DNA of 64,000 nucleotides, from contig NZ_MKVV01000020.1 of the NCBI RefSeq assembly GCF_001899645.1, positions 62,001 through 126,000 on the forward strand, given 5' to 3'. The stretch's first letter is position 1. Each line of letters begins with the position of its first letter. Shown in pieces: positions 1 to 64,000 of the stretch. The notes under the pieces were generated by a model. It was not told the origin of the DNA, made no database searches, and saw nothing but the letters and a program-made list of their open reading frames with translations. The stretch is from Pseudonocardia sp. 73-21 (GTDB lineage: Bacteria > Actinomycetota > Actinomycetes > Mycobacteriales > Pseudonocardiaceae). Made by a program: the position numbers and the translations under genes.

Positions 1-281
1 GGCGCAGCGCCGTCCCCTACCTGCGCTCGGTGCACCCGTGGGGTTTCATCTGCTCCGACGGCGGCCGCGGGCGCGACGACTCCGGCATGGCCGGGCTCGC
101 CGTCGTCGAGGCCGACGGGCTGGCGGGAGCCACCGTCGACGCGCGCACCGCACGCATGGGGGACGGCCTCTCCAGCTACCACGACGGCGTGATCAGCGCG
201 GTCAACCGGCCCGCCCACCACCGCGGGGTCGAGATCGGCATGCCCGCGAAGCAGGCAGCCCACCTGCTGCTCCAGGGATGA
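1..281 (+). CDS. C-terminal part of an uncharacterised duplicated-domain protein (5' end outside the window)
   Basis: The reading frame is open from the left edge (first full codon at base 3) to the TGA at 279-281, so only the last ~92 residues are present. They match, residue for residue in many places, the second half of the protein at 16016-16885: both have an HPWGFIC/KPWGFIC start, a DGG, an SGxAGL stretch, GLAGAxxD, GD, then RGVxxGM, and end in AAHLLL. It is therefore a paralogue of that uncharacterised family. Its stop overlaps the start of the next gene (ATGA), so the two are co-transcribed. I do not recognise a function; conserved His/Asp/Cys residues would allow catalysis or metal binding, but that is inference. 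Confidence 0.75.
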   Translation, partial: RSAVPYLRSVHPWGFICSDGGRGRDDSGMAGLAVVEADGLAGATVDARTARMGDGLSSYHDGVISAVNRPAHHRGVEIGMPAKQAAHLLLQG

Positions 282-895
282 TCACGCGCTTCGGGCTCGC
301 GCCGCGGCTGCCCGGCCTCTCGGTCGGGACGTTCCAGGAGCACTGGCGTGACCGGCACGGGCCGCTGATCGGCGAGCTCCCCGGGCTCGTGCGGTACTGG
401 CAGAACCATGCGCTGCCGGACTCGCTGCCGTGGCCGGGTTTCGACGCCTGCTCGGAGTTCGACGCCGCCGACCGGTGCGCGTTCGACGCGGCGTTCGCCA
501 CCGAGCACTACCTGGACCAGGGCCGGGCCGACGAGCGGCGCTTCGTCGACCGCACCCGCGGCGGGGCCCTCTACACGCGCCGGATCGGCCAGCCGGTGCC
601 GCTGCGGCCCGGGTGCGTCCGGCTGCTCACGTTCCTGCGCGGCGACCCCGAGGCCCTCGCGTCCGTGCTGGCCGAGCCGGGGCGCGGCGGTGCCGCCGAG
701 GCCGTCGAGGCCTTCGTGCGGCTCACGGACGTCCCGGGCGTGTTCGACGCCGTCGAGGCGCTCTGGTTCCCCGACGAGACCACCGCCCGCGCCCACCTGG
801 TCTCGGCCGCCGCGGAGCGCGACCGCGCGGCCCTGGCGGGCCTGGTCTTCGGCACGGAGCGCGTGCTCGCGCGCGTGCACGTCGTGCGTGGATGA
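278..895 (+). CDS. EthD-domain protein
   Basis: A 205-residue protein whose first ~100 residues look like an EthD/dimeric alpha-beta barrel domain (FxxHWRDRHGPLIGELPGLVRYWQN, the typical 'WxxxHGPL' start). The second half looks like a weaker second copy of the same fold. EthD proteins accompany P450 or monooxygenase catabolic genes; most have no proven reaction. The ATG at 278 overlaps the upstream stop by four bases, which fixes the start and indicates coupling with the partial gene before it. It ends four bases before the stop of a convergent gene. Confidence 0.7.
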   Translation: MITRFGLAPRLPGLSVGTFQEHWRDRHGPLIGELPGLVRYWQNHALPDSLPWPGFDACSEFDAADRCAFDAAFATEHYLDQGRADERRFVDRTRGGALYTRRIGQPVPLRPGCVRLLTFLRGDPEALASVLAEPGRGGAAEAVEAFVRLTDVPGVFDAVEALWFPDETTARAHLVSAAAERDRAALAGLVFGTERVLARVHVVRG

Positions 896-899
896 CCGG

Positions 900-1427
900 T
901 CAGCCCACGTAGGCCTTCCAGGTGTCGAGGTTCTCCGGGATGTCGGCCCCGGTGGGCTCGGTGCCGGGCCAGCGGCGGCGCTGCGTGGTGGCGAGGACGT
1001 CCGGCAGCTCGGCCAGCGGCGCCGCGTAGAGCTGCAGGGCCCGCCGGCTCACGAACTTCCAGCGCCCCTCCTCGCGACGGTAGGCGTCGACGTAGCGCAG
1101 CGCCACGACGAACGGGGTGGGCAGGATCGCGAGCTCCGCGTGCGCGGACACGACACCCGTGGCGGTGTCGGGCCCGGTGAACTCGATCGTGTGGCTGTGC
1201 GGGTAGTGGTAGGTCATCCCGTAGCGGTCCAGCTGGCGGCGGTAGTAGGCGATGACGGGCTCGCGGCCGGAGATCGGGCCGTCGGTGGAGTCGAACATCG
1301 CGTCCTCGGTGTACAGGTCGGCGATGCCCTCGATGTCGCGGTCGTCGATCCGGCGACCGTAGACGGCCACGAGCTCCTGCAGCTCCGCGCGGTCCTCGAG
1401 CCGCCTGATCCGCTGTTCCAGGTCCAT
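900..1427 (-). CDS. SnoaL-like / NTF2-fold protein
   Basis: 175 residues in the SnoaL/NTF2-like cone fold: an N-terminal helix (RIRRLEDRAELQELVAVYGRRIDDRDIEGIADLYTEDA type) followed by the sheet region. Related proteins are polyketide cyclases, delta5-3-ketosteroid isomerases and dehydratase-like or dioxygenase beta subunits. A GTG twelve bases upstream could also serve as a start, but GGAGGAA placed five to six bases before the ATG at 1427 favours the ATG. The gene is divergent from the enoyl-CoA hydratase at 1479. Whether it is an isomerase/dehydratase of the pathway or only a binding protein cannot be told from the sequence. Confidence 0.7.
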   Translation of the reverse strand: MDLEQRIRRLEDRAELQELVAVYGRRIDDRDIEGIADLYTEDAMFDSTDGPISGREPVIAYYRRQLDRYGMTYHYPHSHTIEFTGPDTATGVVSAHAELAILPTPFVVALRYVDAYRREEGRWKFVSRRALQLYAAPLAELPDVLATTQRRRWPGTEPTGADIPENLDTWKAYVG

Positions 1428-1463
1428 GGGTTCCTCCACGTCGTTGTCGCCGGCAATCCAGGG

Positions 1464-1477
1464 TGATAGTAATCAGG
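1464..1477 (+). promoter_or_regulatory. AT-rich promoter/operator element, site 1 of 6
   Basis: TGATAGTAATCAGG lies in a GC-rich surrounding. It holds a -10-like hexamer GATAGT (1465-1470), and the ATG of the crotonase at 1479 follows within eight bases without a Shine-Dalgarno, which suggests a leaderless or nearly leaderless mRNA. TGAT-N4-ATCA is an inverted repeat. The 3' part (TAATCAGG) recurs at 15050 and 15980 and, as TAATCTGG, at 14124. Confidence 0.5.
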
Positions 1478-1478
1478 T

Positions 1479-2237
1479 ATGGACGACGATGTGGTCACCG
1501 AGCGGCGCGGCGACGTCGCCTGGATCCGGCTCAACCGGCCGGACCGGATGAACGCCTACGACGCCGCGATGGGTGCCGCCGTCACCCGCTCGGTGAAGGA
1601 CGCCGCGGACGCGGGCGTCATCGTGATCACCGGGACGGGGCGGGCGTTCTGCGCGGGCGGTTATCTCGCCAACCTCGCCGACCCGGACCCCGGCGAGCTG
1701 CGGGGCATGTTCTTCGCCTCGCTGGACCTGTTCGAGGCGATCCGCACCTCGCCGAGACCCGTCATCGCCGCCGTCAACGGCGCCGCGGCCGGCGGTGGCA
1801 ACGAGCTGGTGGTGGCGTGCGACCTGGCGATCGCCGCGCGCAGCGCCAAGTTGGGCCAGACCGGGCCCCGCGTGGGCAGTGCGCCCGTGCTCGGCGGCAC
1901 CAACCTGCTGGCGATCTCGGTGGGGGAGAAGCGGGCCAAGGAGGTGTCGATGATGTGCCGCCGCTACACCGCCGACCAGGCGGCGGAGCTGGGCTGGATC
2001 AACGCCGTCGTCGACGACGACGAGCTGGAGGCCGAGGTCACCCGCTGGGCCGACGAGCTGCTCGAGCTCTCCCCGCGCTACCTGGAGATCGCCAAGATGA
2101 GCTCCAACGTCTGGTGGAACGCCTGCCGCGACTCCTACGTCAGCGGCCTCGGCATGCTCGTGCAGGCCATCGGTTCCGACGACATGCGCGAGGGCGCCGC
2201 GGCCTTCATGGAGAAGCGGAAGCCGCGGTTCCGGTGA
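1479..2237 (+). CDS. crotonase-family protein, MenB/BadI-like
   Basis: 252 residues of the enoyl-CoA hydratase/isomerase superfamily. The oxyanion-hole segments are visible: FCAGG near residue 55 and NGAAAGGGNEL near residue 104. The C-terminal half (MMCRRYTADQAAELGWINAVV, then SPRYLEIAKMS, ending EGAAAFMEKRKPRFR) resembles 1,4-dihydroxy-2-naphthoyl-CoA synthase and 2-ketocyclohexanecarboxyl-CoA hydrolase (BadI) more than plain hydratases, so ring closure or hydrolytic ring opening (Dieckmann or retro-Dieckmann) is a possible role. That is inference from remembered family features. The stop overlaps the start of the CoA ligase by one base (TGATG), so they form one unit. Confidence 0.75.
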   Translation: MDDDVVTERRGDVAWIRLNRPDRMNAYDAAMGAAVTRSVKDAADAGVIVITGTGRAFCAGGYLANLADPDPGELRGMFFASLDLFEAIRTSPRPVIAAVNGAAAGGGNELVVACDLAIAARSAKLGQTGPRVGSAPVLGGTNLLAISVGEKRAKEVSMMCRRYTADQAAELGWINAVVDDDELEAEVTRWADELLELSPRYLEIAKMSSNVWWNACRDSYVSGLGMLVQAIGSDDMREGAAAFMEKRKPRFR

Positions 2238-3871
2238 TGCGCACCTACGACGACCTCCGCCTGACCTACCCCGACCGTCGCACGTGGACGCTGCCCGCGG
2301 TGCTGCGCGACCGGGCGGTCACCCACGCCGACCGGACGTTCCTCGACGTGCCGTTCCAGGGGGCCCGGCTGACCTACGCCGAGACCCTCGACGTCGCCGA
2401 ACGGGTCGGTGGCGGGCTGCTCGACGGCGGCTGTGCGCCGGGCGACCGGGTGCTGATCATGGCGGCGAACAGCCTGGAGTTCCTGCTCGCGTGGTTCGGC
2501 GCCGCGGTGGCGGGGCTCGTCGAGGTGCCGATCAACACCGCCTACCGCGGCACGTTCCTGGAGCACCAGGTGCGCACCGTCGAGCCGGTCGCGGCCGTCG
2601 TCGACCCGGAGTACGTCGGTCACCTCCTCGAGCTGGAGGCGGCGAAGGGCATCCGCCGGTTCTACGTCCTCGGTGACGGGGAGGAGGCGATCGCGACGCT
2701 CCGGGCGGCCGGGTGGGCGGCGGAGCCGTTCACCGCGCTGACGGGTGCCGAGCGACCCGCGCAGCTGCCGGCGGTCGGACCGGCCGACCTCGCCGCCGTC
2801 CTGTTCACCAGCGGCACCACCGGCCTGTCCAAGGGCGTGATGATGCCCCACGCCCACTTCTACTTCTTCGCCGAAGAGTGCGTCTCGCTCTGCCGGCTCA
2901 CCGACGCCGACGCGCACATGGCCGTCGGGCCGCTCTTCCACGGCAACGCGCAGTTCCTGGCCGCCTACCCGGCGATGATCGTGGGAGCCCGGTTCGTGCT
3001 GCAGCAGCGGTTCAGCGCGAGCCGGTGGGTCGACCAGCTGCGCGCGAGCGCCGTGACCGTCACCAACTTCATCGGCGTGATGATGGACTGGGTGCACAAG
3101 CAGCCCCGCCGCCCCGACGACGCCGACAACCCGCTGCGCTGCCTCTACGCCGTGCCGCTGGCCACGTCGGTCGCGCCCGACTTCCGCGAGCGGTTCGGCA
3201 TCGAGGCGTTCGTCGAGAACTTCGGGCTCACCGAGATCGCGATGCCGATCCTGACTCCGTACGGCGCGGACCGGCCGCCCGGTGCGGCCGGACTGCTCGT
3301 CGGGGACTACTTCGACGTCCGGCTCGTCGACCCGGACACCGACGAGGAGGTGCCCGTCGGCGAGGTGGGGGAGCTGGTGGTCCGCGCGCATCTGCCCTTC
3401 ACGATGACGTCGGGCTACTACGGGATGCCCGAACGGACCGTCGAGGCCCAGCGCAACCTCTGGTTCCACACCGGCGACGGCCTGCGTCGCGACGCCGAGG
3501 GCTGGTACTACTTCGTCGACCGGCTCAAGGACGCCCTGCGTCGCCGCGGTGAGAACATCAGCTCGTTCGAGGTGGAGCAGCCGATCCTGGCCCACCCCGA
3601 CGTCGTCGACTGCGCGGTGGTCGGGGTGCCCGCCGACGCCGAGGCGGGCGAGGACGAGCTGCTGGTGGTCGTCGTGCCCGCCGAGGGGGCCGCGGTCAGC
3701 GCCGCCGACGTCTGGGCGTGGTGCGAACCGCGGTTGCCCGCCTTCGCGGTGCCGCGGTACGTCCGGATCGCCGCCGAACTGCCGATGACCCCGTCGGGCA
3801 AGACCCGCAAGACGGAACTCCGCGTCGCCGGCACCGCGGGCGCCGCCGACCGCGAGGCACGATCAGAGTGA
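2237..3871 (+). CDS. acyl-CoA synthetase (AMP-forming ligase)
   Basis: 544 residues of the ANL superfamily: the P-loop-like FTSGTTGLSKGVMM motif near residue 192, a GLTE motif near 331, the adenylate-binding TGD near 411, the hinge region DRLKDALRRRGENIS and the catalytic-lysine region PSGKTRKTEL at the C-terminus. It activates a carboxylic acid to its CoA thioester in the cytoplasm; substrate unknown, but the neighbouring crotonase and importer point to an imported organic acid. The start is set by a one-base overlap with the upstream stop. Its 3' end overlaps the convergent FAD dehydrogenase by nine bases. Confidence 0.88.
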   Translation: MRTYDDLRLTYPDRRTWTLPAVLRDRAVTHADRTFLDVPFQGARLTYAETLDVAERVGGGLLDGGCAPGDRVLIMAANSLEFLLAWFGAAVAGLVEVPINTAYRGTFLEHQVRTVEPVAAVVDPEYVGHLLELEAAKGIRRFYVLGDGEEAIATLRAAGWAAEPFTALTGAERPAQLPAVGPADLAAVLFTSGTTGLSKGVMMPHAHFYFFAEECVSLCRLTDADAHMAVGPLFHGNAQFLAAYPAMIVGARFVLQQRFSASRWVDQLRASAVTVTNFIGVMMDWVHKQPRRPDDADNPLRCLYAVPLATSVAPDFRERFGIEAFVENFGLTEIAMPILTPYGADRPPGAAGLLVGDYFDVRLVDPDTDEEVPVGEVGELVVRAHLPFTMTSGYYGMPERTVEAQRNLWFHTGDGLRRDAEGWYYFVDRLKDALRRRGENISSFEVEQPILAHPDVVDCAVVGVPADAEAGEDELLVVVVPAEGAAVSAADVWAWCEPRLPAFAVPRYVRIAAELPMTPSGKTRKTELRVAGTAGAADREARSE

Positions 3872-5446
3872 CTCGGCCACCAGTAGGGCCAGGGTGACGG
3901 CCCGGCTGAGGGAGAAGCCGCTGTTGTAGGCCGCCCCCGAGCTCGAGAACGCCGCCGCCGCCCCCGCCGCGTACAGGCCGTCGATCGTGCGGCCGTCCTT
4001 GTCCCGTACCCGGCCGTCCGCGTCGACGGCGATGCCGGTGAGCCCGATCCCGGTGCTCACCATCCGCAGCCGCATCCCGAAGAACGGCGGGGTGTCGACC
4101 GGGCCGAGGTTGGGGTGCGGTGACTGCGCCGGGTCGCCCTGGAATCGCTGCCAGGTGGCGTTGGTGCCGCGGCCGAACAGCGGATCCGACCCGTGCGCGA
4201 CGTCGGCGGAGAAGCGTTCCGCGGTGCGGGCGAGCTCCGCCCCGTCGATCCCGAGGCGCGCGCCGAGCTCGGTGAGCGTCGGCGCGGACGCGACGAGACC
4301 GTCCGGATAGGAGCCGCCGGGCGGCGTCGGCCCCAAACCGTAACGGGCGTGGTGGCGCTCGTCCCAGATCATGAAGCACGGCAGGTGCGGGCTGCCCGGG
4401 GTGAGCACCGCATTGGTGATCTCCCAGTAGACGGCGTCGTCGCAGAACCGCCGACCCGTGGTGTCGACGACGAACGTGTGCGGCAGAGAGTGCTCGCGAG
4501 CCACCTGGAAGCCGGGCTCGGTGTCGACGGGATACCCGACCTGGACGGGCACCCGGTTGCCGGGGATGACCGTCACCGCACCGCCGGCCTGCCCGGCCAG
4601 CCGGATGCCGTCGCCGGTGAGGGTGCGCGGGGCGACGCTGCCCCGGTCCTCCGGCTCCAGGCCGAGGTACTCGCGGGCCAGGTCGTCGTCCCAGTCGTAG
4701 CCGCTGGTCGCGAGCACCACGGCGCCGTCGAACCGGCGTCGGCCGCCCGGCGTCTGCGCGACGACCCCGACGACGCGATCGCCCTCGACCACCAGCTCCA
4801 CCGCGGCGTGCCCGGTCAGGATCGGCACCTCCCGGGCCACCGCGGCGGCCAGGAAGCCCGCGACGACCCCCGTGCCGAACGAGTACAGGTCCTCCCGGGC
4901 GATCCCACCGGCCTCACGCGCCGCCCCGAACGCGGAGGCGCGCAGCCCGGCGTCGAGCATGTCGCCGTAGGTGGTGCCGACCGGGAAGTGCGGCGAGACG
5001 CGCAGTCGTTCCCGCCAGCGTCCCAGCTTCGACGCGTCGAAGACGGCCGTGAGGTAGCGGCCGGTCGTCCGGGCGCCCGGCGCGTCCTGGTAGTAGTCGG
5101 GATAGTCCGGGATGATCTCCCACCGCACGGCTCCGACCTGCTCGAACCACTCCGCCGCGCGGGGTGCCTCGGTGAGCCAGCGGCGCAGCGCGACGTCGTC
5201 GACGAGCTCCGGGTGCGACGCCCCGACGGCCCGGACGTAGCGCTCGGCGTCGGCGAGGTCGTCGGCGATGCCCTCCCGGGCCTCGACGTGGTTGGCGGCC
5301 ACCCACACCTGCCCGCCGGAGAACGCCGCCGCGCCGCCGACGCGATCCCCCTTCTCCAGGACGGTGACGGGGTGCCCGCGCTCGGCGGCGGCGACGGCGG
5401 TGGCGAGCCCGGCGAGGCCCGCCCCCACCACGACGACGGGTCTCAC
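3863..5446 (-). CDS. FAD-dependent dehydrogenase (KstD/fumarate reductase flavoprotein superfamily)
   Basis: 527 residues. The N-terminus is a dinucleotide fold (VVVVGAGLAGLATAV, then VLEKGDRVGGAAAFSGG), followed by a cap domain and the C-terminal FAD-closing segment (GLYAAGAAAAF, SSSGAAYNSGF). This is the FAD-binding-2 family that includes 3-ketosteroid dehydrogenases and flavocytochrome c reductases. The YPGxG motif of true KstD is replaced by AYNSG, so delta1-dehydrogenation of a steroid is not assured. The GTG start at 5446 overlaps the stop of the upstream binding-protein gene by four bases (GTGA), so importer component and enzyme are translationally coupled. Confidence 0.8.
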   Translation of the reverse strand: MRPVVVVGAGLAGLATAVAAAERGHPVTVLEKGDRVGGAAAFSGGQVWVAANHVEAREGIADDLADAERYVRAVGASHPELVDDVALRRWLTEAPRAAEWFEQVGAVRWEIIPDYPDYYQDAPGARTTGRYLTAVFDASKLGRWRERLRVSPHFPVGTTYGDMLDAGLRASAFGAAREAGGIAREDLYSFGTGVVAGFLAAAVAREVPILTGHAAVELVVEGDRVVGVVAQTPGGRRRFDGAVVLATSGYDWDDDLAREYLGLEPEDRGSVAPRTLTGDGIRLAGQAGGAVTVIPGNRVPVQVGYPVDTEPGFQVAREHSLPHTFVVDTTGRRFCDDAVYWEITNAVLTPGSPHLPCFMIWDERHHARYGLGPTPPGGSYPDGLVASAPTLTELGARLGIDGAELARTAERFSADVAHGSDPLFGRGTNATWQRFQGDPAQSPHPNLGPVDTPPFFGMRLRMVSTGIGLTGIAVDADGRVRDKDGRTIDGLYAAGAAAAFSSSGAAYNSGFSLSRAVTLALLVAESL

Positions 5447-6633
5447 TGGCAGACGGGCTCGCCGCTGGCGCGGAAGACCCCGCCGGTCACGGTGGCGAGT
5501 GTGATGCAGGTGCTGGCCGTGTGCTTGCCGTCCGCGAGCGTGACGGGCGGCATGATCCCGCCCAGGTCGAGACCGCGGGTGCTGTCGAGCGCCTGGAGGA
5601 ACGACTCGGTCGTGACGTCCTTGCCGGCCCGCTTCAGGGCGTCGACGATGATCTTGCCGCCGACCCAGCTGTTGAGCGCGAACATGCTCTGGTTCTTGCC
5701 GGGCTCGTACTTGTCCATGGCGGCGCGGAACTCGTCGGTACCGGGCAGGTCGCTGGCCGGCGGGGCGTACGGGTTGATCGTGACGACGCCCTCGGCGAGC
5801 GGCCCGGTGAGCTTCGCGAGGTCGGGCCCGGTGTTGCCGAGCGAGGAGTACCACCCCACCTTGTAGCCGGTCTGGGCCGCCTCCTTGATGGCCACCGACA
5901 GCTGGTTCGAGTTGCCGATGAACACGATGTCGGTGACGCCGGCCTGCTGCAGGCGCTGCAACTGCGGTGCGTAGGTGGTGGCGGTCCGCTCGAAGTTCGC
6001 GTCCGCGGTGACGGGCGTCCGGCCCTTCTTGAACCCGTCGACGACCTCGGCGGACGTGCCGTCGTTCTGGTAGAGCACGGCCCACTTGCCGGCGGCCAGC
6101 GTGGGCTGCGTGGCGACCCAGTTCGAGAACAGCTCGAACTGCGGGGAGAGCGGCAGCATCGAGGCGAACGACCGGTCGTAGGCGGCGAACTTCACCGAGA
6201 GCGCCATCGGGAACAGCAGCGGCGTGCCCGACGTCTCGAGCGTCGGGAGGCCGGCGAGGGTGGTGGCGGTGCCGTTGTTGCCCCAGATGCCCAGCACCGG
6301 TTCCTGACTGGCGAAGTAGCGGGCACCGGCCACGGCCTGTTTCGGGTCGTACTGGTCGTCCTGCACGGACAGGGCGAGCTTGCGGCCGTTGACACCCCCC
6401 GCGGCGTTCACCGAGTTGATCAACGCCTCGGCGCCCGCACGGCCGTCGACGCCGAGGGCGGCGAAGGGGCCGGTCAGCGGGGTGACCATGCCGAAGGTGA
6501 TCGTGCTGTCGGTGACGCCCGGCGCAGTGGCACCACCGCCGGACTGGCCGGATGACGAGACCGTCGCGCCACCGCAGGCCGCGACCACGCTCATGGCGGC
6601 CGCTGCTGCGACCAGGCCCAACACTCGACGCAT
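5443..6633 (-). CDS. ABC transporter substrate-binding lipoprotein (Liv/HAAT type), system 1
   Basis: 396 residues with a lipoprotein signal: MRRVLGLVAAAAAM-SVVAAC, cysteine at about residue 20 as lipid anchor. The mature part is a periplasmic-binding type I protein (ITFGMVTPLTGPFAALG, then NAAGGVNGRKL and QDDQYDPKQAV), the class that feeds LivHMGF importers. Members bind branched amino acids but also aromatic and other carboxylates; the catabolic setting favours the latter. GAGGAG lies upstream of the ATG at 6633. It is divergent from livH and shares an AT-rich promoter region with it. Confidence 0.85.
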   Translation of the reverse strand: MRRVLGLVAAAAAMSVVAACGGATVSSSGQSGGGATAPGVTDSTITFGMVTPLTGPFAALGVDGRAGAEALINSVNAAGGVNGRKLALSVQDDQYDPKQAVAGARYFASQEPVLGIWGNNGTATTLAGLPTLETSGTPLLFPMALSVKFAAYDRSFASMLPLSPQFELFSNWVATQPTLAAGKWAVLYQNDGTSAEVVDGFKKGRTPVTADANFERTATTYAPQLQRLQQAGVTDIVFIGNSNQLSVAIKEAAQTGYKVGWYSSLGNTGPDLAKLTGPLAEGVVTINPYAPPASDLPGTDEFRAAMDKYEPGKNQSMFALNSWVGGKIIVDALKRAGKDVTTESFLQALDSTRGLDLGGIMPPVTLADGKHTASTCITLATVTGGVFRASGEPVCQ

Positions 6634-6654
6634 GGGACTCTCCTCAACGAGAAT

Positions 6655-6742
6655 CTATGATAATGGTAGGCGCACATTATGAGGGACGGGTGGCATGCGC
6701 AAGGGTTCCGCACCGCTCATATCTCTGTATATGATTATCAGC
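6655..6742. promoter_or_regulatory. divergent promoter region with two AT-rich elements (sites 2 and 3 of 6)
   Basis: Between the binding-protein gene (minus) and livH (plus) lie CTATGATAATGGTAGG (6655-6670) and GTATATGATTATCAGC (6727-6742). Site 3 contains a good -10 hexamer TATGAT (6730-6735) for livH. Read on the minus strand, site 2 gives TACCATTATCATAG, matching TACCATAATCAGG at 15045 in 10 of the first 11 bases, and offers TATCAT or CATTAT as -10 for the binding-protein gene. No convincing -35 was seen. The recurrence of the core suggests an operator overlapping both -10 boxes. Confidence 0.5.
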
Positions 6743-6776
6743 TCAAGGTGAGACGCACAGCGGTGGGAGGAAGAGC

Positions 6777-7652
6777 ATGAGCGGCTTGTTGCAGGCGCTC
6801 GTCACCGGGCTCATGACAGGTGGGGTGTACGCGCTGCTCGCGCTCTCCATCGCGCTGATCTTCAAGACGATGGACACGGTCAACTTCGCGACCGCGTCGA
6901 TGGGCGCGTTCTGCGCCTTCCTCTTCTTCCAGGTCGGCACCGTGCTCGGGCTGGGCTGGGGCCCCGGGCTGCTCGTCGCCGCGCTGGGGGCGGTCGCGCT
7001 CGGCTGGGCGGTGGAGCGCGGCATCGTGCGCCCGCTCGGCGGCGGCGACCTCTTCCGCCTGGTCCTCGCCACCATGGGCCTGGACATCCTGCTCAACAAC
7101 GCGACCCAGATCTTCTTCGGATCGGGGGTGCAGAACATCAACGCACCGCTGCCCACCGGGGCGTGGGACGTCGGCGGGGTCACCATCGACCTCACCCGGC
7201 TGGTGATCCTCGCCATCGCCGTCGCGAGCACCGCCGCGATCGCGCTCGTGCTGCGCTACACCAACCTCGGCATCGGGATGCGGGCCTTCGCCCAGGACCC
7301 CCAGGCCGCCGCGCTGATGGGTGTGCCCGCCCGGACCGTGTCGCGCTGGACCTGGATCATCTCCAGCCTGCTGGGTCTGGTGGCGGCGATCATGGTGGCG
7401 TCGGTGTCGGTCCTGTCGGTCGGCTTCCTGCAGGGCACCTTCATCTCGGCGTTCACCGCCGCGGTGCTCGGCGGCCTGTCGAGCCTCCCCGGTGCCGTGG
7501 CGGGCGGGTTCATCCTCGGCGTGCTCGAAGCGCTCTCGATCTCCTACGCCCCGCGGGCGGTGACGATCGTGCTCCCCGTGCTGATCATCCTCGTGGTGCT
7601 CATGATCAGACCCGCTGGCCTGTTCGGCCGCCTCTCGGCGCAGCGGGCGTGA
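6777..7652 (+). CDS. livH: Liv-type ABC transporter permease LivH, system 1
   Basis: 291 residues, strongly hydrophobic, with about eight membrane segments and the LivH start (LVTGLMTGGVYALLALSIALIFKTMDTVNFA). It forms the inner-membrane channel with the LivM part of the next gene. GGGAGGAAGAGC precedes the ATG. The gene is followed after four bases by the fused permease-ATPase gene, so one mRNA is likely. Substrate specificity lies in the binding protein at 5443-6633. Confidence 0.9.
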   Translation: MSGLLQALVTGLMTGGVYALLALSIALIFKTMDTVNFATASMGAFCAFLFFQVGTVLGLGWGPGLLVAALGAVALGWAVERGIVRPLGGGDLFRLVLATMGLDILLNNATQIFFGSGVQNINAPLPTGAWDVGGVTIDLTRLVILAIAVASTAAIALVLRYTNLGIGMRAFAQDPQAAALMGVPARTVSRWTWIISSLLGLVAAIMVASVSVLSVGFLQGTFISAFTAAVLGGLSSLPGAVAGGFILGVLEALSISYAPRAVTIVLPVLIILVVLMIRPAGLFGRLSAQRA

Positions 7653-7656
7653 CCCG

Positions 7657-9465
7657 GTGAGCGCACTGCGCCGGGTCCCCGGCAAGGACGTGGTCATCGG
7701 GCTCGTCGTGCTGCTGCTCGTCTGCGGCCTGGCCGGCGGGCTGACGACCTACCAGGTCTACGTCGTGACGATCGTCGTGATCTTCACGATCATCGGCGCC
7801 AGCCACACCGTGCTGTTCGGGGCGGCGGGCCAGCCGTCGGTCGGGCACGCCGCGCTGCTGGGCGCCGGCGTCTACGCGGCGGTCGCCGTCGCGGCGAACA
7901 CGTCCTGGGGCCTGCAGGGCGAGCTCGTCGCCGGCGTCGTCGTCGGCGGCCTGATCGGTGTGGTGATCGGGCTCCCGTCGCTGCGCATCGGCAGCCTCTA
8001 CCTCGCGATCGCGACGCTCGCCCTGTGCGTCGTCGCGCAGCAGATCTACTTCGAGTGGAGCGACCTGACGGGCGGTGGAGCCGGTACGCAGGTCCCGCCG
8101 CCGACACTCTTCGGCTCCACGTACACCCCGCTCGGGCTGCTCTACATCACGCTGGCGATGACCGGGGTGTCCCTGCTGTTCGCCCGCAACCTGCTGCGGG
8201 GCAGGCAGGGGAGGGCGTGGAACGCGGTGCGGACGAGCCCGCTGGCCGCGTCGAGCCTCGGGATGTCACTGGGCTGGCAGAAGGTCGGCGCGTTCGGCGT
8301 CTCGGGTGCGATGGTCGGGTGCGCGGGTGTGCTCTACGCGCACGCGGTCAACTACGTCTCGCCGCAGGACTTCACCCTCGATCTCTCGATCATCACGCTC
8401 GTCATCGCGATCATCGGCGGCCAGCGCTACCTCTGGGGCGCCGCACTCGGTTCGGTCTTCGTCGAGGGCGTGCCGGAGGTGCTGCGCGCGACGGGGGAGT
8501 TCCGCTACATCATCTTCGGCGGCGTGTTCGTCCTGATCATGCTGTTCTTCCCCGAGGGTTTCGCCGGTGGCGTGGTGATGCTGTGGCGCCGGTTCGGGCC
8601 CGGACGTCGTCGCACCGCACCCGCCGCCGTCGAGCTGCAACCGACCGCGACGCTCGTCGAGGCCCAGCTGGCCCGGGCCACCACCGACGACACACCGCAG
8701 GCGGACGGCGTCGGCCTCACCGTCTCCGACGTGCGGGTGGCCTTCGGTGGCGTCACCGCCGTCGACGGGGTGTCGATCGACGTGGCGCCGGGCTCCGTCG
8801 TCGGGCTGGTCGGCCCGAACGGCGCCGGCAAGACGACGCTGCTCAACGCCATCTCGGGATTCGCGCCGGTCGAGGCGGGCACGATCACCGTCGACGGGCA
8901 GGCACTGCGCACCCGCCGCCCCGCCCAGCGCCGCGGGCTCGGCGTGGGGCGCACGTTCCAGAACCTCAGCCTGCACGAGGGGCTCACGGTGCTCGACCAC
9001 CTCATGATCGGCCAGCACTCCACGGCCGGATACGGTCCGACGAGCCAGGTGCTGCGGCTGCCGCCGTTCGTGCGCGGCGAGGCGCGCATGCGCGCAGCGG
9101 CGATGGAGACCGCCGAGATCCTCGGGCTCGCCGACCTCGTCGACGAGCGCGTGGAGAATCTCGCCTACGGCGTGCAGAAACGCGTCGACGTCGCGCGGGC
9201 CGTGGTCGCGCGCCCCCGGCTGCTCCTGCTCGACGAGCCGGCGGCCGGCCTGACCCCCGACGAGGGCGACGACCTGGTCGGGCGCGTGCTGGTGCACAGC
9301 CGCCACGTCGGCGCGACCGTCGTGCTCGTCGAGCACAACATCGAGCTGGTCATGCGGGTCGCCGACCGGGTGGTGGCGCTCAACTTCGGCCGGGTCATCG
9401 CCGACGACGTGCCGGCCGTGGTCCGGCGGCAGGACGACTTCGTGGAGGCCTACCTTGGCAGCTGA
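7657..9465 (+). CDS. fused LivM permease - LivG ATPase, system 1
   Basis: 602 residues in one frame. Residues 1 to about 310 are a LivM permease (several membrane segments, GQPSVGHAALLGAGVYAAVA, PSLRIGSLYLAIATLAL). A linker of ~40 residues leads to a complete ABC ATPase: Walker A GPNGAGKTT near residue 390, Q-loop region TFQNLSLHEGLT, LivG-type signature LAYGVQKRVDVARA in place of LSGGQ, Walker B LLLLDEPAAGL, and H-loop VEHNIEL. Usually these are separate genes, as in the second system at 43944-45844; the fusion ties one permease to one ATPase. The start is GTG at 7657. Its stop overlaps the next start by 11 bases. Confidence 0.9.
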   Translation: MSALRRVPGKDVVIGLVVLLLVCGLAGGLTTYQVYVVTIVVIFTIIGASHTVLFGAAGQPSVGHAALLGAGVYAAVAVAANTSWGLQGELVAGVVVGGLIGVVIGLPSLRIGSLYLAIATLALCVVAQQIYFEWSDLTGGGAGTQVPPPTLFGSTYTPLGLLYITLAMTGVSLLFARNLLRGRQGRAWNAVRTSPLAASSLGMSLGWQKVGAFGVSGAMVGCAGVLYAHAVNYVSPQDFTLDLSIITLVIAIIGGQRYLWGAALGSVFVEGVPEVLRATGEFRYIIFGGVFVLIMLFFPEGFAGGVVMLWRRFGPGRRRTAPAAVELQPTATLVEAQLARATTDDTPQADGVGLTVSDVRVAFGGVTAVDGVSIDVAPGSVVGLVGPNGAGKTTLLNAISGFAPVEAGTITVDGQALRTRRPAQRRGLGVGRTFQNLSLHEGLTVLDHLMIGQHSTAGYGPTSQVLRLPPFVRGEARMRAAAMETAEILGLADLVDERVENLAYGVQKRVDVARAVVARPRLLLLDEPAAGLTPDEGDDLVGRVLVHSRHVGATVVLVEHNIELVMRVADRVVALNFGRVIADDVPAVVRRQDDFVEAYLGS

Positions 9466-10210
9466 CCCGGGAATCGGCGACGGGCGGAGTGGGGGGCTGG
9501 TCCTCCGCGGCGTCACGGCCGGCTACGGCCGGTCGAGCGTGCTGCACGGCATCGACCTCACGGTGCGGCCCGGCCAACGCGTCGCCGTGCTCGGACCCAA
9601 CGGTGCGGGCAAGACGACCACCCTGCGCGTGGTCTCGGGTCTCGTCGAGGCCCGCACCGGCGAGGTCACCCTCGACGGCGGGTCGCTGCTGGGGCTGCGG
9701 CCCGACGAGATCGTCCGGCGCGGGGTCGCGCACGTGCCGCAGGGGCGGCGGGTGTTCCCGGACTTCACGGTCGAGGAGAACCTGCGCACCGCGGCCTACA
9801 CACGCGGCGGCCGCGACGTCGACGACGACATCGCCATGGTGCTGGAGGCGTTCCCGCGGCTGCGGGACCGCTTCGGCGTCCGCGCGGGATTCCTCTCCGG
9901 CGGGGAGCAGCAGATGCTCGCGATCGGGCGGGCCGTCGTGCAGCGACCGCGGCTCGTGCTGATCGACGAGATGTCGCTGGGACTCGCGCCGATCCTGATC
10001 AAGGAGCTGTACAGCCGGCTCGACGTCCTCTTCGCCGACGTCCCGGCCGTGATCGTCGAACAGAACCCGTCGATCGCGCTGGAGCACTGCGGCTGGGTCC
10101 ATGTGCTCGCGGGCGGACAGGTCAAGGCGTCCGGCCCCGCGTCGGAGTTCACCTCACAGGAGCGGCTGATGCAGGCGTACACGGGTGCCGTCGAAGGCGT
10201 GCCGTCGTGA
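9455..10210 (+). CDS. livF: Liv-type ABC transporter ATPase LivF, system 1
   Basis: 251 residues: Walker A GPNGAGKTT near residue 47, Q-loop VPQGRRVFPDFTVEENL, canonical signature LSGGEQQMLAIGRA, Walker B LVLIDEMSLGLAP, and EQNPSIAL in the H-loop place (Q-N where many ATPases have H), as is common in LivF. The start is a TTG at 9455 with GGAGG seven bases upstream, inside the end of the preceding gene. It would pair with the ATPase half of the fusion protein to energise import. The thiolase gene follows with a GTGA overlap. Confidence 0.88.
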   Translation: MAADPGIGDGRSGGLVLRGVTAGYGRSSVLHGIDLTVRPGQRVAVLGPNGAGKTTTLRVVSGLVEARTGEVTLDGGSLLGLRPDEIVRRGVAHVPQGRRVFPDFTVEENLRTAAYTRGGRDVDDDIAMVLEAFPRLRDRFGVRAGFLSGGEQQMLAIGRAVVQRPRLVLIDEMSLGLAPILIKELYSRLDVLFADVPAVIVEQNPSIALEHCGWVHVLAGGQVKASGPASEFTSQERLMQAYTGAVEGVPS

Positions 10211-11388
10211 ACGGGCCCGTCGTCATCGACGCGGTGCGGTCGCCGATGGGCCGGGGCAGGCCGGGAGGTGCGCTCTCGGGCGTGCACGCCGTCGACCTGC
10301 TCGCGCAGACGATCGCCGCGCTGCTGGAGCGCACCGGGGTCGATCCCGGCCGGGTCGACGACGTCGTCACCGGTTGCGTGAGCCAGGCCGGCGAGCAGTC
10401 CGGCGGGGTGGGGCGGATGGCGTGGCTCGCCGCGGGTCTGCCCGAGCACGTCCCGGCCGTCACGGTGGAGCGCAAGTGCGGCTCGAGCCAGCAGGCCGTG
10501 CACTTCGCGGCGCAGGGCATCGCCGCAGGCGCCTACGACATCGTCGTCGTCGCGGGCGTCGAGTCGATGAGCCGTGTCCCGATGGGATCCGCGCGGCTGG
10601 GCGCCGACCCGTACGGACCGTCGGTCACGGCACGGTACGCACCGGGACTCGTCTCGCAGGGCGTGGCGGCCGAGCTGGTCGCCGCCCGCTGGAAGCTCTC
10701 CCGCGAGCAGCTCGACGACTACGCGGCCCGCTCGCACCGCCGGGCCGGAGAGATCGCCGACGCGGGCGGGTTCGCCCGCGAGATCGTCGCGATCACCACC
10801 CCCGACGGCACCGTCGTGAACGCCGACGAGACCATTCGCCGCGGCACCACCGCCGAGCGCCTCGCGGGGCTGCGACCCGCCTTCGCCGACGACGCCGTGC
10901 TCGACCGCTTCCCGGAGATCCGCTGGTCGGTCACGGCGGGGAACTCCTCCCAGATCACCGACGGTGCGTCGGCCCTGCTGCTCACGAGCGAGCGGGTGGC
11001 CACGGAGCTGGGGCTCACGCCACGCGCCCGGTTCCGGGGCTTCGCGGTCTGCGGTGACGATCCCGTCGCGATGCTCACCGCGCCCATCCCGGCCACCCGC
11101 CGCGTGCTCGACCGGGCCGGTCTCACCGTCGACGACATCGACCACTACGAGGTCAACGAGGCGTTCGCCCCGGTGCCCCTGGCCTGGCAGGCCGCGTTCG
11201 GCACCGACCCCGGGAAGCTCAACCCGTGCGGCGGCGCCATCGCGCTCGGGCATCCGCTGGGCGCCTCGGGGGCACGGCTGGCCACCACCATGCTGCACGC
11301 GCTGGAGCGCTCCGGCGGCCGGCTCGGCCTGCAGACCATGTGCGAGGCCGGCGGCCAGGCCAACGCCATGCTGCTCGAACGTTTCTGA
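10207..11388 (+). CDS. thiolase (acetyl-CoA acyltransferase)
   Basis: 393 residues with all thiolase catalytic elements: nucleophile Cys in VERKCGSSQQAVHFAA near residue 89, NEAFAPVPLAW near 318, GGAIALGHPLGASGARL near 345 and the C-terminal Cys in MCEAGGQANAML. It cleaves a 3-oxoacyl-CoA with CoA, giving acetyl- or propionyl-CoA. Start GTG at 10207 overlaps livF by four bases. With the following HSD10-like SDR and crotonase it supplies three of the four beta-oxidation steps; the acyl-CoA dehydrogenase at 12958-14109 supplies the first. Confidence 0.9.
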   Translation: MNGPVVIDAVRSPMGRGRPGGALSGVHAVDLLAQTIAALLERTGVDPGRVDDVVTGCVSQAGEQSGGVGRMAWLAAGLPEHVPAVTVERKCGSSQQAVHFAAQGIAAGAYDIVVVAGVESMSRVPMGSARLGADPYGPSVTARYAPGLVSQGVAAELVAARWKLSREQLDDYAARSHRRAGEIADAGGFAREIVAITTPDGTVVNADETIRRGTTAERLAGLRPAFADDAVLDRFPEIRWSVTAGNSSQITDGASALLLTSERVATELGLTPRARFRGFAVCGDDPVAMLTAPIPATRRVLDRAGLTVDDIDHYEVNEAFAPVPLAWQAAFGTDPGKLNPCGGAIALGHPLGASGARLATTMLHALERSGGRLGLQTMCEAGGQANAMLLERF

Positions 11389-11403
11389 GGCGGAGGGACC
11401 GGC

Positions 11404-12168
11404 ATGGACATCTCAGGCATCTCCGCCGTCGTCACGGGAGGGGCCTCCGGGCTCGGTCTCGCGACGGCGCGGCGGCTCGTGAAGGGCGGCGCGCACGTCG
11501 TGCTGCTCGACCTCGAGAGCTCCGGCGGCGTCGAGGTGGCCGCCGAGCTGGGGGCGACGGCGCGGTTCGTCGCCGGCGACGTACGCACCGAGGAGGGCGT
11601 CGAACCCGCGCTGGCGGTCGCGTCGGAGCTGGGGCCGCTGCGGGCCGTGGTGCACTGTGCGGGGCGCGGGCACGCGATGCGCATCCTGAGGAAGGACGGC
11701 GGCCCCGGCTCGCTCGCCGACTACGCCGCGATCATCGAGCTCAACCTGATCGGCTCGTTCAACGTCCTGCGGCTCGCGGCGGCGCGGATGGCGCGCACCG
11801 ACGAGGTCGACGGCGAGCGCGGGGCGATCGTGCTCACCGCCTCGGTGGCGGCGTGGGAGGGGCAGATCGGGCAGATCCCGTACGCGTCGTCGAAGGCGGG
11901 TGTGGTCGGCATGACGATCGTCGCCGCCCGGGACCTCGCCTCGAAGCTCATCCGCGTCGCGACGATCGCGCCGGGCATCTTCGACACCCCGCTGCTGGGG
12001 CGCCTCCCGCAGGAGGTCCGCGACTCGCTCGGGACGATGGTGCCGCACCCGAGCAGGCTCGGTGCCCCCGACGAGTTCGGCGCCCTCGCCGTGCACGTCC
12101 TGGAGAACCCGATGATCAACGGGGAGACGATCCGGCTGGACGGCGCGATCCGGATGGCGCCCCGATGA
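11404..12168 (+). CDS. SDR dehydrogenase, HSD10-like (3-hydroxyacyl-CoA dehydrogenase candidate)
   Basis: 254 residues, classical SDR: nucleotide motif TGGASGLG near residue 12, D-L-E in the NAD-selecting position, catalytic Ser in LTASVAAW and YASSK near residue 162. The insertion around residue 95-110 (HAMRILRKDGG) and overall pattern resemble 3-hydroxyacyl-CoA dehydrogenase type 2 (HSD10), which oxidises 3-hydroxyacyl-CoA and some hydroxysteroids. Its place between thiolase and crotonase supports the beta-oxidation role. GCGGAGGGACCGGC precedes the ATG. The stop overlaps the next gene (ATGA). Confidence 0.82.
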   Translation: MDISGISAVVTGGASGLGLATARRLVKGGAHVVLLDLESSGGVEVAAELGATARFVAGDVRTEEGVEPALAVASELGPLRAVVHCAGRGHAMRILRKDGGPGSLADYAAIIELNLIGSFNVLRLAAARMARTDEVDGERGAIVLTASVAAWEGQIGQIPYASSKAGVVGMTIVAARDLASKLIRVATIAPGIFDTPLLGRLPQEVRDSLGTMVPHPSRLGAPDEFGALAVHVLENPMINGETIRLDGAIRMAPR

Positions 12169-12944
12169 CAGCCGTGGAGGCGGCGTCGGTCCTCGTCTCG
12201 AGCACCGAGGGCGTCGCCGTCGTCACCATCAACCGCCCGCACCGGCGCAACGCCGTCGACGCCGCCACCGCCGCACTGATCGCGGCCGCGTTCGACGAGC
12301 TCGACGCGGATCCCGAGCTGCGCGTGGGGGTCCTCACCGGTGCGGGCGGGTACTTCTCCGCGGGCATGGATCTGCGCGCCTACGCCGAGACCGGCGACCG
12401 GCCCGTCGACGCGCGGCGCGGCGGCTTCGGCATCGTCGGCCGGCCTCCGCGCAAGCCGCTGATCGCGGCCGTCGAAGGTCCCGCGCTGGGCGGTGGGTTC
12501 GAGATCGCGCTGGCCTGCGACCTGATCGTCGCGGGGGAGAGCGCCGTGTTCGGCCTGCCCGAGGTGCGCCGCGGGCTCGTGGCGTCGGGCGGCGGGATGT
12601 TGCGCCTGCCCGAGCGGATCCCGCGCAACCTCGCCACCGAGGCCGTGCTCACCGGCCGACCGTTCAGCGCGGCCCGGTGCGCCGAGCTCGGCCTCGTCAA
12701 CGCCGTGGTGCCCGACGGTGATGCGCTGCGCGCCGCCCGTGAGCTGGCCGCGGAGATCGCGGCGAACGCACCGCTGGCCGTCCAGGCGTCGAAGGCCGTG
12801 ATGGGGGCGGCGCCCGACTGGACCGCCGCCGAGCGCTTCGCGCGACAGGAGGAGCTGATCGGACCGGTTCGCGCCTCCGCCGACGCGCAGGAGGGCGCGC
12901 GCGCCTTCGCGGAGAAGCGCCCGCCCCGCTGGCAGGGACGCTGA
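12165..12944 (+). CDS. enoyl-CoA hydratase/isomerase
   Basis: 259 residues of the crotonase family: YFSAGMDLRAYAE near residue 64 and EGPALGGGFEIALACDLIVA near residue 102 form the oxyanion hole; a glutamate at PEVRRG is in place of the first hydratase glutamate region. C-terminus ends EKRPPRW, typical of short enoyl-CoA hydratases. It should hydrate a 2-enoyl-CoA or isomerise a double bond. Last gene of the livH-to-crotonase unit; the convergent acyl-CoA dehydrogenase begins 14 bases later with no clear terminator between. Confidence 0.85.
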   Translation: MTAVEAASVLVSSTEGVAVVTINRPHRRNAVDAATAALIAAAFDELDADPELRVGVLTGAGGYFSAGMDLRAYAETGDRPVDARRGGFGIVGRPPRKPLIAAVEGPALGGGFEIALACDLIVAGESAVFGLPEVRRGLVASGGGMLRLPERIPRNLATEAVLTGRPFSAARCAELGLVNAVVPDGDALRAARELAAEIAANAPLAVQASKAVMGAAPDWTAAERFARQEELIGPVRASADAQEGARAFAEKRPPRWQGR

Positions 12945-12957
12945 CGGACGAGGGTGG

Positions 12958-14109
12958 TCAGATCGCGTCGAGGTCGGCGCAGAGCTGGGTGGCGATGCCC
13001 AGCTTCAGCACCTCCGAGGCGCCTTCGTAGACCCGCATCGGCCGGGCCTGGCGGTAGTAGCGCTCGACGGGGGAGTTCGCGACGAGCCCCCAGCGGCCCA
13101 TCACCTGTACGCAGCGGTCCACGACCCGGCTCGCGGCCTCGGTCGCCGCGACCTTCGCCATGGACGAGCGGTTCAGCGCGGCCGCCGGGTCCTCGCGGGC
13201 CTGCGCGGCGGCCTGGTAGGTCAGCAGCCGGGCCATCTCGACGTCGTTCCACGAGTCCGCGAGCAGCTGGGCCACCGGTCCGTGCTTGAGCAGGGGCCGC
13301 CCGAACTGCTCGCGCCGCGTGGCGTGACGGGCGGCCTCGGCCAGTGCGCCGGCCGCGAGCCCGCACGCCGCGCCCGCGACGGAGACCCGGAACACCGCGA
13401 GCGTGCCGAGCACCAGCCGCATCGCCTTGCCGGGCGCGCCGAGCCGCGCACCCTGCGGCAGCACGACGTCGTCGAACACGACCTCGCCCAGGACGTGCGG
13501 CGCGATCAGCTCGGGGCTGGGTGCGGTGCTCACGCCGGGGGAGTCGGCCGGCACGAGCAGGAGCGAGAGGCCGGCCTCCTCCTTCGCCAGCGTCACGTAG
13601 AAGTCGGCGGCACCGGCGTTGGAGATGAACGACTTCGCGCCGCTCAGGACCAGCTCGCCGTCCTTCTCGACGACGGTCGTGGAGACGTTCTTGAGGTCGG
13701 ACCCCGCGTGCTCCTCGGTGAGCGCGAGCGCGGCGAGCGTCTCGAGCGACGCGACCTTCGGCAGCCATTGCGCCTTCTGCTCGTCGGTACCGCCGCGCGT
13801 GATCGCGTAGCTGCCGATGCCCTGGAGCGCGAACATCGAGTCGAGGTGCGACGACGCACGCATCAGTACCTCCCGCACCAGGCAGACGGCGAGCGGGTCG
13901 ACGTCGTCGTTGCGCCCGCCGTACGCGGCGGGAACCATCAGGGCGGCGAGGCCGCTCTCCCGCAGCGCGTCGCGCACGCCGGGATGGATCTCGCTCATGG
14001 CGTCGGCCTCGGCGGCGAAGGGTGCGACGGCGGCCGCGAGCGCGCGGGCCTCCTGCTGCAGGGCGAGTTCCGCGGGGCCGAGACCGAACCACTTCTCCGT
14101 GAAGTCCAT
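12958..14109 (-). CDS. acyl-CoA dehydrogenase
   Basis: 383 residues with the three-domain acyl-CoA dehydrogenase layout: N-terminal helices, FAD-binding middle domain (ALALTEEHAGSDL, then FISNAGAADFYVT) and C-terminal helical domain with RVYEGASEVLKLGIA, where the glutamate is the expected catalytic base. It makes a 2-enoyl-CoA and passes electrons to ETF. The start is ATG at 14109; there is no Shine-Dalgarno, and a -10-like TATCAT (14122-14117, minus strand) sits seven bases from the ATG, so the mRNA is probably leaderless. Divergent from the CMD-like gene at 14169. Confidence 0.9.
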   Translation of the reverse strand: MDFTEKWFGLGPAELALQQEARALAAAVAPFAAEADAMSEIHPGVRDALRESGLAALMVPAAYGGRNDDVDPLAVCLVREVLMRASSHLDSMFALQGIGSYAITRGGTDEQKAQWLPKVASLETLAALALTEEHAGSDLKNVSTTVVEKDGELVLSGAKSFISNAGAADFYVTLAKEEAGLSLLLVPADSPGVSTAPSPELIAPHVLGEVVFDDVVLPQGARLGAPGKAMRLVLGTLAVFRVSVAGAACGLAAGALAEAARHATRREQFGRPLLKHGPVAQLLADSWNDVEMARLLTYQAAAQAREDPAAALNRSSMAKVAATEAASRVVDRCVQVMGRWGLVANSPVERYYRQARPMRVYEGASEVLKLGIATQLCADLDAI

Positions 14110-14111
14110 GA

Positions 14112-14131
14112 ATACTATGATACTAATCTGG
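14112..14131. promoter_or_regulatory. AT-rich divergent promoter/operator element, site 4 of 6
   Basis: ATACTATGATACTAATCTGG lies between two divergent starts. Plus strand: TATGAT (14116-14121) can serve as -10 for the gene at 14169. Minus strand: TATCAT (14122-14117) can serve as -10 for the dehydrogenase. TGATACTAATCTGG differs from site 1 (TGATAGTAATCAGG) at only two of 14 positions. Confidence 0.5.
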
Positions 14132-14168
14132 AGGCCTGGAGCGCGAGGGCGACGAGGAGCTGATCACG

Positions 14169-14918
14169 ATGGTGGCAACGTCGGGCGGACGACGGACCGC
14201 GGAGCTGGTGGGCGACGCGCCCTGGCTGCCGCGGCTCGAGGTCTCGGCGCCGAAGTTCGTGGAGGGGCTGGCCCGCGTGGCCGACGCCATCTCCACCGAC
14301 GGCACGCTCCCGGCGGGTCTCAAACAGGTCTTCGCCGCGGCGATCTGCGCGGTCAAGCGCGACGAGGCGCTGGTCGACCACTTCGTGGCGGCCGCCGCCA
14401 AGTCGGGCGTGCCCCGCGAGCACGTCGAGGGTGCCTCGGTCGGGCTGCTGATCTCCCGCGGCATCACGCCGCACGCGTCGTTCGTCGCCGCCACCGACAA
14501 GGCCTACGGTCCGGTCGACCCGGCCGCCGCCGACCCCGAGGCCACGGCCGCCTTCGATGCCGACGTACCCGGTGCGTACGCGTACTTCCGGCGCTACTTC
14601 GGCTTCGTGCCCGACTACGTCGAGCTGCTCGGCGACCGGGTCGCAGGCGGCCTGGAGGGCTACTTCCTCATGCGCGAGTCGTCGCTGGCCGAGACACCAC
14701 TGCCCGCGCGTGACATGGAGCTGCTGCTCTGCGCGGTCAACGCCGCCGAGTACCAGCCACGGTTCGTCGCCATCCACTCCCGTGGTGCGCGCAGGGCGGG
14801 CGCGTCGGAGGAGCAGCTGGTGGAGGCCACGCTCGTGGCGCTGCCCTTCTCCGGCGTGGCGTCCTGGCTGCCGGCCGCCCAGGGCATCCTCGACTCCCGC
14901 GACGTCGCAGGCGCATGA
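14169..14918 (+). CDS. carboxymuconolactone decarboxylase-like protein without CxxC
   Basis: 249 residues with two AhpD/CMD-like helical repeats. In the first, AAAICAVKRDEALVDHF aligns with the place where AhpD relatives carry a CxxC and His; in the second, LLCAVNAAEYQPRFVAIHSRGARRAGASEEQL matches the CMD signature including the late His. The redox CxxC is absent in both, so a peroxidase role is unlikely and a lactone decarboxylase/isomerase-like or structural role remains possible. GAGGAG lies nine bases before the ATG. It is transcribed toward the GntR gene and followed by a weak hairpin. Confidence 0.65.
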   Translation: MVATSGGRRTAELVGDAPWLPRLEVSAPKFVEGLARVADAISTDGTLPAGLKQVFAAAICAVKRDEALVDHFVAAAAKSGVPREHVEGASVGLLISRGITPHASFVAATDKAYGPVDPAAADPEATAAFDADVPGAYAYFRRYFGFVPDYVELLGDRVAGGLEGYFLMRESSLAETPLPARDMELLLCAVNAAEYQPRFVAIHSRGARRAGASEEQLVEATLVALPFSGVASWLPAAQGILDSRDVAGA

Positions 14919-14931
14919 CCGACGAGCTCTC

Positions 14932-14958
14932 CGAGGCCGGTGTTCAGCTGAGGCCTCG
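14932..14958 (+). terminator. possible hairpin after the CMD-like gene
   Basis: CGAGGCC (14932-14938) and GGCCTCG (14952-14958) are perfect 7-base inverted arms around a 13-base loop, 14 bases after the stop of the gene at 14169. There is no T run, so this is a weak candidate. Confidence 0.3.
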
Positions 14959-15039
14959 CCGGTGACGGCGCGGCATCCTCCGTCGAGGTGGGCCGCTACG
15001 CTACCGTCCGGACGCTCGCGCGACGTCGGCCCTCCATCG

Positions 15040-15057
15040 CTGAGTACCATAATCAGG
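15040..15057 (+). promoter_or_regulatory. promoter/operator of the GntR gene, site 5 of 6
   Basis: CTGAGTACCATAATCAGG sits about 50 bases before the GntR start. CTGAGTA-CCA-TAATCAG is an inverted repeat with one mismatch in seven; CATAAT (15048-15053) is a plausible -10. Because the core recurs before neighbouring operons, autoregulation by the GntR protein is the natural proposal. Confidence 0.5.
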
Positions 15058-15104
15058 AAAGCGCCCCGGCCCGTGCCGGTGACAGACGCCAGGGGAGTCA
15101 CGAC

Positions 15105-15878
15105 ATGTCCGTCACCCGCAGGGATGTGACGCCGCGTTCGGCGCCGTCCGGGATGCCGCCGAAGCGTGCGACGGTGATCGCGCAGCGGATCGTCAAGGAG
15201 ATCAAGGACCGCAACCTGCCGGTGGGCAGCCACCTGCCGCCCGAGCGCGACATGCTGGAGACCTACAACGTCGGGCGCAACACGTTGCGCGAGGCGCTGC
15301 GGGTGCTCGAGCTGCAGGGCGTGCTGACGATCCGCCCCGGCCCCGGTGGCGGCCCGGTGATCACCTCGCCGGACTCGCGGCACCTGGCCAGCACGCTGGC
15401 GCTGCTCATGCAGTTCGCCGACACCCCGTTCCGGGCCGTGATCGAGACCCGGCAGCTGCTCGAGCCGCTGACGGCGCGGCTGTGCGCCGAACGCGGGGAC
15501 CAGGGGCTGCTGGCCGACCTGCGCGCGTCGGTCGACCACATGGGCGCCTCGCTCGACGACCGCGACGCCTTCCTCGACGAGAACCGGCGCTTCCACGACC
15601 TCGTGGCCTGGGGGTCGGAGAACCCGCTCTTCGGCTACTGCATCAACTCGCTGCACTGGATCACCGACGGCACCGTGCTCGGCGTCGAGTACCCCAAGCG
15701 CTTCCGCAAGATCGTCTGGCAGGCGCACGACGAGGTGTGCATCGGCATCGAGTCCGGCGAGGGTGCGAAGGCCGAGGCCGCGATGCGCAAGCACATGGAC
15801 GACACGCTGCGGTACTTCGAGCGGCACTACCAGCGGCAGATGGACGAGGTCCTGAGCTGGGAGATGTACGGCTTGTAG
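15105..15878 (+). CDS. GntR-family transcriptional regulator, FadR/FCD subfamily
   Basis: 257 residues. The N-terminal winged helix is clear (VIAQRIVKEIKDRNLPVGSHLPPERDMLE, then VGRNTLREALRVLELQGVLTIR, with a glycine-rich wing PGPGGGPVI). The C-terminal all-helical FCD domain begins near residue 95 (RAVIETRQLLEPLTARL) and contains the FHD and downstream His residues that often bind a metal and the acid ligand. FCD regulators usually respond to a carboxylic acid or acyl-CoA and release DNA on binding it. GGGGAG lies eight bases before the ATG. It lies amid six promoters sharing an AT-rich core and is the best candidate to control them. Confidence 0.88.
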   Translation: MSVTRRDVTPRSAPSGMPPKRATVIAQRIVKEIKDRNLPVGSHLPPERDMLETYNVGRNTLREALRVLELQGVLTIRPGPGGGPVITSPDSRHLASTLALLMQFADTPFRAVIETRQLLEPLTARLCAERGDQGLLADLRASVDHMGASLDDRDAFLDENRRFHDLVAWGSENPLFGYCINSLHWITDGTVLGVEYPKRFRKIVWQAHDEVCIGIESGEGAKAEAAMRKHMDDTLRYFERHYQRQMDEVLSWEMYGL

Positions 15879-15899
15879 TCGTCGTTCCTCTAGCTACTG

Positions 15900-15932
15900 G
15901 GCGCCGTGACCGGCATCATCGGTCACGGCGCC
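15900..15932 (+). terminator. strong hairpin terminator after the GntR gene
   Basis: GGCGCCGTGACCG (15900-15912) and CGGTCACGGCGCC (15920-15932) form a perfect 13-bp stem with a 7-base loop, 22 bases after the GntR stop, followed by TTCTCAT. It separates the GntR unit from the operon starting at 16016. Confidence 0.75.
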
Positions 15933-15973
15933 TTCTCATGTGCGCCGACGCCGTATAGGATCGGCACTGCTGT

Positions 15974-15987
15974 TAATCATAATCAGG
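15974..15987 (+). promoter_or_regulatory. promoter/operator of the block B operon, site 6 of 6
   Basis: TAATCATAATCAGG lies 28 bases before the ATG at 16016. CATAAT (15978-15983) is a -10 candidate. The last nine bases, ATAATCAGG, are identical to the site in front of the GntR gene. Confidence 0.5.
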
Positions 15988-16015
15988 GATTGCACGACGA
16001 CGTCAGGACCTGCGC

Positions 16016-16885
16016 ATGGACGGCAAGACACTGCTGGAGCGGGAGCAGGAGCACCCGCAGGACGTGGTGGTGGAGCGGGACGGCCGCCGCGTCGTCACGA
16101 TGGACTCCGCCCGCTACGTCGACGCGGGCAACACCCTGACCGACGTGGTGGTGCCCGCCTCCTACATCGGCGTGCTGCCCGCGCGGATGATCGCGATCCA
16201 CCGGCCGCGCGGTGTGATCGGCCACGACGCCTGCGTCGGCAAGGACGGCGCCGGCATCGCGGGTCTCTGGTACCTGGAGGCGCTGGGCATCCCCGCCGCC
16301 ACCGCCGACGGGATGACGGCCGACATGGGCAACGGCGCCGATCTCTACGAGAGCGGCGTGGTCAAGCACGTCAACTACATCGCCGAGACGTGCGGGGTGA
16401 AGGCGGGCATGACGGTCCGCGAGGCCGCCGACGTGCTGCTCGACAACGACCCGACCGACACCGAGGTGGGCAACAAGGTCCGCCGCGAGGTCGTCGAGAC
16501 CCACGACAGCGGCCGGCGCGTCGTCGTCACCGACTCGATCGTCTGGGCCTATCCCGAGGACGAGAACACCTCGGTCCTGGTCACGGCCGGCCACACCGGC
16601 CGCAGCGGCGCGAAGTTCCTGCTCGAGGCCAAGCCGTGGGGGTTCATCTGCCACGACGGCGGGATGAGCAAGAACCGCTCCGGCATCGCCGGCCTGCAGA
16701 CCGCCGACGAGGCGGGGCTCGCCGGGGCCTGCATCGACGGCACCACCGCACCCATCGGCGACGCGTTCCTCGGCTACGCCCACGGCCTGATCAGCGCGCA
16801 CAACGAGGCAGCGGCCCGGCGCGGGGTGCAGGTCGGCATGACCGTCAAGGAGGCCGCCCACCTGCTTCTCGTGGGCGAGGCATGA
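16016..16885 (+). CDS. uncharacterised protein with an internal duplication
   Basis: 289 residues; I do not recognise a family name. It is built of two similar halves. Copy 1 starts near residue 62 (RPRGVIGHDACVGKDGAGIAG) and ends GVKAGMTVREAADVLL; copy 2 starts near residue 204 (KPWGFICHDGGMSKNRSGIAG) and ends GVQVGMTVKEAAHLLL. Both share G-(V/F)-I-x-HD, SGIAGL/AGIAGL, a central D, and a late GMTVxEAA. No signal peptide or membrane helix. The conserved HD pair and a Cys could form an active site. It heads a tightly overlapped catabolic operon, so an enzymatic or accessory role in the pathway is inferred. A paralogue lies at the left edge of the window. Shine-Dalgarno is weak (CAGGA). Confidence 0.75.
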   Translation: MDGKTLLEREQEHPQDVVVERDGRRVVTMDSARYVDAGNTLTDVVVPASYIGVLPARMIAIHRPRGVIGHDACVGKDGAGIAGLWYLEALGIPAATADGMTADMGNGADLYESGVVKHVNYIAETCGVKAGMTVREAADVLLDNDPTDTEVGNKVRREVVETHDSGRRVVVTDSIVWAYPEDENTSVLVTAGHTGRSGAKFLLEAKPWGFICHDGGMSKNRSGIAGLQTADEAGLAGACIDGTTAPIGDAFLGYAHGLISAHNEAAARRGVQVGMTVKEAAHLLLVGEA

Positions 16886-17247
16886 CGGAGCTGACGGCCG
16901 GCTTCTGGTCGGCGGCCGAGCGGCGCGAGCTGGTGCGGCCGGTGTGCGGCGACTGCGGGCGCAACTTCTTCACGCCGCAGATCGCCTGCCCGGAGTGCCT
17001 GTCGGAGAACTGGTCCTACGAGCCGAGTTCCGGGTGCGGCCGGGTCTACAGCGCCACCGTCGTGCACAAGGCGTCGACGCCGGGGGTGGAGGTGCCGTTC
17101 CACCTCGGCATCGTCGACCTCGACGAGGGGTGGAGCATGCTCACCACCCTGGTCGGCAGCCGGCTGCCCGCCATCGACGCGCCCGTCGAGGTGACCTGGC
17201 TGGAGCGGGACGGCCGTACGGTCCCGGCCTTCCGGGAGACGGCATGA
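16882..17247 (+). CDS. DUF35 zinc-ribbon / OB-fold acyl-CoA-associated protein
   Basis: 121 residues: an N-terminal helix (GFWSAAERRELVRPVC), a rubredoxin-like zinc ribbon CGDCG-x12-CPEC, and a C-terminal OB fold (GRVYSATVVHKAS, VPFHLGIVDLDEGWSMLT). DUF35 proteins bind acyl-CoA and partner with thiolase-fold proteins; in actinomycete steroid degradation they form the Ltp2 side-chain retro-aldolase and the MaoC-type hydratase complexes. It overlaps both neighbours by four bases (ATGA), and the next gene is just such a thiolase-fold partner, which supports a two-subunit enzyme. Confidence 0.85.
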   Translation: MTELTAGFWSAAERRELVRPVCGDCGRNFFTPQIACPECLSENWSYEPSSGCGRVYSATVVHKASTPGVEVPFHLGIVDLDEGWSMLTTLVGSRLPAIDAPVEVTWLERDGRTVPAFRETA

Positions 17248-18401
17248 GGCTCGACGAGGTGGCGATCGTCGGCGTCGGTCTGACCCCGCAGGTCAAGCGC
17301 TCGGAGAAGAACTCCCTGCAGGTGGCGCTCGACGCCGCCAGGCTCGCGCTGGCCGACGCGGGCCTGCGCCACACCGACGTCGACGGGATCGCGGCGCGCT
17401 GGCCCGGCCCCGGCGGCACGGAGCTCGCCCCCGGTTCGGCCGACTGGTCGACGCTGCTGGGCGTCCCGCTGGGCTGGATCGGCGACTCCTACCCGCAGGG
17501 CGTGCCCGCCCTGGTCGACGCGGCCGGTGCGATCCTCACCGGCCAGGCCACGACGGTGCTGATCACCGGCGGGCAGGCCGGGGTGCTGGGCGGTGGCACG
17601 GTCGCGGCCTACACCCGGCCCGGCAACGAGTTCGTCGAGCCGTTCGGGGCGTTCACCGCCACGCACTTCGCGCTGGTGGCGCAGCGCCACCTCGCCCGGT
17701 TCCCGCACGCCCGCCGGGGGATGGCCGAGATCGCCGCCACCATCAGGAACACCGGTTCGGTGAACCCGGCCGCCGTGATGCACGGCCGCGGCCCGTACAC
17801 CGCCGACGACGTGCTCACCGCGCCGCCGGTCGTCGACCCGTTCACGCTGCTCGACCTGTGCCTGGCCTCGGAGGGCGGCGCTGCCGTCGTCGTCACGACG
17901 CTGGAGCGGGCGCGCGACCTGCCGCACCCGCCGGTGGTGCTGCTGGGCGCGGGCATGGAGTGGCTGCGGCAGCAGTACGTCGACCCGGCCCGCTACGAGC
18001 AGGTGTGGTCGATCGGCTCGGCGGCCGCGCGCAAGGCGTTCGGGCAGGCCGGGCTCGGCCCCTCGGACGTCGACGTCGCCCAGCTCTACGACGTCAACTC
18101 GCTCGAGGTGGCCCGCCAGTTCGAGGCGCTCGGGTTCTGCGGCGAGGGCGAGGGCACGGACTTCGCGCTGGCCACCGGCATCGGAGCCGACGGCAAGCTG
18201 CCCACCTGCACCGACGGCGGCCTGCTGTCGTTCAGCCACATCGGCTGGGGCGCGCCCACCCTCAAGCTCGCCGAGGCCGTGCACCAGGTGCGCGGCACGG
18301 CGGGCGACCGCCAGATCGCCCGGGCGGAGATCGCGCTCGCCGCGGGCGCCGGCTCCGGAGCCCAGTACTACAACCTCGCGCTGCTCGGCCGGGCGCGGTA
18401 A
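17244..18401 (+). CDS. thiolase-fold protein, Ltp2/SCPx-like (retro-aldolase candidate)
   Basis: 385 residues with the thiolase fold (VAIVGVGLTPQVKR start; TDGGLLSFSHIGWGAPTLKLAEAVHQ near the end). The position of the thiolase nucleophile Cys is occupied by the SYPQGVPALVDAAG stretch, with no Cys, so a Claisen thiolase reaction is unlikely. Ltp2-type aldolases also lack it and cleave beta-hydroxyacyl-CoA side chains with a DUF35 partner. The upstream DUF35 gene overlaps this one by four bases. I infer carbon-carbon cleavage of a tertiary beta-hydroxyacyl-CoA; the substrate is unknown. Confidence 0.78.
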   Translation: MRLDEVAIVGVGLTPQVKRSEKNSLQVALDAARLALADAGLRHTDVDGIAARWPGPGGTELAPGSADWSTLLGVPLGWIGDSYPQGVPALVDAAGAILTGQATTVLITGGQAGVLGGGTVAAYTRPGNEFVEPFGAFTATHFALVAQRHLARFPHARRGMAEIAATIRNTGSVNPAAVMHGRGPYTADDVLTAPPVVDPFTLLDLCLASEGGAAVVVTTLERARDLPHPPVVLLGAGMEWLRQQYVDPARYEQVWSIGSAAARKAFGQAGLGPSDVDVAQLYDVNSLEVARQFEALGFCGEGEGTDFALATGIGADGKLPTCTDGGLLSFSHIGWGAPTLKLAEAVHQVRGTAGDRQIARAEIALAAGAGSGAQYYNLALLGRAR

Positions 18402-18417
18402 CTCGAGGAGGAGCTAC

Positions 18418-19560
18418 ATGACCACGATCGAGGCGCCGCGAGCAGCGGGCACGTCGGACCCCAGGAAGACCGGCATCATCGACTCCGACGTCCACCCGAA
18501 CTTCGTGAACGGCATCCGCGACCTCACGCCGTACATGACCGAGACGTGGAAGAACCGGCTCGGCGTGAGCGGCGAGGACTGGGCCAAGGGGATGGCCGCG
18601 GCGCAGTTCACGCTGCCGCTCGACTACCTCTACATCAACTCCGCCGGTGCCTACCGCGAGGATGCGGCCCGCCCGGGGATGCCGCCCGCGACCGACCCGG
18701 ACTTCACCGCGCAGCACCTGCTCGACACGCACGGCATCTACCGGGCGGTGCTGCTGGCCGGGCAGTGCCTGGGCATCGGCGCGATGCCCGACGGCATGGT
18801 CGCGGCCACTATCGCGTCGGCCTACAACGAGTGGATGTGCGAGCGCTGGCTGCAGAACGACGTGCGCTGGCGCGGCGCGTTGTGCATCGCCCCGCAGGAC
18901 CCCGAGGCCGCCGTCGCGGAGATCGACCGCGTCGCGAAGCGCGACGGGATCGTCGCGGTGTTCATGCCGCTCGGGCAGATCCTCATGGGCGAGAAGCACT
19001 ACTGGCCCATCTACGAGGCCTGCGCGCGCCACGAGCTGCCGCTGGTGGTGCACCCCTCGGGCACGGAGAACGTGTTCGCGAAGGCGCCGCAGATGGCCGG
19101 CACGCCCACGTTCTACCTGGAGTGGCACACCGCGCTCGGGCAGATCCACCAGTCCAACACGCTCTCGATGATCTGCCACGGGGTGTTCGAGAAGTTCCCG
19201 GAGCTCAAATACATCATCGCCGAGGGCGGGTTCCTCTGGGCGCTCGAGGTGATGTGGAAGCTCGACCGCGACTGGAAGGGCCTGCGCAACGAGGTGCCGT
19301 GGCTCACCCGGCCGCCGTCGGAGTACCTGCTCGACCACATCCGCTTCACCACGCAGCCGTTCATCGAGCCGCACGACCCGACGCACGTCGCGCCGCTGAT
19401 GGAGATGCTGCACGCCGACCGGACGCTGATGTTCAGCTCCGACTACCCGCACTGGGACTTCGACAACCCGGACCGCTCGCTGCAGGCCGTCTCCAAGGAG
19501 CTGCGGCACAAGATCATGGTCGAGACCCCGCGAGCCGTCTACGGAGACCGCCTTGACTGA
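18418..19560 (+). CDS. amidohydrolase-2 family metal-dependent hydrolase/decarboxylase
   Basis: 380 residues, TIM-barrel amidohydrolase of the ACMSD/resorcylate-decarboxylase group: metal ligands in IDSDVHPN near residue 22, LVVHPSG near 205, MICHGVFEKFPELK near 245 and the catalytic Asp in FSSDYPHWDFD near 342. Members decarboxylate aromatic acids or hydrolyse activated ring compounds. GAGGAGGAG lies before the ATG. It is followed by a Rieske protein whose TTG start overlaps its end by eight bases, so both are made together. Confidence 0.8.
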   Translation: MTTIEAPRAAGTSDPRKTGIIDSDVHPNFVNGIRDLTPYMTETWKNRLGVSGEDWAKGMAAAQFTLPLDYLYINSAGAYREDAARPGMPPATDPDFTAQHLLDTHGIYRAVLLAGQCLGIGAMPDGMVAATIASAYNEWMCERWLQNDVRWRGALCIAPQDPEAAVAEIDRVAKRDGIVAVFMPLGQILMGEKHYWPIYEACARHELPLVVHPSGTENVFAKAPQMAGTPTFYLEWHTALGQIHQSNTLSMICHGVFEKFPELKYIIAEGGFLWALEVMWKLDRDWKGLRNEVPWLTRPPSEYLLDHIRFTTQPFIEPHDPTHVAPLMEMLHADRTLMFSSDYPHWDFDNPDRSLQAVSKELRHKIMVETPRAVYGDRLD

Positions 19561-19942
19561 GTTGGCCACGCCCAGAGACGCACGGAGCGGTAACCGGCAC
19601 GTCATCGCGCCGGTGGACGAGTTCCCCTACGGCGAGCGCCGGATCGTGACCATCGAGGGCCGCGCGATCGGCGTGCTCAACGTCGGCGGGACGTTCTACG
19701 CGCTGCGCAACAGCTGCCCGCACCACGGCGCCCCGCTCTGCGAGGGCGTCGTGAAGGGGACGATGGCCGACACCCCGGCGCACGAGTACTCCTACATCCG
19801 CCACAACGAGTTCATCACCTGCCCGTGGCACGGCTACGAGTTCGACCTCGCGACCGGGCGCTCGCTCGTCGACCCGCAGAGGACCCGGGTCCGCACGTAC
19901 GAGGTCGCCGTGGAGGACGGCGACGTCGTCCTCTACGTCTAG
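19553..19942 (+). CDS. Rieske [2Fe-2S] protein
   Basis: 129 residues with a complete Rieske cluster site: SCPHHGAPLC (C-x-H) near residue 53 and TCPWHGYEF (C-x2-H) near residue 90, 35-40 residues apart. The size fits a soluble Rieske ferredoxin rather than an oxygenase alpha subunit; no oxygenase catalytic domain lies next to it. It may carry electrons to an oxygenase elsewhere, or act with the amidohydrolase before it, whose frame it overlaps. Start TTG at 19553 with GGAG six bases upstream. Confidence 0.8.
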   Translation: MTELATPRDARSGNRHVIAPVDEFPYGERRIVTIEGRAIGVLNVGGTFYALRNSCPHHGAPLCEGVVKGTMADTPAHEYSYIRHNEFITCPWHGYEFDLATGRSLVDPQRTRVRTYEVAVEDGDVVLYV

Positions 19943-19950
19943 GGGGAGAG

Positions 19951-21486
19951 ATGGACATCGGTGTCGCCGTCGCGACGCATGCCCGCAAGAACCCCGGTTC
20001 GGCCGCCGCGTTCGACGGCGACCGGTCGCTGACCTACCGCGACCTCGACGAGCGCTCCAACCGGCTCGCGAACGTCCTGCACGGCCGCTACGGCCTGGTC
20101 AAGGGCGACCGGGTGGCGGTGCTGCTGCGCAACCGGCTCGAGGTGGCGGAGGCGATCGTCGCGGTCACCAAGGCCGGTGGGGTGTACTGCGGGCTGAACT
20201 TCCGCATGAGCCTCGACGAGTACCGCGCGATCATGGCCAACGCCGGTGCGCGGATCCTGGTCACGGAGTCGGGGTTCGCCGAGACCGCGCAGACGCTCGC
20301 CGCCGAGTTCGACGTGGCGGTGCTCGACGTCGACGACCCGTCGCCCACCGGGTACGGATGCCTCGCCGACGCGTCGGCCGCGCCGCCGTCGACGCTGCAC
20401 GACCGCGCGCCGGACGACGAGTTCTGCATCGTCTACACGAGCGGCACCACCGGCACGCCCAAGGGAATCCTGTTCGACTCCCACGCGGTCGCGACACACG
20501 CCATGGTCGCGGGTCTCGAGTACGGGATGTCGGCGGCGTCGCGCTGGCTGCTGACCATCCCGCACAACTCGTCCGTGCAGATCACGCTCGCGCCGTCGTT
20601 CCTGCTGGGCGGCGCGGTCGGGTTCCTCGACGCGCGCGGGTTCGACCCCGGCGCGTTCGCCGCCGAGGCCACCCGGCGCGCGGCGACCCACACCTACCTG
20701 GTGCCCACGATGCTCTACCGCGTGCTGGAGGCGGGGCTCGACCGCACCTCGCTGCCCTCGCTGACGTCGGTCGGGTACGGCGCCGCGCCGATCGCCCCCG
20801 ACCGCGTCACGGAGCTGGTGAACCGCTTCGGGCCGGTGTTCTCCCAGCTCTACGGCATGGCCGAGGTGTGCTCGATCGCCACGATGCTCAGCCAGGACGA
20901 CCACCGGCTGATCGCGGCCGGCCACACCGGGCTCACGGCCTCGGCGGGCCGGGCGTCGTTCCTCGCGGACGTGCGTGTCGTGGACCAACAGGGCGGTGAC
21001 TGCCCGCCCGGCGAGCGCGGCGAGGTGCTCTTCCACACGCCCTACACGATGCGCTGCTACCACAAGGACCCGGAGAAGACGGCCGAGACCCTCGTCGACG
21101 GCTGGGTGCGCTCCGGCGACGTCGGCACGTTCGACGAGCAGGGCTACCTCTACATCGTCGACCGGATGAAGGACCTGATCATCCGCGGCGGCTACAACAT
21201 CACCCCCTCGGAGATCGAGCGCGTGCTCTACACGTTCCCGGGAGTGATCGAGGCGGCCGTGGTCGGGGTGCCGGACCGCGAGTGGGGCGAGGCGGTGCTG
21301 GCGGCCGTCGCCGTCCGGGACGGCGCGGTCGTCGACGAGGAGTCGCTGCGGGCGCACTGCAGGGCGGCCGGGCTGCCGAGCATCAAGATCCCCGAACGGG
21401 TCCTGACGATGGACTCGCTGCCCAAGAACGCCGTCGGCAAGATCGCCAAGCGTCAGGTCGTCGAGATCGCCGTGAAGGGAAGCTGA
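19951..21486 (+). CDS. acyl-CoA synthetase (AMP-forming ligase), second copy
   Basis: 511 residues of the ANL superfamily: VYTSGTTGTPKGILF near residue 160, GYGAAPIAP near 276, QLYGMAEV near 297, SGDVG near 388, DRMKDLIIRGGYNITPSEIE and the C-terminal KNAVGKIAKRQV with the catalytic Lys. It activates a carboxylate to acyl-CoA and is clearly different from the ligase at 2237, so the region handles two acids or an acid at two stages. AGGGGGAGAG directly precedes the ATG. The stop overlaps the next ATG by one base. Confidence 0.88.
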   Translation: MDIGVAVATHARKNPGSAAAFDGDRSLTYRDLDERSNRLANVLHGRYGLVKGDRVAVLLRNRLEVAEAIVAVTKAGGVYCGLNFRMSLDEYRAIMANAGARILVTESGFAETAQTLAAEFDVAVLDVDDPSPTGYGCLADASAAPPSTLHDRAPDDEFCIVYTSGTTGTPKGILFDSHAVATHAMVAGLEYGMSAASRWLLTIPHNSSVQITLAPSFLLGGAVGFLDARGFDPGAFAAEATRRAATHTYLVPTMLYRVLEAGLDRTSLPSLTSVGYGAAPIAPDRVTELVNRFGPVFSQLYGMAEVCSIATMLSQDDHRLIAAGHTGLTASAGRASFLADVRVVDQQGGDCPPGERGEVLFHTPYTMRCYHKDPEKTAETLVDGWVRSGDVGTFDEQGYLYIVDRMKDLIIRGGYNITPSEIERVLYTFPGVIEAAVVGVPDREWGEAVLAAVAVRDGAVVDEESLRAHCRAAGLPSIKIPERVLTMDSLPKNAVGKIAKRQVVEIAVKGS

Positions 21487-22235
21487 TGGACCTCGGGCTG
21501 ACCGGGAAGGTCGCGATCGTCACCGGCGCGAGCCGCGGGCTGGGCCGGGCGGCCGTCGAGGCGCTGGTGGCGGAGGGCGCGTCGGTGCTCGCCGCCGCCC
21601 GCTCCACGCCGGCGCTGGAGAAGCTGCAGGCCGGAGACCCGGAGCACATCGCGGTCGCGACCGTCGACATGCGCGACGCCGAGGAGGTCGCCGCTCTCGC
21701 CGACACGGCGGTGGAGCGGTTCGGCCGGCTCGACATCGTGGTCAACAACGCCGGCATCGCGCCCGCGGGGAAGTTCTCCGAGCAGTCGCAGGCCGAGTGG
21801 GACGAGGTGTTCGCCGTCAACGTGCGCGCACCCGCGGTGCTCGCCAGGGCGGCCGGGAGGCACTTCCTCGCGCAGCGCTCCGGCAAGGTGATCAACATCG
21901 CCAGTACGTCGGGGATCAACGGCAAGCCGATCCTCGTCTCGTACTCGGCGTCCAAGGGTGCGGTGCTCCAGTTCACGAAGGCGCTCGGGGCCGAGTGGGC
22001 GCGGTTCGGGATCCAGGTCAACGCCATCGCCCCGGGCGCGTTCTCCACCGACGCCCAGTCGGCTGTCCTGGAGTCGCCGGAGATCCTGGAGCGGCGGTTG
22101 CGGAAGATCCCGGCGGGCCGCATGGGCGACGTCGCGGAGTTCGGGCCGCTGGTCTGCTACCTGGCCTCGCCGCTCTCCGATTTCGTCAACGGATCGGTGC
22201 TGGTGATCGACGGGGGAGAGGTGACCAAGCTGTGA
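21486..22235 (+). CDS. SDR dehydrogenase/reductase
   Basis: 249 residues, classical SDR: TGASRGLG near residue 13, NNAG near 89, Ser in NIASTSG near 139 and YSASK near 155, PG motif after VNAIAPGAF. ARS after the second strand suggests NADP(H). It oxidises or reduces a hydroxyl/keto group of an unknown pathway intermediate. Its stop overlaps the GTG of the following amidohydrolase by four bases. Confidence 0.82.
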   Translation: MDLGLTGKVAIVTGASRGLGRAAVEALVAEGASVLAAARSTPALEKLQAGDPEHIAVATVDMRDAEEVAALADTAVERFGRLDIVVNNAGIAPAGKFSEQSQAEWDEVFAVNVRAPAVLARAAGRHFLAQRSGKVINIASTSGINGKPILVSYSASKGAVLQFTKALGAEWARFGIQVNAIAPGAFSTDAQSAVLESPEILERRLRKIPAGRMGDVAEFGPLVCYLASPLSDFVNGSVLVIDGGEVTKL

Positions 22236-23014
22236 TCATCGACGGGCACACCCACGTGTATCCCGACGCCGTCGCGAAGAAGGCCATCGCGGGCTCGCCG
22301 GCGGATCTGGAGCGCTACGGCGACGGCACGGTCGGTTCGCTGACCGAGGTCATGGCGGCCTCCGGTGTCGACCGCTCGGTGAGCCTCGGCATCGCCAACA
22401 CCCCGGAACGGGTGGAGAACGCGAACCGGTTCGCCGGCGGGCTCGACCGCTCGCGGTTCGTGCCGTTCGGCTCGGTGCACCCGGGTCTCTCCCCGGAGGA
22501 GAACGTGGCTTCGTTGCGCCGCCACGGGTTGCGGGGCGCGAAGGTGCACCCGATGTTCCAGGACCTGCGCATCGACGACCCGCGTCTGTACGCCACGCTC
22601 GACGCGATGTCCGGCGAGTTCGCGGTGATCATGCACGTGGGCGGGGCGGGCTCCGACCCCGGCGACCGCTGCAGCCCGGCCATGCTCGCCGACATCGTCC
22701 GCCGGTTCCCGCGGCTGGACCTGATCGCCTGCCACTTCGGCGGGTACAAGCGGTTCGAGGAGGCGGCCGAGATCGTCGTCGGGCTGCCGGTGTACCTCGA
22801 CACGTCGTGGCCGCCGAGTCTCGCGACCCTGGATCCGGCGCGGGTGCGGCAGGTCATCGAGAAGCACGGCCCGGAGCGCATCTGCTTCGCCTCCGACTGG
22901 CCGATGGCCGACCCGGCGGCCGAGATCGAGGTGATCCGCGCGCTCGGTCTCTCCGACGACGACACCGACGCGATCCTCGGCGGCACCATGGCCCGGCTGC
23001 TGGGGGTCACGTGA
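22232..23014 (+). CDS. amidohydrolase-2 family hydrolase
   Basis: 260 residues, short for the family. Metal and catalytic positions are visible: IIDGHTHVYPD at the N-terminus, AVIMHVGG near residue 132, LIACHFGGYKR near 168 and CFASDWPMADP near 223. Probable hydrolysis or decarboxylation of a ring-derived metabolite. GTG start at 22232 overlaps the upstream stop; the downstream SDR start overlaps its stop in the same way. Confidence 0.8.
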   Translation: MIIDGHTHVYPDAVAKKAIAGSPADLERYGDGTVGSLTEVMAASGVDRSVSLGIANTPERVENANRFAGGLDRSRFVPFGSVHPGLSPEENVASLRRHGLRGAKVHPMFQDLRIDDPRLYATLDAMSGEFAVIMHVGGAGSDPGDRCSPAMLADIVRRFPRLDLIACHFGGYKRFEEAAEIVVGLPVYLDTSWPPSLATLDPARVRQVIEKHGPERICFASDWPMADPAAEIEVIRALGLSDDDTDAILGGTMARLLGVT

Positions 23015-23784
23015 GCCGGCGGGTCGCCGTCGTCACCGGTGGCACCCGCGGCATCGGGCGGGCGATCCTGGAGCGGCTCGCCGTCGACCACGACTGCGTG
23101 GTGCACGGCCGCCGCGACGCGGCGGCCGCCGACGAGGTGGCCCAGATCGTCGGCCGCAAGGGCGCGGAGTCGCTCGTCGCGCTCGTCGACCTGGCCGATC
23201 CCGACGGCGTCGACGAGTTCGCCGATGCCGTGCTGGACCGGTTCGGGCGCGTCGACACCCTTGTCGCCAACGCCGCGTCCACCGCGTTCAAGCCGCTCGC
23301 CGACCTCGCCGGACGGCACAGCCGGCTGACGTTCGCGACGGTCGTCGACTCGCTGGTCGAGATGGTGCACCGGTTCGCGCCGGCCATGGGCGCGGGCGGA
23401 CGCATCCTGACGATCGGCGGCCTCGACGCCCGGTTCGCCCAGTCCGGCCACGGGCTGCTCGGGGGCGCCAAGGCCGCGCTGGAGGCCCTGACCCGTTCCT
23501 GGGCGGTGGAGCTGGGCCCGCGTGGTGTCACGGCCAACACGATCGTCCCCGGCCCGGTGCTCACCGACTCGCTGGAGACCTACCTCGCCGGCCGCGAGGA
23601 CGTCCGTGCGCTGCTCGTGGACCACACACCCGTCGGCCGCCTCTGCACGCCCGGTGACATCGCCGACGTCGCCGCCTTCCTGGTCTCACCGGCCGGCGCG
23701 ATGATCTCGGGACAGGTCATCACGGTGGACGGCGGGATCAGCGCCCAGGGTGGTCCGTGGGGAGCGATGCGGGACCTCTGGTGA
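23011..23784 (+). CDS. SDR-fold protein lacking the usual Ser and Tyr
   Basis: 257 residues with a normal nucleotide site (TGGTRGIG near residue 10) and a normal C-terminal SDR end (GQVITVDGG). In the active-site region, however, the Ser position reads TIGGLDARF and the YxxxK position reads LGGAK: the lysine is kept but the tyrosine is Leu and the serine is Gly. It may have changed chemistry, be a partner subunit or be inactive. GTG start overlaps the upstream stop by four bases. Its last 99 bases overlap the convergent MFS gene. Confidence 0.75.
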   Translation: MSRRVAVVTGGTRGIGRAILERLAVDHDCVVHGRRDAAAADEVAQIVGRKGAESLVALVDLADPDGVDEFADAVLDRFGRVDTLVANAASTAFKPLADLAGRHSRLTFATVVDSLVEMVHRFAPAMGAGGRILTIGGLDARFAQSGHGLLGGAKAALEALTRSWAVELGPRGVTANTIVPGPVLTDSLETYLAGREDVRALLVDHTPVGRLCTPGDIADVAAFLVSPAGAMISGQVITVDGGISAQGGPWGAMRDLW

Positions 23785-24933
23785 GGCGGTGAGGCGGCCG
23801 ATCGAGCGGCACCACCAGAAGCACGCCGCCGCCGCGCACACCAGCGCGGTGCACTCCGCCCAGGCGACCCGGTAGCTGCCGGTGGAGTCGACGACTAGGC
23901 CGAACAGCGGAGCGGAGAACAGCGCGCCGGTGTAGAAGCCGACCATCGTCATGGCGGAGGCGCGGCCGACCGCCTCCGGCGCCGCCGCGACGACGGCCGC
24001 GTGCATCAGCGAGACGGCGCCCAGCTGCGCCCCGGTCGCCAGGACGAGCCCGGCCGCACCCGCCACCACGTTGCCGCCCAGCCCCGCGAGCAGGCCCTCA
24101 CCGGCCGCGACGACGGCGGTGAGCGCGACGACCATCGGCAGCCGGCGCGCGACGCCGAGCCGGTCGGCCGCCCGCGCGACGCCGAGCATCGGCACGAGCG
24201 CGGCGAGGGACGCCACGGCCGTCAGCACGCCCGCGAGCGGCAGGGAGGCCCCGGTCGCCTCGTGCAGGTACGGGACGGCCCACGAGTAGATCGGCTGCGA
24301 GCCGCCGATGAGCAGCGTCGCGGCCAGGGTGAAGCGCCAGAAACCGGCCGGGAGCGGCACCCGCGGGCCCGCGGTGCGCGACCGGCGGGCGTCCGGGAGG
24401 GTCAGCGCGGCCGCGACGCCGACGGCCGCGGCCACCGCGATCGTGGCGAGGAAGACCGGCCGCCACCCGTACGACGCCCCGACCGCGGGCACCACGAGCG
24501 AGGTCAGCGTGACGACGCCGGGCACGCCCGCGGTCTTGGTCGCGAGCCCGACGCCGTGTCGCTCGGGTGGCAGGGCGGCGGCCACGGCGACGTTCGTGGC
24601 CACGTTGACCAGGCCGTACCCGATCCCGGCCAGCACGACGCAGGCCAGCAGGGCCGGGAAGCCGGGGGCCAGCAGCGGCAGCGTCAGGGCGGCCATGAGC
24701 AGGGCCTTGTCGAGCACCACCGACCACCGCGCCCCGATGGACTCCGTGACCCGCCCGGCGAGGACGCAGCCGAGTCCGGTGGCGCCGAACATGACGCCGA
24801 TCAGCACGCCGATCGCGGTGCGGGAGAGGCCGAGATCGGCCTGCAGGACCGGGCCGAGGAACCCGATGAGGAACGCGGGCGCGGTACCGAGCCCGATGGC
24901 CACGAAGCTGACGGCCACCACGGCCCGGCCCAT
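23686..24933 (-). CDS. MFS transporter, copy 1
   Basis: 415 residues with about 12 membrane segments and MFS loop motifs (GVMFGATGLGCVLAGRVTESIGARW near residue 50). It is close to the MFS protein at 38284-39606: both share GLATKTAGVP/ALATKTAGVP, GGSQPIYSW/AGSQPLYSW and LMHAAVVAAAP. Probably import or export of the substrate or a metabolite. The last ~33 residues (from about TASPEV) are encoded antisense to the end of the SDR at 23011, so this tail may be an extension without function. Divergent from the P450 at 25068. Confidence 0.82.
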   Translation of the reverse strand: MGRAVVAVSFVAIGLGTAPAFLIGFLGPVLQADLGLSRTAIGVLIGVMFGATGLGCVLAGRVTESIGARWSVVLDKALLMAALTLPLLAPGFPALLACVVLAGIGYGLVNVATNVAVAAALPPERHGVGLATKTAGVPGVVTLTSLVVPAVGASYGWRPVFLATIAVAAAVGVAAALTLPDARRSRTAGPRVPLPAGFWRFTLAATLLIGGSQPIYSWAVPYLHEATGASLPLAGVLTAVASLAALVPMLGVARAADRLGVARRLPMVVALTAVVAAGEGLLAGLGGNVVAGAAGLVLATGAQLGAVSLMHAAVVAAAPEAVGRASAMTMVGFYTGALFSAPLFGLVVDSTGSYRVAWAECTALVCAAAACFWWCRSIGRLTASPEVPHRSPRTTLGADPAVHRDDLSRDHRAGR

Positions 24934-25067
24934 GTGACTCCGATCGACGACGGCAGCTAACTATGTTCATGGTATGCAGCGAACGGGGTCTTGAGAAGAC
25001 TCTCGGATTGCTGTTGACTATGACCCTTGTTGGACGCCGTGGTCCACCGTCGACGCGGGAGCAGCAC

Positions 25068-26306
25068 ATGCGCGAATGGACAGTGCCGCCGCACATCGCG
25101 GGGATGACCCAGATCGAGAGCTACCGCGAGATCGACGAGATCCTGCGGTCCAAGGACTTCCGTCAGGGCTCGCACACCGAGAGCCTGCCGCTGTTCGCCG
25201 AGTCGCTCCTGCTGCTCGACGGGCCGGACCACCGGGAACGGCGACGCCTGGAGAACCCGCTGTTCGACCGGGCCGCACTGCTGTACTACGACCACGAGGC
25301 GCTCAACCCGGTCGTCGAGCAGATGGTGCGCGAGTGCTTCGACGGGAGCGAGCGCGTCACCGTCGACCTCGTCGTGCTGGTCAGGGCGATGCTGCACCGC
25401 ATCGCCGCGGCCGTCACCGGCATCGACGGCGTCGACACCCCCGAGCGCACCGAGCGGTTCCGCTGGTTCGTGGAGCAGCTCGGCGCCGCGGCCACCGTCG
25501 AGTGGTCGACCGACGACCACGACACCGTGCTCGCCCGCGGGCTCGCGCAGCGGGACGCGTTCGTCGAGGAGTTCTTCGGCGCCTCCGTGCGCAGGCGGCA
25601 GGACGTCGTCGCGGCGTACCGGGCGGGCGAGCTCGCCCGCGAGGAGCTGCCCGTCGACCTGCTCACCCTGCTGTACCTGCACTGGGACCCGGAGTGGGAC
25701 GAGCAGCTGCCCCTGCGCGAGGCCACCCTGTTCCTCGTGGCGGCCACCCAGACCACCACGCACACGCTGCCGCACGTGCTGATCCACTTCGACGAGTGGA
25801 CCCGGGACCACCCCGAGGACGCCGGCCGGGAGCACGATCCGGAGTTCCTCCGGCTGATGGTCAACGAGTCGCTGCGGCTGCACCAGCCCGCCCCGACCCT
25901 GCTCCGCTACGCCACGCACGCGGTCACGCTCGCCTCGGGGCGGCGGATCGCCGAGGGCGAGCGGGTCGCGCTGCTCTTCACCCCGGCCAACCGGGACCCC
26001 GAGGTGTTCGGACCCGACGCGCAGACGTTCAACCCGCACCGCGGCAAGGCCGCCGGCGCGGGCGTGCGGCCCTGGGGGCTGACGTTCGGCGGCGGCGCGC
26101 ACGTCTGCGTCGGCCGACCGCTGGTCACGGGCCTCGCCAAGCGCGACGGCGAGGCGCCCACCGAGGGCACGATGATGCGCATCCTGCGTGCGCTCTACGC
26201 GGCGGGGGTGCAGCTCGACCCGGCGAACCCGCCCGTGCCCACGGAGTCGAGCAGCCACGACACGTTCTCCAGCATGCCGGTCGTGCTGACGCGGCGGCCC
26301 GCGTGA
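25068..26306 (+). CDS. cytochrome P450 with unusual I-helix
   Basis: 412 residues. Heme ligand motif FGGGAHVCVG near residue 345 and ExxR (NESLR) near 265 are intact. The I-helix oxygen-activation motif, usually (A/G)GxD/ETT, reads AATQTTT: the acidic residue is Gln. It is related to the P450 at 32279-33466, which also lacks the acid. The ATG at 25068 is chosen because GGGAG lies seven bases upstream and the family homology begins there; an upstream in-frame ATG at 24963 lacks a ribosome site. Coupled by a one-base overlap to a second P450. Confidence 0.83.
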   Translation: MREWTVPPHIAGMTQIESYREIDEILRSKDFRQGSHTESLPLFAESLLLLDGPDHRERRRLENPLFDRAALLYYDHEALNPVVEQMVRECFDGSERVTVDLVVLVRAMLHRIAAAVTGIDGVDTPERTERFRWFVEQLGAAATVEWSTDDHDTVLARGLAQRDAFVEEFFGASVRRRQDVVAAYRAGELAREELPVDLLTLLYLHWDPEWDEQLPLREATLFLVAATQTTTHTLPHVLIHFDEWTRDHPEDAGREHDPEFLRLMVNESLRLHQPAPTLLRYATHAVTLASGRRIAEGERVALLFTPANRDPEVFGPDAQTFNPHRGKAAGAGVRPWGLTFGGGAHVCVGRPLVTGLAKRDGEAPTEGTMMRILRALYAAGVQLDPANPPVPTESSSHDTFSSMPVVLTRRPA

Positions 26307-27529
26307 TGCTCGCCGGAACGTCCGCGCTGGCCGAGCTGGAGGCGTTCGCCCGCGGCGAGACCGCGCCCGACCCCTACCCGATCTTCGCCCGGTTGCGCGC
26401 CGAGGCGCCGGTGGCGTGGAGCGAGCCGTTGCAGGCGTGGCTCGTGACCGGCTGGGCCGAGGTGACGCGCGGGTTCAGGGACGCGGCCGCGTTCGTCCCG
26501 ATCGCGGCGGGTGCGGGCAGCTCGGGCATCTACGGCCGCACGCTCCTGCACATGACCGGTGACGAGCACCGGCGCAAGGCCGCCATCGTCGCCCGCCGCA
26601 TCCGCAACCGGCGCGAGCTGCGCGGGCCCCTCCGGGAACGGATCGAGGACCTGGTCGACGGCCTGCTGGCCGACGTCCCGACGGGCGCACCGGTGGAGAT
26701 CCGCGCCGCGCTGACGACGCCCCTGCCGTTGACGGTGATCGCCGATCTGATGACGATGCACGACGCCGTCCGGTTCCCACAGTGGTACCACGACCTGGCG
26801 GGCGCCAGTGTCTCGAACGTCAACCGCGACCCCGCCGTGCACGCCCGCGGCGTGGCCGCGAAGGCCGAGATCGACGCCTGGCTCGACCCGGCCATCGCGG
26901 CCAAGCGCCGGGCACCCACCGACGACCTGCTCTCCGACCTCTGCACGCTGGAGTACGAGGGCGAGCGGCTGGCCGACGCCGAGATCCGCAGCAACTCCGC
27001 GTTCTTCCTGGCCGCGGGGATCGAGACGACCGACCGCGCGCTGGTCAGCCTGCTCGGCGTGCTCGCCACCGATCCCGGGCAGTGGGCGCTGCTGAGGGCC
27101 GACCCGACGCTCGTGGCGTCGGCGGTCGCGGAGGTGCTGCGCTGGAAGGCACCCGTCCAGGGCTCGGTACGGCAGGCCGCGACCGACGTGGAGCTGGGCG
27201 GGACCACCGTGCGGGCGGGGGAGAAGCTGATCCTGCTGCTCGGGGCGGCCAACCGTGACCCCGCGGTCTTCCCCGACCCCGACACCTTCGACGTCACGCG
27301 GTTCGCCGCCGGCCCTGATCCGCAGTTCACCCCGGCCGGACCCTTGCGCGCGTTCGGCGGCGGTGAGCACACCTGCACCGGCTCGCTGCTGGCGAAGCTC
27401 GAGATGGAGGTCGCGCTGGAACGGCTGCTGCGCGACGTCGTGCGGTTGGAGGTTTCCGGTGCGCCCCCCGCCGACGCCGGGTTCATGCTGCGCTCCGCGC
27501 CCGAGCTGACGCTCGTGCTGCACACCTGA
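26306..27529 (+). CDS. cytochrome P450 (canonical)
   Basis: 407 residues of the bacterial class I P450 type: I-helix AAGIETTD near residue 235, ExxR in AEVLRW near 275, heme motif FGGGEHTCTG near 350. The acid-alcohol pair is intact, unlike the P450 before it. It hydroxylates or otherwise oxidises the substrate using electrons from a ferredoxin; a 3Fe-4S ferredoxin is encoded 1.3 kb downstream in the same unit. Start is fixed by a TGATG overlap with the upstream gene. Confidence 0.9.
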   Translation: MLAGTSALAELEAFARGETAPDPYPIFARLRAEAPVAWSEPLQAWLVTGWAEVTRGFRDAAAFVPIAAGAGSSGIYGRTLLHMTGDEHRRKAAIVARRIRNRRELRGPLRERIEDLVDGLLADVPTGAPVEIRAALTTPLPLTVIADLMTMHDAVRFPQWYHDLAGASVSNVNRDPAVHARGVAAKAEIDAWLDPAIAAKRRAPTDDLLSDLCTLEYEGERLADAEIRSNSAFFLAAGIETTDRALVSLLGVLATDPGQWALLRADPTLVASAVAEVLRWKAPVQGSVRQAATDVELGGTTVRAGEKLILLLGAANRDPAVFPDPDTFDVTRFAAGPDPQFTPAGPLRAFGGGEHTCTGSLLAKLEMEVALERLLRDVVRLEVSGAPPADAGFMLRSAPELTLVLHT

Positions 27530-27542
27530 GAGGACGACCGCC

Positions 27543-28316
27543 GTGGGCCGACTGGCCGCCAAGAGAACGTTGATCACCGGGGCCGGATCGGGCATCGGGC
27601 GGGGCGCCGCCGTGCGCTTCGCGGCGGAGGGCGCCTCGGTGATGTGCGCCGACCGCGACCCCGCGGGCGCCGAGACGACCGTCCGGATGATCGAGAAGGA
27701 GGGTGGCACGGCCGCCGCCTGCCGGGTGGACGTCACCGTCGAGGAGGACGCCGAGCGAATGGTCGCCGAGACCGTCGCCGCGTTCGGCGGGCTCGACGCG
27801 CTCTACGCCAACGCCGGCGTCTCCGGCGTCGGGACGGGCGCCGACACCACCCTCGACGACTGGCAGCGGGTGATCGCGGTCAACCTGACCGGTGTCTTCC
27901 TCTCCGACAAGTACGTGCTGCGGCACCTCCTCGTGCAGGGCACCGGCGGCTCGGTCGTCAACCAGGCCAGCGTCGGCGGGCTCGTCGGCGTGCCGGGGAT
28001 CGCGCCGTACGCGGCGGCCAAGGCGGGCGTCATCGGGTTGACCCGGCAGCTGGCCGTCGAGTATGCGTCGGCGTCGATCCGGGTCAACGCGGTCTGCCCG
28101 GGCACCGTGCCGACCGCACTTGTCGTCGGCACCTACACCGAGCGCAACGGCCCGCTCGCCGACGACTGGCAGGCCGACCGGGCCCGCGACTACCCGCTGG
28201 GGCGCCTCGGCACCGAGGACGACATCGCCTACGCCGCGCTCTACCTCGCGAGCGACGAGTCGACGTGGGTCACCGGCCAGGTCTGGGCCGTCGACGGCGG
28301 GATCACGGCGGCATGA
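27543..28316 (+). CDS. SDR dehydrogenase
   Basis: 257 residues, classical SDR: TGAGSGIG near residue 12, a D in the NAD-selecting position (CADRD), NAG near 92, Ser in NQASVGG near 140, YAAAK near 155. It would oxidise the alcohol made by the upstream P450s. GTG start at 27543 with GAGAGGA upstream. The stop overlaps the next ATG by four bases. Confidence 0.83.
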   Translation: MGRLAAKRTLITGAGSGIGRGAAVRFAAEGASVMCADRDPAGAETTVRMIEKEGGTAAACRVDVTVEEDAERMVAETVAAFGGLDALYANAGVSGVGTGADTTLDDWQRVIAVNLTGVFLSDKYVLRHLLVQGTGGSVVNQASVGGLVGVPGIAPYAAAKAGVIGLTRQLAVEYASASIRVNAVCPGTVPTALVVGTYTERNGPLADDWQADRARDYPLGRLGTEDDIAYAALYLASDESTWVTGQVWAVDGGITAA

Positions 28317-28783
28317 GCGACCTGCCGGATCGCTTCCGCCTCCTGCACCACGTCGGCATCCAGGTGGCCGACCTCGACCGCTCGCTCGCCTTCTACCAGG
28401 GCCTGCTCGGGTTCGAGCTGATCACGCGGCAGGTGCGCGGCGAGGCCTACGCGGGCGAGGTCGTCGGCTACCCGGGTGTGGAGCTGCACATCGCCCACCT
28501 CCAGCCGCCCGGCACCACCACCCGCATCGAGCTGACCGAGTACCGCGGCGTCGCGCGGACGCCCGTCGACACGTCCACGGCCAACCCCGGCACCGCGCAC
28601 ACCTGCTACGTCGTCGACGACGTGGACGCCGTGCACGCGGCGCTGCTCGCGGCGGGCGTCCGTGCGGTGTCGACCCGCGTCGTCGCGCCCGACGCCGGTA
28701 TCGCCGAGGGCGGGAAGGTCGTCTACGTGCAGGACCCGGACGGTGTGCGGGTCGAGTTGCTGCAACCACCGCCCGCCCGATGA
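28313..28783 (+). CDS. VOC/glyoxalase-family protein
   Basis: 156 residues of the vicinal oxygen chelate fold with two beta-alpha-beta modules: [20 protein letters not shown] at the N-terminus and [17 protein letters not shown] in the second half. Candidate metal ligands are the N-terminal His, a Glu in the first module, the His of AHTCY and the Glu in RVELLQ. VOC proteins include acyl-CoA epimerases, lyases and extradiol dioxygenases; the short length and HHVGIQV start fit an epimerase- or lyase-like member. Overlaps the SDR before it. Confidence 0.72.
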
Positions 28784-28794
28784 GAGGAGACGCC

Positions 28795-28998
28795 GTGCGC
28801 GTCCGGATCGACCAGGCGGCGTGCGCCGGCCACGGCCAGTGCGCCGCCACCGCCCCCGACGTCTACCAGCTCGACGACGACGGGTTCGTCCTGCCCGTCA
28901 CGTCCGTCGCCGACTCCGAGCTCGCCAGGGAGCACGCCGTCGACGGCGCCAACGCCTGCCCCGAGAACGCCATCACGATCATCGAGGAGAGCGCGTGA
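28795..28998 (+). CDS. 3Fe-4S ferredoxin, P450 partner type
   Basis: 67 residues with the CxxHxxC...CP cluster signature (CAGHGQC near residue 9, ACPENAI near 54). The His in place of the second Cys is typical of single-cluster ferredoxins that reduce actinomycete P450s. A GTG at 28795 with AGAGGAG five bases upstream is preferred to an in-frame ATG at 28780 that overlaps the upstream stop. The downstream SDR start overlaps its stop (GTGA). No ferredoxin reductase gene is seen in the window. Confidence 0.88.
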
Positions 28999-29801
28999 AG
29001 AGCACACCGGGCCGCATCGACCTGGCCGGCAAGGTCGCCGTCGTCACCGGTGCCGGGCAGGGCCTGGGCGCGACGACCGCGGAGCTCTTCGCCGAGCTGG
29101 GCGCGCACGTCGTCGCCCTGGACGTCGACGGCACCGCCGCGGAGAAGGTGGCCGACGCCGTCGGCGGCCTGGCCGTCGAGGCCGACGTGACCTCGCCCGA
29201 CGCCGTCGGTGCCGCCGCCGACGCGGTCCGCGCGGCGCACGGCCGCTGCGACGTGCTGGTCAACAACGCCGGCATCGTGATGTTCGAGCGGCTGGAGGAC
29301 GTCGAGCCGGCGGCGTGGGACCGGATGGTGGCGGTGAACCTGCGCGGCCCGTTCCTGTGCACGCAGGCGTTCGGCGCACTCATGCGCGCGCAGGGCTCCG
29401 GCAGCATCGTCAACATCGCGTCGGTGGCGGGCTCGAGCCCGCAGGCGTTCAGCGGGCCGTACTCGGCCACCAAGGCGGGCGTCGAGATCCTCGCGCGCCA
29501 GGTGGCCGTCGAGTGGGGGCGGCACGGGATCCGGGCCAACTCGGTGAGTCCCGGGATCATGATGACGCCGATGGCGGAGGGCTTCCTGGCCGACCCGGAC
29601 GTGCGGGCGGCCCGCGAGCGGTTCGTCGCCCAGCGCCGGATCGGTCATCCGGAGGAGGTGGCGAGCGTCGTCGCGTTCCTGGCCAGCGACGCGGCCAGCT
29701 ACGTGACCGGGCAGAACCTGGTGGTCGACGGCGGGCTGCTGCAGATGGTGGTCCGGCTGCTGCCGCGCCCGGGCACGATCCAGGACGAGGAGGACGCTTG
29801 A
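28995..29801 (+). CDS. SDR dehydrogenase
   Basis: 268 residues, classical [11 protein letters not shown] near residue 19, LDVDG (NAD-type Asp), NNAG near 91, Ser in NIASVAG, YSATK near 157, SPG after [14 protein letters not shown]-terminal extension follows the usual VDGG end. Probable alcohol dehydrogenase of the P450 branch. Start GTG at 28995 overlaps the ferredoxin stop. An SDR remnant of different type lies directly after it. Confidence 0.82.
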
Positions 29802-29972
29802 CAGTGACCCGGGAGGGCGCCGACATCATCGGCCTCGACGTCCGCCCGGACGTCGGCACGGTGCTGTACCCGATGTCCGCGCCTACGAGCGGGTCGACGA
29901 GACCCCCGACCGGGTGTCGCCGGGTTCGGCCGGGTCGACATCGTCGTCCCGAACGCGGTCGCAGCCGGCTGA
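29802..29972 (+). pseudogene. remnant of a mycofactocin-type SDR gene
   Basis: Translation from 29802 gives REGADIIGLDV followed by TVLYPMSAP, which resembles the 'EGADIIAxD...TVPYPMATP' stretch characteristic of mycofactocin-coupled SDRs. Farther on and in another frame, bases up to the TGA at 29970-29972 read FGRVDIVVPNA, the 'GRLDIVVANAG' segment of the same family. The N-terminal nucleotide motif, the sequence between the two pieces and the whole C-terminal half are missing. So this is a deleted and frame-shifted leftover between two intact genes. Confidence 0.6.
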
Positions 29973-29997
29973 GTCGACCTGTGGGAAGGGATCGGGT

Positions 29998-31629
29998 GTG
30001 AGGATCTGGAACGGTGAGCTCCACCCGGAGTTCGACGTCGTGGTGGTCGGGTCGGGCGCGATCGGGCTGACGGCCGCGCTGACCGCGGCCGACGCGGGCG
30101 CCCGTGTCGCCGTACTGGAGAAGGCGCGTTATCTCGGCGGCACGTCGGCGGTGTCGGGCGGGATGTTCTGGGTGCCCTGCAACCGGCGGATGGCGGAGCT
30201 GGGCCGCACCGACAGCCGCGACGACGCGCTGCGCTACCTGCGGGCGGTCACCGCCGGCCGGACGGCCGACGACGTGCTCGCGGCCATCGTCGACCGCGGC
30301 CCCGACATGCTGGAGTTCCTGGAGCACCGCGCCGGCCTGGTGATGGTGCCGATGGACAACTTCCCCGACTACCACCCGGAATGGGACGGCGCGCACCCCG
30401 GCGGACGCTCGCTCGACCCCGAGCTGTACGACCTCGCGCAGCTGGGGGAGCTCGCCGAGAGCCTGCGCCCGGACCTGCGGCTGCCGTTCACGATGCGCGA
30501 GTACGAGGAGTGGCGCATCTTCACCCGCTTCCCGATGGCGGAGCTGCAGGCGCGCGCCGAGCAGGGACTGGTGGCCCGCGGGCGCGCGCTCGTCGCGCCG
30601 CTGATCACGGCCTGCGTCGACGCCGGCGTCACGCTGGTCACCGAGTGCGGCGCCGAGCGCCTGGTCGTGGAGGACGAGCAGGTGGTCGGGGTCGTGGCCG
30701 ACGGCTCGCGCCTGGCGGCGCGGGCCGTCGTGCTCACCTGCGGTGGGTTCGAGTGGTCGCCGGAGATGGTCGAGAACTTCCTCTCCGGCCCCGTCCAGGG
30801 CAGCTGCAGCCCGCCCCACAACACCGGCGACGGCATCCGCATGGCGTCGAAGGCCGGGGTGAAGCTGGGCTCGATGCGCGAGGCCTGGTGGGGCCCGATG
30901 GTGCTCGTCCCCGGCGACGAGACCGACGGCGCGCCGACCGCCACCCTGCTCCGGTTCGAGCGCACGGGGCCGCACACCGTGATCGTCAACCGGCACGGGG
31001 AACGGTTCGTCAACGAGGCCCACAACTACAACGACATGACCAGGGCGTTCCACCTGTTCGACCCGGGCGCCTACGACTTCGCCAACCTCCCCGCGTATCT
31101 GGTGTTCGACCAGCGCCACCTGGACGACTACGGCTTCCTGACCCACCGGTCGGGGCAGCCCACGCCGCCGTGGCTGACCACCGCGCCGACGATCGCGGAG
31201 CTCGCCGGCCGGCTGGAGATCGACCCTGCGGGCCTCGAGGCGACACTGGAGCGGTTCAACGCCGGCGCGCGCGAGGGCGTCGACCGCGACTTCCACCGCG
31301 GCGCGAGCGCCTACGACCGGTACTGGGGCGACCAGCATGCGGCCCATCCGGCACTCGGGCCGGTCGAGACCGCCCCGTTCTACGCGATCGAGGTCGTCTC
31401 CGGCGTGATCGGGACGAAGGGTGGCATCGTCACCGACGGCGACGGGCGCGCGCTCGACGCGTTCGGCGCGGTCGTGCCCGGCCTCTACGCCGCGGGCAAC
31501 ACGACCGCGCACCCGATGGGGCCCGGCTACCCGGGCGCGGGTGCCACCCTCGGCCCCGGCTCGACCATGGCGTACGCGGCCGGGCGCGCGGCGATCACGC
31601 AGCTCGGCCTCGGCGCCGTCACCGGCTGA
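29998..31629 (+). CDS. KstD-like FAD-dependent 3-oxo-dehydrogenase
   Basis: 543 residues: N-terminal FAD fold (VVVVGSGAIGLTAAL, VLEKARYLGGTSAVSGG), cap domain with FPDYHPEW near residue 123, and C-terminal YPGAGATLGPGSTMAY. In 3-ketosteroid delta1-dehydrogenases a Tyr and a Gly of the YPGxG motif bind the 3-keto group, and a DYxxE segment carries another catalytic Tyr; both have counterparts here. A delta1-dehydrogenase acting on a 3-keto ring is therefore plausible, more so than for the other three FAD dehydrogenases of the window. GTG start at 29998 after GGAAGGGA. Confidence 0.8.
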   Translation: MRIWNGELHPEFDVVVVGSGAIGLTAALTAADAGARVAVLEKARYLGGTSAVSGGMFWVPCNRRMAELGRTDSRDDALRYLRAVTAGRTADDVLAAIVDRGPDMLEFLEHRAGLVMVPMDNFPDYHPEWDGAHPGGRSLDPELYDLAQLGELAESLRPDLRLPFTMREYEEWRIFTRFPMAELQARAEQGLVARGRALVAPLITACVDAGVTLVTECGAERLVVEDEQVVGVVADGSRLAARAVVLTCGGFEWSPEMVENFLSGPVQGSCSPPHNTGDGIRMASKAGVKLGSMREAWWGPMVLVPGDETDGAPTATLLRFERTGPHTVIVNRHGERFVNEAHNYNDMTRAFHLFDPGAYDFANLPAYLVFDQRHLDDYGFLTHRSGQPTPPWLTTAPTIAELAGRLEIDPAGLEATLERFNAGAREGVDRDFHRGASAYDRYWGDQHAAHPALGPVETAPFYAIEVVSGVIGTKGGIVTDGDGRALDAFGAVVPGLYAAGNTTAHPMGPGYPGAGATLGPGSTMAYAAGRAAITQLGLGAVTG

Positions 31630-31639
31630 AGGAGGACGT

Positions 31640-31765
31640 GTGGAATCGCAGGCCGAGCTGTTCATGAACGGGCGGTGCGGCCGCTCCCGTATCGACGACC
31701 ACGGGCGGCCGGCCGCGCGGTCTGACGTCGGGGGAGGATCGCGGCGATGGATCTCGCCGAGCTGA
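31640..31765 (+). pseudogene. possible remnant of an aldehyde dehydrogenase N-terminus
   Basis: A GTG at 31640 preceded by GGAGGAC begins a 41-codon frame reading MESQAELFMNGR, which looks like the first residues of an aldehyde dehydrogenase (usual 'ELFINGRW'). After that the similarity stops and the frame runs into the next gene. The good ribosome site followed by a broken protein suggests a deleted gene. The evidence is only about ten residues. Confidence 0.3.
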
Positions 31766-32253
31766 TCGCCCGCCAGGAGATCGGCGACGTGCTGGTGCGC
31801 TACTGCCGTGCGGTCGACCGCGGTGACCTGGAGCTGCTGCTGTCGGTGTACCACCCCGACGCCACCGACGACCACGGCATGTACTCCGGCAACGGCCACG
31901 AGTTCGCCCGCTGGCTCCTCGCGCAGCCCGGCCGCGAAGCGCTCGTCACCCAGCACCACCTGACGAACACCACGCTCGACCTGGACGGCGACCCGGAGAT
32001 CGACACCGCCCGCGCCGAGACGTACTTCGTGGCCGTCCACCGCAGGCCGGGCCCGCCCGTGACCGTCGGGCAGTTCGGCGGCCGGTACCTCGACCGTCTG
32101 GAACGTCGCGCCGGCGTGTGGCGGATCAGCGCCCGCGTCGTCGTGCACGACTGGAGCCTGCGCGAGATCGAGGGCCCCGAGTGGGGTGGGCTCGACGCGT
32201 TCGCGCGCGGCGCGCAGGCGCCCGACGACCCGAGCCACGGCCTGTTCGCCTGA
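31747..32253 (+). CDS. SnoaL-like / NTF2-fold protein
   Basis: 168 residues: helix with EIGDVLVRYCRAVDRGDLELLLSVYHPDA, then the sheet region with FGGRYLDRLERRAGVWRISARVVVHDW. The Asp/His pattern (YHPDATDDHG, QHHLTN) resembles the group related to ring-hydroxylating dioxygenase small subunits and dehydratases. Similar in type to the genes at 900 and 55495 but not close. GGGGGAGGA lies before the ATG. It ends the P450 unit and is followed by a hairpin. Confidence 0.72.
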   Translation: MDLAELIARQEIGDVLVRYCRAVDRGDLELLLSVYHPDATDDHGMYSGNGHEFARWLLAQPGREALVTQHHLTNTTLDLDGDPEIDTARAETYFVAVHRRPGPPVTVGQFGGRYLDRLERRAGVWRISARVVVHDWSLREIEGPEWGGLDAFARGAQAPDDPSHGLFA

Positions 32254-32254
32254 G

Positions 32255-32277
32255 CCGCGCCGGAGAACCCGGCGCGG
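32255..32277. terminator. bidirectional hairpin between convergent genes
   Basis: CCGCGCCGG (32255-32263) and CCGGCGCGG (32269-32277) form a perfect 9-bp stem with a 5-base loop AGAAC, filling nearly all the space between two convergent stops. It could serve both directions; no T run. Confidence 0.6.
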
Positions 32278-32278
32278 G

Positions 32279-33466
32279 TCAGGCGTCGAAGACGACCGGG
32301 TAGCGGCCGAAGTGCTCGCGCGCGGAGTGCGGGTCCCGCTCGGCGGGGTCGGCCGGGTCGGGGCGGCCGCCCGCCTCGATCAGCGCGCCCAGCATGAGCG
32401 TGACGGTGCCGAGCACCTGCTCCCCGTCCTCACTGGACGGCACCCCACCGGCCAGCTCGGTGCCGATGCACGCGTGCATCCCGCCGCCGAAGGCGTGGCC
32501 CCAGCGCGGCACGTCGTCGGGCACCTCGCGGAGCGGGTCGTACTCCAGCGGCCGGTCGAACACCGCGGCGTCGCGGTTGGCGCCGGCGAGGTCCATGACG
32601 ACGACGGTGCCCTCGGGGATCTCGGTGCCGCTACGCAGGGTGATCGGGGCGAGCGCGCGGCGCTGCGCCACCGGGCTCGCCGGGTGCAGCCGCAGCGACT
32701 CGTAGACGCAGTGCTGCAGCAGGGCCCCGTCGGTCGTCGCCCCGACGGTCGAGCCGGGCTGGGCGGCCCAGGTGAAGTAGTCGTGCGCGGCGTGGGTGAA
32801 CGCGTTGGCGGTGCTGTGCGAGCCCGCCTGCAGGTAGAACGCGCACTCGCGGCGGATGACGTCGTCGTCGACGCCCAGCTCGTCGCGGTTGCGCAGGAGG
32901 GCGGTGAGCACGTCGCGCGGCAACTCGCTCTCGGTGAGCTCACCGGTGTCGAGCCGGGCGATGAGCGCCTGGCGACGGGCGATCGAGGGCTGCAGGAACG
33001 ACACGTCGAACTCCGCGAGCGCGGCGCTCACCTCGGCCTGCACCTCGGCGGGGTCGCGTGTGGTGTGCACGAGCGTGGCGCCCTCGCTGAACTTCTTCGC
33101 GAAGCGGTAGAGCGCGTCCGTCTCCTCCGGGGAGCCGTGCGGGCGGTCGACGCCCGCCACCATCGCCGTCAGGTTCATGACGGTCCGGTAGCCGATCTCC
33201 ACGAGGTCGCCGCGGCCGGCGTCGACGAACGGACGCAGCGTGTCGCGCACGACGTCGTGCAGGAACTCCCGCTCCCAGTGCCGGAACGTGCCGCGGCGGA
33301 ACAGCCGGTTCTCCACGCGGCGGCGCACGCGGTGCTCGGCGCCGTGCAGCACGAGCAGGCAGTCGGCCATCACGAGCCCGCCCGCGTCGTACATGTCCTG
33401 CCGCAGGTCGTGCTGGCGGAAGGCGTCCCGGACGTCGGCGTACCGGTCGAGCGTGATCGTCTGCAT
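32279..33466 (-). CDS. cytochrome P450 with unusual I-helix, second member
   Basis: 395 residues: heme motif FGGGMHACIG near residue 330, ExxR in YESLRL near 255. The I-helix motif reads AGSHSTAN: the usual acidic residue is His and the Thr is Ser. The N-terminus lacks the usual first segments and begins at MQTITLDRYADVRDAF, as in its relative at 25068. ATG at 33466 with GAGG six bases upstream; the frame is open farther upstream but without homology. Divergent from the FAD dehydrogenase at 33631 across a region with operator-like repeats. Confidence 0.8.
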   Translation of the reverse strand: MQTITLDRYADVRDAFRQHDLRQDMYDAGGLVMADCLLVLHGAEHRVRRRVENRLFRRGTFRHWEREFLHDVVRDTLRPFVDAGRGDLVEIGYRTVMNLTAMVAGVDRPHGSPEETDALYRFAKKFSEGATLVHTTRDPAEVQAEVSAALAEFDVSFLQPSIARRQALIARLDTGELTESELPRDVLTALLRNRDELGVDDDVIRRECAFYLQAGSHSTANAFTHAAHDYFTWAAQPGSTVGATTDGALLQHCVYESLRLHPASPVAQRRALAPITLRSGTEIPEGTVVVMDLAGANRDAAVFDRPLEYDPLREVPDDVPRWGHAFGGGMHACIGTELAGGVPSSEDGEQVLGTVTLMLGALIEAGGRPDPADPAERDPHSAREHFGRYPVVFDA

Positions 33467-33491
33467 GCTCCGCCTCGTTGCGCAGGTTGGG

Positions 33492-33507
33492 AGTGATGGT
33501 TCTAACG
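33492..33507 (-). promoter_or_regulatory. weaker copy of the CGTYA-N6-TRACG repeat
   Basis: AGTGA-TGGTTC-TAACG matches the shared repeat fully in its right arm and in three of five positions in its left arm. It is 26 bases upstream of the P450 start at 33466, fitting a second operator for the minus-strand promoter. Confidence 0.3.
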
Positions 33508-33547
33508 ACGCTACCGCCCTGTCAGGGGTGAGTCCAGCGCCGAACAG

Positions 33548-33589
33548 CGTCGTCAGTCTCTTGACGCCGTCTCTCCTGCGCGGCAATGT
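33548..33589 (+). promoter_or_regulatory. promoter with overlapping operator CGTCA-N6-TGACG
   Basis: TTGACG (33561-33566) and CAATGT (33584-33589) are -35 and -10 candidates 17 bases apart, upstream of the FAD dehydrogenase at 33631. The -35 is embedded in an inverted repeat, CGTCGTCA (33548-33555) / GTCTCT / TGACGCCG (33562-33569), arms matching in seven of eight positions. The 16 bases AGTCTCTTGACGCCGT recur with one change on the minus strand at 48015-48000, again as a -35 region. Confidence 0.55.
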
Positions 33590-33630
33590 CGTCGCCGTCA
33601 TCGTGGCGCAGCTCACCGTGGAGGAAGCCA

Positions 33631-35073
33631 GTGACCGACCTGATCACCGACGTGGTCGTGCTGGGTACGGGTCCGGCGGGCATGGCCGCCGTCTCCGCCG
33701 CCGCGGCCGAAGGGGTAGAGGTCGTGGCCGTCGAGCCGATGCAGCACATCGGCGGCAACGCGGTGTGGTCCACCGGCTACCTCGCCTTCGTCGGCTCGGG
33801 CATGCAGGCCGAGCAGGGCATCGCCGACGACGTCGAGACGTTCGTGCGCGACGCGCGGCACATGGTCGACCTCGCGCAGGACTCGTTCGGCATCGTGTGG
33901 GACGAGGACATCGTCCGCCTCTTCGCCGCCGAGAGCGCCGAGACCTACCGGATCATCACCGAACGGGCCGTGCGGTTCTCGCGGTTCATCCCGCGCCCCC
34001 GTCAGCACACCGTCGACCGGATGGCCGCCATCGAGGACACCTGGATGCTCGCGCGGGCGTTCCAGCCCGACTTCGAACAGCCCACCGTCACGCCGCTGTA
34101 CGGCCATCTCGGTCGCAGGCTGGTGACCGGGGAGGGCCGCGTGACCGGCGTCGTGGTGGCTCCCGTGGACGGTGGGCCCGAGTTCACCGTCACCGCCCGC
34201 TCGGCCGTCGTGCTCGCCGCGGGCGGCTACCAGTCCAACCCGCGGCTGCGGCTGCGCTACCAGCCGGAGTTCGTCGCGAACGGCCCCTACCTGGGTATCG
34301 ACACCTGCAGGGGCGACGGTCATCTCATGGGCCAGGCCGTCGGTGGCGACCTCGTGAACATGACGTTCGTGCCGCCGCTGGTGATCGTCTCCTCGTCGGT
34401 GGTGGAGGACGCGATCGCGGTCAACGCCGCGGGGGAGCGGTTCCACGACGAGGCGGGTCCCTACGAGGAGCGCGTGGCCCGCATGCACGAGCAACCGCAG
34501 CGGCGCGCGCACTACGTGACGGACGCCGTGGTGGCGCAGGAGAAGGCGACGCTGCTCTCGCAGATGCCCGAGCCGTCCGTGGTGGCCGACACCCTGCCCG
34601 AGCTGGCCGCCCTGATCGGGGTGCCCGCCGCCGCGCTGGTCGCCACCGTGGAGCGCTGGAACGCGTTCCTGGCCACCGACGCCACCACCGACCCCGACTT
34701 CGGCCGGGTCGTGCTGCCACCCGGGCGGCGCCGTTGTGCGACCGGTCCGTTCACGGCCGTGCCGATGGTGGAGGGCATCAACTTCTGCTCCGGCGGCTTC
34801 ACCACCACCACCGACATGCAGGTCGTCGACGTGTTCGGCGGACCGATCCCGGGCCTGTTCGCCGCGGGCGACTGCGCCGCCGGACTGAACTCGGTGGCCG
34901 ATCTCGGCGGGATCCACATCAGCGGCGGCCTCACCCTCGGCCGGGTCGCCGGCCGCGCGGCCGCGCGCGGCGTGCACTCCACCGAGCGCCGAGCGGGCGT
35001 CCAGGGCCACGGCCTGCCCAGCATGCTCGACACCAGGATCGCCCTGGTCCACCTCCAGAAGACCCAGTCCTAG
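33631..35073 (+). CDS. FAD-dependent dehydrogenase (FAD-binding-2 family)
   Basis: 480 residues: FAD fold (VVVLGTGPAGMAAVSAA, EPMQHIGGNAVWSTGY), middle domain, and C-terminal GLFAAGDCAAGLNSVADLGG. It belongs with flavoprotein reductases/dehydrogenases such as fumarate reductase and KstD relatives; the YPGxG of KstD is absent. GTG at 33631 is preferred because GGAGGAAG lies five bases before it; an ATG at 33586 in the same frame would fall inside the -10 box. It heads a unit with a luciferase-like oxidoreductase and a Gfo/Idh dehydrogenase. Confidence 0.78.
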   Translation: MTDLITDVVVLGTGPAGMAAVSAAAAEGVEVVAVEPMQHIGGNAVWSTGYLAFVGSGMQAEQGIADDVETFVRDARHMVDLAQDSFGIVWDEDIVRLFAAESAETYRIITERAVRFSRFIPRPRQHTVDRMAAIEDTWMLARAFQPDFEQPTVTPLYGHLGRRLVTGEGRVTGVVVAPVDGGPEFTVTARSAVVLAAGGYQSNPRLRLRYQPEFVANGPYLGIDTCRGDGHLMGQAVGGDLVNMTFVPPLVIVSSSVVEDAIAVNAAGERFHDEAGPYEERVARMHEQPQRRAHYVTDAVVAQEKATLLSQMPEPSVVADTLPELAALIGVPAAALVATVERWNAFLATDATTDPDFGRVVLPPGRRRCATGPFTAVPMVEGINFCSGGFTTTTDMQVVDVFGGPIPGLFAAGDCAAGLNSVADLGGIHISGGLTLGRVAGRAAARGVHSTERRAGVQGHGLPSMLDTRIALVHLQKTQS

Positions 35074-35081
35074 GAGCCCCG

Positions 35082-36101
35082 ATGTCCGTAGGAGTGCTGT
35101 TCACGCAGGGCCTGGTCACGGGCGAGGTGCACCAGACCCTGACCGAGATCCTGGAGCAGGCCGAGGCGGCCGACCGCCTCGGGTTCTCCGCCGCCCTGAC
35201 CACCGAGCACAAGTACTCCGACGAGTACTTCGGCTCACCGCTGCATCTGGCGTACGCGATCGCGGCGCGCACGCAGCGGGTGAAGGTGGGAACGGCCATC
35301 GCCATCGCCCCCCTCTACAACCCGGTCGAGCTCGCGCAGAACGCCGCCGTGCTCGACCAGCTCTCCGGCGGCCGCGCGTGGCTCGGCCTGGGCGTCGGGT
35401 ACATGCCCGTCGACTACTCGACGGTCGGCGTGAGCTGGGACGACCGCGCCCAGCGCTTCGACGAGACGCTGCGCATCCTGCGTGCCGCGTGGACCGAGGA
35501 GCGGTTCTCCTTCGCCGACGCGATCTACGCGTTCGACGACGTCAGCGTGATCCCGAAGCCGAAGCAGGCGGGCGGGGTGCCGCTGCACCTGGCCGCGTGG
35601 ACGCCCGGTGGCATCCGCCGGGCCGGGCGCCTGGGCGACGGCTGGATCACCAACGCGCTCATGTCGCTCGAGACCATGACCGCGATGGCCGGCCGGTACC
35701 GCGAGGCGGCGGCCGCCGAGGGCCGGGAGCCGCACGTCACGTCCATCCGCTTCTGTTGGCCCTACACCTCGCGGGAGGCGGCGCTGGAGAAGTTCGGCGA
35801 CACGGCGCTGGCCATGGCCCGCACGCTGTTCGACTACGGCGCCATCACCGACCTGCCCGGGGTCACCGAGTCCTCCCAGATCACCCTGGAGGAGTTCGTC
35901 AAGGACCGGTTCGTGTTCGGCACGCCCGAGGAGTGCGTCGAGACGATCGGGCGCTTCCGCGACCAGGCCGGCGTCGACGACTTCCTGATGATCTTCCGTT
36001 ACCCGACCGGGCCCGACCACCGGTCCGTCCTCGAGGCCATGGAGCTGTTCGGGACCGAGGTGCTGCCCGCGCTGGAGAAGACACCGGTGAGCGCCTCGTG
36101 A
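35082..36101 (+). CDS. luciferase-like (LLM) flavin/F420-dependent oxidoreductase
   Basis: 339 residues of the LLM TIM barrel: EAADRLGFSAALTTEHKYSDEYFGSPL near the N-terminus, VGTAIAIAPLYNPVELAQNAAVLDQLSGGRAWLGLGVGY near residue 70-105, and a late segment FVFGTPEECVETIGRF. It would use FMNH2 or F420 for oxidation or monooxygenation of an unknown intermediate. A related but distinct LLM protein lies at 54476. TAGGAG lies before the ATG; the downstream GTG overlaps its stop. Confidence 0.82.
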   Translation: MSVGVLFTQGLVTGEVHQTLTEILEQAEAADRLGFSAALTTEHKYSDEYFGSPLHLAYAIAARTQRVKVGTAIAIAPLYNPVELAQNAAVLDQLSGGRAWLGLGVGYMPVDYSTVGVSWDDRAQRFDETLRILRAAWTEERFSFADAIYAFDDVSVIPKPKQAGGVPLHLAAWTPGGIRRAGRLGDGWITNALMSLETMTAMAGRYREAAAAEGREPHVTSIRFCWPYTSREAALEKFGDTALAMARTLFDYGAITDLPGVTESSQITLEEFVKDRFVFGTPEECVETIGRFRDQAGVDDFLMIFRYPTGPDHRSVLEAMELFGTEVLPALEKTPVSAS

Positions 36102-37099
36102 CCCTGCGCGTCGGGGTGGTGGGGGCGAGCTACGCCGTGGGCACCCACCTGCCCGTCTACGCCGCGTCGGACGACGTCGAGCTGGTCGCGGTCGCGACGG
36201 CGCACGAGGACACCGCCCGGGCCGTCGCGGAACGGTTCGGGGCGCGCCCCCACGTGGGCTACGAGGCGCTGTGCGCCGATCCCGACGTCGACCTCGTCGA
36301 CGTCGCGACGCGGCCGAGCCGGCACCGCGAGATGGTGGAGGCGGCGTTCGCCGCCGGCAAGGACGTGCTGTGCGAGGCACCGCTCGCCCCGTCCGTCGCC
36401 GACGGGGAGGCGATGGCGACGGCCGCCGCGTCCGCAGGCCGTTCCGGCTGGGTCGACATGCAGTCGCGGTTCTGGCCGGGACTCCAGGAGCTGCACCGGC
36501 TGGTCGACGACGGGTACCTGGGCACCGTCGAGAACGTCGCCGCCACGGCGTTCTACCCGACGTTCACCCGCCCCGAGGCGGTCGCGGGCTCGGGCTGGTG
36601 CGCCGACGGCGCCTACGGGGCCAGCGCGCTGCGCGTGCACGGGCTGCACACCGCCGACCTGCTGCGCTGGCTGTTCGGCGAGCTCACCGAGGTGCGCGGC
36701 AGCGCCGCGACCAGGCGCTCGGAGTGGCCGGGCGGCGTGCCCGCCACCAGCGCCGACAGCGCGGCGTACACGGCCAGGACCCCCGACGGCGCCGTCTGCT
36801 CGGTGCACGCGTCGTGGGTGGCGCGCCACGGCGAGGGCTGGCGGCTGGCGGTGCACGGCAGCGCCGGCACGCTCGTGGCCACCGCGGCGGGCCACACCGG
36901 CCACTTCCCGGTGACCCTGCGCGGCGCACGGGCCGACGAGCCCGCGTTGCTCGATCTCGTCGCGCCCGGCGACGAGCCCGCCACCACCCCGTTCGCCGAG
37001 CTGGTACGGCGTCTCGCCGCGGGTGGCGCCGGCGTGCCGACCTTCGCCGACGGCATCGCCGCACTGCGGGTGGCCGAGTCCGTGGAGGCCGCCGGATGA
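36098..37099 (+). CDS. Gfo/Idh/MocA-family oxidoreductase
   Basis: 333 residues: N-terminal Rossmann fold with VGVVGASYAVGTHLP and DLVDVATRPSRHREMVEAAFAAGKDVLCEAPLA (the Lys-x-Pro catalytic region reads CEAPLA, so the usual Lys of 'EKP' is Ala). C-terminal alpha/beta domain includes GLHTADLLRWLFGE. Most members oxidise a sugar or cyclitol hydroxyl; the changed EKP motif makes the chemistry uncertain. Start GTG at 36098 overlaps the upstream stop. Confidence 0.78.
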   Translation: MTLRVGVVGASYAVGTHLPVYAASDDVELVAVATAHEDTARAVAERFGARPHVGYEALCADPDVDLVDVATRPSRHREMVEAAFAAGKDVLCEAPLAPSVADGEAMATAAASAGRSGWVDMQSRFWPGLQELHRLVDDGYLGTVENVAATAFYPTFTRPEAVAGSGWCADGAYGASALRVHGLHTADLLRWLFGELTEVRGSAATRRSEWPGGVPATSADSAAYTARTPDGAVCSVHASWVARHGEGWRLAVHGSAGTLVATAAGHTGHFPVTLRGARADEPALLDLVAPGDEPATTPFAELVRRLAAGGAGVPTFADGIAALRVAESVEAAG

Positions 37100-37449
37100 G
37101 CGCCCCGCCCGCGTTCGACCCGTCGCGGCCGACGCCGCCGGGTACTGCACCGCCTTCAGCCCCGGCACCGACGCCGGCGGGAACGAGGGCAACCACGACG
37201 CCGTGGTCGTCGCCCGAGGGCCGCGCCCAGACGGCCGCGGCCGAGCTGGGCGCCCGCTGGCTGGTCGCCGACCTGGCCGATCCCGAGGCCGCGGGCCGGT
37301 TCGTCGCCGTCACCTCGCTCGGGGTGCGCCGGTTGGGCGGCCCCGGGCAGTTCGGCCGCGTCGTCGCGTTCCTGTGCTCCGCACACGCCGACTACGTGAC
37401 GGGCGCAGCGCTGCCGGTCGACGGCGGGGCCTACCAGGCGCTGCTCTGA
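37096..37449 (+). pseudogene. degenerate SDR gene
   Basis: The ATG at 37096 overlaps the upstream stop and starts a frame of 117 codons that is not an intact protein. Its last ~35 residues (FGRVVAFLCSAHADYVTG, then LPVDGGAY) are a normal SDR C-terminus, and RAQTAAAELGARWLVADLADPEAAG is the region around the second Rossmann strand. The stretch NHDAVVVARG, which should precede it, is in another frame, and the nucleotide and active-site motifs are missing. So it is an SDR with a frameshift and an internal deletion. Confidence 0.6.
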
Positions 37450-37499
37450 GCGGTGGTGGGACGATGCACCCCGCGTACTCGGGTGGGAAGGCAGGGGAC

Positions 37500-38396
37500 A
37501 TGTCCCAGCAGAGCGTGATCGACGAGCTGCAGCGTCTCGGCATGTCCGGGTACGAGGCGAAGGCCTACGTGGCGCTGGTGGCGGCGGGCACGCCGCTGAA
37601 CGGCTACGAGGTCGCGAAGCGCTCCGGGGTGCCGCGCAGCACCGTCTACGAGACGCTCGGCAAGCTCGTCGGGCGCGGGGCCGCCTACGAGGTGCGGGCG
37701 GGGGAGGCGAGCGTCGGCTACCTGTCGCTGCCGCCCACGGCCCTGCTCGACCGCATGCGCCGCGAGTTCGACCGCTCCATCGACGCGCTGCGCTCCGCGC
37801 TGCCCGAGGTGGCCTCCCCGCCCCAGGTGCGCCTGGTGCACAGCCTCTCCGACCGCCAGTCGCTGCTCGCCCGGGCGGAGGACGTGATCGCGGCCGCGCA
37901 CACCGACCTGTTCGTCTCGGGCTGGCCGCAGGAGATCGCGCCGCTCAAGCCGCTGGTCCGCCGCGCCTCCGACGAGGGCGTGGACGTCTCCGTCGTGTCC
38001 TTCGGGGCCGACCCCGAGCCCGTCGGCAACACCATCGCGCACACGTTCTCCCAGCCCGAGGTGGTGCTGGAGAACCTCGGCTGCCGCCTGCTGGTGGTCT
38101 CGGCGGACCGCGAGCAGGCCGTGATCGGCGGCGTGGTCAACGGCGACGCGTGGGGCGTGTTCACCGACGACCCGGCCGTCGTGCTCGTCGCCGTCGAGTA
38201 CGTCCGCCACGACATCGCGATGCACCTCATCGCGCAGAAGTTCGACATCGCCGACTTCGAGCAGTTCTGGACGTCCGACCCCGCTATCCGCCGGCTGCGT
38301 TCCGACCACGGGGCACCCGCTGCGGTGCTGCGCCGCGGATCCGGGAGCGCCGGGGCGCCACGCCGTCCGAAGCGCCGCCCGTCCGGTCCGAGCTGA
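37500..38396 (+). CDS. TrmB-family transcriptional regulator
   Basis: 298 residues: N-terminal winged helix (ELQRLGMSGYEAKAYVALVAAG, NGYEVAKRSGVPRSTVYETLGKLV), then a helix and a PLD-like sensor domain (DLFVSGWPQEIAPLKPLVRRASDEGVDVSVVSFG). TrmB-type proteins are sugar or metabolite sensors. ATG at 37500 follows AGGGG; an ATG at 37464 in the same frame is an alternative start. It is the only complete regulator between 16 and 57 kb and so a candidate for the CGTYA-N6-TRACG sites, though none lies in its own promoter. The last 113 bases overlap the convergent MFS gene. Confidence 0.82.
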   Translation: MSQQSVIDELQRLGMSGYEAKAYVALVAAGTPLNGYEVAKRSGVPRSTVYETLGKLVGRGAAYEVRAGEASVGYLSLPPTALLDRMRREFDRSIDALRSALPEVASPPQVRLVHSLSDRQSLLARAEDVIAAAHTDLFVSGWPQEIAPLKPLVRRASDEGVDVSVVSFGADPEPVGNTIAHTFSQPEVVLENLGCRLLVVSADREQAVIGGVVNGDAWGVFTDDPAVVLVAVEYVRHDIAMHLIAQKFDIADFEQFWTSDPAIRRLRSDHGAPAAVLRRGSGSAGAPRRPKRRPSGPS

Positions 38397-39606
38397 CGCC
38401 GGAGCCGACGGCCCGGCACCGGGTGAACGTGGCGGCGCCGCAGAGCACCAGCGCGAGCGACATCGTCCAGGCGGGGACGTAGCCACCGGTCGCGTCGACC
38501 ACCGCGCCGAACACCGGGGCCCCGACCAGCGCGCCCACGTAGTAGCCCGCCATCGTCACGCCCGAGGCCCGGCCCACCGCGTGCGGTGCCGCCGCCACGA
38601 CGGCGGCGTGCATGAGCCCGATCGCCGAGAGCTGCGCGACGGTCGCGACGACCACACCGGCGACCATGACGGGCACGCCCGCGGCGGTCCCGGCGACCAG
38701 GAGGGCCTCGCCCGCCGCCGTGCCCACACACAGCGTGACGACGGCCGGGATCCGGCTCCCACCGGCCGTCCGGCCGGCGGCGACGCGGTCGGAGCGCCGG
38801 GCCACCACCACCATCGCGACGACGGCCGCGACCGAACCGGCGGCGGTGACGCTGCCGGCGACCGGCAGCTCCAGGCCGCCCACCTCGTGCAGGTACGCGA
38901 CCGTCCACGAGTACAGCGGCTGCGAGCCCGCCACGAGGCAGAACGCGCCGACCGGGAACCACAGGAAGCCGCGCGGGAGCACCCGGACCGGCGCGGCGGG
39001 GTCGGTCCGGCGCGGGGAGCGGCCGTCCGGGAGCACCCACAGCGCAGCCGCCGCGACCAGCAGCACGACCGGCACGGTCGCGAGGTACACCGCACGCCAC
39101 CCGAAGGCCTCCCCGGCCGCGGCCGCGAGTGGCGCCGACACCGCGACGAGGACGGGCACGCCCGCGGTCTTCGTCGCGAGCGCCACCCCGTGCCCGCGCA
39201 CCGGCACGGCGACGGAGACGGCCAGGTTCGTGCCGGCGTTGGTGAGCGCGTACCCGAACCCGGCGACCACGGCGCCCGCGAGCAGCACCGGGTAGACCGG
39301 GAACAGCGCGCCGACGACCAGCGCGCCCGCGACCAGCACCTGGTCCAGCGCGACCGCGCGGCGCGCTCCCATCCGGTCGGTCAGCCTGCCCGCGACCGGT
39401 GACCCGACGCCCGTCGCGCCGTAGAACACCCCGACGAGGATGCCCAGGGCCGTCCGCGACAGGTCGAGATCGGCCTGCAGCACCGGTGCGAGGAAGCCGG
39501 GGACGAACCCGAGGTAGGCACCCAGCCCGGTGGCGAGGGTGCTGACCGCGACGGTGGCCCGCGGGCGCAGGATCGTCCCGGGCGGGGCGGCCTCGGGCGG
39601 GGTCAC
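38284..39606 (-). CDS. MFS transporter, copy 2
   Basis: 440 residues with about 12 membrane segments (GILVGVFYGATGVGSPVAGRLTDRMGARR near residue 50 is the MFS A-motif region). Closely related to the transporter at 23686. GTG at 39606 is the first start after the upstream stop at 39612; no clear ribosome site. The last ~38 residues, rich in Arg and Gly, are encoded antisense to the end of the TrmB gene. Probably exports or imports a pathway compound. Confidence 0.8.
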   Translation of the reverse strand: MTPPEAAPPGTILRPRATVAVSTLATGLGAYLGFVPGFLAPVLQADLDLSRTALGILVGVFYGATGVGSPVAGRLTDRMGARRAVALDQVLVAGALVVGALFPVYPVLLAGAVVAGFGYALTNAGTNLAVSVAVPVRGHGVALATKTAGVPVLVAVSAPLAAAAGEAFGWRAVYLATVPVVLLVAAAALWVLPDGRSPRRTDPAAPVRVLPRGFLWFPVGAFCLVAGSQPLYSWTVAYLHEVGGLELPVAGSVTAAGSVAAVVAMVVVARRSDRVAAGRTAGGSRIPAVVTLCVGTAAGEALLVAGTAAGVPVMVAGVVVATVAQLSAIGLMHAAVVAAAPHAVGRASGVTMAGYYVGALVGAPVFGAVVDATGGYVPAWTMSLALVLCGAATFTRCRAVGSGVSSDRTGGASDGVAPRRSRIRGAAPQRVPRGRNAAGG

Positions 39607-39611
39607 CCGCG

Positions 39612-40376
39612 TCAGGCGTTCGTGACGCCGAGGGAGAGCCCGCCGTCGATCGTCAGCACGGCACCCGTGGCCCACTCGGCCTTCGCCAGGTACTCGACGG
39701 CCTCCGCGACCTCGTCGGGCGTGCCGCTGCGGCCCAGCGCGTGTGCGGTGTCCAGCCCGCGCATCCGCTCGGCCGCCTCGGCGTCGTCGAAGAGGCCGGC
39801 CCGCTGGTTGATCTCGGTGAGCACCCCGCCGGGGCGCACGCAGCTCACCCGCACCCCCTGTGGGCCCAGCTCGGCCGCCAGCACGCCCGTCAGGGCCTCC
39901 AGCGCGCCCTTCGTGGCCGCGTAGGGCGACGCGCCGGGGAACGCGCGCTGGGTGTGCACCGAGCCGAAGAACACGACGGCTCCGCGGCTCCGGCGCAGGT
40001 GCGACAGGGCGAGGCCGGTCAGCAGCATCGGCGCGATCGTGTTGGAGGTGAACACGTCGACGAGGGATGCCTCGTCGAGCTCGTCCAGCTTGCCCCGGTA
40101 CATGTTCCCCGCTCCGTGCACGAGCAGTTCCAGCCCACCGCCGTGCTCGACGGCGGCGTCGAGCATCCGCTGCCTGTCCGCGGCCACCGAGACGTCGCCC
40201 GCGACGGCCAGCGCGCCCGGACCGGCCCGTTCGGCCACCTCGGCCACCCGCTCGGCCCGCCGGCCCGAGAGGGTCACGCGGGCCCCGCCGGCGACCAACC
40301 GCGCCACCACGGCCGCGCCGATCCCCGAACCGCCGCCGGTGACGAGCACGGACATGCCCTTGATCTCGCGGGTCAC
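39612..40376 (-). CDS. SDR dehydrogenase
   Basis: 254 residues: TGGGSGIG near residue 13, SGRR (NADP-type), HGAG in the NNAG place, Ser in FFGSVHTQ and YAATK near 153, RPGGVLTE, ending GAVLTIDGG. GTG at 40376 overlaps the upstream stop by four bases and has GGAGG four to five bases before it, better than the internal ATG at 40355. Middle gene of a three-gene unit with the ThuA-like protein and the MFS transporter. Confidence 0.8.
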   Translation of the reverse strand: MTREIKGMSVLVTGGGSGIGAAVVARLVAGGARVTLSGRRAERVAEVAERAGPGALAVAGDVSVAADRQRMLDAAVEHGGGLELLVHGAGNMYRGKLDELDEASLVDVFTSNTIAPMLLTGLALSHLRRSRGAVVFFGSVHTQRAFPGASPYAATKGALEALTGVLAAELGPQGVRVSCVRPGGVLTEINQRAGLFDDAEAAERMRGLDTAHALGRSGTPDEVAEAVEYLAKAEWATGAVLTIDGGLSLGVTNA

Positions 40377-41053
40377 TGATCCTCCAGAAGCCAGGCGATG
40401 CAGCGGTCCAGGATCGCGCGGTGCTCCGGCACGGCGTAGGAGGGCGGGTGGTGGCCCAGCGCGTCGTAGACCACGCGCCCTCCGCCGTGCTCGCGCGCCC
40501 ACAGCAGCGGCTGCCCGTCCGAGACGAGCAGCGGCTCCAGGTCGGCGGCGAGATCCAGCTCGCTGTAGCACTCGTCGACGATCGGGAAGCCGGACACGCC
40601 CGCGACGAACGGGTGCTCCGCCGCCGCGATCCCGACCACCATCTCCCCGAGCGGCGGGTGGAACGACGAGCCCCACCGCCACGCGCCACCCACAGCCGCA
40701 GCCCATTCCGGCCAGTCGTCGAAGCAGATCGCGGCGGTGTGCATCGCGAGCACGCTCCCTCCGCCCCGCAGGTGTGCCGCGAACGCGGCGCGGGCCTCGG
40801 GGGCGGGGCTCACGCCCTCCTGCGCCGCCCGGTCCCGGTAGCGGTCGGGCGTGCCGGGGCCGGCCATCGTCCAGCGCAGCGCGTTGACGACGAACAGGTC
40901 GGCACCGCTCAGCGCCCGGAACGCGGCGTCGACGTCCTCCTGCACCTCCGACTCGACCCCGTGGGCCGCCAGAACCTCCCGCAGACAGCTCGTGGTCGCC
41001 GGGAAGTCGTGGGTCGGACCCCCCGACAGGACGACCGCTCGTCGTGGCGCCAC
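40373..41053 (-). CDS. ThuA-domain protein
   Basis: 226 residues of the ThuA/class I glutamine amidotransferase-like fold: AVVLSGGPTHDFPATTSCLREVLAAHG at the start, DLFVVNALRW near residue 58, GGGSVLAMHTAAICFDDW near 98, and GGGRVVYDALGHHPPSY near 190. ThuA proteins appear in sugar and glycoside catabolism without a proven activity. GTG at 41053 is selected by GAGGAGG five bases upstream. It is divergent from the SDR at 41178 across a perfect palindrome. Confidence 0.75.
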   Translation of the reverse strand: MAPRRAVVLSGGPTHDFPATTSCLREVLAAHGVESEVQEDVDAAFRALSGADLFVVNALRWTMAGPGTPDRYRDRAAQEGVSPAPEARAAFAAHLRGGGSVLAMHTAAICFDDWPEWAAAVGGAWRWGSSFHPPLGEMVVGIAAAEHPFVAGVSGFPIVDECYSELDLAADLEPLLVSDGQPLLWAREHGGGRVVYDALGHHPPSYAVPEHRAILDRCIAWLLEDQ

Positions 41054-41090
41054 GGGGACCTCCTCGTCCGGAATCCATGTCCAGGGAATG

Positions 41091-41110
41091 GACGTTAGGA
41101 ATCTAACGTC
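41091..41110. promoter_or_regulatory. perfect 20-bp operator-like palindrome
   Basis: GACGTTAGGAATCTAACGTC: two perfect 8-base arms around a 4-base centre, midway between divergent starts at 41053 and 41178. Written as CGTTA-GGAATC-TAACG (41093-41108) it fits CGTYA-N6-TRACG. It is likely the binding site of a dimeric repressor controlling both directions. Confidence 0.65.
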
Positions 41111-41177
41111 GCTTCTCTTCTCACAGCAAGCTCCGGGCAGTAGCGTCTCTCCCGGTACACCGATGAGGGGGCTGAGC

Positions 41178-41969
41178 ATGACCCGATGGGCAGTGGTCAC
41201 GGGGGCCGGGAACGGCATCGGCGCGGTGATCGCGCGACACGCCGTCAAGGCCGGCTACCAGGTCGCGGCCTGGGACGTCGACGGGAGCGCCGTGGCGGCG
41301 CTCGCCGACGAGCTGGGCGACGCGTGCGTCGCGTCCGCGGTCGACGTGACCGACGAGTCCGCCGTCGTCGCGGCGGTGGCGGCCCTGCCGGCCGCACCCG
41401 CGCTGGTGGTCAACAACGCGGGCGTCGTCCGGTTCGGGCCCCTGCTCACGCTCTCGGCCGCCGACTGGCGCACCGCCGTCGACGTCAACCTGACCGGGAC
41501 GTTCCTCGTCGCCCGCACCGCAGCGGCGCGGATGATCTCCGCCGGCGGCGGTGCGATCGTCAACATCGCGTCGATCAACGGCATCGCGGCGGCCCCCAAC
41601 GCCGGCGCCTACACCGCGTCCAAGGCGGCGGTGATCAAGCTGTCGGAGCACATGGCGCTCGAGTGGGGCCCGAGCGGCGTGCGGGTCAACACCGTCGCAC
41701 CCGGTCTGATCAACGCCGGCATGTCGGAGCCGATCTTCGCCGACCCCGACGTGCGGGGCCGCCGCCAGGCCCGCGTGCCGCTGGGCAGGCTCGGCACCGC
41801 GGAGGACGTCGCCGAGACGGTGCTGTTCCTCGGCTCCGACAAGGCCGCCTACCTCACCGGCCAGACCATCGCCGTCGACGGCGGCATCACGATCAGCGCC
41901 CTGGACAAGATGCCCCGCCCGGCGAGGGTCGACTCGGTCGGGCTGGAAGGCGCCCGCGAGGAGGCCTGA
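41178..41969 (+). CDS. SDR dehydrogenase
   Basis: 263 residues: TGAGNGIG near residue 9, WDVDG (NAD-type), NNAG near 80, Ser in NIASINGI near 130, YTASK near 147, PGLINAGM, and C-terminal GQTIAVDGG plus ~20 extra residues. GAGGGGG lies six bases before the ATG at 41178; an in-frame ATG at 41163 has no ribosome site. First gene of a pair with the TIM-barrel protein; transcribed from the palindrome-bearing promoter. Confidence 0.82.
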   Translation: MTRWAVVTGAGNGIGAVIARHAVKAGYQVAAWDVDGSAVAALADELGDACVASAVDVTDESAVVAAVAALPAAPALVVNNAGVVRFGPLLTLSAADWRTAVDVNLTGTFLVARTAAARMISAGGGAIVNIASINGIAAAPNAGAYTASKAAVIKLSEHMALEWGPSGVRVNTVAPGLINAGMSEPIFADPDVRGRRQARVPLGRLGTAEDVAETVLFLGSDKAAYLTGQTIAVDGGITISALDKMPRPARVDSVGLEGAREEA

Positions 41970-41971
41970 CG

Positions 41972-42727
41972 GTGTCCCACCTGCTGTCGCTCGCCGCGGG
42001 CTCGGTGCTGGACCTGGCACCCGGCGCGGTCCCGGGCTGCGCCGCCGACGCGGGGTACCCGCTCTGCGGTGTGCGGCTCGCCGACCCGGCACGCGAGGTC
42101 GCCGCGGTCGCCGCCGCCCTCGCGTCCACGGGTGTCGGGCTGCTGGACGTCGAGGTCGTCCGGCTGGGCCCCGGCCCGCTCACCGACGCGGACCGCGTGC
42201 TGGCCGCCGCGGCCGCCGAGCTGGGGGCCCGTTTCCTGCTCACCGTCTCGCACGACCCGGACGAGGCCGGCACCGTCGCGAAGGTCGCCGAGCTGGCCGC
42301 GCTGCTGGCCGGCACCCCGACCCGGGTCGCGCTCGAACCGATGCTGTTCACCGCGCTGCGCACCCGCGAGGACGCCGAACGCGTGGCCGGGGCCGTTGCG
42401 GGCACGGTCGTGCTGCTCGACCCCCTGCACCTCTACCGCGCCGGCACCCCGCTCGGCGCACCCACCGACCCGGCCCTGGTCGGGTACGCCCAGCTCACCG
42501 ACACGGCCGCGACCCTCGCCCCGTCCGACCTCGCGCACGAGGCCCGGCACGAGCGTGTGCCCCCCGGTCTCGGCGTGCTGCCCCTGGCGACCTTCCTCGC
42601 GGCGCTGCCGACCGGCATCCCGCTGTCGGTCGAGGTGCAGTCCGACCACCTCGCCCGCGGGCTGGACCCGACCGCGCGTGCCCGCCGCCTGCACGCGGCG
42701 GCCGCCGCCGTCAGCGGGCCGTCGTGA
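41972..42727 (+). CDS. sugar phosphate isomerase/epimerase-like TIM barrel
   Basis: 251 residues resembling the AP-endonuclease-2/xylose-isomerase-like barrel: DAGYPLCGVRLADP, VGLLDVEVVRLGPGP near residue 53, RVALEPMLFTALRT near 112, VVLLDPLHLYRAG near 140, and PLSVEVQSDH near 218. Metal ligands Glu, Asp, His and Glu can be matched to the family pattern. GTG start two bases after the SDR stop. The last 17 bases overlap the convergent gene at 42711. Pairing with an SDR and near ThuA and Gfo/Idh suggests a hydroxyl/keto sugar- or cyclitol-like chemistry. Confidence 0.72.
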   Translation: MSHLLSLAAGSVLDLAPGAVPGCAADAGYPLCGVRLADPAREVAAVAAALASTGVGLLDVEVVRLGPGPLTDADRVLAAAAAELGARFLLTVSHDPDEAGTVAKVAELAALLAGTPTRVALEPMLFTALRTREDAERVAGAVAGTVVLLDPLHLYRAGTPLGAPTDPALVGYAQLTDTAATLAPSDLAHEARHERVPPGLGVLPLATFLAALPTGIPLSVEVQSDHLARGLDPTARARRLHAAAAAVSGPS

Positions 42728-43256
42728 CCGTCCAGGTGCAGGGGTCCTCCGGGCGCTCGGGCGGGGTCACCCGCCAGGCGTCGCCGGCGTGGGCGGCGAT
42801 GCTGCGCACGCAGCGGGCGCAGTAGCGGGGGCGTCCGCCCGGGACGCCCGGGACCTCGCCGTCCGCGACCGTCGTGACGTCCGGGTGTTCCCGCCAGTAG
42901 TGGCCGCCGCTGCCGCAGGCGTGCCGGAAGGTCGTGACCGGGCCGTCCACCTCGACGGTGCCGCGCGAGCCGTGCGCGCGCAGCAACGCCGCGATCTCGC
43001 CCGCGTCGACGTCCGTGCCGGACCCGACGAGGTCGTCGATGCCGACGGCGGTGTCGTCGATCAGGCGCGTGATCACCTCGGTGACGGACCGGCCGTCCGA
43101 GGCGACGTCCAGCAACTCGACGATCAGGGCCACGAGCCGGTCGTGGAGGCTCCGCCAGCGCCCGTACTCGGCGTCGACGAGCGCGAGCACACGCTCGTCG
43201 ACCGGCGGGTCGACGGCGCGCAGCAGGTCCGGCAGCTGGGTCAGATGGGGTGCCAT
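42711..43256 (-). CDS. uncharacterised Cys/His-containing protein attached to the liv operon
   Basis: 181 residues; not recognised. The first ~100 residues are mostly helical and acidic (DERVLALVDAEYGRWRSLHDRL, VTEVITRLIDD). The second half has RHACGSGGHYWREHP and RPRYCARCVRSIAAH, a Cys/His pattern that may hold a zinc ion. No signal peptide or membrane segment. Its ATG overlaps the livF stop by one base, so it is made with the importer of system 2; it could be an accessory or regulatory protein of that operon. Confidence 0.6.
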   Translation of the reverse strand: MAPHLTQLPDLLRAVDPPVDERVLALVDAEYGRWRSLHDRLVALIVELLDVASDGRSVTEVITRLIDDTAVGIDDLVGSGTDVDAGEIAALLRAHGSRGTVEVDGPVTTFRHACGSGGHYWREHPDVTTVADGEVPGVPGGRPRYCARCVRSIAAHAGDAWRVTPPERPEDPCTWTVTTAR

Positions 43257-43960
43257 CAGCGCAGGTAGGACGCGACGAGCTCGTCGGAGTCGAGCAGCTC
43301 GGACGAGTCACGGGTGAGCTCGTTGCGGCCGCCGCGCAGGATGTACGTGCGGTCGGAGACCTTCAGCGCGGCCGCCTGCTGCTCGACGATCAGGAACGTC
43401 ACGCCGGTGTCGCGCAGCTCGCGCACCACACCGAACAGGTCGCGCACGATCCGCGGTGCCAGCCCGAAGGACAGCTCGTCGATCAGCAGGAGTCGCGGCG
43501 CGCTCATCAGGGCGCGCCCGAGGGCGAGCATCTGCTGCTGCCCGCCCGAGAGCGACGACGCGGACTGCGCCAGGCGCCCGGCCAGCTCCGGGAAGAGGTC
43601 GAGCACCCGGTCGCGGTCGGTCCTGGCGGTGGCCGCCGACACGCGCCGGGCCGAGAGGCCGAGGTCCAGGTTCTCCCCGACGGTGAGGGTCTGGAAGATC
43701 CCGCGCCCTTCCGGCAGCTGGCAGAGCCCCAGGCGGGCGCGCTTGTCGGGCGTCAGCCGACCCAGCTCCCTACCGCCGAAGGTGATCCGGCCCGACCAGA
43801 GCGGCAGCACCCCGGACAGCAGCCGCATCAGCGACGTCTTGCCGGTGCCGTTGGGCCCCAGCACGGTCACGATCTCGCCCTCGGCGACGGTCAGCGAGAC
43901 GCCGTGCAGCACCTCGAGGCTCCCGTAGCCGGTTCGGGCCTGATCAATCTCCAGCAGCAA
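43256..43960 (-). CDS. livF: Liv-type ABC transporter ATPase LivF, system 2
   Basis: 234 residues: Walker A GPNGTGKTS near residue 36, Q-loop LPEGRGIFQTLTVGENL, signature SSLSGGQQQMLALGRA, Walker B LLLIDELSFGLAP and EQQAAAL at the H-loop place. Overlaps the LivG gene by 17 bases. Together with LivG it powers the second importer. Confidence 0.9.
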   Translation of the reverse strand: MLLEIDQARTGYGSLEVLHGVSLTVAEGEIVTVLGPNGTGKTSLMRLLSGVLPLWSGRITFGGRELGRLTPDKRARLGLCQLPEGRGIFQTLTVGENLDLGLSARRVSAATARTDRDRVLDLFPELAGRLAQSASSLSGGQQQMLALGRALMSAPRLLLIDELSFGLAPRIVRDLFGVVRELRDTGVTFLIVEQQAAALKVSDRTYILRGGRNELTRDSSELLDSDELVASYLR

Positions 43961-44765
43961 GGTCGGCTCCCAGGTAGGCCTCGACGACGACGGGATCGCG
44001 CAGGACGTCCTTCGGTGCGCCCGACTGGATGATCCGTCCGAAGTGCAGGACGGCGGCGGTCGGGCACAGGCGCGTGATGAGCTCCAGGTCGTGCTCGATG
44101 ATGAGCACCGCCGCGTCGGGACGCTCGCGCAGCCAGCCGTTGAGGCCGTCGACGAGGTGGTCGACGTCCTCGGCGCCCAGGCCGGCGGCGGGCTCGTCGA
44201 GCATCAGCAGGGCCGGGTCGTTCAGCAGCGCCCGGGCCACCTCGATGATCTTCTGGCTGCCGATCGGGAACGCGTTCGCCGGCCGGTCGGGGTGCGCACC
44301 CAGGCCGAGGGCGTCGAGCAGGTCGTAGGCGCGTTCGCGCTGCTCCCGCTCGTCCCGGCGGGCCGAGGGCAGGCCGAGGAGCTCCGCCAGGTGTCCGCGG
44401 CGGAAGTGCCGGGAGCCGCCGACCATCACGTTCTCGACGGCCGACAGGTTGGGGATCAGCCGCGGGGTCTGGAAGGTGCGGGAGACGCCGCGGCGGGCGA
44501 CCCGCGCGGGGGAGAGGCCGAGCACGCTCTCCCCGCGCAGCGTCACGTCCCCGGCGTCGGGCTGCAGGTAGCCGGAGACCACGTTGAGGCAGGTGGTCTT
44601 CCCGGCGCCGTTGGGCCCGATCAGGCCGGTGAACCCGGGCCGCACGGCCAGCGTGACGTTCTCCAGCACCGTGTTGCCGCCGAACGACTTGCCCACGCCG
44701 GTGAACTCGACGACCGGGGTGTCCCCGGCGTGCCGGGGCACGGTCTCCGGTGCGGTGGCCGTCAT
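43944..44765 (-). CDS. livG: Liv-type ABC transporter ATPase LivG, system 2
   Basis: 273 residues: Walker A GPNGAGKTTC near residue 53, Q-loop TFQTPRLIPNLSAVENV, LivG-type signature region NAFPIGSQKIIEVARA where LSGGQ is replaced, Walker B LLMLDEPAAGL and H-loop IEHDLEL. ATG at 44765 after GAGGAG; overlaps the LivM stop by four bases. Contrast the fused LivM-LivG of system 1. Confidence 0.9.
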   Translation of the reverse strand: MTATAPETVPRHAGDTPVVEFTGVGKSFGGNTVLENVTLAVRPGFTGLIGPNGAGKTTCLNVVSGYLQPDAGDVTLRGESVLGLSPARVARRGVSRTFQTPRLIPNLSAVENVMVGGSRHFRRGHLAELLGLPSARRDEREQRERAYDLLDALGLGAHPDRPANAFPIGSQKIIEVARALLNDPALLMLDEPAAGLGAEDVDHLVDGLNGWLRERPDAAVLIIEHDLELITRLCPTAAVLHFGRIIQSGAPKDVLRDPVVVEAYLGADLAAGD

Positions 44766-45844
44766 GACGTCTCCTCGGTGGAGGCCCGCCGCCGGTACAG
44801 CCGCTGCGCGAACCGGGAGCTGCCGAGGGTGCGGAAGAGTGAGGTCAGCCCGCCCGGCAGGAGGGCGATGACGACCATCAGCACGATGCCGTAGGCGATG
44901 GCCTGCGCGTCGCCGAGATCCTGGAAGAACTCGATCAGCACGATCGCGAACGCGGCCCCGATGAGCGGGCCCCACAATGAGCCCGCACCGCCGACGAACA
45001 CCATGACCAGCATCGGGACCAGCAGGTTCATCTGGAACATCGCCGGGAAGATGAAGGTCTGCAGCTGCGCGTAGAGCGTGCCCGCCACCGCCGCGACGAA
45101 CCCGGAGAGCGCGAACGCCACCAGCCGGTACCGCAGCGCCGAGACGCCCAGCGAGCCGGAGAGCTGGCCGAGGTCCCGCACCGCCTGCAGCGTCCGGCCG
45201 AACCGGCCGACGAGCGCGCGGCGCACCAGGAAGAACATGATCGCCGCGACGGTGAGCACGATGAAGTAGGTCGATGCGGCGTCGTTGATGCCCGGCAGGG
45301 CGAAGACCTGCACGTTCATCCCGCCGCCACCACCGGTGATCGGCGCCGCGAAGTTCAGGAGCTCGACGATCGCCATGCCCAGCGCCAGCGTGGCGATGGC
45401 GAGGAAGAACCCGCGCAGCCGGATTGCGGGAAAGCCGATCACCACCGCGAGCAGCGCGGCGGCGATGCCCGCGAGCGGGATCGTCACCAGGAACGGCACA
45501 CCGGCGGCGACCGCGACCGAGCTGCCGTAGGCGCCGACGGCGAACAGCGCCGCGTGCGCCAGGCCGATCTGCCCCGACCAGCCGACGAGCAGGTTGAACC
45601 CGAGCGTCGAGACCGCGTAGACGAGCGTGAGGCTGACGACGAACACGACGTAGGTGTTCGAGACGAACGGCAGGGCGAAGAGCAGGACCAGCGCCACGAT
45701 CGCGACGATGCCCTTGCGCAGGCCGGAACCGCGCCGCGCCGCGTGTCCCGCGGCTCCGTTGGCGGTGATGCCCGCCGTGACCGCGGCCGGCAGGGCCGAT
45801 GGCGCCTCGGCGGGCGCGGCGGGCTGCGTGGTCAGCTCAGACAT
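44762..45844 (-). CDS. livM: Liv-type ABC transporter permease LivM, system 2
   Basis: 360 residues. A hydrophilic Ala-rich N-terminus of ~45 residues precedes the membrane part with about nine to ten segments; LLVGWSGQIGLAHAALFAVGAYG and PAIRLRGFFLAIATLALGMA are typical LivM motifs, and FVGGAGSLWGPLIGAA is the late conserved loop. Overlaps livH by eight bases. Confidence 0.9.
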   Translation of the reverse strand: MSELTTQPAAPAEAPSALPAAVTAGITANGAAGHAARRGSGLRKGIVAIVALVLLFALPFVSNTYVVFVVSLTLVYAVSTLGFNLLVGWSGQIGLAHAALFAVGAYGSSVAVAAGVPFLVTIPLAGIAAALLAVVIGFPAIRLRGFFLAIATLALGMAIVELLNFAAPITGGGGGMNVQVFALPGINDAASTYFIVLTVAAIMFFLVRRALVGRFGRTLQAVRDLGQLSGSLGVSALRYRLVAFALSGFVAAVAGTLYAQLQTFIFPAMFQMNLLVPMLVMVFVGGAGSLWGPLIGAAFAIVLIEFFQDLGDAQAIAYGIVLMVVIALLPGGLTSLFRTLGSSRFAQRLYRRRASTEETS

Positions 45845-46700
45845 CGCGCAACCTCATCCCCTTCGTGAAACCGTCGGGCCGCAGGACCAGCACCAGGAAG
45901 ACCACCAGCAGCGCGACCGAGAACTGCGCGGCCGTCGAGATGTAGGTCCCGACGAGCTGCTGGATGATCCCGAGCACGAGCCCGCCCGCGAACGTGCCGA
46001 ACAGGGAGGTGAACCCGCCCATGGTCGCGGCGACGAACCCGTAGATGATCAGCGACGCGGGGGTGAGCGTGGAGACCAGCGCCGACTGCGCCTGCAGCAT
46101 CACGGTGACGGCCGCGATCAGCCCGCCGACGCCCCACGCGATCGCCGAGAGCCGTCCCGCGTTGACCCCGACCAGCCGGGCCGTGGCGCGGTTCTCCGCG
46201 ACGGCCCGCATCTGCGCCCCCACCGGGGTGGTGAAGAACGCGCTGATCGCGACCGCGCCGAGCAGGCCGACGACGATCGAGACGATCTGCGAGACACCGA
46301 TCGCGACACCGCCGCCGACCTCGATCGCCGCGCCCGTCCACGGGGCCCGGAAGCTGCGGGGGTCGTGCCCCCAGACCAGGCCGGTCAGCGCGGTGAGTGC
46401 CAGCGAGAGCCCGATCGTCATGAGCAGCAGGGGGAAGTGCCCGTACTTCGCCAGGCGGCGCATCAGGGCGACGTCGATGACGACACCCAGCAGGATGCCC
46501 GTGACGAGCGTGGTCACCACCGCCAGCCAGAACGGGACACCCGCTCCGGCCAGCGATATACCGACATAGGTCGCGACGAGACCGATGTCGGCCATGGCGA
46601 AGTTCGGCACGTCGGCCGCCTTCATGACCACGACGATCGCGAGGCCGAGCAGGGCGAACCAGCTCCCGGACTCGAGCCCGCTGACGAGTGTCTGCAACAC
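45837..46700 (-). CDS. livH: Liv-type ABC transporter permease LivH, system 2
   Basis: 287 residues, about eight membrane segments, LivH pattern (SGLESGSWFALLGLAIVVVMKAADVPNFAMADIG). GTG start at 46700 with AGGAGG eight bases upstream, 20 bases after the binding-protein stop, so the order binding protein-H-M-G-F follows the usual operon. Confidence 0.9.
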   Translation of the reverse strand: MLQTLVSGLESGSWFALLGLAIVVVMKAADVPNFAMADIGLVATYVGISLAGAGVPFWLAVVTTLVTGILLGVVIDVALMRRLAKYGHFPLLLMTIGLSLALTALTGLVWGHDPRSFRAPWTGAAIEVGGGVAIGVSQIVSIVVGLLGAVAISAFFTTPVGAQMRAVAENRATARLVGVNAGRLSAIAWGVGGLIAAVTVMLQAQSALVSTLTPASLIIYGFVAATMGGFTSLFGTFAGGLVLGIIQQLVGTYISTAAQFSVALLVVFLVLVLRPDGFTKGMRLRDV

Positions 46701-46719
46701 GTGAGATACCTCCTGCGGC

Positions 46720-47937
46720 TCAGGTCCCGGATCCCTCGGGCGCCATGAACGGCTGCTCGACGACCCACTTCCCGCCGGTGTACTTCGCGATGCCGGCCTG
46801 GCGGGCGCACGTGTGGCCGGTCGGCAGGGGGCCGCACTGGATGTCGGGGATCGACCCGAGCTTGATCGGGTTGCTCGCGAGGCCTTCGGCGGTCCTGGTG
46901 AAGTTCGCGTAGGACACGTCGTCGCCCATCCGCTTCACCAGCTCGGCGAACGCCATGACGTAGCTGTAGGTCTGCAGTGAGAAGCCGCTGGTGCCCTGGT
47001 CGCCCTGGTACTTCTGGGCCAGCGAGCGCCAGTGCTCGACGGCGGGGTTGTCGGTCGAGACGGTGTCGGACTGCATGCCGCCGAGGAAGCCCTCGGCCGC
47101 CGCACCGGCCGGCTTGACCGTGCTGGGGCCACCGGTACCGGCGGCACCCTGGTCGGCGAACACCGGGCCGGTGAAGCCCTGGGCGCGCAGCTGCTTGAGG
47201 ATCAGCGCCGAGGACGTGTTGTCCTCGGCGAGCAGCACGGCGTCGGGCTTCTGCGCCATCACGTTGTTGACCGCCGAGCTGACCTCGGTGCTGCCCGTCT
47301 GCGTGGTCTCGTTGGCCACGACCTGCATGTCCGGGTGCTTGGGCATCTGCGTGTCGAGCGCCAGCTTCGCCGAGACCCCGAGGTCGTTGTCCTGCCGGAT
47401 CACCCCGAGGCGCTTGGCGCCCTTCTTGGCGAAGTAGTCGATCGCGACCTGGTCCTGGCTCGCCCGGGTGGCCGAGAGCAGGTAGACCTCGCTCTGCTTC
47501 GGGTCCGCGGGGGAGATCGGGCCCCACATCGGCGTCTTGTTCTGGGCGAGGAACTGCCACGTGCCGGGCAGGCCCTGGGATCCCGCGGGCGCCACGATCG
47601 CGTAGACCTTCTCCTGCGAGACCAGCCGCCGCACGTTGGTGACCACGCGGTCGGGCGTGAAGCCGTCGTCGAGGATGATCGCGTTCACCTTGCGGCCGTT
47701 GATGCCGCCCCGGGAGTTCAGCTCGTCGACGGCGATCTTGATGCCGGCCTGCAGGCCCTGCCCGGAGACCGCGGCGGTGCCGGTGAGCGGCAGGGTGGCG
47801 CCGATCGTGATCTGGTCCTTCGTGATCCCGGGCGGCGGGGCGGAGTCCGATGATCCCGAGCTGGCGACGTTCCCGCACGCCGTGGCGAGCAGGGCCGCGG
47901 CCGCTGCCACCGCGATCAGGAGGGGGTTGCGAAGCAT
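46720..47937 (-). CDS. ABC transporter substrate-binding lipoprotein, system 2
   Basis: 405 residues with a lipoprotein signal: MLRNPLLIAVAAAAALLATAC, lipid-anchored Cys near residue 21. The mature protein has ITIGATLPLTGTAAVSGQGLQAGIKIAVDELNSRGGINGRK, the Liv binding-protein pattern. ATG at 47937 is selected by GAGGAG five bases upstream. It shares little with the system 1 binding protein beyond the fold, so the two importers likely take different compounds. Confidence 0.87.
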   Translation of the reverse strand: MLRNPLLIAVAAAAALLATACGNVASSGSSDSAPPPGITKDQITIGATLPLTGTAAVSGQGLQAGIKIAVDELNSRGGINGRKVNAIILDDGFTPDRVVTNVRRLVSQEKVYAIVAPAGSQGLPGTWQFLAQNKTPMWGPISPADPKQSEVYLLSATRASQDQVAIDYFAKKGAKRLGVIRQDNDLGVSAKLALDTQMPKHPDMQVVANETTQTGSTEVSSAVNNVMAQKPDAVLLAEDNTSSALILKQLRAQGFTGPVFADQGAAGTGGPSTVKPAGAAAEGFLGGMQSDTVSTDNPAVEHWRSLAQKYQGDQGTSGFSLQTYSYVMAFAELVKRMGDDVSYANFTRTAEGLASNPIKLGSIPDIQCGPLPTGHTCARQAGIAKYTGGKWVVEQPFMAPEGSGT

Positions 47938-47980
47938 CGGGACTCCTCGTCGAGTCAGTGTGACGTGGGCGACTCGGGGC

Positions 47981-48021
47981 AATCTATGGCGAGAGATTTA
48001 CGTCGTCAAGAGACTAACTAC
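47981..48021 (-). promoter_or_regulatory. promoter of liv system 2 with overlapping operator
   Basis: On the minus strand, -35 TTGACG (48009-48004) and -10 TAGATT (47986-47981) are 17 bases apart, the best-formed promoter of the window. It drives the binding-protein gene at 47937. CGTCA-AGAGAC-TAACT (48004-48019, plus strand) fits CGTYA-N6-TRACG with one mismatch and covers the -35. The promoter overlaps the end of the upstream hydroxyacid dehydrogenase gene. AGTCTCTTGACGACGT here matches 33555-33570 in 15 of 16 bases. Confidence 0.65.
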
Positions 48022-49191
48022 GCCCGATGCGAAATCGCGACTGAGTGCGGTCTCGTCGAGGCTCGCCACGCCGGGCCGTCCGATGAGGGCGAGAGTGCGG
48101 TCGATCTCGTCGCGCAGGATCTCCAGGACCCGTTCGACACCGGGGGTGCCGCCCGCCGCGAGCCCGTAGACCCAGGGCCGCCCGACGAGACACGCCTTGG
48201 CGCCGAGCGCGAGGGCCTTCACGACGTCCCCGCCGCGCCGGACCCCGCCGTCGAGCAGCACGTCGGCGAGGTGGCCGACCTCGGCGACCACCTCGGGCAG
48301 AGCGTCGAGCGCCGCCGGTACCGAGTCGGCCTGGCGCCCGCCGTGGTTGGACACCGCGACCCCCTGACAACCGGCCTCGACGGCCAGCCGCGCGTCGTCG
48401 GCCGTCATGACGCCCTTCAGCAGCACCGGACCGTCGAAGCGGCGGATCATCCACTCCAGGTCCCGCCAGGTGGTCGCGGGGTTGAGCAGGCCGTTGGTGT
48501 GGGCCGCCAGACCGCTGGTGCCCCTCGCGTCGGGCATGAGCCCGACGAAGTTGGCGTAGGTCGGCCGCGGGTGGGAGAGCAGGCCCGCGAGCCACGCCGG
48601 GTGGCGCACGAGGTCCCAGCCGGTGCGCGGGCTCACCTCGGGTGGCACGGTGAGCCCGTTGCGCAGGTCCTTCTCCCGGGCACCGACGACCGGCACGTCC
48701 ACGGTCACGACCATCGCCTCGTAGCCGCTGTCCCGCGCGCGGCCGATGAGGTTCTCGACGGTGCGCCGGTCGCCCCACGGGTAGAGCTGGAACCACTGGG
48801 GCGACGTGACCGACGCCGCGACGTCCTCCAGCGACACGCTCGACCCGGAACTCTGCACCGACACGGTGCCGAAGCGCTCCGCGGCGGCCGCGGCGGCCAG
48901 TTCGCCCTCGTGGCGCACCATGCGCATCAGGCCCGTCGGGCCGAGCACCACCGGTGTCGCCAGCTCCCGGCCCAGCACCGTGACCGCCTGCGGCCGCTCG
49001 CTCACGTCCACGAGCACCCGCGGGCGGAACGTCAGCCGGCGGAAGGCGGCCTCGTTGTCGTCGCGGGTCAGCTCGTCCTCCGCGCCGCCGTCGACGAAGT
49101 CGAACACCATGCGCGGCAGCCGCCTGCGCGCCGCGGCGCGCAGGTCGGCGATGGTGACGGCCCCGCCCCGCCGGCCTCCGGGCACCGTCAT
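47998..49191 (-). CDS. FMN-dependent alpha-hydroxyacid dehydrogenase
   Basis: 397 residues of the glycolate oxidase/lactate and mandelate dehydrogenase family: FDFVDGGAEDELTRDDNEAAF near the N-terminus, WFQLYPWGD with the active-site Tyr, VSNHGGRQ with the catalytic His near residue 283, and DGGVRRGGDVVKALALGA with the phosphate-binding Arg. It oxidises a 2-hydroxyacid to the 2-oxoacid. ATG at 49191 overlaps the aldolase stop by four bases, so the two steps are linked: the aldolase may make or use the hydroxyacid or its aldehyde. Confidence 0.86.
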   Translation of the reverse strand: MTVPGGRRGGAVTIADLRAAARRRLPRMVFDFVDGGAEDELTRDDNEAAFRRLTFRPRVLVDVSERPQAVTVLGRELATPVVLGPTGLMRMVRHEGELAAAAAAERFGTVSVQSSGSSVSLEDVAASVTSPQWFQLYPWGDRRTVENLIGRARDSGYEAMVVTVDVPVVGAREKDLRNGLTVPPEVSPRTGWDLVRHPAWLAGLLSHPRPTYANFVGLMPDARGTSGLAAHTNGLLNPATTWRDLEWMIRRFDGPVLLKGVMTADDARLAVEAGCQGVAVSNHGGRQADSVPAALDALPEVVAEVGHLADVLLDGGVRRGGDVVKALALGAKACLVGRPWVYGLAAGGTPGVERVLEILRDEIDRTLALIGRPGVASLDETALSRDFASGVVSLLTT

Positions 49192-49958
49192 TCCCCGCGC
49201 AGTGTTGCGAACAGGTCGGGGTCGCTGCGCAGGAGGCGGCGGTAGTTCGCCTGCCACATCTGCTCGCGGAAGGCGTTCTTCAGGTAGGCGTGGCGGTAGT
49301 TCTCCGCGATGTGGCGCGGCAGCGGCTTGCCGCCCACGGCCATCGCCGCGAGCTGGTAACCGGCACACAGCTCCATGACCAGCGCCTCCATCGTGACCCG
49401 CTCGAGCGTGTCGCCGACGTGCAGCGAGCCGTGATGGCCCATCAGGAGTGCCTTCTTGCCGCCCAGCGCGGCGACCATCAGCTCGCCCTCCTCGTCGGGA
49501 ACGAGGTCCGGGTCGTCGATCCACGGCACGACCTCGTCGAGCAGCAGTGCCGCGTAGTCGTAGTACACGCCGAACGGCTCGTCGGTGGTCGTCAGCACCG
49601 ACATGTTCTTCGCGTGCGTGTGGATGACGCAGTTGACGTCCTCGCGCGCCGCGTAGATCGAGGCGTGGAAGTTGATCCCGGGCGACGGCGGGATCGGCCC
49701 GGACTCGATCACGCGCAGGTCGAACCCGACCTTGCTGACGTGTTCGGGCAGCGTCTCGTCGAAGTACTGGAAGGGCGTGACGAGGAACGCCTCCTCGCCG
49801 GGCACGCGCAGGCTGACGTGCCCGCCGACCTGGCTGTCGAGCCCCTCGCGGTGCAGGATCCGCCGGGCGGCGGCGATCTGGAATCGCGGGTCGCTCTCGC
49901 TGATCACGGCTCGGGCGGCTGTGCCGTTCCCCGGGGCAGCGTCGTCGGTGACGGTCAT
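49188..49958 (-). CDS. class II aldolase/adducin-family protein
   Basis: 256 residues: GHVSLRVPGEEAFLVTPFQ near residue 42, zinc-binding HTHAKNMSVL near 105 and GHHGSLHVGDTLE near 165. Family members are metal-dependent aldolases or decarboxylases acting on short oxygenated acids. ATG at 49958 with GAGGAGGAG just upstream; an N-terminal extension in the open frame has no ribosome site. First gene of a minus-strand series leading into liv system 2. Confidence 0.82.
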   Translation of the reverse strand: MTVTDDAAPGNGTAARAVISESDPRFQIAAARRILHREGLDSQVGGHVSLRVPGEEAFLVTPFQYFDETLPEHVSKVGFDLRVIESGPIPPSPGINFHASIYAAREDVNCVIHTHAKNMSVLTTTDEPFGVYYDYAALLLDEVVPWIDDPDLVPDEEGELMVAALGGKKALLMGHHGSLHVGDTLERVTMEALVMELCAGYQLAAMAVGGKPLPRHIAENYRHAYLKNAFREQMWQANYRRLLRSDPDLFATLRGE

Positions 49959-50038
49959 CGGCTCCTCCTCGCCGGCGGCCGCCAGGGCGCGGCGGCCTCG
50001 CCTGGAGAGGGAGGCTAGCCCGATGTCGGGTGACGGCG

Positions 50039-50050
50039 CTAGGCTCCTAG
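50039..50050. promoter_or_regulatory. small palindrome in a divergent promoter region
   Basis: CTAGGCTCCTAG is a 5+2+5 perfect inverted repeat in the 148-base space between the aldolase (minus) and PanE-like (plus) genes. It is flanked by TGACG at 50031 and 50051. An AT-rich stretch follows (ATGTTTTTGT). No member of the CGTYA-N6-TRACG set was found here, only its half-site. Confidence 0.3.
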
Positions 50051-50106
50051 TGACGTATCTAGGGTCATGTTTTTGTCCACTCTGCTGGCGCGACGGAGGG
50101 TGTCGC

Positions 50107-51051
50107 ATGGCGATGAGGATCGGCGTGCTCGGGGCCGGCGGGATGGGTACGGCGTTCGCCGCGCACCTCGCCGCGGCCGACGCGGACGTGGTGCTGATCG
50201 GACGCGGCAGCGCTCACGTGCGGTCGCTGGCCGGGCGGCCGGTGGAGGTCGTGCCCCCGCACGGGGATCCGTGGCGCGTGACCGTCCCCGTCGCCGGGCA
50301 CCCCGCGGACGTCCCGCCCGGCCGCCTCGACGTGCTGCTCGTGCTGACGAAGGCCTACGACCTCGACGCGGCCCTGCGGTCCGCCGCGCACACGCTCGGG
50401 TCCGGCGGGGTCGCGGTGCCGCTGCAGAACGGGCTCGGCACCGACGCCGTCGTGGCCGACGTCGTCGGGGACGGTCGGACCCTGGTCGGCACCACGACGG
50501 TCGGCGCCGCACTCGCCGAGCCCGGCCGGATCACGGTCTCGATGTCGACGGCCGCCGGCGAGTCGCTGACCAGCATCGGGCGCATGGGCCGGGCGGCGGG
50601 TGATCTCGCCACCGGCGCCGACGTCGCGGAGCTGCTGACGAAGGTGGGCCTGCCCACCGAGGTGACCCCGGCCGTCGCCGAGCTGGTCTGGGGCAAGCTC
50701 GCCCTCGCCGCGATGAGCCCGCTCAGCTGCGTCCCGCGTGTCACCGTCGCGGAGGTCTGGGGCAGCGCCGAAGGGCGCGCGCTGGTGGAGCGGATGTTCG
50801 ACGAGGTCGTCGCGGTCGCCGCCGCCGAGGGCGTGCCGCTCGACCGGGATGCCGCGTGGGCGCACGCCCGGCGCACGTTCGAGGGCACGGGCGAGCACTA
50901 CACGTCGATGTGCACCGATGTGCGCCTCGGACGGCCGACCGAACTGGGCGTCATGGGCGGTGCGGTGCGGGCGCTGGGGGAGCGGCACGGGGTACCCGTG
51001 CCGGTGCACGCCACGGTCTGCGACCTGCTCGGGCTCGCGGGCGTGCGCTGA
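50107..51051 (+). CDS. ketopantoate reductase (PanE/ApbA)-family protein
   Basis: 314 residues: N-terminal NADP site IGVLGAGGMGTAFAAHLA, LTKAYDLDAAL and PLQNGLGTDAVVAD, then the C-terminal helical domain with VWGKLALAAMSPL holding the conserved catalytic Lys. In this setting it is more likely a paralogue acting on a pathway 2-oxoacid than the pantothenate enzyme. GGAGGG lies six to seven bases before the ATG at 50107. The stop overlaps the next start by one base. Confidence 0.8.
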   Translation: MAMRIGVLGAGGMGTAFAAHLAAADADVVLIGRGSAHVRSLAGRPVEVVPPHGDPWRVTVPVAGHPADVPPGRLDVLLVLTKAYDLDAALRSAAHTLGSGGVAVPLQNGLGTDAVVADVVGDGRTLVGTTTVGAALAEPGRITVSMSTAAGESLTSIGRMGRAAGDLATGADVAELLTKVGLPTEVTPAVAELVWGKLALAAMSPLSCVPRVTVAEVWGSAEGRALVERMFDEVVAVAAAEGVPLDRDAAWAHARRTFEGTGEHYTSMCTDVRLGRPTELGVMGGAVRALGERHGVPVPVHATVCDLLGLAGVR

Positions 51052-52052
51052 TGCGTGCGGCCGTGACGAGCGCGCCGGGCCGGATCGCCGTCGAGACCGT
51101 GGCCGACCCCGACCCGGGGCCGGGCGACGCGGTGCTCGACGTCGGTGCGGTCGGGCTCTGCGGCACCGATCTGCACATGTACCTGGGGGAACGGCACGAC
51201 ACCGGCTTCCCGTTGCGGCAGGGCCACGAGCTCGGGGGCACCGTCGCGGCGCTCCCACGCGGGTACGCGGGCTCGCTGCGGCTCGGGCAGACCGTCACCG
51301 TCGACCCGGCGATCCCGTGCGGTCGCTGCCGGCCGTGCCGGCGAGGGCGGTGGCCCGCGTGCCGCTCGTTCCGCGCTCTCGGCGTGGCGCTGCCCGGCGG
51401 GCTGGCCGACCAGGTCGTCGTCCCGGTCGGGCAGCTGCACGACGCCGACGGGCTCTCGGCCGTCGAGGCGGCGCTGGTCGAGCCGTTCTCGATCGCGGCG
51501 ATGGCGCTGGCGCGGGCCGAGCTCGTGGGCGACGAGCGCGTCCTCGTGGCCGGTGGTGGGCCGATCGGCCTGGCCGTCACCGTCGCCGCCGTGGCCGCCG
51601 GGCACGCCGTGCTGGTCTGCGATCCGCTGCCGGCGCGGCGCACGCTCGCGTCCGAGCTGGGTGCCGACGCCGTGTGCGCACCGGCCGAGCTCGCCGACAC
51701 CGTGGCGGAGTGGACCGGTGGGGCGGGCACCGACGTGGCCGTCGAGGCGTCCGGCACGCGTTCCGCCCTGGACGCGGCGCTCGCGGCCGTCGGGGCCGGC
51801 GGGCGGCTCGTGGTGGTCGGGGTCGCGGCGCACGACCTGGTGGTGCCGGTGCCACGGGTCCTGTTCGACGGCGTGACCATCGTCGGTGCCCGGGCCGGGC
51901 TCTTCCCGCAGGCGCTGTCGGTGGTCGCGGCTCACCGTGGTGAGGTCGCCCGGTTCGCGAGCGTCGTGTACCCGCTGGAGGACGTCGCCGCGGCGTTCAC
52001 GCACGCGATCGAGCGGCCGGACGCGGTCGTGAAGGTGATGGTGGCCCGGTGA
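51051..52052 (+). CDS. zinc-dependent medium-chain alcohol dehydrogenase
   Basis: 333 residues: catalytic zinc ligands in GLCGTDLHMY near residue 37 and GHELGG near 61, a structural-zinc lobe with four Cys in PCGRCRPCRRGRWPAC near 85, and the Rossmann motif VAGGGPIGLAV near 165. Threonine/sorbitol dehydrogenase-like. It oxidises a secondary alcohol with NAD(P). Translationally coupled to the PanE-like gene, so both may act on the same compound. Confidence 0.87.
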   Translation: MRAAVTSAPGRIAVETVADPDPGPGDAVLDVGAVGLCGTDLHMYLGERHDTGFPLRQGHELGGTVAALPRGYAGSLRLGQTVTVDPAIPCGRCRPCRRGRWPACRSFRALGVALPGGLADQVVVPVGQLHDADGLSAVEAALVEPFSIAAMALARAELVGDERVLVAGGGPIGLAVTVAAVAAGHAVLVCDPLPARRTLASELGADAVCAPAELADTVAEWTGGAGTDVAVEASGTRSALDAALAAVGAGGRLVVVGVAAHDLVVPVPRVLFDGVTIVGARAGLFPQALSVVAAHRGEVARFASVVYPLEDVAAAFTHAIERPDAVVKVMVAR

Positions 52053-52088
52053 CACGGCGCTGTGCCAGACTGCTGGTCACCCGCTAGT

Positions 52089-52104
52089 CGTCAGTTAACT
52101 GACG
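52089..52104 (+). promoter_or_regulatory. operator-like palindrome CGTCA-N6-TGACG
   Basis: CGTCAGTTAACTGACG is a perfect 16-base palindrome 34 bases before the ATG at 52139. It fits CGTYA-N6-TRACG exactly and so joins the sites at 33551, 41093 and 48004. It lies where a repressor would block the block E operon. Confidence 0.65.
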
Positions 52105-52138
52105 TCGCTTCGACGACGAAGATCAGGAGGCGGAGATC

Positions 52139-53482
52139 ATGCTGATCACCGGAGGCAGGCTCATCGACGGCACCGGTGCCGCGGCGCGGGCCGGCGAGGC
52201 GGTGCTGGTGCGCGAGGGCCGGATCGCCGCTCTCGGCGCCGACGCGCTGGCGCGGGCCACGGAGGCCGACGAGCGGATCGACGCGACGGGCAAGACGGTG
52301 ATGCCCGGTCTCATCGACGCGCACACCCACCTGACGTTCGGCGAGCCGACCGGCAACGACGAGCTGTTCCACCACCGCACCGAGGCCTACAGCTCCATGC
52401 TCTCGGCGTACAACGCGCGCAAGGTGCTGCGCGCGGGCGTGACGAGCGTGCTCGACGCCGACTGCCTGTGGAACATCGGCTGCGAGCTGCGTGACGCGAT
52501 CGAGGCCGGGATCGTCGAGGGGCCGCGGATGCGCGCGGGCGGGCAGGCACTGATGACCATGCTCGGCGGCACCGCCGGGCGCATGATCCGCGACGAGGGC
52601 AGCACCGGCTACGCCACCGTCGTCACCGGCCGGGACGTGATGGTCAACGAGATCCGCCGCCAGATCAAGTACGGCGTCGACTGGATCAAGATCATGGTGA
52701 CGGGCCTGATCCCGTCGATGAAGGGCCCCGAGGTCAAGGTCTGGAACCTCGACGAGCTGCGCATCGTCTGCGACACCGCGCACGAGCTGAACACCAGGGT
52801 CGTCGCGCACTGCCGCAACTCCGAGTCCACGCGCGACGCCGCCCGGGCGGGTGTCGACCTGATCTACCACGCCTCCTACCTCGACGACGAGGCCATCGAG
52901 GCGGTGATCGAGGCGGGCTCGCAGATGTGCCCGACGTTCACCCTGCTGGGCAACCTCGCCGACTACGGCGAGAAGGTCGGCAGCGCACCCGAGCTGCTCG
53001 AGGTGTTCCGCGCCGAGATCGAGATCACCGCCAAGCAGCTGGCCAAGGCGCACGCCGCAGGGGTGCCGTTCCTGACGGGCTCGGAGACCGGCTTCGCCGT
53101 CACCCCGGTGGGTGAGTGGCACGCGCGCGAGCTGGAGATGTTCGTCCAGTACATGGGCATGACGCCAATGGAGGCGATCGTCGCCGCCACCCGGAACGGC
53201 GCGTTCGCGATGCGCATGGAGGGCGAGCTCGGGACGCTGGAGGTCGGGAGGATCGCCGACGTGCTCGTCGTCGACGGCGACCCGCTCGCCGATGTCCGGG
53301 TGCTGCAGCGCAAGGACGCGTTCGTCGAGGTGATCAAGGCCGGGAAGCGGACCGACCTCGTCACTCCCATCCCGGAGCGGAAGCAGCGCACGTCCGACCA
53401 GGTGCGCTTCCTGGCGGCGTGCCCGCTGACCCGCTCGCTGGCGTTCACGGAGGAGCAGCTGGAGCGGATGTCGCATGTCTGA
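52139..53482 (+). CDS. amidohydrolase (imidazolonepropionase/prolidase-like)
   Basis: 447 residues: N-terminal sandwich (LITGGRLIDGTG), metal site DAHTHLTFG near residue 62, carbamylated-Lys position DWIKIMVTG near 183, His in RVVAHCRN near 222 and IYHASYLDD near 243. The final metal/catalytic Asp position reads FLTGSETGF, without the usual TD, so the metal site may be mononuclear or altered. C-terminus has the typical GRIADVLVVDGDPL. It would hydrolyse a cyclic amide, lactone or ester. AGGAGG lies eight bases upstream. Overlaps the next gene by eight bases. Confidence 0.8.
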   Translation: MLITGGRLIDGTGAAARAGEAVLVREGRIAALGADALARATEADERIDATGKTVMPGLIDAHTHLTFGEPTGNDELFHHRTEAYSSMLSAYNARKVLRAGVTSVLDADCLWNIGCELRDAIEAGIVEGPRMRAGGQALMTMLGGTAGRMIRDEGSTGYATVVTGRDVMVNEIRRQIKYGVDWIKIMVTGLIPSMKGPEVKVWNLDELRIVCDTAHELNTRVVAHCRNSESTRDAARAGVDLIYHASYLDDEAIEAVIEAGSQMCPTFTLLGNLADYGEKVGSAPELLEVFRAEIEITAKQLAKAHAAGVPFLTGSETGFAVTPVGEWHARELEMFVQYMGMTPMEAIVAATRNGAFAMRMEGELGTLEVGRIADVLVVDGDPLADVRVLQRKDAFVEVIKAGKRTDLVTPIPERKQRTSDQVRFLAACPLTRSLAFTEEQLERMSHV

Positions 53483-54479
53483 CGCACACCGGGTGATCGA
53501 CGTGCACGCGCACGCGGTGCTCGCCATGGCCGAGGGCGCCGCCGGGGCGGCCGGACCGGAGCTCGGCACCTCGCCCGACGGCGTCCCCTTCTACCGGGTC
53601 GGCGGGTACCGGCTGAACGGCGTGCGGTACGAGGGCAGCCCGTTCATGGACGTCGACGTGCGGATCGCGGCGATGGACGAGGCGGGCATCGACGTGCAGG
53701 TGCTCTCCCCGAATCCGATCACCTACTTCGGCTCGCTCCCGGCCGCCGACGCCGTGGCGTTCGCGCGCGCCCACAACGACGCCCTCGTCGAGCTGGCGGC
53801 CAAACATCCCGGCAGGCTGCTCACCACCGCGCAGCTGCCCGTGCAGGACCTCGACGCGTCGGTGGCCGAGGCCCGCCGCGCCGTCCGCGAGCTGGGCATG
53901 GCCGGCGTCTACATCGACACCGACCCGGCCGGCCGCACGCTGGACGACCCGGCGCTCGACCCGCTCTACGAGGCGCTCGTCGATCTCGACGTGCCGCTGT
54001 TCGTGCACCCCTCGCCGCTGGGTGCCGACGGGCCGGCCGACGACCCGCGGCTGCGGCGCTTCGATCTCGACCTGACCTTCGGGTTCGCCTACGACGAGAC
54101 CCTCGCCGTGGCCGCGCTGGTGTTCGGCGGTGTGCTGGAACGCCACCCGGGCCTCGACGTGTGCGTCTCGCACGGCGGGGGAGCGGCGGCGTTCGTCTCC
54201 GGGCGGTTCGCCCGCGCGGTGGCGAAGCGGCCGTGGGCGAGCGCCGCGTTGAAGGAGAACGGGTTCGAGCACTACTACCGGCGGATCTGGTTCGACACCC
54301 ACGTGCACGACGAGCTGTCGCTGGAGCTGCTCGTGGCCCACGCCGGCACCGAGCGGCTGGTGTACGGCACGAACTTCGCGGGCTGGGACTCCGGCGCGGC
54401 CGAGGAGCCCGGCGGGCCGGGCGGCGGGCTGGGCGTGACGCTCGCGGCGAACGCGGCGCGGCTGTTGCGTCTCGGGTGA
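53475..54479 (+). CDS. amidohydrolase-2 family (ACMSD-like) protein
   Basis: 334 residues: IDVHAHAVL at the N-terminus, MDEAGIDVQVLSPNP near 72, LFVHPSPLG near 175, VSHGGGAAAFVSGRF near 231. The catalytic Asp position (usual GSDYP) reads GTNFAGWD, with Asn replacing Asp, so activity may rest on the later Asp or differ. Members hydrolyse or decarboxylate ring-cleavage acids. ATG at 53475 within the end of the previous gene; the next start overlaps its stop. Confidence 0.78.
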   Translation: MSDAHRVIDVHAHAVLAMAEGAAGAAGPELGTSPDGVPFYRVGGYRLNGVRYEGSPFMDVDVRIAAMDEAGIDVQVLSPNPITYFGSLPAADAVAFARAHNDALVELAAKHPGRLLTTAQLPVQDLDASVAEARRAVRELGMAGVYIDTDPAGRTLDDPALDPLYEALVDLDVPLFVHPSPLGADGPADDPRLRRFDLDLTFGFAYDETLAVAALVFGGVLERHPGLDVCVSHGGGAAAFVSGRFARAVAKRPWASAALKENGFEHYYRRIWFDTHVHDELSLELLVAHAGTERLVYGTNFAGWDSGAAEEPGGPGGGLGVTLAANAARLLRLG

Positions 54480-55495
54480 AGCGGAGCATCGGCGTCGGCC
54501 TCTACACCGGCCAGAACGGGGATCCGGGGCGGACCGGCGACCTGCGCGACGCCGTCCCGCTGGCCGTCGCCGCGGAGGAGGCCGGGTTCGACTCGTTCTG
54601 GGTCAGCGAGCACCACGGGCTGCCCGACGGGTACCTGCCCTCGCCGCTCACGCTGCTCGCCGCGCTCGCCCCGGTGACCGGGCGCATCCTGCTCGGCACC
54701 GGGCTGGTGCTCGCGCCGCTGCACCACCCGCTGCGGATCGCCGAGGACGCCGCCGTCGTCGACCGCCTCTCGGGCGGGCGGCTCGTCCTCGGGCTCGGCC
54801 TGGGTTACGCCGCACACGAGTACGCGGCGTTCGGTGTCGACCCGGCCACCCGCGGCGCCCGGCTCGCCGCGCTCGTCGACGCGCTGCGCGCGGCGTGGAC
54901 CGGGGAGCCGTTCAGCGCGCCCGTCCTCGGGCTGCACGACGTCCGCGTCACGCCGACCCCGGCGCACCCGATCCCGGTCTGGCTCGGCGGGTACGCCGCG
55001 GCCGCGGTCGCGCGGGCCGGCCGGATCGCCGACGGTCACCTCGTCGGGCGGGGCGAGCCGCACGTCGTCGCGGCGGCGTCGGCTCAGCTCGCCGCCGTGC
55101 GCGATTCCTCGGATCCGACGTTCACGCGCGGGGTGAACGTCACCTGCGTGCTCGACGCGCCCGGCGGCGGGGCCGACTCCGCCCGCGCCGCGTTCGCCGC
55201 GCAGCAGCAGGCGTACGAGGCCATCCAGAGCGGCCGCCCGGTCTACGCCGGACTCGTGGCCGAGCCGGACGGTGCCCCCGGCGACGTCCCCGTCGACATC
55301 GACGCCTACGTCCAGGTCGCCGGAGACGTCGATTCGGTCGTCACCGGGGTGCGGGCCGTGTTCGACGCGCTCCGCGACTGGGCCCACGTGCACGTCGTAC
55401 TGCGCCTGCTCTACCCCGAACCGCTCGACGTCGCGCTGCGCAGGCTCGCGACCGTCGGGCGTGAGGTCCTGCCCCGCCTGCGAGAGGAGACCTGA
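54476..55495 (+). CDS. luciferase-like (LLM) flavin/F420-dependent oxidoreductase
   Basis: 339 residues: EAGFDSFWVSEHHGLPDGYLPSPL near residue 37, LLGTGLVLAPLHHPLRIAEDAAVVDRLSGGRLVLGLGLGY near 78, and IPVWLGGYAAAAVARAGRIADGHLVG near 164. The EHH motif and GxGY are characteristic of flavin monooxygenase-type LLM proteins. Similar role to the one at 35082 but clearly diverged. GTG at 54476 overlaps the upstream stop; the downstream ATG overlaps its own. Confidence 0.82.
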   Translation: MKRSIGVGLYTGQNGDPGRTGDLRDAVPLAVAAEEAGFDSFWVSEHHGLPDGYLPSPLTLLAALAPVTGRILLGTGLVLAPLHHPLRIAEDAAVVDRLSGGRLVLGLGLGYAAHEYAAFGVDPATRGARLAALVDALRAAWTGEPFSAPVLGLHDVRVTPTPAHPIPVWLGGYAAAAVARAGRIADGHLVGRGEPHVVAAASAQLAAVRDSSDPTFTRGVNVTCVLDAPGGGADSARAAFAAQQQAYEAIQSGRPVYAGLVAEPDGAPGDVPVDIDAYVQVAGDVDSVVTGVRAVFDALRDWAHVHVVLRLLYPEPLDVALRRLATVGREVLPRLREET

Positions 55496-55965
55496 TGCGC
55501 GCCGAGGACCGGGCCGGGATCGCCGACCTGCTCGCGCTCTACTGCGAACGCGTGGACGAGTACGACATCGACGCGGTGGCGGCCTGCTTCACGGCCGACT
55601 GCGTGACCGACTACGGACCCGGCCGGGGCGGGCTCGTCACCGGGCGCGACGCGGTCCGGGCGCGGATCGCCACCGGTCAGGCGCAGTTCCGCCGGACCCA
55701 CCACCAGCTCGGCCAGAGCCGGATCCGGCTCGACCCCGCCGATCCCGAGCGGGCGCGGTGCACGACCTACGTGACCGCGACGCACGAGGAGTGGGACGGC
55801 CGGCTGTGGCGCGCTCACCTGCGCTACCTCGACGTGCTCGCGCGGACGCGCGCCGGCTGGCTCCTGGCGGAGCGCCGCGTGCACGCGGCGGTGGTCGAGA
55901 ACCGTCCGGAGATCACATGGGAGTGGGTGCCGAGGCGGGCACCCCACGGGAAGGAGGTCGGATGA
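55495..55965 (+). CDS. SnoaL-like / NTF2-fold protein
   Basis: 156 residues: GIADLLALYCERVDEYDIDAVAACFTADC, THHQLGQSRIRLDP and WRAHLRYLDVLARTRAGWLLAERRVH are the helix and sheet segments of the fold. Third such protein in the window. Start fixed by the TGATG overlap upstream; stop overlaps the next ATG. It may be an isomerase, dehydratase or small accessory protein. Confidence 0.72.
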   Translation: MRAEDRAGIADLLALYCERVDEYDIDAVAACFTADCVTDYGPGRGGLVTGRDAVRARIATGQAQFRRTHHQLGQSRIRLDPADPERARCTTYVTATHEEWDGRLWRAHLRYLDVLARTRAGWLLAERRVHAAVVENRPEITWEWVPRRAPHGKEVG

Positions 55966-56645
55966 AGCGGGTACTCGTCACCGGTGCGGCGTCGGGGATC
56001 GGAGCCGGCACGGCCGCGGCCCTCCGCGACCAGGGGTGGGAGGTCGTCGGCGCGGACCTGAAGCCCGACGGCGACCTCCTCGAGCTCGACGTCGCCGAGG
56101 AGACCGCGTGGGACGCGGCGATGGAGGCGGCGGGCCCCGTCGACGCGCTGGTCAACTGCGCCGGCTTCCGGAGCCGGGCACCGCTCGTCGAGCTCGAGGT
56201 GGCGGAGTTCGACCGGATGCTCGCCGTGCACGTGCGCGGCACGTTCCTGGGGATCCGGGCGTGCGCGCGGCAGTGGCTGCGTGACGGGCGGCCGGGGGCC
56301 GTGGTCGCCATCAGCTCGGTGACCGGCACCCACGCCGTCGCCGGCCAGCCGCACTACGTCGCGGCGAAGGCGGGCATCGCCGGGCTCGTCCGGGCGGCCG
56401 CGGTGGAGCTCGCGCCGTCGGGCGTGCGGGTCAACGCGATCGCGCCGGGGATCATCGCCACCCCGATGACGGCCGATCGGCTCGGTGACCCCGCGCAGCG
56501 CGCGTGGCTCACCGGCCGGGTGCCGGCGGGGGAGCACGGCGAGGTGGCCGACATCGCGGCGGCCACGGTCTACCTGCTCTCGGACGCGGCCCGCTACGTC
56601 AACGGCGTCGTGCTCCCGGTCGACGGCGGCTGGACGGCCTGCTGA
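55962..56645 (+). CDS. SDR dehydrogenase
   Basis: 227 residues, short SDR: TGAASGIG near residue 7, ADLKPDG (NAD-type Asp), NCAG near 63, Ser in ISSVTGT near 112, YVAAK near 127, PGIIATPM, ending NGVVLPVDGGW. AAGGAGG lies four bases before the ATG. Last gene of the block E operon; no hairpin follows it. Confidence 0.82.
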   Translation: MKRVLVTGAASGIGAGTAAALRDQGWEVVGADLKPDGDLLELDVAEETAWDAAMEAAGPVDALVNCAGFRSRAPLVELEVAEFDRMLAVHVRGTFLGIRACARQWLRDGRPGAVVAISSVTGTHAVAGQPHYVAAKAGIAGLVRAAAVELAPSGVRVNAIAPGIIATPMTADRLGDPAQRAWLTGRVPAGEHGEVADIAAATVYLLSDAARYVNGVVLPVDGGWTAC

Positions 56646-56808
56646 CCTCATCCCGGAGCTCGGCCAGGCGGGTCCGTTCCGGCGAGCGGTGAGCCCTCGT
56701 GGCCGCTGACGGACGCGCGCGTGTCGAGGGCCCGCGGACCGGCCTCCTGACCGGGCCGACGGCCCGTTCCACAGGACGCCGAACCCGCGGCGGGAAGGCC
56801 ATCGATCC

Positions 56809-56970
56809 ATGACCCTCGACGAACTCGACCGCAGGCTCCTGCCGCTGATGCTCGGCAATCCGCGCGCGGGCCTGCGGGAGCACGCCAGGACGCGTCATCC
56901 GCGGCACCGGGTCGGCGCGCTTCCTCCGAGGAGGTCGCCCAGACGGTCGTCGTCGGGTGTTGCCACCCGC
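56809..56970 (+). pseudogene. remnant of an AsnC/Lrp-family regulator (within a 345-base gene-free stretch, 56646-56990)
   Basis: From an ATG at 56809 the translation reads TLDELDRRLLPLMLGNPRAGLREHAR, which is the start of an AsnC/Lrp helix-turn-helix ('LDELDRRLLxLLxxNPRAGxRELAR'). The recognition helix is missing; in another frame the next bases give RVIRGTGSA, the segment that normally follows ('GVIRGTG'). So the middle is deleted and the rest of the regulator absent. The bases 56646-56808 hold nothing I can identify. Confidence 0.5.
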
Positions 56971-56990
56971 GTCGGCGACGGCGTAGGCAC

Positions 56991-58259
56991 ATGCTGGTGA
57001 ACGCATCCGAGGCTGTGCCACCGCCGCTCGACGGTGTCCGGGTGATCGACCTGACGACGACGTTCATGGGGCCCTACGCGACGATGCTGATGGCGCGGAT
57101 GGGTGCGGACGTGGTCAAGGTCGAGGCGCCCACCGGGGACGTCGTGCGCTACATCGGTCGCGGCCGCCACCCGGGGATGGGCCCGATCTTCCTGAGTGTC
57201 AACCACGGCAAGCGCAGCATCGCGCTCGACCTCAAGCGGCCCGACGCCCGGGAGGCGCTGCACCGTCTGCTCGAGGGCGCCGACGTGTTCGTGACCAACC
57301 TGCGCCCGGCCGCCCTGGCCGGCCTCGGTCTGTCCGCGGACGAGCTGCTGGTGGCGCATCCGCGGCTGGTCTGTGCGGCTCTGCCCGGATTCGGGGGTGG
57401 TGGCCCGTACCGGGACCGGGCCGCGTACGACGATGTCGTCCAGGCTGCGTGCGGGATCGCCGACGTCCAGGGCGGGGCGGGTGAGCCGGTCTATGTCCGG
57501 ACCGTGGTCGCGGACAAGACGGTGGCGCTGATGGGTCTCGCCGCGATCAATGCCGCGTTGCTGGGGGTGCAGCGGACCGGCCGGGGCCGGAGCGTGGAGA
57601 TCCCGATGTTCGAGACGATGGTGTCGTTCACGCTGCTCGAGCAGCAGAACGCCCGGGTGCTCGACCCGCCGGCCGGTCCGGCCGGGTATGCGCGGACGTC
57701 ATCACCGCACCGCAGGCCCTACGCCACGTCCGACGGTCACCTCGGGGTCGTGGTCTACACCGACCGCCAGTGGTTGTCGTTCTTCGCGCTGATCGACCGG
57801 CCCGACCTGGCGCGCGACGAGCGGTTCTCCACGATCACCGGTCGTACCGAGCACATCGACGAGCTCTACGCCCTGCTCGCGGAGGTGCTGCCCACCCGGT
57901 CGAGCGCCGAGTGGATCGCGGTGCTGGGTGCGGCGGGCATCCCGGTCCAGCCGGTGCTGGGTCCCGACGACCTGTTCGACGACCCCCACCTCGCCGCGGT
58001 CGGGATGTTCGAGGGGGTCGAGCACCCCGACGAGGGCGCCCTGGTGCTGCCCCGGCTGCCGGTGACCGTCGACGGTGCGCTGCCGGCGCGGGTCCGGGGC
58101 GCCCCCCGCCTGGGGGAGCACGGTCCCGCCGTCCTGGCCGAGGCCGGTTTCGACGAGCACGAGATCACCGCGTTGGCCGGGTCGGGCGCGATGGTCGTCC
58201 CGGACCGGGAGGAGGTGCGTGACGGCGATCAGGCTGTGGGAGGGGCCCGAGCTGAGTGA
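56991..58259 (+). CDS. class III CoA-transferase (CaiB/BaiF family)
   Basis: 422 residues: GVRVIDLTTTFMGPYATMLMARMGADVVKVEAP near residue 15, RSIALDLKRPDAREALHRLLEGADVFVTNLRP near 75, and AAYDDVVQAACG near 145, where the Asp after Tyr is the catalytic acyl-carrier of the family. It moves CoA from one acyl-CoA to a free acid, an ATP-free alternative to the two CoA ligases. Ribosome site weak (TAGG). The gene stands alone after the regulator remnant. Confidence 0.85.
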   Translation: MLVNASEAVPPPLDGVRVIDLTTTFMGPYATMLMARMGADVVKVEAPTGDVVRYIGRGRHPGMGPIFLSVNHGKRSIALDLKRPDAREALHRLLEGADVFVTNLRPAALAGLGLSADELLVAHPRLVCAALPGFGGGGPYRDRAAYDDVVQAACGIADVQGGAGEPVYVRTVVADKTVALMGLAAINAALLGVQRTGRGRSVEIPMFETMVSFTLLEQQNARVLDPPAGPAGYARTSSPHRRPYATSDGHLGVVVYTDRQWLSFFALIDRPDLARDERFSTITGRTEHIDELYALLAEVLPTRSSAEWIAVLGAAGIPVQPVLGPDDLFDDPHLAAVGMFEGVEHPDEGALVLPRLPVTVDGALPARVRGAPRLGEHGPAVLAEAGFDEHEITALAGSGAMVVPDREEVRDGDQAVGGARAE

Positions 58260-58477
58260 CACACCGAGTGACGATGACGGCACGACGGAGCGGACGGCAA
58301 CGACCTGACCGCCGGGCCGTCCACGGCGCCGCCGGCGAGGGCGGCACCGCCGAGCTCGCGGCGGTCACCAGCGCAGCGGCGGCCGGGGGTTTCGCAGCCG
58401 GAGCCTCGTTCGTCACCTGATGATTAACTTGGTGCTCCTGCCGGTGAGTGTGCTCGCGCGACGTGCGAGTCGGAACG

Positions 58478-60187
58478 ATGATCGAACGGTCACCGGGTCA
58501 AGCGACGGGGATTGACGTGGACGCGGATGTGATCGTGGTGGGCGCGGGGCTGGCCGGGTTGGTGGCGACGGCCGAGCTGGCTGATGCGGGCCGGCGGGTC
58601 GTGGTCGTCGACCAGGAGGGTGAGCAGAACCTGGGTGGGCAGGCGTTCTGGTCACTCGGCGGGTTGTTCCTGGTCGACAGCCCCGAGCAGCGCCGGTCGG
58701 GTATCAAGGACTCCCACGCCCTGGCGACACAGGACTGGTTGGGCACCGCGACGTTCGACCGCGGTGTGGACGACCCGGTGGGTGAGGACTACTGGGGCAG
58801 CCGCTGGGCGCACGCGTACCTGGAGTTCGCCGCCGGGGAGAAGCGGTCGTGGCTGCACGCGCAGGGGCTGCGCTGGATCCCGCTGGTGGGCTGGGCAGAG
58901 CGGGGCGGCTACCTGGCCGATGGGCATGGCAACTCCGTGCCGCGGTTCCACACCACCTGGGGTACCGGCCCCGGCGTGCTCGCCCCGTTCGTGCGCCGCG
59001 TGCGCGCCGCCGAGGCCGCGGGGCGGGTGCGGTTCGCCTTCCGCCACCGCGTCGACACGCTGCTGACCACCGACGGTGCCGTCGACGGAGTCGGCGGTGC
59101 CGTGCTCGAACCCACCGACGTCGCTCGTGGTGCGCGCAGCTCCCGCACCGAGACCGGCCAGTTCGAGCTGCACGCCCCCGTCGTGCTCGTCACCTCCGGC
59201 GGCATCGGCGCCAACCACGACCTCGTCCGCGCCAACTGGCCCACCCGCCTCGGCGCCGCGCCCAAGCAGATGATCTCCGGGGTGCCCGGGCACGTGGACG
59301 GGCGCATGCTGGCCATCGCCGAGCAGGCCGGCGGCCGGCTGGTCAACCGCGACCGCATGTGGCACTACACCGAAGGCATCCGCAACTGGAACCCGATCTG
59401 GGACAACCACGGCATCCGGATCCTGCCCGGCCCCTCCTCGATGTGGTTCGACGCCCGCGGCCGCCGCTTCCCCACCCCGAACTTCCCCGGCTTCGACACC
59501 CTCGGCACCCTCAAGGCCATCGGCGACACCGGCTACGACTACTCCTGGTTCGTCCTCACCCAGAAGATCATCGAGAGGGAGTTCGCGCTCTCCGGGTCGG
59601 AGCAGAACCCCGATCTGACCGGTAAGGACATCAAGCTGACGCTGGGCCGGGTCCGGGCCGGAGCGCCAGAACCGGTCGAGGCGTTCAAGCGCCACGGCGC
59701 CGACTTCGTCGTCGCCGATACCCTCGACGAGCTCGTCGCCGGGATGAACGAGATCGGTGACGAGCCGCTGATCGACCTGACCGAGCTGCGCCGCCAGATC
59801 GTGGCCCGCGACCGCGAGATGGACAACCCTTTCGCCAAGGATCTGCAGGTGATGGCCATCCACAACTCGCGGCGCTCCGTGACCGAGCGCCTGGCCCGCA
59901 CCGCCGCCCCGCACAAGATCCTCGACCCGAAGGCCGGCCCGCTGATCGCGGTGCGGCTCAACATCGTCACCCGTAAGACCCTCGGCGGCCTGCAGACCGA
60001 CCTGTCCGGTCGGGTCCAGTCCACCTCCGGCGCGCCCGTGCCCGGTCTCTACGCCGCCGGTGAGGTCGCCGGGTTCGGCGGAGGCGGCGTGCACGGCTAC
60101 CGCTCTCTCGAAGGCACGTTCCTGGGCGGGTGCATCTTCTCCGGCCGCCAGGCCGGCCGGGCGATCGCTGCGGGCTCCGCGGCATGA
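58478..60187 (+). CDS. FAD-binding dehydrogenase (large, COG3573-like)
   Basis: 569 residues: DVIVVGAGLAGLVATAELADAG near residue 26, VVDQEGEQNLGGQAFWSLGG near 50, a long cap domain, and C-terminal GLYAAGEVAGFGGGGVHGYRSLEGTFLGGC. It fits the bacterial FAD-binding dehydrogenase group related to KstD and fumarate reductases but longer. ATG at 58478 is chosen; GTG at 58448 and 58517 are possible. The stop overlaps the next start by four bases. CCTGATGATTAAC at 58416-58428 faintly resembles the AT-rich sites of block A. Confidence 0.78.
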   Translation: MIERSPGQATGIDVDADVIVVGAGLAGLVATAELADAGRRVVVVDQEGEQNLGGQAFWSLGGLFLVDSPEQRRSGIKDSHALATQDWLGTATFDRGVDDPVGEDYWGSRWAHAYLEFAAGEKRSWLHAQGLRWIPLVGWAERGGYLADGHGNSVPRFHTTWGTGPGVLAPFVRRVRAAEAAGRVRFAFRHRVDTLLTTDGAVDGVGGAVLEPTDVARGARSSRTETGQFELHAPVVLVTSGGIGANHDLVRANWPTRLGAAPKQMISGVPGHVDGRMLAIAEQAGGRLVNRDRMWHYTEGIRNWNPIWDNHGIRILPGPSSMWFDARGRRFPTPNFPGFDTLGTLKAIGDTGYDYSWFVLTQKIIEREFALSGSEQNPDLTGKDIKLTLGRVRAGAPEPVEAFKRHGADFVVADTLDELVAGMNEIGDEPLIDLTELRRQIVARDREMDNPFAKDLQVMAIHNSRRSVTERLARTAAPHKILDPKAGPLIAVRLNIVTRKTLGGLQTDLSGRVQSTSGAPVPGLYAAGEVAGFGGGGVHGYRSLEGTFLGGCIFSGRQAGRAIAAGSAA

Positions 60188-60660
60188 CCGGCAAGCTGCG
60201 CAGCGCGCGCCTCCTGCTCACCGAGCTCGGTACCCCGTCCCTGCAGCCGTGGCGCCATCTCTTCCGCGACGACCGCCCCGTCCCACCGGGCCGGCTGCGT
60301 GCGGTGTTCCGCGGCGTGTCGACCGTCCTGCTCGACAACGGCGACACCGCTGCGCTCACCGACGGCTTCTTCAGCCGGCCCAACATCGTCTCGACCCTCG
60401 CCCGGCCGATACGACCCGACGCCCGCCGCATCAGCGCCGCGCTGCACCGAGCCGGCATCACCCAGCTCGCTGCCGTGTTCGTCGCCCACTCCCACTTCGA
60501 CCACGCCCTCGACGCCCCCCGCGTCGCCGCCCGCACCGGCGCCCAGCTGCTCGGCTCGGAACCCACCGCCCAGATCGCCGCCGGCTACGACTTCCCCGCG
60601 CACCGGATGACCGTCGTCACCCCCGGTCGACCGCTGCAGTTCGGGGTGAGCACGACATCC
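60184..60660 (+). pseudogene. truncated metallo-beta-lactamase-fold hydrolase
   Basis: The ATG at 60184 overlaps the upstream stop. The first ~157 residues are an intact start of an MBL-fold protein with the zinc motif AHSHFDHALD near residue 101. After about 60650 the family pattern ends; the frame stays open to 61047 but that part is antisense to the cupin gene and does not resemble a hydrolase. Another frame carries a stop at 60705-60707. So about half the protein, including later zinc ligands, is missing. Bases 60660-60782 hold no recognisable gene. Confidence 0.55.
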
Positions 60661-60782
60661 TGGAACCCGAGGAACGTCGACGCGTCATCCAACGCCCATG
60701 TCGGTAACCACCAACGTGTCCCTGTCCGGGCACCGCATCCGCCTCGACGCGCCGGGCAGCAACTTCCGGCGCCTCCCGGTCG

Positions 60783-61115
60783 TCAGGGCAGCTTCGCGAC
60801 GGTCAGGAGGACCGCCGAGTCCTCGAGGGCCTCCAGGCTGTGCCGGGCGTCGGGCACGATCAGCAGGTCACCCGAGCGGCCCTCCCACGACAGCTCCCCG
60901 CTGCGCAGCCGTACCCGGCCCCGCAGCACGTGCACCGTGGCCTCGCCCGGGTTCTCGTGCTCGGCCAGACCCGAACCTTTGATCATCCCGATCACGGTCT
61001 GGCGCAGCACCTTCTCGTGCCCCCCGTACACGGTGTCCGCGGTGTGACCCCCACCCGCGTCGGCCGCGGCCGTGAGCTGCTGCTGGGCGAGCGCATCCAA
61101 CGAGATCCTCTGCAT
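60783..61115 (-). CDS. cupin-domain protein
   Basis: 110 residues: a small cupin barrel with motif 1 HENPGEATVHVLRGRVRLR and motif 2 GDLLIVPDARHSLEALED. Metal ligands would be the His, Glu and late His. Often a sensor or stress-related protein. ATG at 61115 with GGAGG eight bases upstream; the longer open frame upstream has no homology. Confidence 0.75.
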   Translation of the reverse strand: MQRISLDALAQQQLTAAADAGGGHTADTVYGGHEKVLRQTVIGMIKGSGLAEHENPGEATVHVLRGRVRLRSGELSWEGRSGDLLIVPDARHSLEALEDSAVLLTVAKLP

Positions 61116-61249
61116 ACGAGCCGTCCTCCATCGACGTGGCTGTCGTTCCGGTCGGCCGGGCCGGTGTGACGACCCACCATCGGGCAGGTGCGACAACGGC
61201 GGTCGTGCCGGGCAGCACCGCCCGGACGACTCGTCGGCGGGGATCTCCA

Positions 61250-61624
61250 TCAGCTGGTGCCGGGCTCGTCGAGCAGCTCCGCGAGCACGACGGCCTCGCT
61301 GATCTCCGCATTCTTGGTGGCGGTCAGCAGGGTGACCGGCTGATCGGTGGCCAGCTCGCGCAGGTGCGCCAGCGCCTCGGCGCGCAGCGGATCGGTGAGC
61401 TCAGCGCGGTAGCGACGACCGAACTCGGCGAACAGGGCCGGGTCGTGGCCGTACCACTTGCGCAGCACCGTGGACGGGGCGATGTGCTTGCACCACTCGT
61501 CGAGATCGGCCTTGTCCTTGGACAACCCCCGTGGCCAGATCCGGTCGACCAGGACCCGAACCCCGTCGTCGGGGGTGCGCTGCTCATACACCCGTCCCAC
61601 CTTGACCTGGCCTGTGTTCGGCAT
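61250..61624 (-). CDS. DUF488 family protein (YeaO-like)
   Basis: 124 residues: KVGRVYEQRTPDDGVRVLVDRIWPRGLSKDKADLDEWCKHIAPSTVLRKWYGHDP is the DUF488 pattern, with LRELATDQPVTLLTATKN toward the end. Function unknown; common as a single gene in actinomycetes. ATG at 61624 with GAGGAG seven bases upstream. The 134 bases between this gene and the cupin hold nothing evident. Confidence 0.8.
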   Translation of the reverse strand: MPNTGQVKVGRVYEQRTPDDGVRVLVDRIWPRGLSKDKADLDEWCKHIAPSTVLRKWYGHDPALFAEFGRRYRAELTDPLRAEALAHLRELATDQPVTLLTATKNAEISEAVVLAELLDEPGTS

Positions 61625-62031
61625 CGCCTGGCTCCTCGGAAGTCCGGTGGGATGATCGGCCGCCCGCCGTCGGTGGGAGGGGAGGGCGGCCGGATGCGTA
61701 CCCGGGAGATGACCGCCCTCGTTCTCCCACCTCGACCAGGCCGGGTCGGACCCGGCGGGAACGACGTCCGCGGCGGTCACGCGAGATACCCGCGACACCC
61801 GGACGTGCATCCGCGTTCGACCATCCGGATCGGCATCGCACACCCCACAGCGCGTTCGACGGTGACGCCGGGGTCCGGGGCGTTGACGATTTCCCCGATG
61901 CTACCCCTGGCGCCGCGCCGGCGCCGGTGTTCCTTCAACGCGCGCAGGTGCCGTGGCCCGGCCGTGGCCAGCGGGTCACGGGTGCTGCCGTAGGCGGCGC
62001 CGGGTGATGCCTCCACGTCGCAACAGGGGGT
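61625..62031. other. 407-base region without a supported gene
   Basis: A minus-strand frame of 79 codons (61777-62016, GTG start) runs through it but has no recognisable motif or ribosome site. GGCGCC-GCGCC-GGCGCC at 61909-61925 could fold into a short GC hairpin downstream of the AI-2E permease gene. Otherwise nothing is seen. Confidence 0.4.
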
Positions 62032-63330
62032 CTACGGCTCTGCCTGGTCGTGGCCGAGCAGCGCGGGCCAGGCCCGGTGCACGACGGCGGCGAGGGGAAC
62101 GGCGATGATCGCGCCGATGATCCCGGCCAGAACCGTGCCGATCACCAGGGCCAGTCCGATCGCCAGTGGGTGCAGCCGCACGTAGCGCCCGACGATCATC
62201 GGCTGGTACAGGTGGGCTTCGAGCTGGTCCTCCACGGCGATCACGGCGAGCAGGATCAGGGTGGGAACCCAACCCAGCGCGCTGAGCGTGACCAGGGCGG
62301 CGATGCCGCCGGCGACGAGGGTCCCGATGATGGGGATGAAGCTGCCGATGAACACCAGGATGGCCAGCGGCAGCGGAAGGGGGGTGCCGAGCAGCAGCAG
62401 GGTGACGCCGATGACCACGGTGTGGACGACCGCGATCACCGCGGTACCGCGGATGTAGCCGCCCAGCGCGGTCCAGGCCCGGTGTCCGGCCCGGTCGGTC
62501 CGGGTCCGCGCACGAGAAGTGAACGGGGTCAGGAGCCAGCTCCAGATGCGCTCGCCGTCGGAGAGCAGGAAGAAGGTGATGAACAACGTCAGGACGAGGC
62601 TCGTCGCGAACTCGAACAGGTAGCCGGCCCCGGTGGTTGCGATCGCGACGGCCTGGCCTCGGTTGCTGTGCAACCAGTTGGTGATCGTGGTGTCGATGCC
62701 GAGCAGTTGGCTCCTACCTGCGGCGCTGGAGGTGCTGGTGGCCAGGGCGTCGCGGATCTGGTGCACGGTGGTGAGGAGCTGGTCGACCAGGGCGGGGATC
62801 TGCGGCGCGGCGCGCAGCGCCACGACGTAGCCGACACCGGCCAGGATCGCCGCGGCCACCACCAACGTCAGCCCCGCGGCGGCCACCGCGGGCAGCACCC
62901 GCCGCAACATGGCGGTCAACGGGCGCAGCAGTGCGGTCAGCAGCAGCGCCGCGATCAGCGGCACCACGACCAGATGGAGCAGGGCCAGGACCTGCACCCC
63001 GGCGTAGGCGGTGACCCCGACCAGAAGCAGCCGCCACGACCAGCCGACCGCAACCGACAGCACGTGTGGGATGCCGACGCTCGCACCCATCCGGGCCCAC
63101 GGTGCGTTCGTCCACGTGGGAGAGACACCGCCGGGCCGCCGCGGCGCACCATCGTCGCCTACCGGCGTCCCCGTTCCCGCACCGGTCTCCGGCCCGGCTG
63201 CCCCGGGCGCGTTGTTCACCGGCTCGCTCGTTGCCGACGCGGCGGTTGCCGGCGGGGCGCCGTCGCTGTCGCCGACGTCAGGCTGGTTTCGGGGCGGTGG
63301 TCTGGTTCCGGGTCCCGGCCGCGGAGTCAT
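62032..63330 (-). CDS. AI-2E (PerM)-family permease
   Basis: 432 residues. A Pro/Gly/Ala-rich hydrophilic N-terminus of ~90 residues precedes seven to eight membrane segments with the family features: paired N-terminal helices, a periplasmic-type region (ALRAAPQIPALVDQLLTTVHQIRDAL), and the C-terminal block GSFIPIIGTLVAGGIAALVTL and YQPMIVGRYVRLHPLAIGLALVIG. Members export signals, sodium or act as unknown transporters. GAAGGAG lies before the ATG at 63330. Overlaps the upstream DMT gene by 53 bases. Confidence 0.83.
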   Translation of the reverse strand: MTPRPGPGTRPPPRNQPDVGDSDGAPPATAASATSEPVNNAPGAAGPETGAGTGTPVGDDGAPRRPGGVSPTWTNAPWARMGASVGIPHVLSVAVGWSWRLLLVGVTAYAGVQVLALLHLVVVPLIAALLLTALLRPLTAMLRRVLPAVAAAGLTLVVAAAILAGVGYVVALRAAPQIPALVDQLLTTVHQIRDALATSTSSAAGRSQLLGIDTTITNWLHSNRGQAVAIATTGAGYLFEFATSLVLTLFITFFLLSDGERIWSWLLTPFTSRARTRTDRAGHRAWTALGGYIRGTAVIAVVHTVVIGVTLLLLGTPLPLPLAILVFIGSFIPIIGTLVAGGIAALVTLSALGWVPTLILLAVIAVEDQLEAHLYQPMIVGRYVRLHPLAIGLALVIGTVLAGIIGAIIAVPLAAVVHRAWPALLGHDQAEP

Positions 63331-64000
63331 GGGCGGGGTCTCCTTCGTCGTGTAGCAGCGGAGAGCGGGCCAGCAGCACGGTGCTGGCGCCGATCAGGAC
63401 CGCGCCGACGACGGCCCCGGCGATCCAACCGCCGGTCCGGACGTGCTCGCCGAACACCGCGATGCCCAACCCGAACGCGACGATCGGGTTGGCCAGGGTC
63501 AGCGCGGGCTGGGAGGCGACCAGCCGGCCGGCCTGCATGGTCTTCTGCAGGGTGAGGAAGAACAACGGGCCGATCACGATCAGCAGGTAGGTGTGCCAAG
63601 CGGTGAACACCCCGGCCAGGCCCGCCACCGCGTAGTCGCGGGTGATGACGGCGATGAGGGCCGCGGTGAGCCCGAAACCGACCCCGGTGGCGATGCCGAG
63701 GAACGCGGCACGCCGCGAGTGTCGGCTGCGGTGGCCGATCACGAGGAACCCGGCGGCGACCGCGAGTGTGACGCCGATCGCGAGCACGGACACCGCGGTG
63801 GGGGTGGCGCGCGGATCGCCCCCGGCGGGTTGCAGACAGTAGAGCATCAGTCCCAGCCCCACGGTCATCCCGGCGATCGCGATCCACTCCCGCGCATGCA
63901 GTCCGTTACGGAACACCGCTGCGGCCAGCAGCAACGTGAAGGCCAGTTCCAGCACCAGGATCGGCTGGACGAGCGCGATCGGCCCGGTGGCCAACGCCCC
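63278..64000 (-). CDS. DMT (EamA-like) transporter, N-terminus outside the window
   Basis: About 240 residues are present, open through the right edge. There are roughly eight membrane segments with the DMT repeat pattern: PIALVQPILVLELAFTLLLAA, GLMLYCLQPAGG and later ASQPALTLANPIVAFGLGIAVFGEH. Probably one or two N-terminal helices are missing. The C-terminal tail is hydrophilic and overlaps the start of the AI-2E gene, so they are co-transcribed. Confidence 0.75.
   Translation of the reverse strand, partial: GALATGPIALVQPILVLELAFTLLLAAAVFRNGLHAREWIAIAGMTVGLGLMLYCLQPAGGDPRATPTAVSVLAIGVTLAVAAGFLVIGHRSRHSRRAAFLGIATGVGFGLTAALIAVITRDYAVAGLAGVFTAWHTYLLIVIGPLFFLTLQKTMQAGRLVASQPALTLANPIVAFGLGIAVFGEHVRTGGWIAGAVVGAVLIGASTVLLARSPLLHDEGDPAHDSAAGTRNQTTAPKPA

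Follow-up and report, generated by a model that had tools for sequence, protein, structure and literature searches.

What does a palindrome do that recurs in front of several transport and catabolic operons, and which protein reads it? These questions are raised by a 64,000-nucleotide stretch of DNA from a soil bacterium, Pseudonocardia, here called the window, in which an initial annotation had pointed out four inverted repeats in separate promoters and had proposed a single regulator with a regulon over 33-57 kb. All four repeats are present where they had been placed, and the proposal of one regulator is well supported, with sites upstream of orthologues and a strict form of the repeat that is nearly confined to the cluster. 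The four palindromes are very probably the operators of one putatively homodimeric winged-helix regulator of the TrmB family, encoded at 37500-38396.

The palindromes and the operons behind them

The repeat is genuine and appears functional; it is described more precisely as a 24-bp palindrome, TCGTCGTYAG-N4-CTRACGACGA, with GTYAG-N4-CTRAC as the derived core. The earlier formula, CGTYA-N6-TRACG, holds for three of the four sites and fails for site 3, and it was dropped as a motif: it occurs at 41 places in the genome, four of them in the window, namely the three fitting sites and a match at 33167-33182 that lies inside the cytochrome P450 gene and scores 9 bits.

Site 1 (33547-33570, plus strand; 27.0 bits) lies between the divergent P450 gene (32279-33466, minus strand) and operon 1 (33631-37449, plus strand), which encodes an FAD_binding_2 dehydrogenase, an LLM monooxygenase, a Gfo/Idh/MocA oxidoreductase and an SDR remnant (37096-37449). 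The last gene of this FAD-LLM-Gfo unit is that of the TrmB-like regulator (37500-38396, plus strand), the frame of which was called from 37464 and has its conserved MSQQS start at 37500. The site overlies a TTGACG -35-like box (33561-33566), with a poor -10 behind it. A weak second site near the P450 start (33488-33511, minus strand) scores 8.9 bits with the matrix free of window sites and 10.1 bits with the other matrix; its equivalent in relatives reaches 18.4 (G192 and G203), 16.2 (G169) and 15.9 (G037).

Site 2 (41089-41112, no strand assigned; 27.3 bits) falls between the divergent ThuA and SDR genes that head operon 2 (38284-41053, minus strand: ThuA at 40373-41053, an SDR at 39612-40376 and an MFS transporter at 38284-39606) and operon 3 (41178-42727, plus strand: an SDR at 41178-41969 and a xylose-isomerase-like, AP_endonuc_2, protein). 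It had been taken for a perfect 20-bp palindrome but consists of perfect 8-bp arms (GACGTTAG and CTAACGTC) around a non-palindromic GAAT. Site 3 (48000-48023, minus strand; 24.1 bits), the outer base of which deviates (TAACT), is found 63 bp before the binding-protein gene of operon 4 (42711-47937, minus strand), a branched-chain amino acid type (liv) ABC importer with a binding protein, two permeases, two ATPases and a small gene (42711-43256) that gave no family match. It does stand upstream of the importer, as had been claimed, yet among the last codons of the preceding gene, that of an FMN dehydrogenase (47998-49191, minus strand), where it overlies a -35 TTGACG (48004-48009, minus strand) that is followed after N17 by a -10 TAGATT (47981-47986). 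The overlap of sites 1 and 3 with a TTGACG -35 box was rightly observed, and the bases that they share number 14 of 16, not 15, with site 3 read on the minus strand. Site 4 (52085-52108, plus strand), the window's best at 32.2 bits and a perfect 16-bp palindrome as reported, precedes by 31 bp the amidohydrolase operon, operon 5 (52139-56645, plus strand), with Amidohydro_1, ACMSD-like Amidohydro_2, LLM, SnoaL_4 and SDR members. At the sites of operons 2, 3 and 5 there is no convincing -35/-10.

The pathway under control would be one of degradation, conserved but uncharacterised. Its substrate is not named by comparison of the P450 (no PDB match at 1e-20), of the operon 4 binding protein (likeness to leu/ile/val-type proteins), of the Amidohydro_2 protein (likeness to ACMSD decarboxylases) or of 20 window proteins with NCBIfam, in which a single one exceeded its cut-off, a generic FAD-binding dehydrogenase at 58517-60187 outside the five operons.

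Occurrence of the motif and its linkage to TrmB-like genes

The strict form of the motif, GNCGTYAGNNNNYTRACGNC, occurs at four places in the 7.09-Mb genome, against none for the reversed control. The window has three of them; the fourth is some 3 kb away from a second, decayed TrmB-like gene on contig C71, where sites accompany this copy. A likely regulon member beyond the 33-57 kb span, with a molybdenum-hydroxylase promoter, is on the same contig. Across the 28 genomes searched, which included 12 of the 17 with a close orthologue of the regulator and 10 of those without a match, the counts were 42 and, for the control, 3 (one place in each of three genomes). A looser form, GTYAGNNNNYTRAC, has 30 places in the 7.09 Mb; the four in the window are those originally noticed and fall within 18.5 kb, and the other 26 divide into 20 inside called genes and six outside. 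The Poisson probability of this clustering, 1.8e-4 for 64 kb and 1.5e-6 for 18.5 kb, is biased on its own, because the motif was defined from those very sites. The motif re-emerges from a de novo dyad count, and conservation extends to flanking positions that the selecting pattern did not cover: over 37 sites, with the two arms pooled, G stands at -3 in 96% and C stands at -1 in 99%.

The sites of the scoring matrices were chosen with a pattern derived from the window, which is a bias; a coding match (G243A 9518) was excluded and two sites that overlap the 3' end of an upstream gene (window 48005 and G192A 30475) were retained by hand, which gave a set of 37. The matrix that includes the window and C71 sites was used for the orthologue-upstream counts, the 23-locus intergenic count and the far places in G169 and G229, and the matrix without them for the window ranking, the sites upstream of distant homologues, the regulator-operon sites and the 15-locus intergenic count. 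With 32 sites of other genomes as the matrix, the four original sites rank top in the window at 24-32 bits and the next match scores 9.

By the test that the initial annotation had set, its proposal is not refuted. In 23 loci of close homologues, eight of them from training genomes, 66 of 69 matches of at least 18 bits are intergenic, against an intergenic share of about 12% (54,522 of about 451,000 bases); none occurs in Markov sequences, three per locus. In the 15 non-training loci the figure is 40 of 42 with the matrix free of window and C71 sites. The repeats are also kept upstream of orthologous first genes, with a site of at least 15 bits in front of the P450 (13/13), SDR (11/14), ThuA (10/12), amidohydrolase (9/11), FAD dehydrogenase (7/8) and liv genes (3/3 loci), all of these family counts including the window and C71.

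The sites are linked to the TrmB-like gene across genomes. Strict sites are present in 11 of the 12 searched genomes that have a close orthologue, in two of six with a more distant homologue only and in one of ten without a homologue at E 1e-20 (Fisher P 3.4e-4); the last two classes hold five strict places together, in G139, G082 and G122. Within the 12 genomes, 32 of 37 strict places are no more than 50 kb from the homologue or its remnant by hand count. Two of the five far ones, in G229, have the same catabolic genes around them, though on a different contig, and three are in G169, two of them inside genes. Of the 16 close orthologues in other genomes, one of which, in P. dioxanivorans CB1190, is an 84% orthologue, 13 had their neighbourhoods taken (leaving out G075, G151 and G250), as did all seven 55-65% matches and one of three remote ones (leaving out G009 and G060). 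All 14 close neighbourhoods, that of the window among them, contain the regulator. In the 26 gene families shared most widely (24 scanned against a library, two rare ones judged by eye) no second regulator was recognised, and the operon of the regulator starts behind a site of at least 18 bits in 11 of the 14 neighbourhoods. As the cluster is inherited together, co-localisation alone cannot single out the regulator. In distant Actinobacteria (48-53% identity), nine of 21 homologues below 55% identity have a site of at least 15 bits directly upstream, within 330 bp; these are seven distinct sites, because two pairs are identical. Co-localisation, sites before its own operon and sites directly upstream of distant homologues together give strong support to the TrmB-like protein, which had earlier been named as a candidate.

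Exceptions exist among the relatives. G212, with a 79%-identical orthologue, is devoid of strict sites genome-wide and has no match of at least 9 bits within 40 kb, neither G098 nor G212 has a site of at least 10 bits in front of the regulator's operon, and the close loci L134 (a 10.9-kb piece) and L138 have no motif matches. With 55-66% homologues, only six of 36 loci have a site of at least 18 bits and 30 are without the motif. In Pseudonocardia, the dyad count for these homologues yielded CTTGACTG-N-CAGTCAAG, which was rejected as their shared operator; it was found in 12 of the loci scanned, three being close-homologue loci without the motif, and has a gene start 103-162 bp away in eight of the 12, the one such gene scanned (L092) being a Peptidase_S9. 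A further candidate, GTTAGGAA-N3-TTCCTAAC in three Streptosporangium loci, fits the CsnR box and belongs to another system.

The TrmB-like protein and its relatives

The product of 37500-38396 has a TrmB winged-helix DNA-binding domain (Pfam TrmB, PF01978; 7.7e-16, 58.2 bits, cut-off 25.6), matches PDB 3qph at 2.8e-12 and has, after a linking helix, an effector domain of the TrmB / phospholipase-D-like fold (Regulator_TrmB; 1.6e-6, 28.0, cut-off 22.2). Its structure model (pLDDT 84.6) aligns with 2f5t at Z 15.5 and rmsd 2.0 over 119 residues. The second effector subdomain, a beta-barrel that in Pyrococcus furiosus TrmB provides the sugar contacts Asn305, Gly320 and Glu326 (excerpts of PMC4158304), has no counterpart, since the structural alignment stops at TrmB residue 239; after residue 257 the model consists of helices only, the last part at low confidence. 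The protein reaches 22-46 bits with the NCBIfam TrmB equivalogs, the cut-offs of which are 500-650.

The protein resembles P. furiosus TrmB (3qph, 2f5t) in its winged-helix domain, linking helix and effector-domain fold, and the two systems are also alike in having palindromic operators at catabolic and transport operons. The archaeal DNA-contact pair Y50-D51, as given in PMC4158304, apparently corresponds to Y62-E63 here, on a reading of motifs without alignment. The operators differ: that of P. furiosus TrmB is TACT-N3-AGTA according to the same excerpts, whereas GTYAG-N4-CTRAC was derived here, in a bacterial host. The Thermococcales glycolytic motif regulon of TrmBL1 (Tgr) similarly has one TrmB-family protein, many operons and a shared palindrome, as PMC4158304 describes, but its motif is TATCAC-N5-GTGATA and it serves sugar metabolism from archaeal promoters. 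Among Actinobacteria, the chitosanase repressor CsnR of Streptomyces has an operator with a comparable half-site, GTTAGG...CCTAAC, in the excerpt of PMC3048496, but is a ROK protein with another spacer (GTTAG-N9-CTAAC), and SCO3388 of Streptomyces coelicolor is called TrmB-like, its described effects being on cell wall integrity and spore viability, with no operator given in the excerpt of PMC8594442. No operator of a bacterial TrmB was found in the open-access literature searched, in which the letters stand for a cyclodextrin product in PMC8700777.

Mode of action and alternatives

A dimer of the 37500-38396 product would bind each site, every GTYAG arm, together with the conserved outer G and C that give the 24-bp site, being read by one DNA-binding domain. 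At operons 1 and 4 the site overlies a -35 box, so that binding is predicted to block RNA polymerase, and five or six transport and catabolic operons, the regulator's own included, would be silenced. The mode would be repression, not activation, with negative autoregulation, and the inducer would be a compound of the pathway that binds in the effector domain and releases the regulator. That the protein binds the sites and mainly activates, or does both like archaeal TrmBL1, is rather unlikely; archaeal family members repress, activate or do both according to site position (PMC4158304, in part), and operons 2, 3 and 5 lack a clear promoter overlapping the site, but sites 1 and 3 occupy the usual place of a repressor over the -35 box, site 3 within TTGACG-N17-TAGATT.

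Could the sites belong to an unlinked regulator of the TetR, MarR, GntR or ROK type, with the TrmB-like gene merely a passenger of the cluster? The geometry of a palindrome names no family, the CsnR operator contains GTTAGGAAACTTTCCTAAC, a related half-site with another spacer (PMC3048496, excerpt), a GntR/FCD regulator is encoded at 15153-15878, and in this genome the survey for regulators was confined to the window, chiefly from 28 kb on. This reading is nevertheless improbable, given the lack of any other recognised regulator in the shared families, the sites directly upstream of TrmB-like genes in distant Actinobacteria, some distant loci (L176, L178 and L196) that share few cluster genes in the examined DNA, and the sites that accompany the decayed copy at C71. 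The earlier suggestion that a TetR- or MarR-type protein elsewhere would fit at least as well is not favoured, and a Pfam scan found no match to either family among the genes called at 32.3-56.6 kb (42711-43256 matched nothing). Chance, or a promoter consensus around the TTGACG that two sites contain, is scarcely credible as a source of the repeat in the face of the reversed controls, the conservation upstream of orthologues and the intergenic placement of the matches.

The TrmB-family reading of the sites would, rather likely, make this the first case of a bacterial TrmB subfamily with operator and regulon defined. Its archaeal-type sugar-sensor fold, in Actinobacteria without the sugar-contact subdomain, would respond to a metabolite from a conserved, uncharacterised pathway with P450, molybdenum-hydroxylase, amidohydrolase and ThuA members, which ranges from Pseudonocardia and Actinomycetospora to Nonomuraea, Gordonia, Geodermatophilus and acidimicrobial relatives. 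A precise operator is thereby matched to a regulator of a family from which only archaeal operators are described in the literature searched. Through the operator, members of an actinobacterial degradation pathway can be recognised, and the substrate of this pathway becomes findable: a compound that frees the regulator from a 24-bp probe would be expected to be one of its metabolites. The regulator-operator pair also offers an inducible switch for high-GC actinomycetes.

The predicted operator in the window and its conservation

The four inverted repeats described in the initial annotation are all present where it placed them, within predicted operators at 33547..33570, 41089..41112, 48000..48023 and 52085..52108 (sites 1-4) of the window, which occupies positions 62001-126000 of contig C20 in a genome of 7.09 Mb. 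Site 2, which had been called a perfect 20-bp palindrome, has perfect 8-bp arms that flank GAAT, and sites 1 and 3, the two that do cover a TTGACG -35 box, are identical at 14 of 16 bases and not at 15. Site 3 does lie ahead of the liv importer, 63 bp before the binding-protein gene, but within the last codons of an FMN-dehydrogenase gene.

How common are such repeats elsewhere? CGTYA-N6-TRACG is found at 41 places in the genome and at four in the window, namely three of the annotated sites and one place within a P450 gene. The tighter GTYAG-N4-YTRAC has 30 places, and its four in the window are exactly the annotated four; 20 of the other 26 fall within called genes and six do not, including one on another contig of the genome (C71:101107), 51 bp before a molybdenum-hydroxylase gene. 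The strict palindrome GNCGTYAGNNNNYTRACGNC is restricted to three places in the window and the one on C71, four in the whole genome, where its reversed control has none, and across the 28 genomes searched it has 42 true places against one place in each of three genomes for the reversed control.

When 37 sites from the neighbourhoods of regulator homologues, those of the window and C71 included, are aligned with both arms pooled, conservation extends beyond the 14 bp used for selection, with G at -3 in 96%, C at -1 in 99% and T at -2 in 53%, such that the predicted operator would be a 24-bp palindrome close to TCGTCGTYAG-N4-CTRACGACGA. With a matrix of 32 sites, all from outside the window and C71, the four sites come top of the window at 32.2, 27.3, 27.0 and 24.1 bits, and the next match scores 9.2. 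A weaker element beside the P450 start (33488-33511) has 8.9 bits in the window; the equivalent position is stronger in other compared genomes, at 18.4 bits (G192, G203) or about 16 (G169, G037).

Proteins from 23 stretches (21 homologue neighbourhoods, the window and C71) were clustered at 50% identity, and the expected conservation of the repeat upstream of orthologues is borne out. A site of at least 15 bits stands ahead of the P450 family in 13 of the 13 loci that have it, and likewise for the SDR (11/14), ThuA (10/12), amidohydrolase (9/11), FAD dehydrogenase (7/8), MFS transporter (6/6), molybdenum hydroxylase (5/5) and liv binding protein (3/3) families. For instance, in G192 a site of 29.8 bits accompanies the amidohydrolase (88% identical) and one of 25.8 bits the adjoining ADH.

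The TrmB-like protein as the probable regulator

The product of the gene at 37500..38396 (+) matches Pfam TrmB and Regulator_TrmB, and the gene is the last of the FAD-LLM-Gfo unit, which begins behind site 1. Homologues at E 1e-20 are present in 26 of 297 family genomes, as close orthologues (75-84% identity), others at 55-65% and three at 33-37%; the closest named homologues among the matches listed are from Pseudonocardia. The regulator's operon starts behind a site of at least 18 bits in 11 of 14 close neighbourhoods; in genome G042 the site is weak (11.2 bits), and in G098 and G212 no site precedes the operon. Of 12 genomes with a close orthologue, 11 carry strict sites, as do two of six with a distant homologue only and one of ten without a homologue (Fisher P 3.4e-4). 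Those 12 genomes hold 37 strict places, of which 32, by hand count, are no more than 50 kb away from a homologue or the remnant of one; the remaining five are two in G229, on another contig among the same catabolic genes, and three in G169, two inside genes and one intergenic. The 26 gene families most widely shared across the neighbourhoods include no other recognised regulator, two of these families (three loci each) having been judged by eye alone.

The top structural matches of an AlphaFold2 model of the protein (pLDDT 84.6) are archaeal TrmB and TrmBL2. The match goes no further than P. furiosus TrmB residue 239, ahead of the sugar-contact subdomain, whose contacts run from Asn305 to Glu326 (PMC4158304). 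The protein thus belongs to the TrmB family, with no support for sugar sensing of the archaeal type.

Directly before the regulator lies an SDR gene remnant (37096-37449). The matching place in the G192 operon is taken by an intact 244-aa SDR, whose end shares 72% identity with the last 39 aa of the remnant and an early part of which shares 45% with another stretch of it. The G192 operon also carries a P450 and a ferredoxin that are absent there in the window, so a local deletion is likely on this comparison. A second, decayed TrmB-like gene copy (60 aa matched, with a stop) is found on C71 at 97705-98053 (locus L038:6705-7053), with operator-like sites around it at L038 positions 10102 (30.8 bits), 6378 (18.3) and 9207 (16.2).

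Named and distant relatives

The best 80 of 276 loci from named genomes were scanned, 23 close and 57 more distant. At 18 bits or above the close loci hold 69 matches, none appearing in Markov sequences, and with 66 intergenic the motif is not as common inside genes as between them; the distant loci hold 25, 23 intergenic, where 0.33 are expected. In 15 close loci from non-training genomes the window-free matrix gives 42 matches, 40 intergenic, in 13 loci. By identity, at least one match is present in 21 of 23 of these 80 loci at 75% or above, 6 of 36 at 55-66% and 12 of 21 below 55%, and the 330 bp before the regulator contain a 15-bit site in three, none and nine, respectively, the nine representing seven distinct sites because L187/L188 and L196/L198 have the same sequence there. 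Among the distant loci, those of Geodermatophilus and Gordonia also carry the catabolic genes of the cluster; L176, L178 and L196 have few of them within the stretches compared. The 55-66% class, mainly Actinomadura and Streptosporangium, is mostly without the motif and probably has a different operator.

Other elements were seen near these homologues. A perfect 17-bp palindrome, CTTGACTGSCAGTCAAG, occurs near Pseudonocardia TrmB homologues sited at another locus, in 12 loci (L092, at 3500, L105, L106, L109, L110, L115, L116, L134, L138, L142, L144 and L146), with a gene start 103-162 bp away in eight; the one gene scanned, in L092, encodes a 670-aa Peptidase_S9. Boxes of GTTAGGAAACTTTCCTAAC-type in Streptosporangium (L143:4457, L145:848, L157:1315) resemble the chitosanase operator of CsnR (ROK) in Streptomyces (PMC3048496). 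A GTTCGA-N8-TCGAAC dyad, intergenic in 13 of 21 loci of Actinomadura and Spirillospora (in the range L155 to L192), may belong to a tRNA gene or form another operator. In other Actinobacteria a protein of about 1150-1190 aa is encoded near the regulator; the one at L187:6196-9777 belongs to the indolepyruvate ferredoxin oxidoreductase family, and similar genes in L156, L180, L196 and L199 were assigned by length and similarity alone.

Proposed regulatory logic and content of the regulon

The -35 box covered by site 3 belongs to a putative promoter, TTGACG-N17-TAGATT; site 1 is followed by a poor -10, and no clear promoter was seen at the sites of the ThuA-SDR-MFS, SDR-AP_endonuc_2 and amidohydrolase operons. 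The simplest reading, we infer, is that the regulator would repress these units until a pathway metabolite lifts repression, and would also control its own synthesis; archaeal relatives can activate too (PMC4158304). The TrmB family and this regulatory logic are already known, and bacterial proteins named TrmB-like exist, for instance SCO3388 (PMC8594442). What differs from known TrmB systems is the operator, the host domain and the reduced effector domain; in the open-access literature searched, no described bacterial TrmB operator was found. The regulon comprises P450s, FAD and molybdenum hydroxylases, LLM monooxygenases, SDRs, two amidohydrolases, SnoaL-like and ThuA-like proteins, and liv and MFS transport, a content that indicates import and catabolism of an organic substrate.
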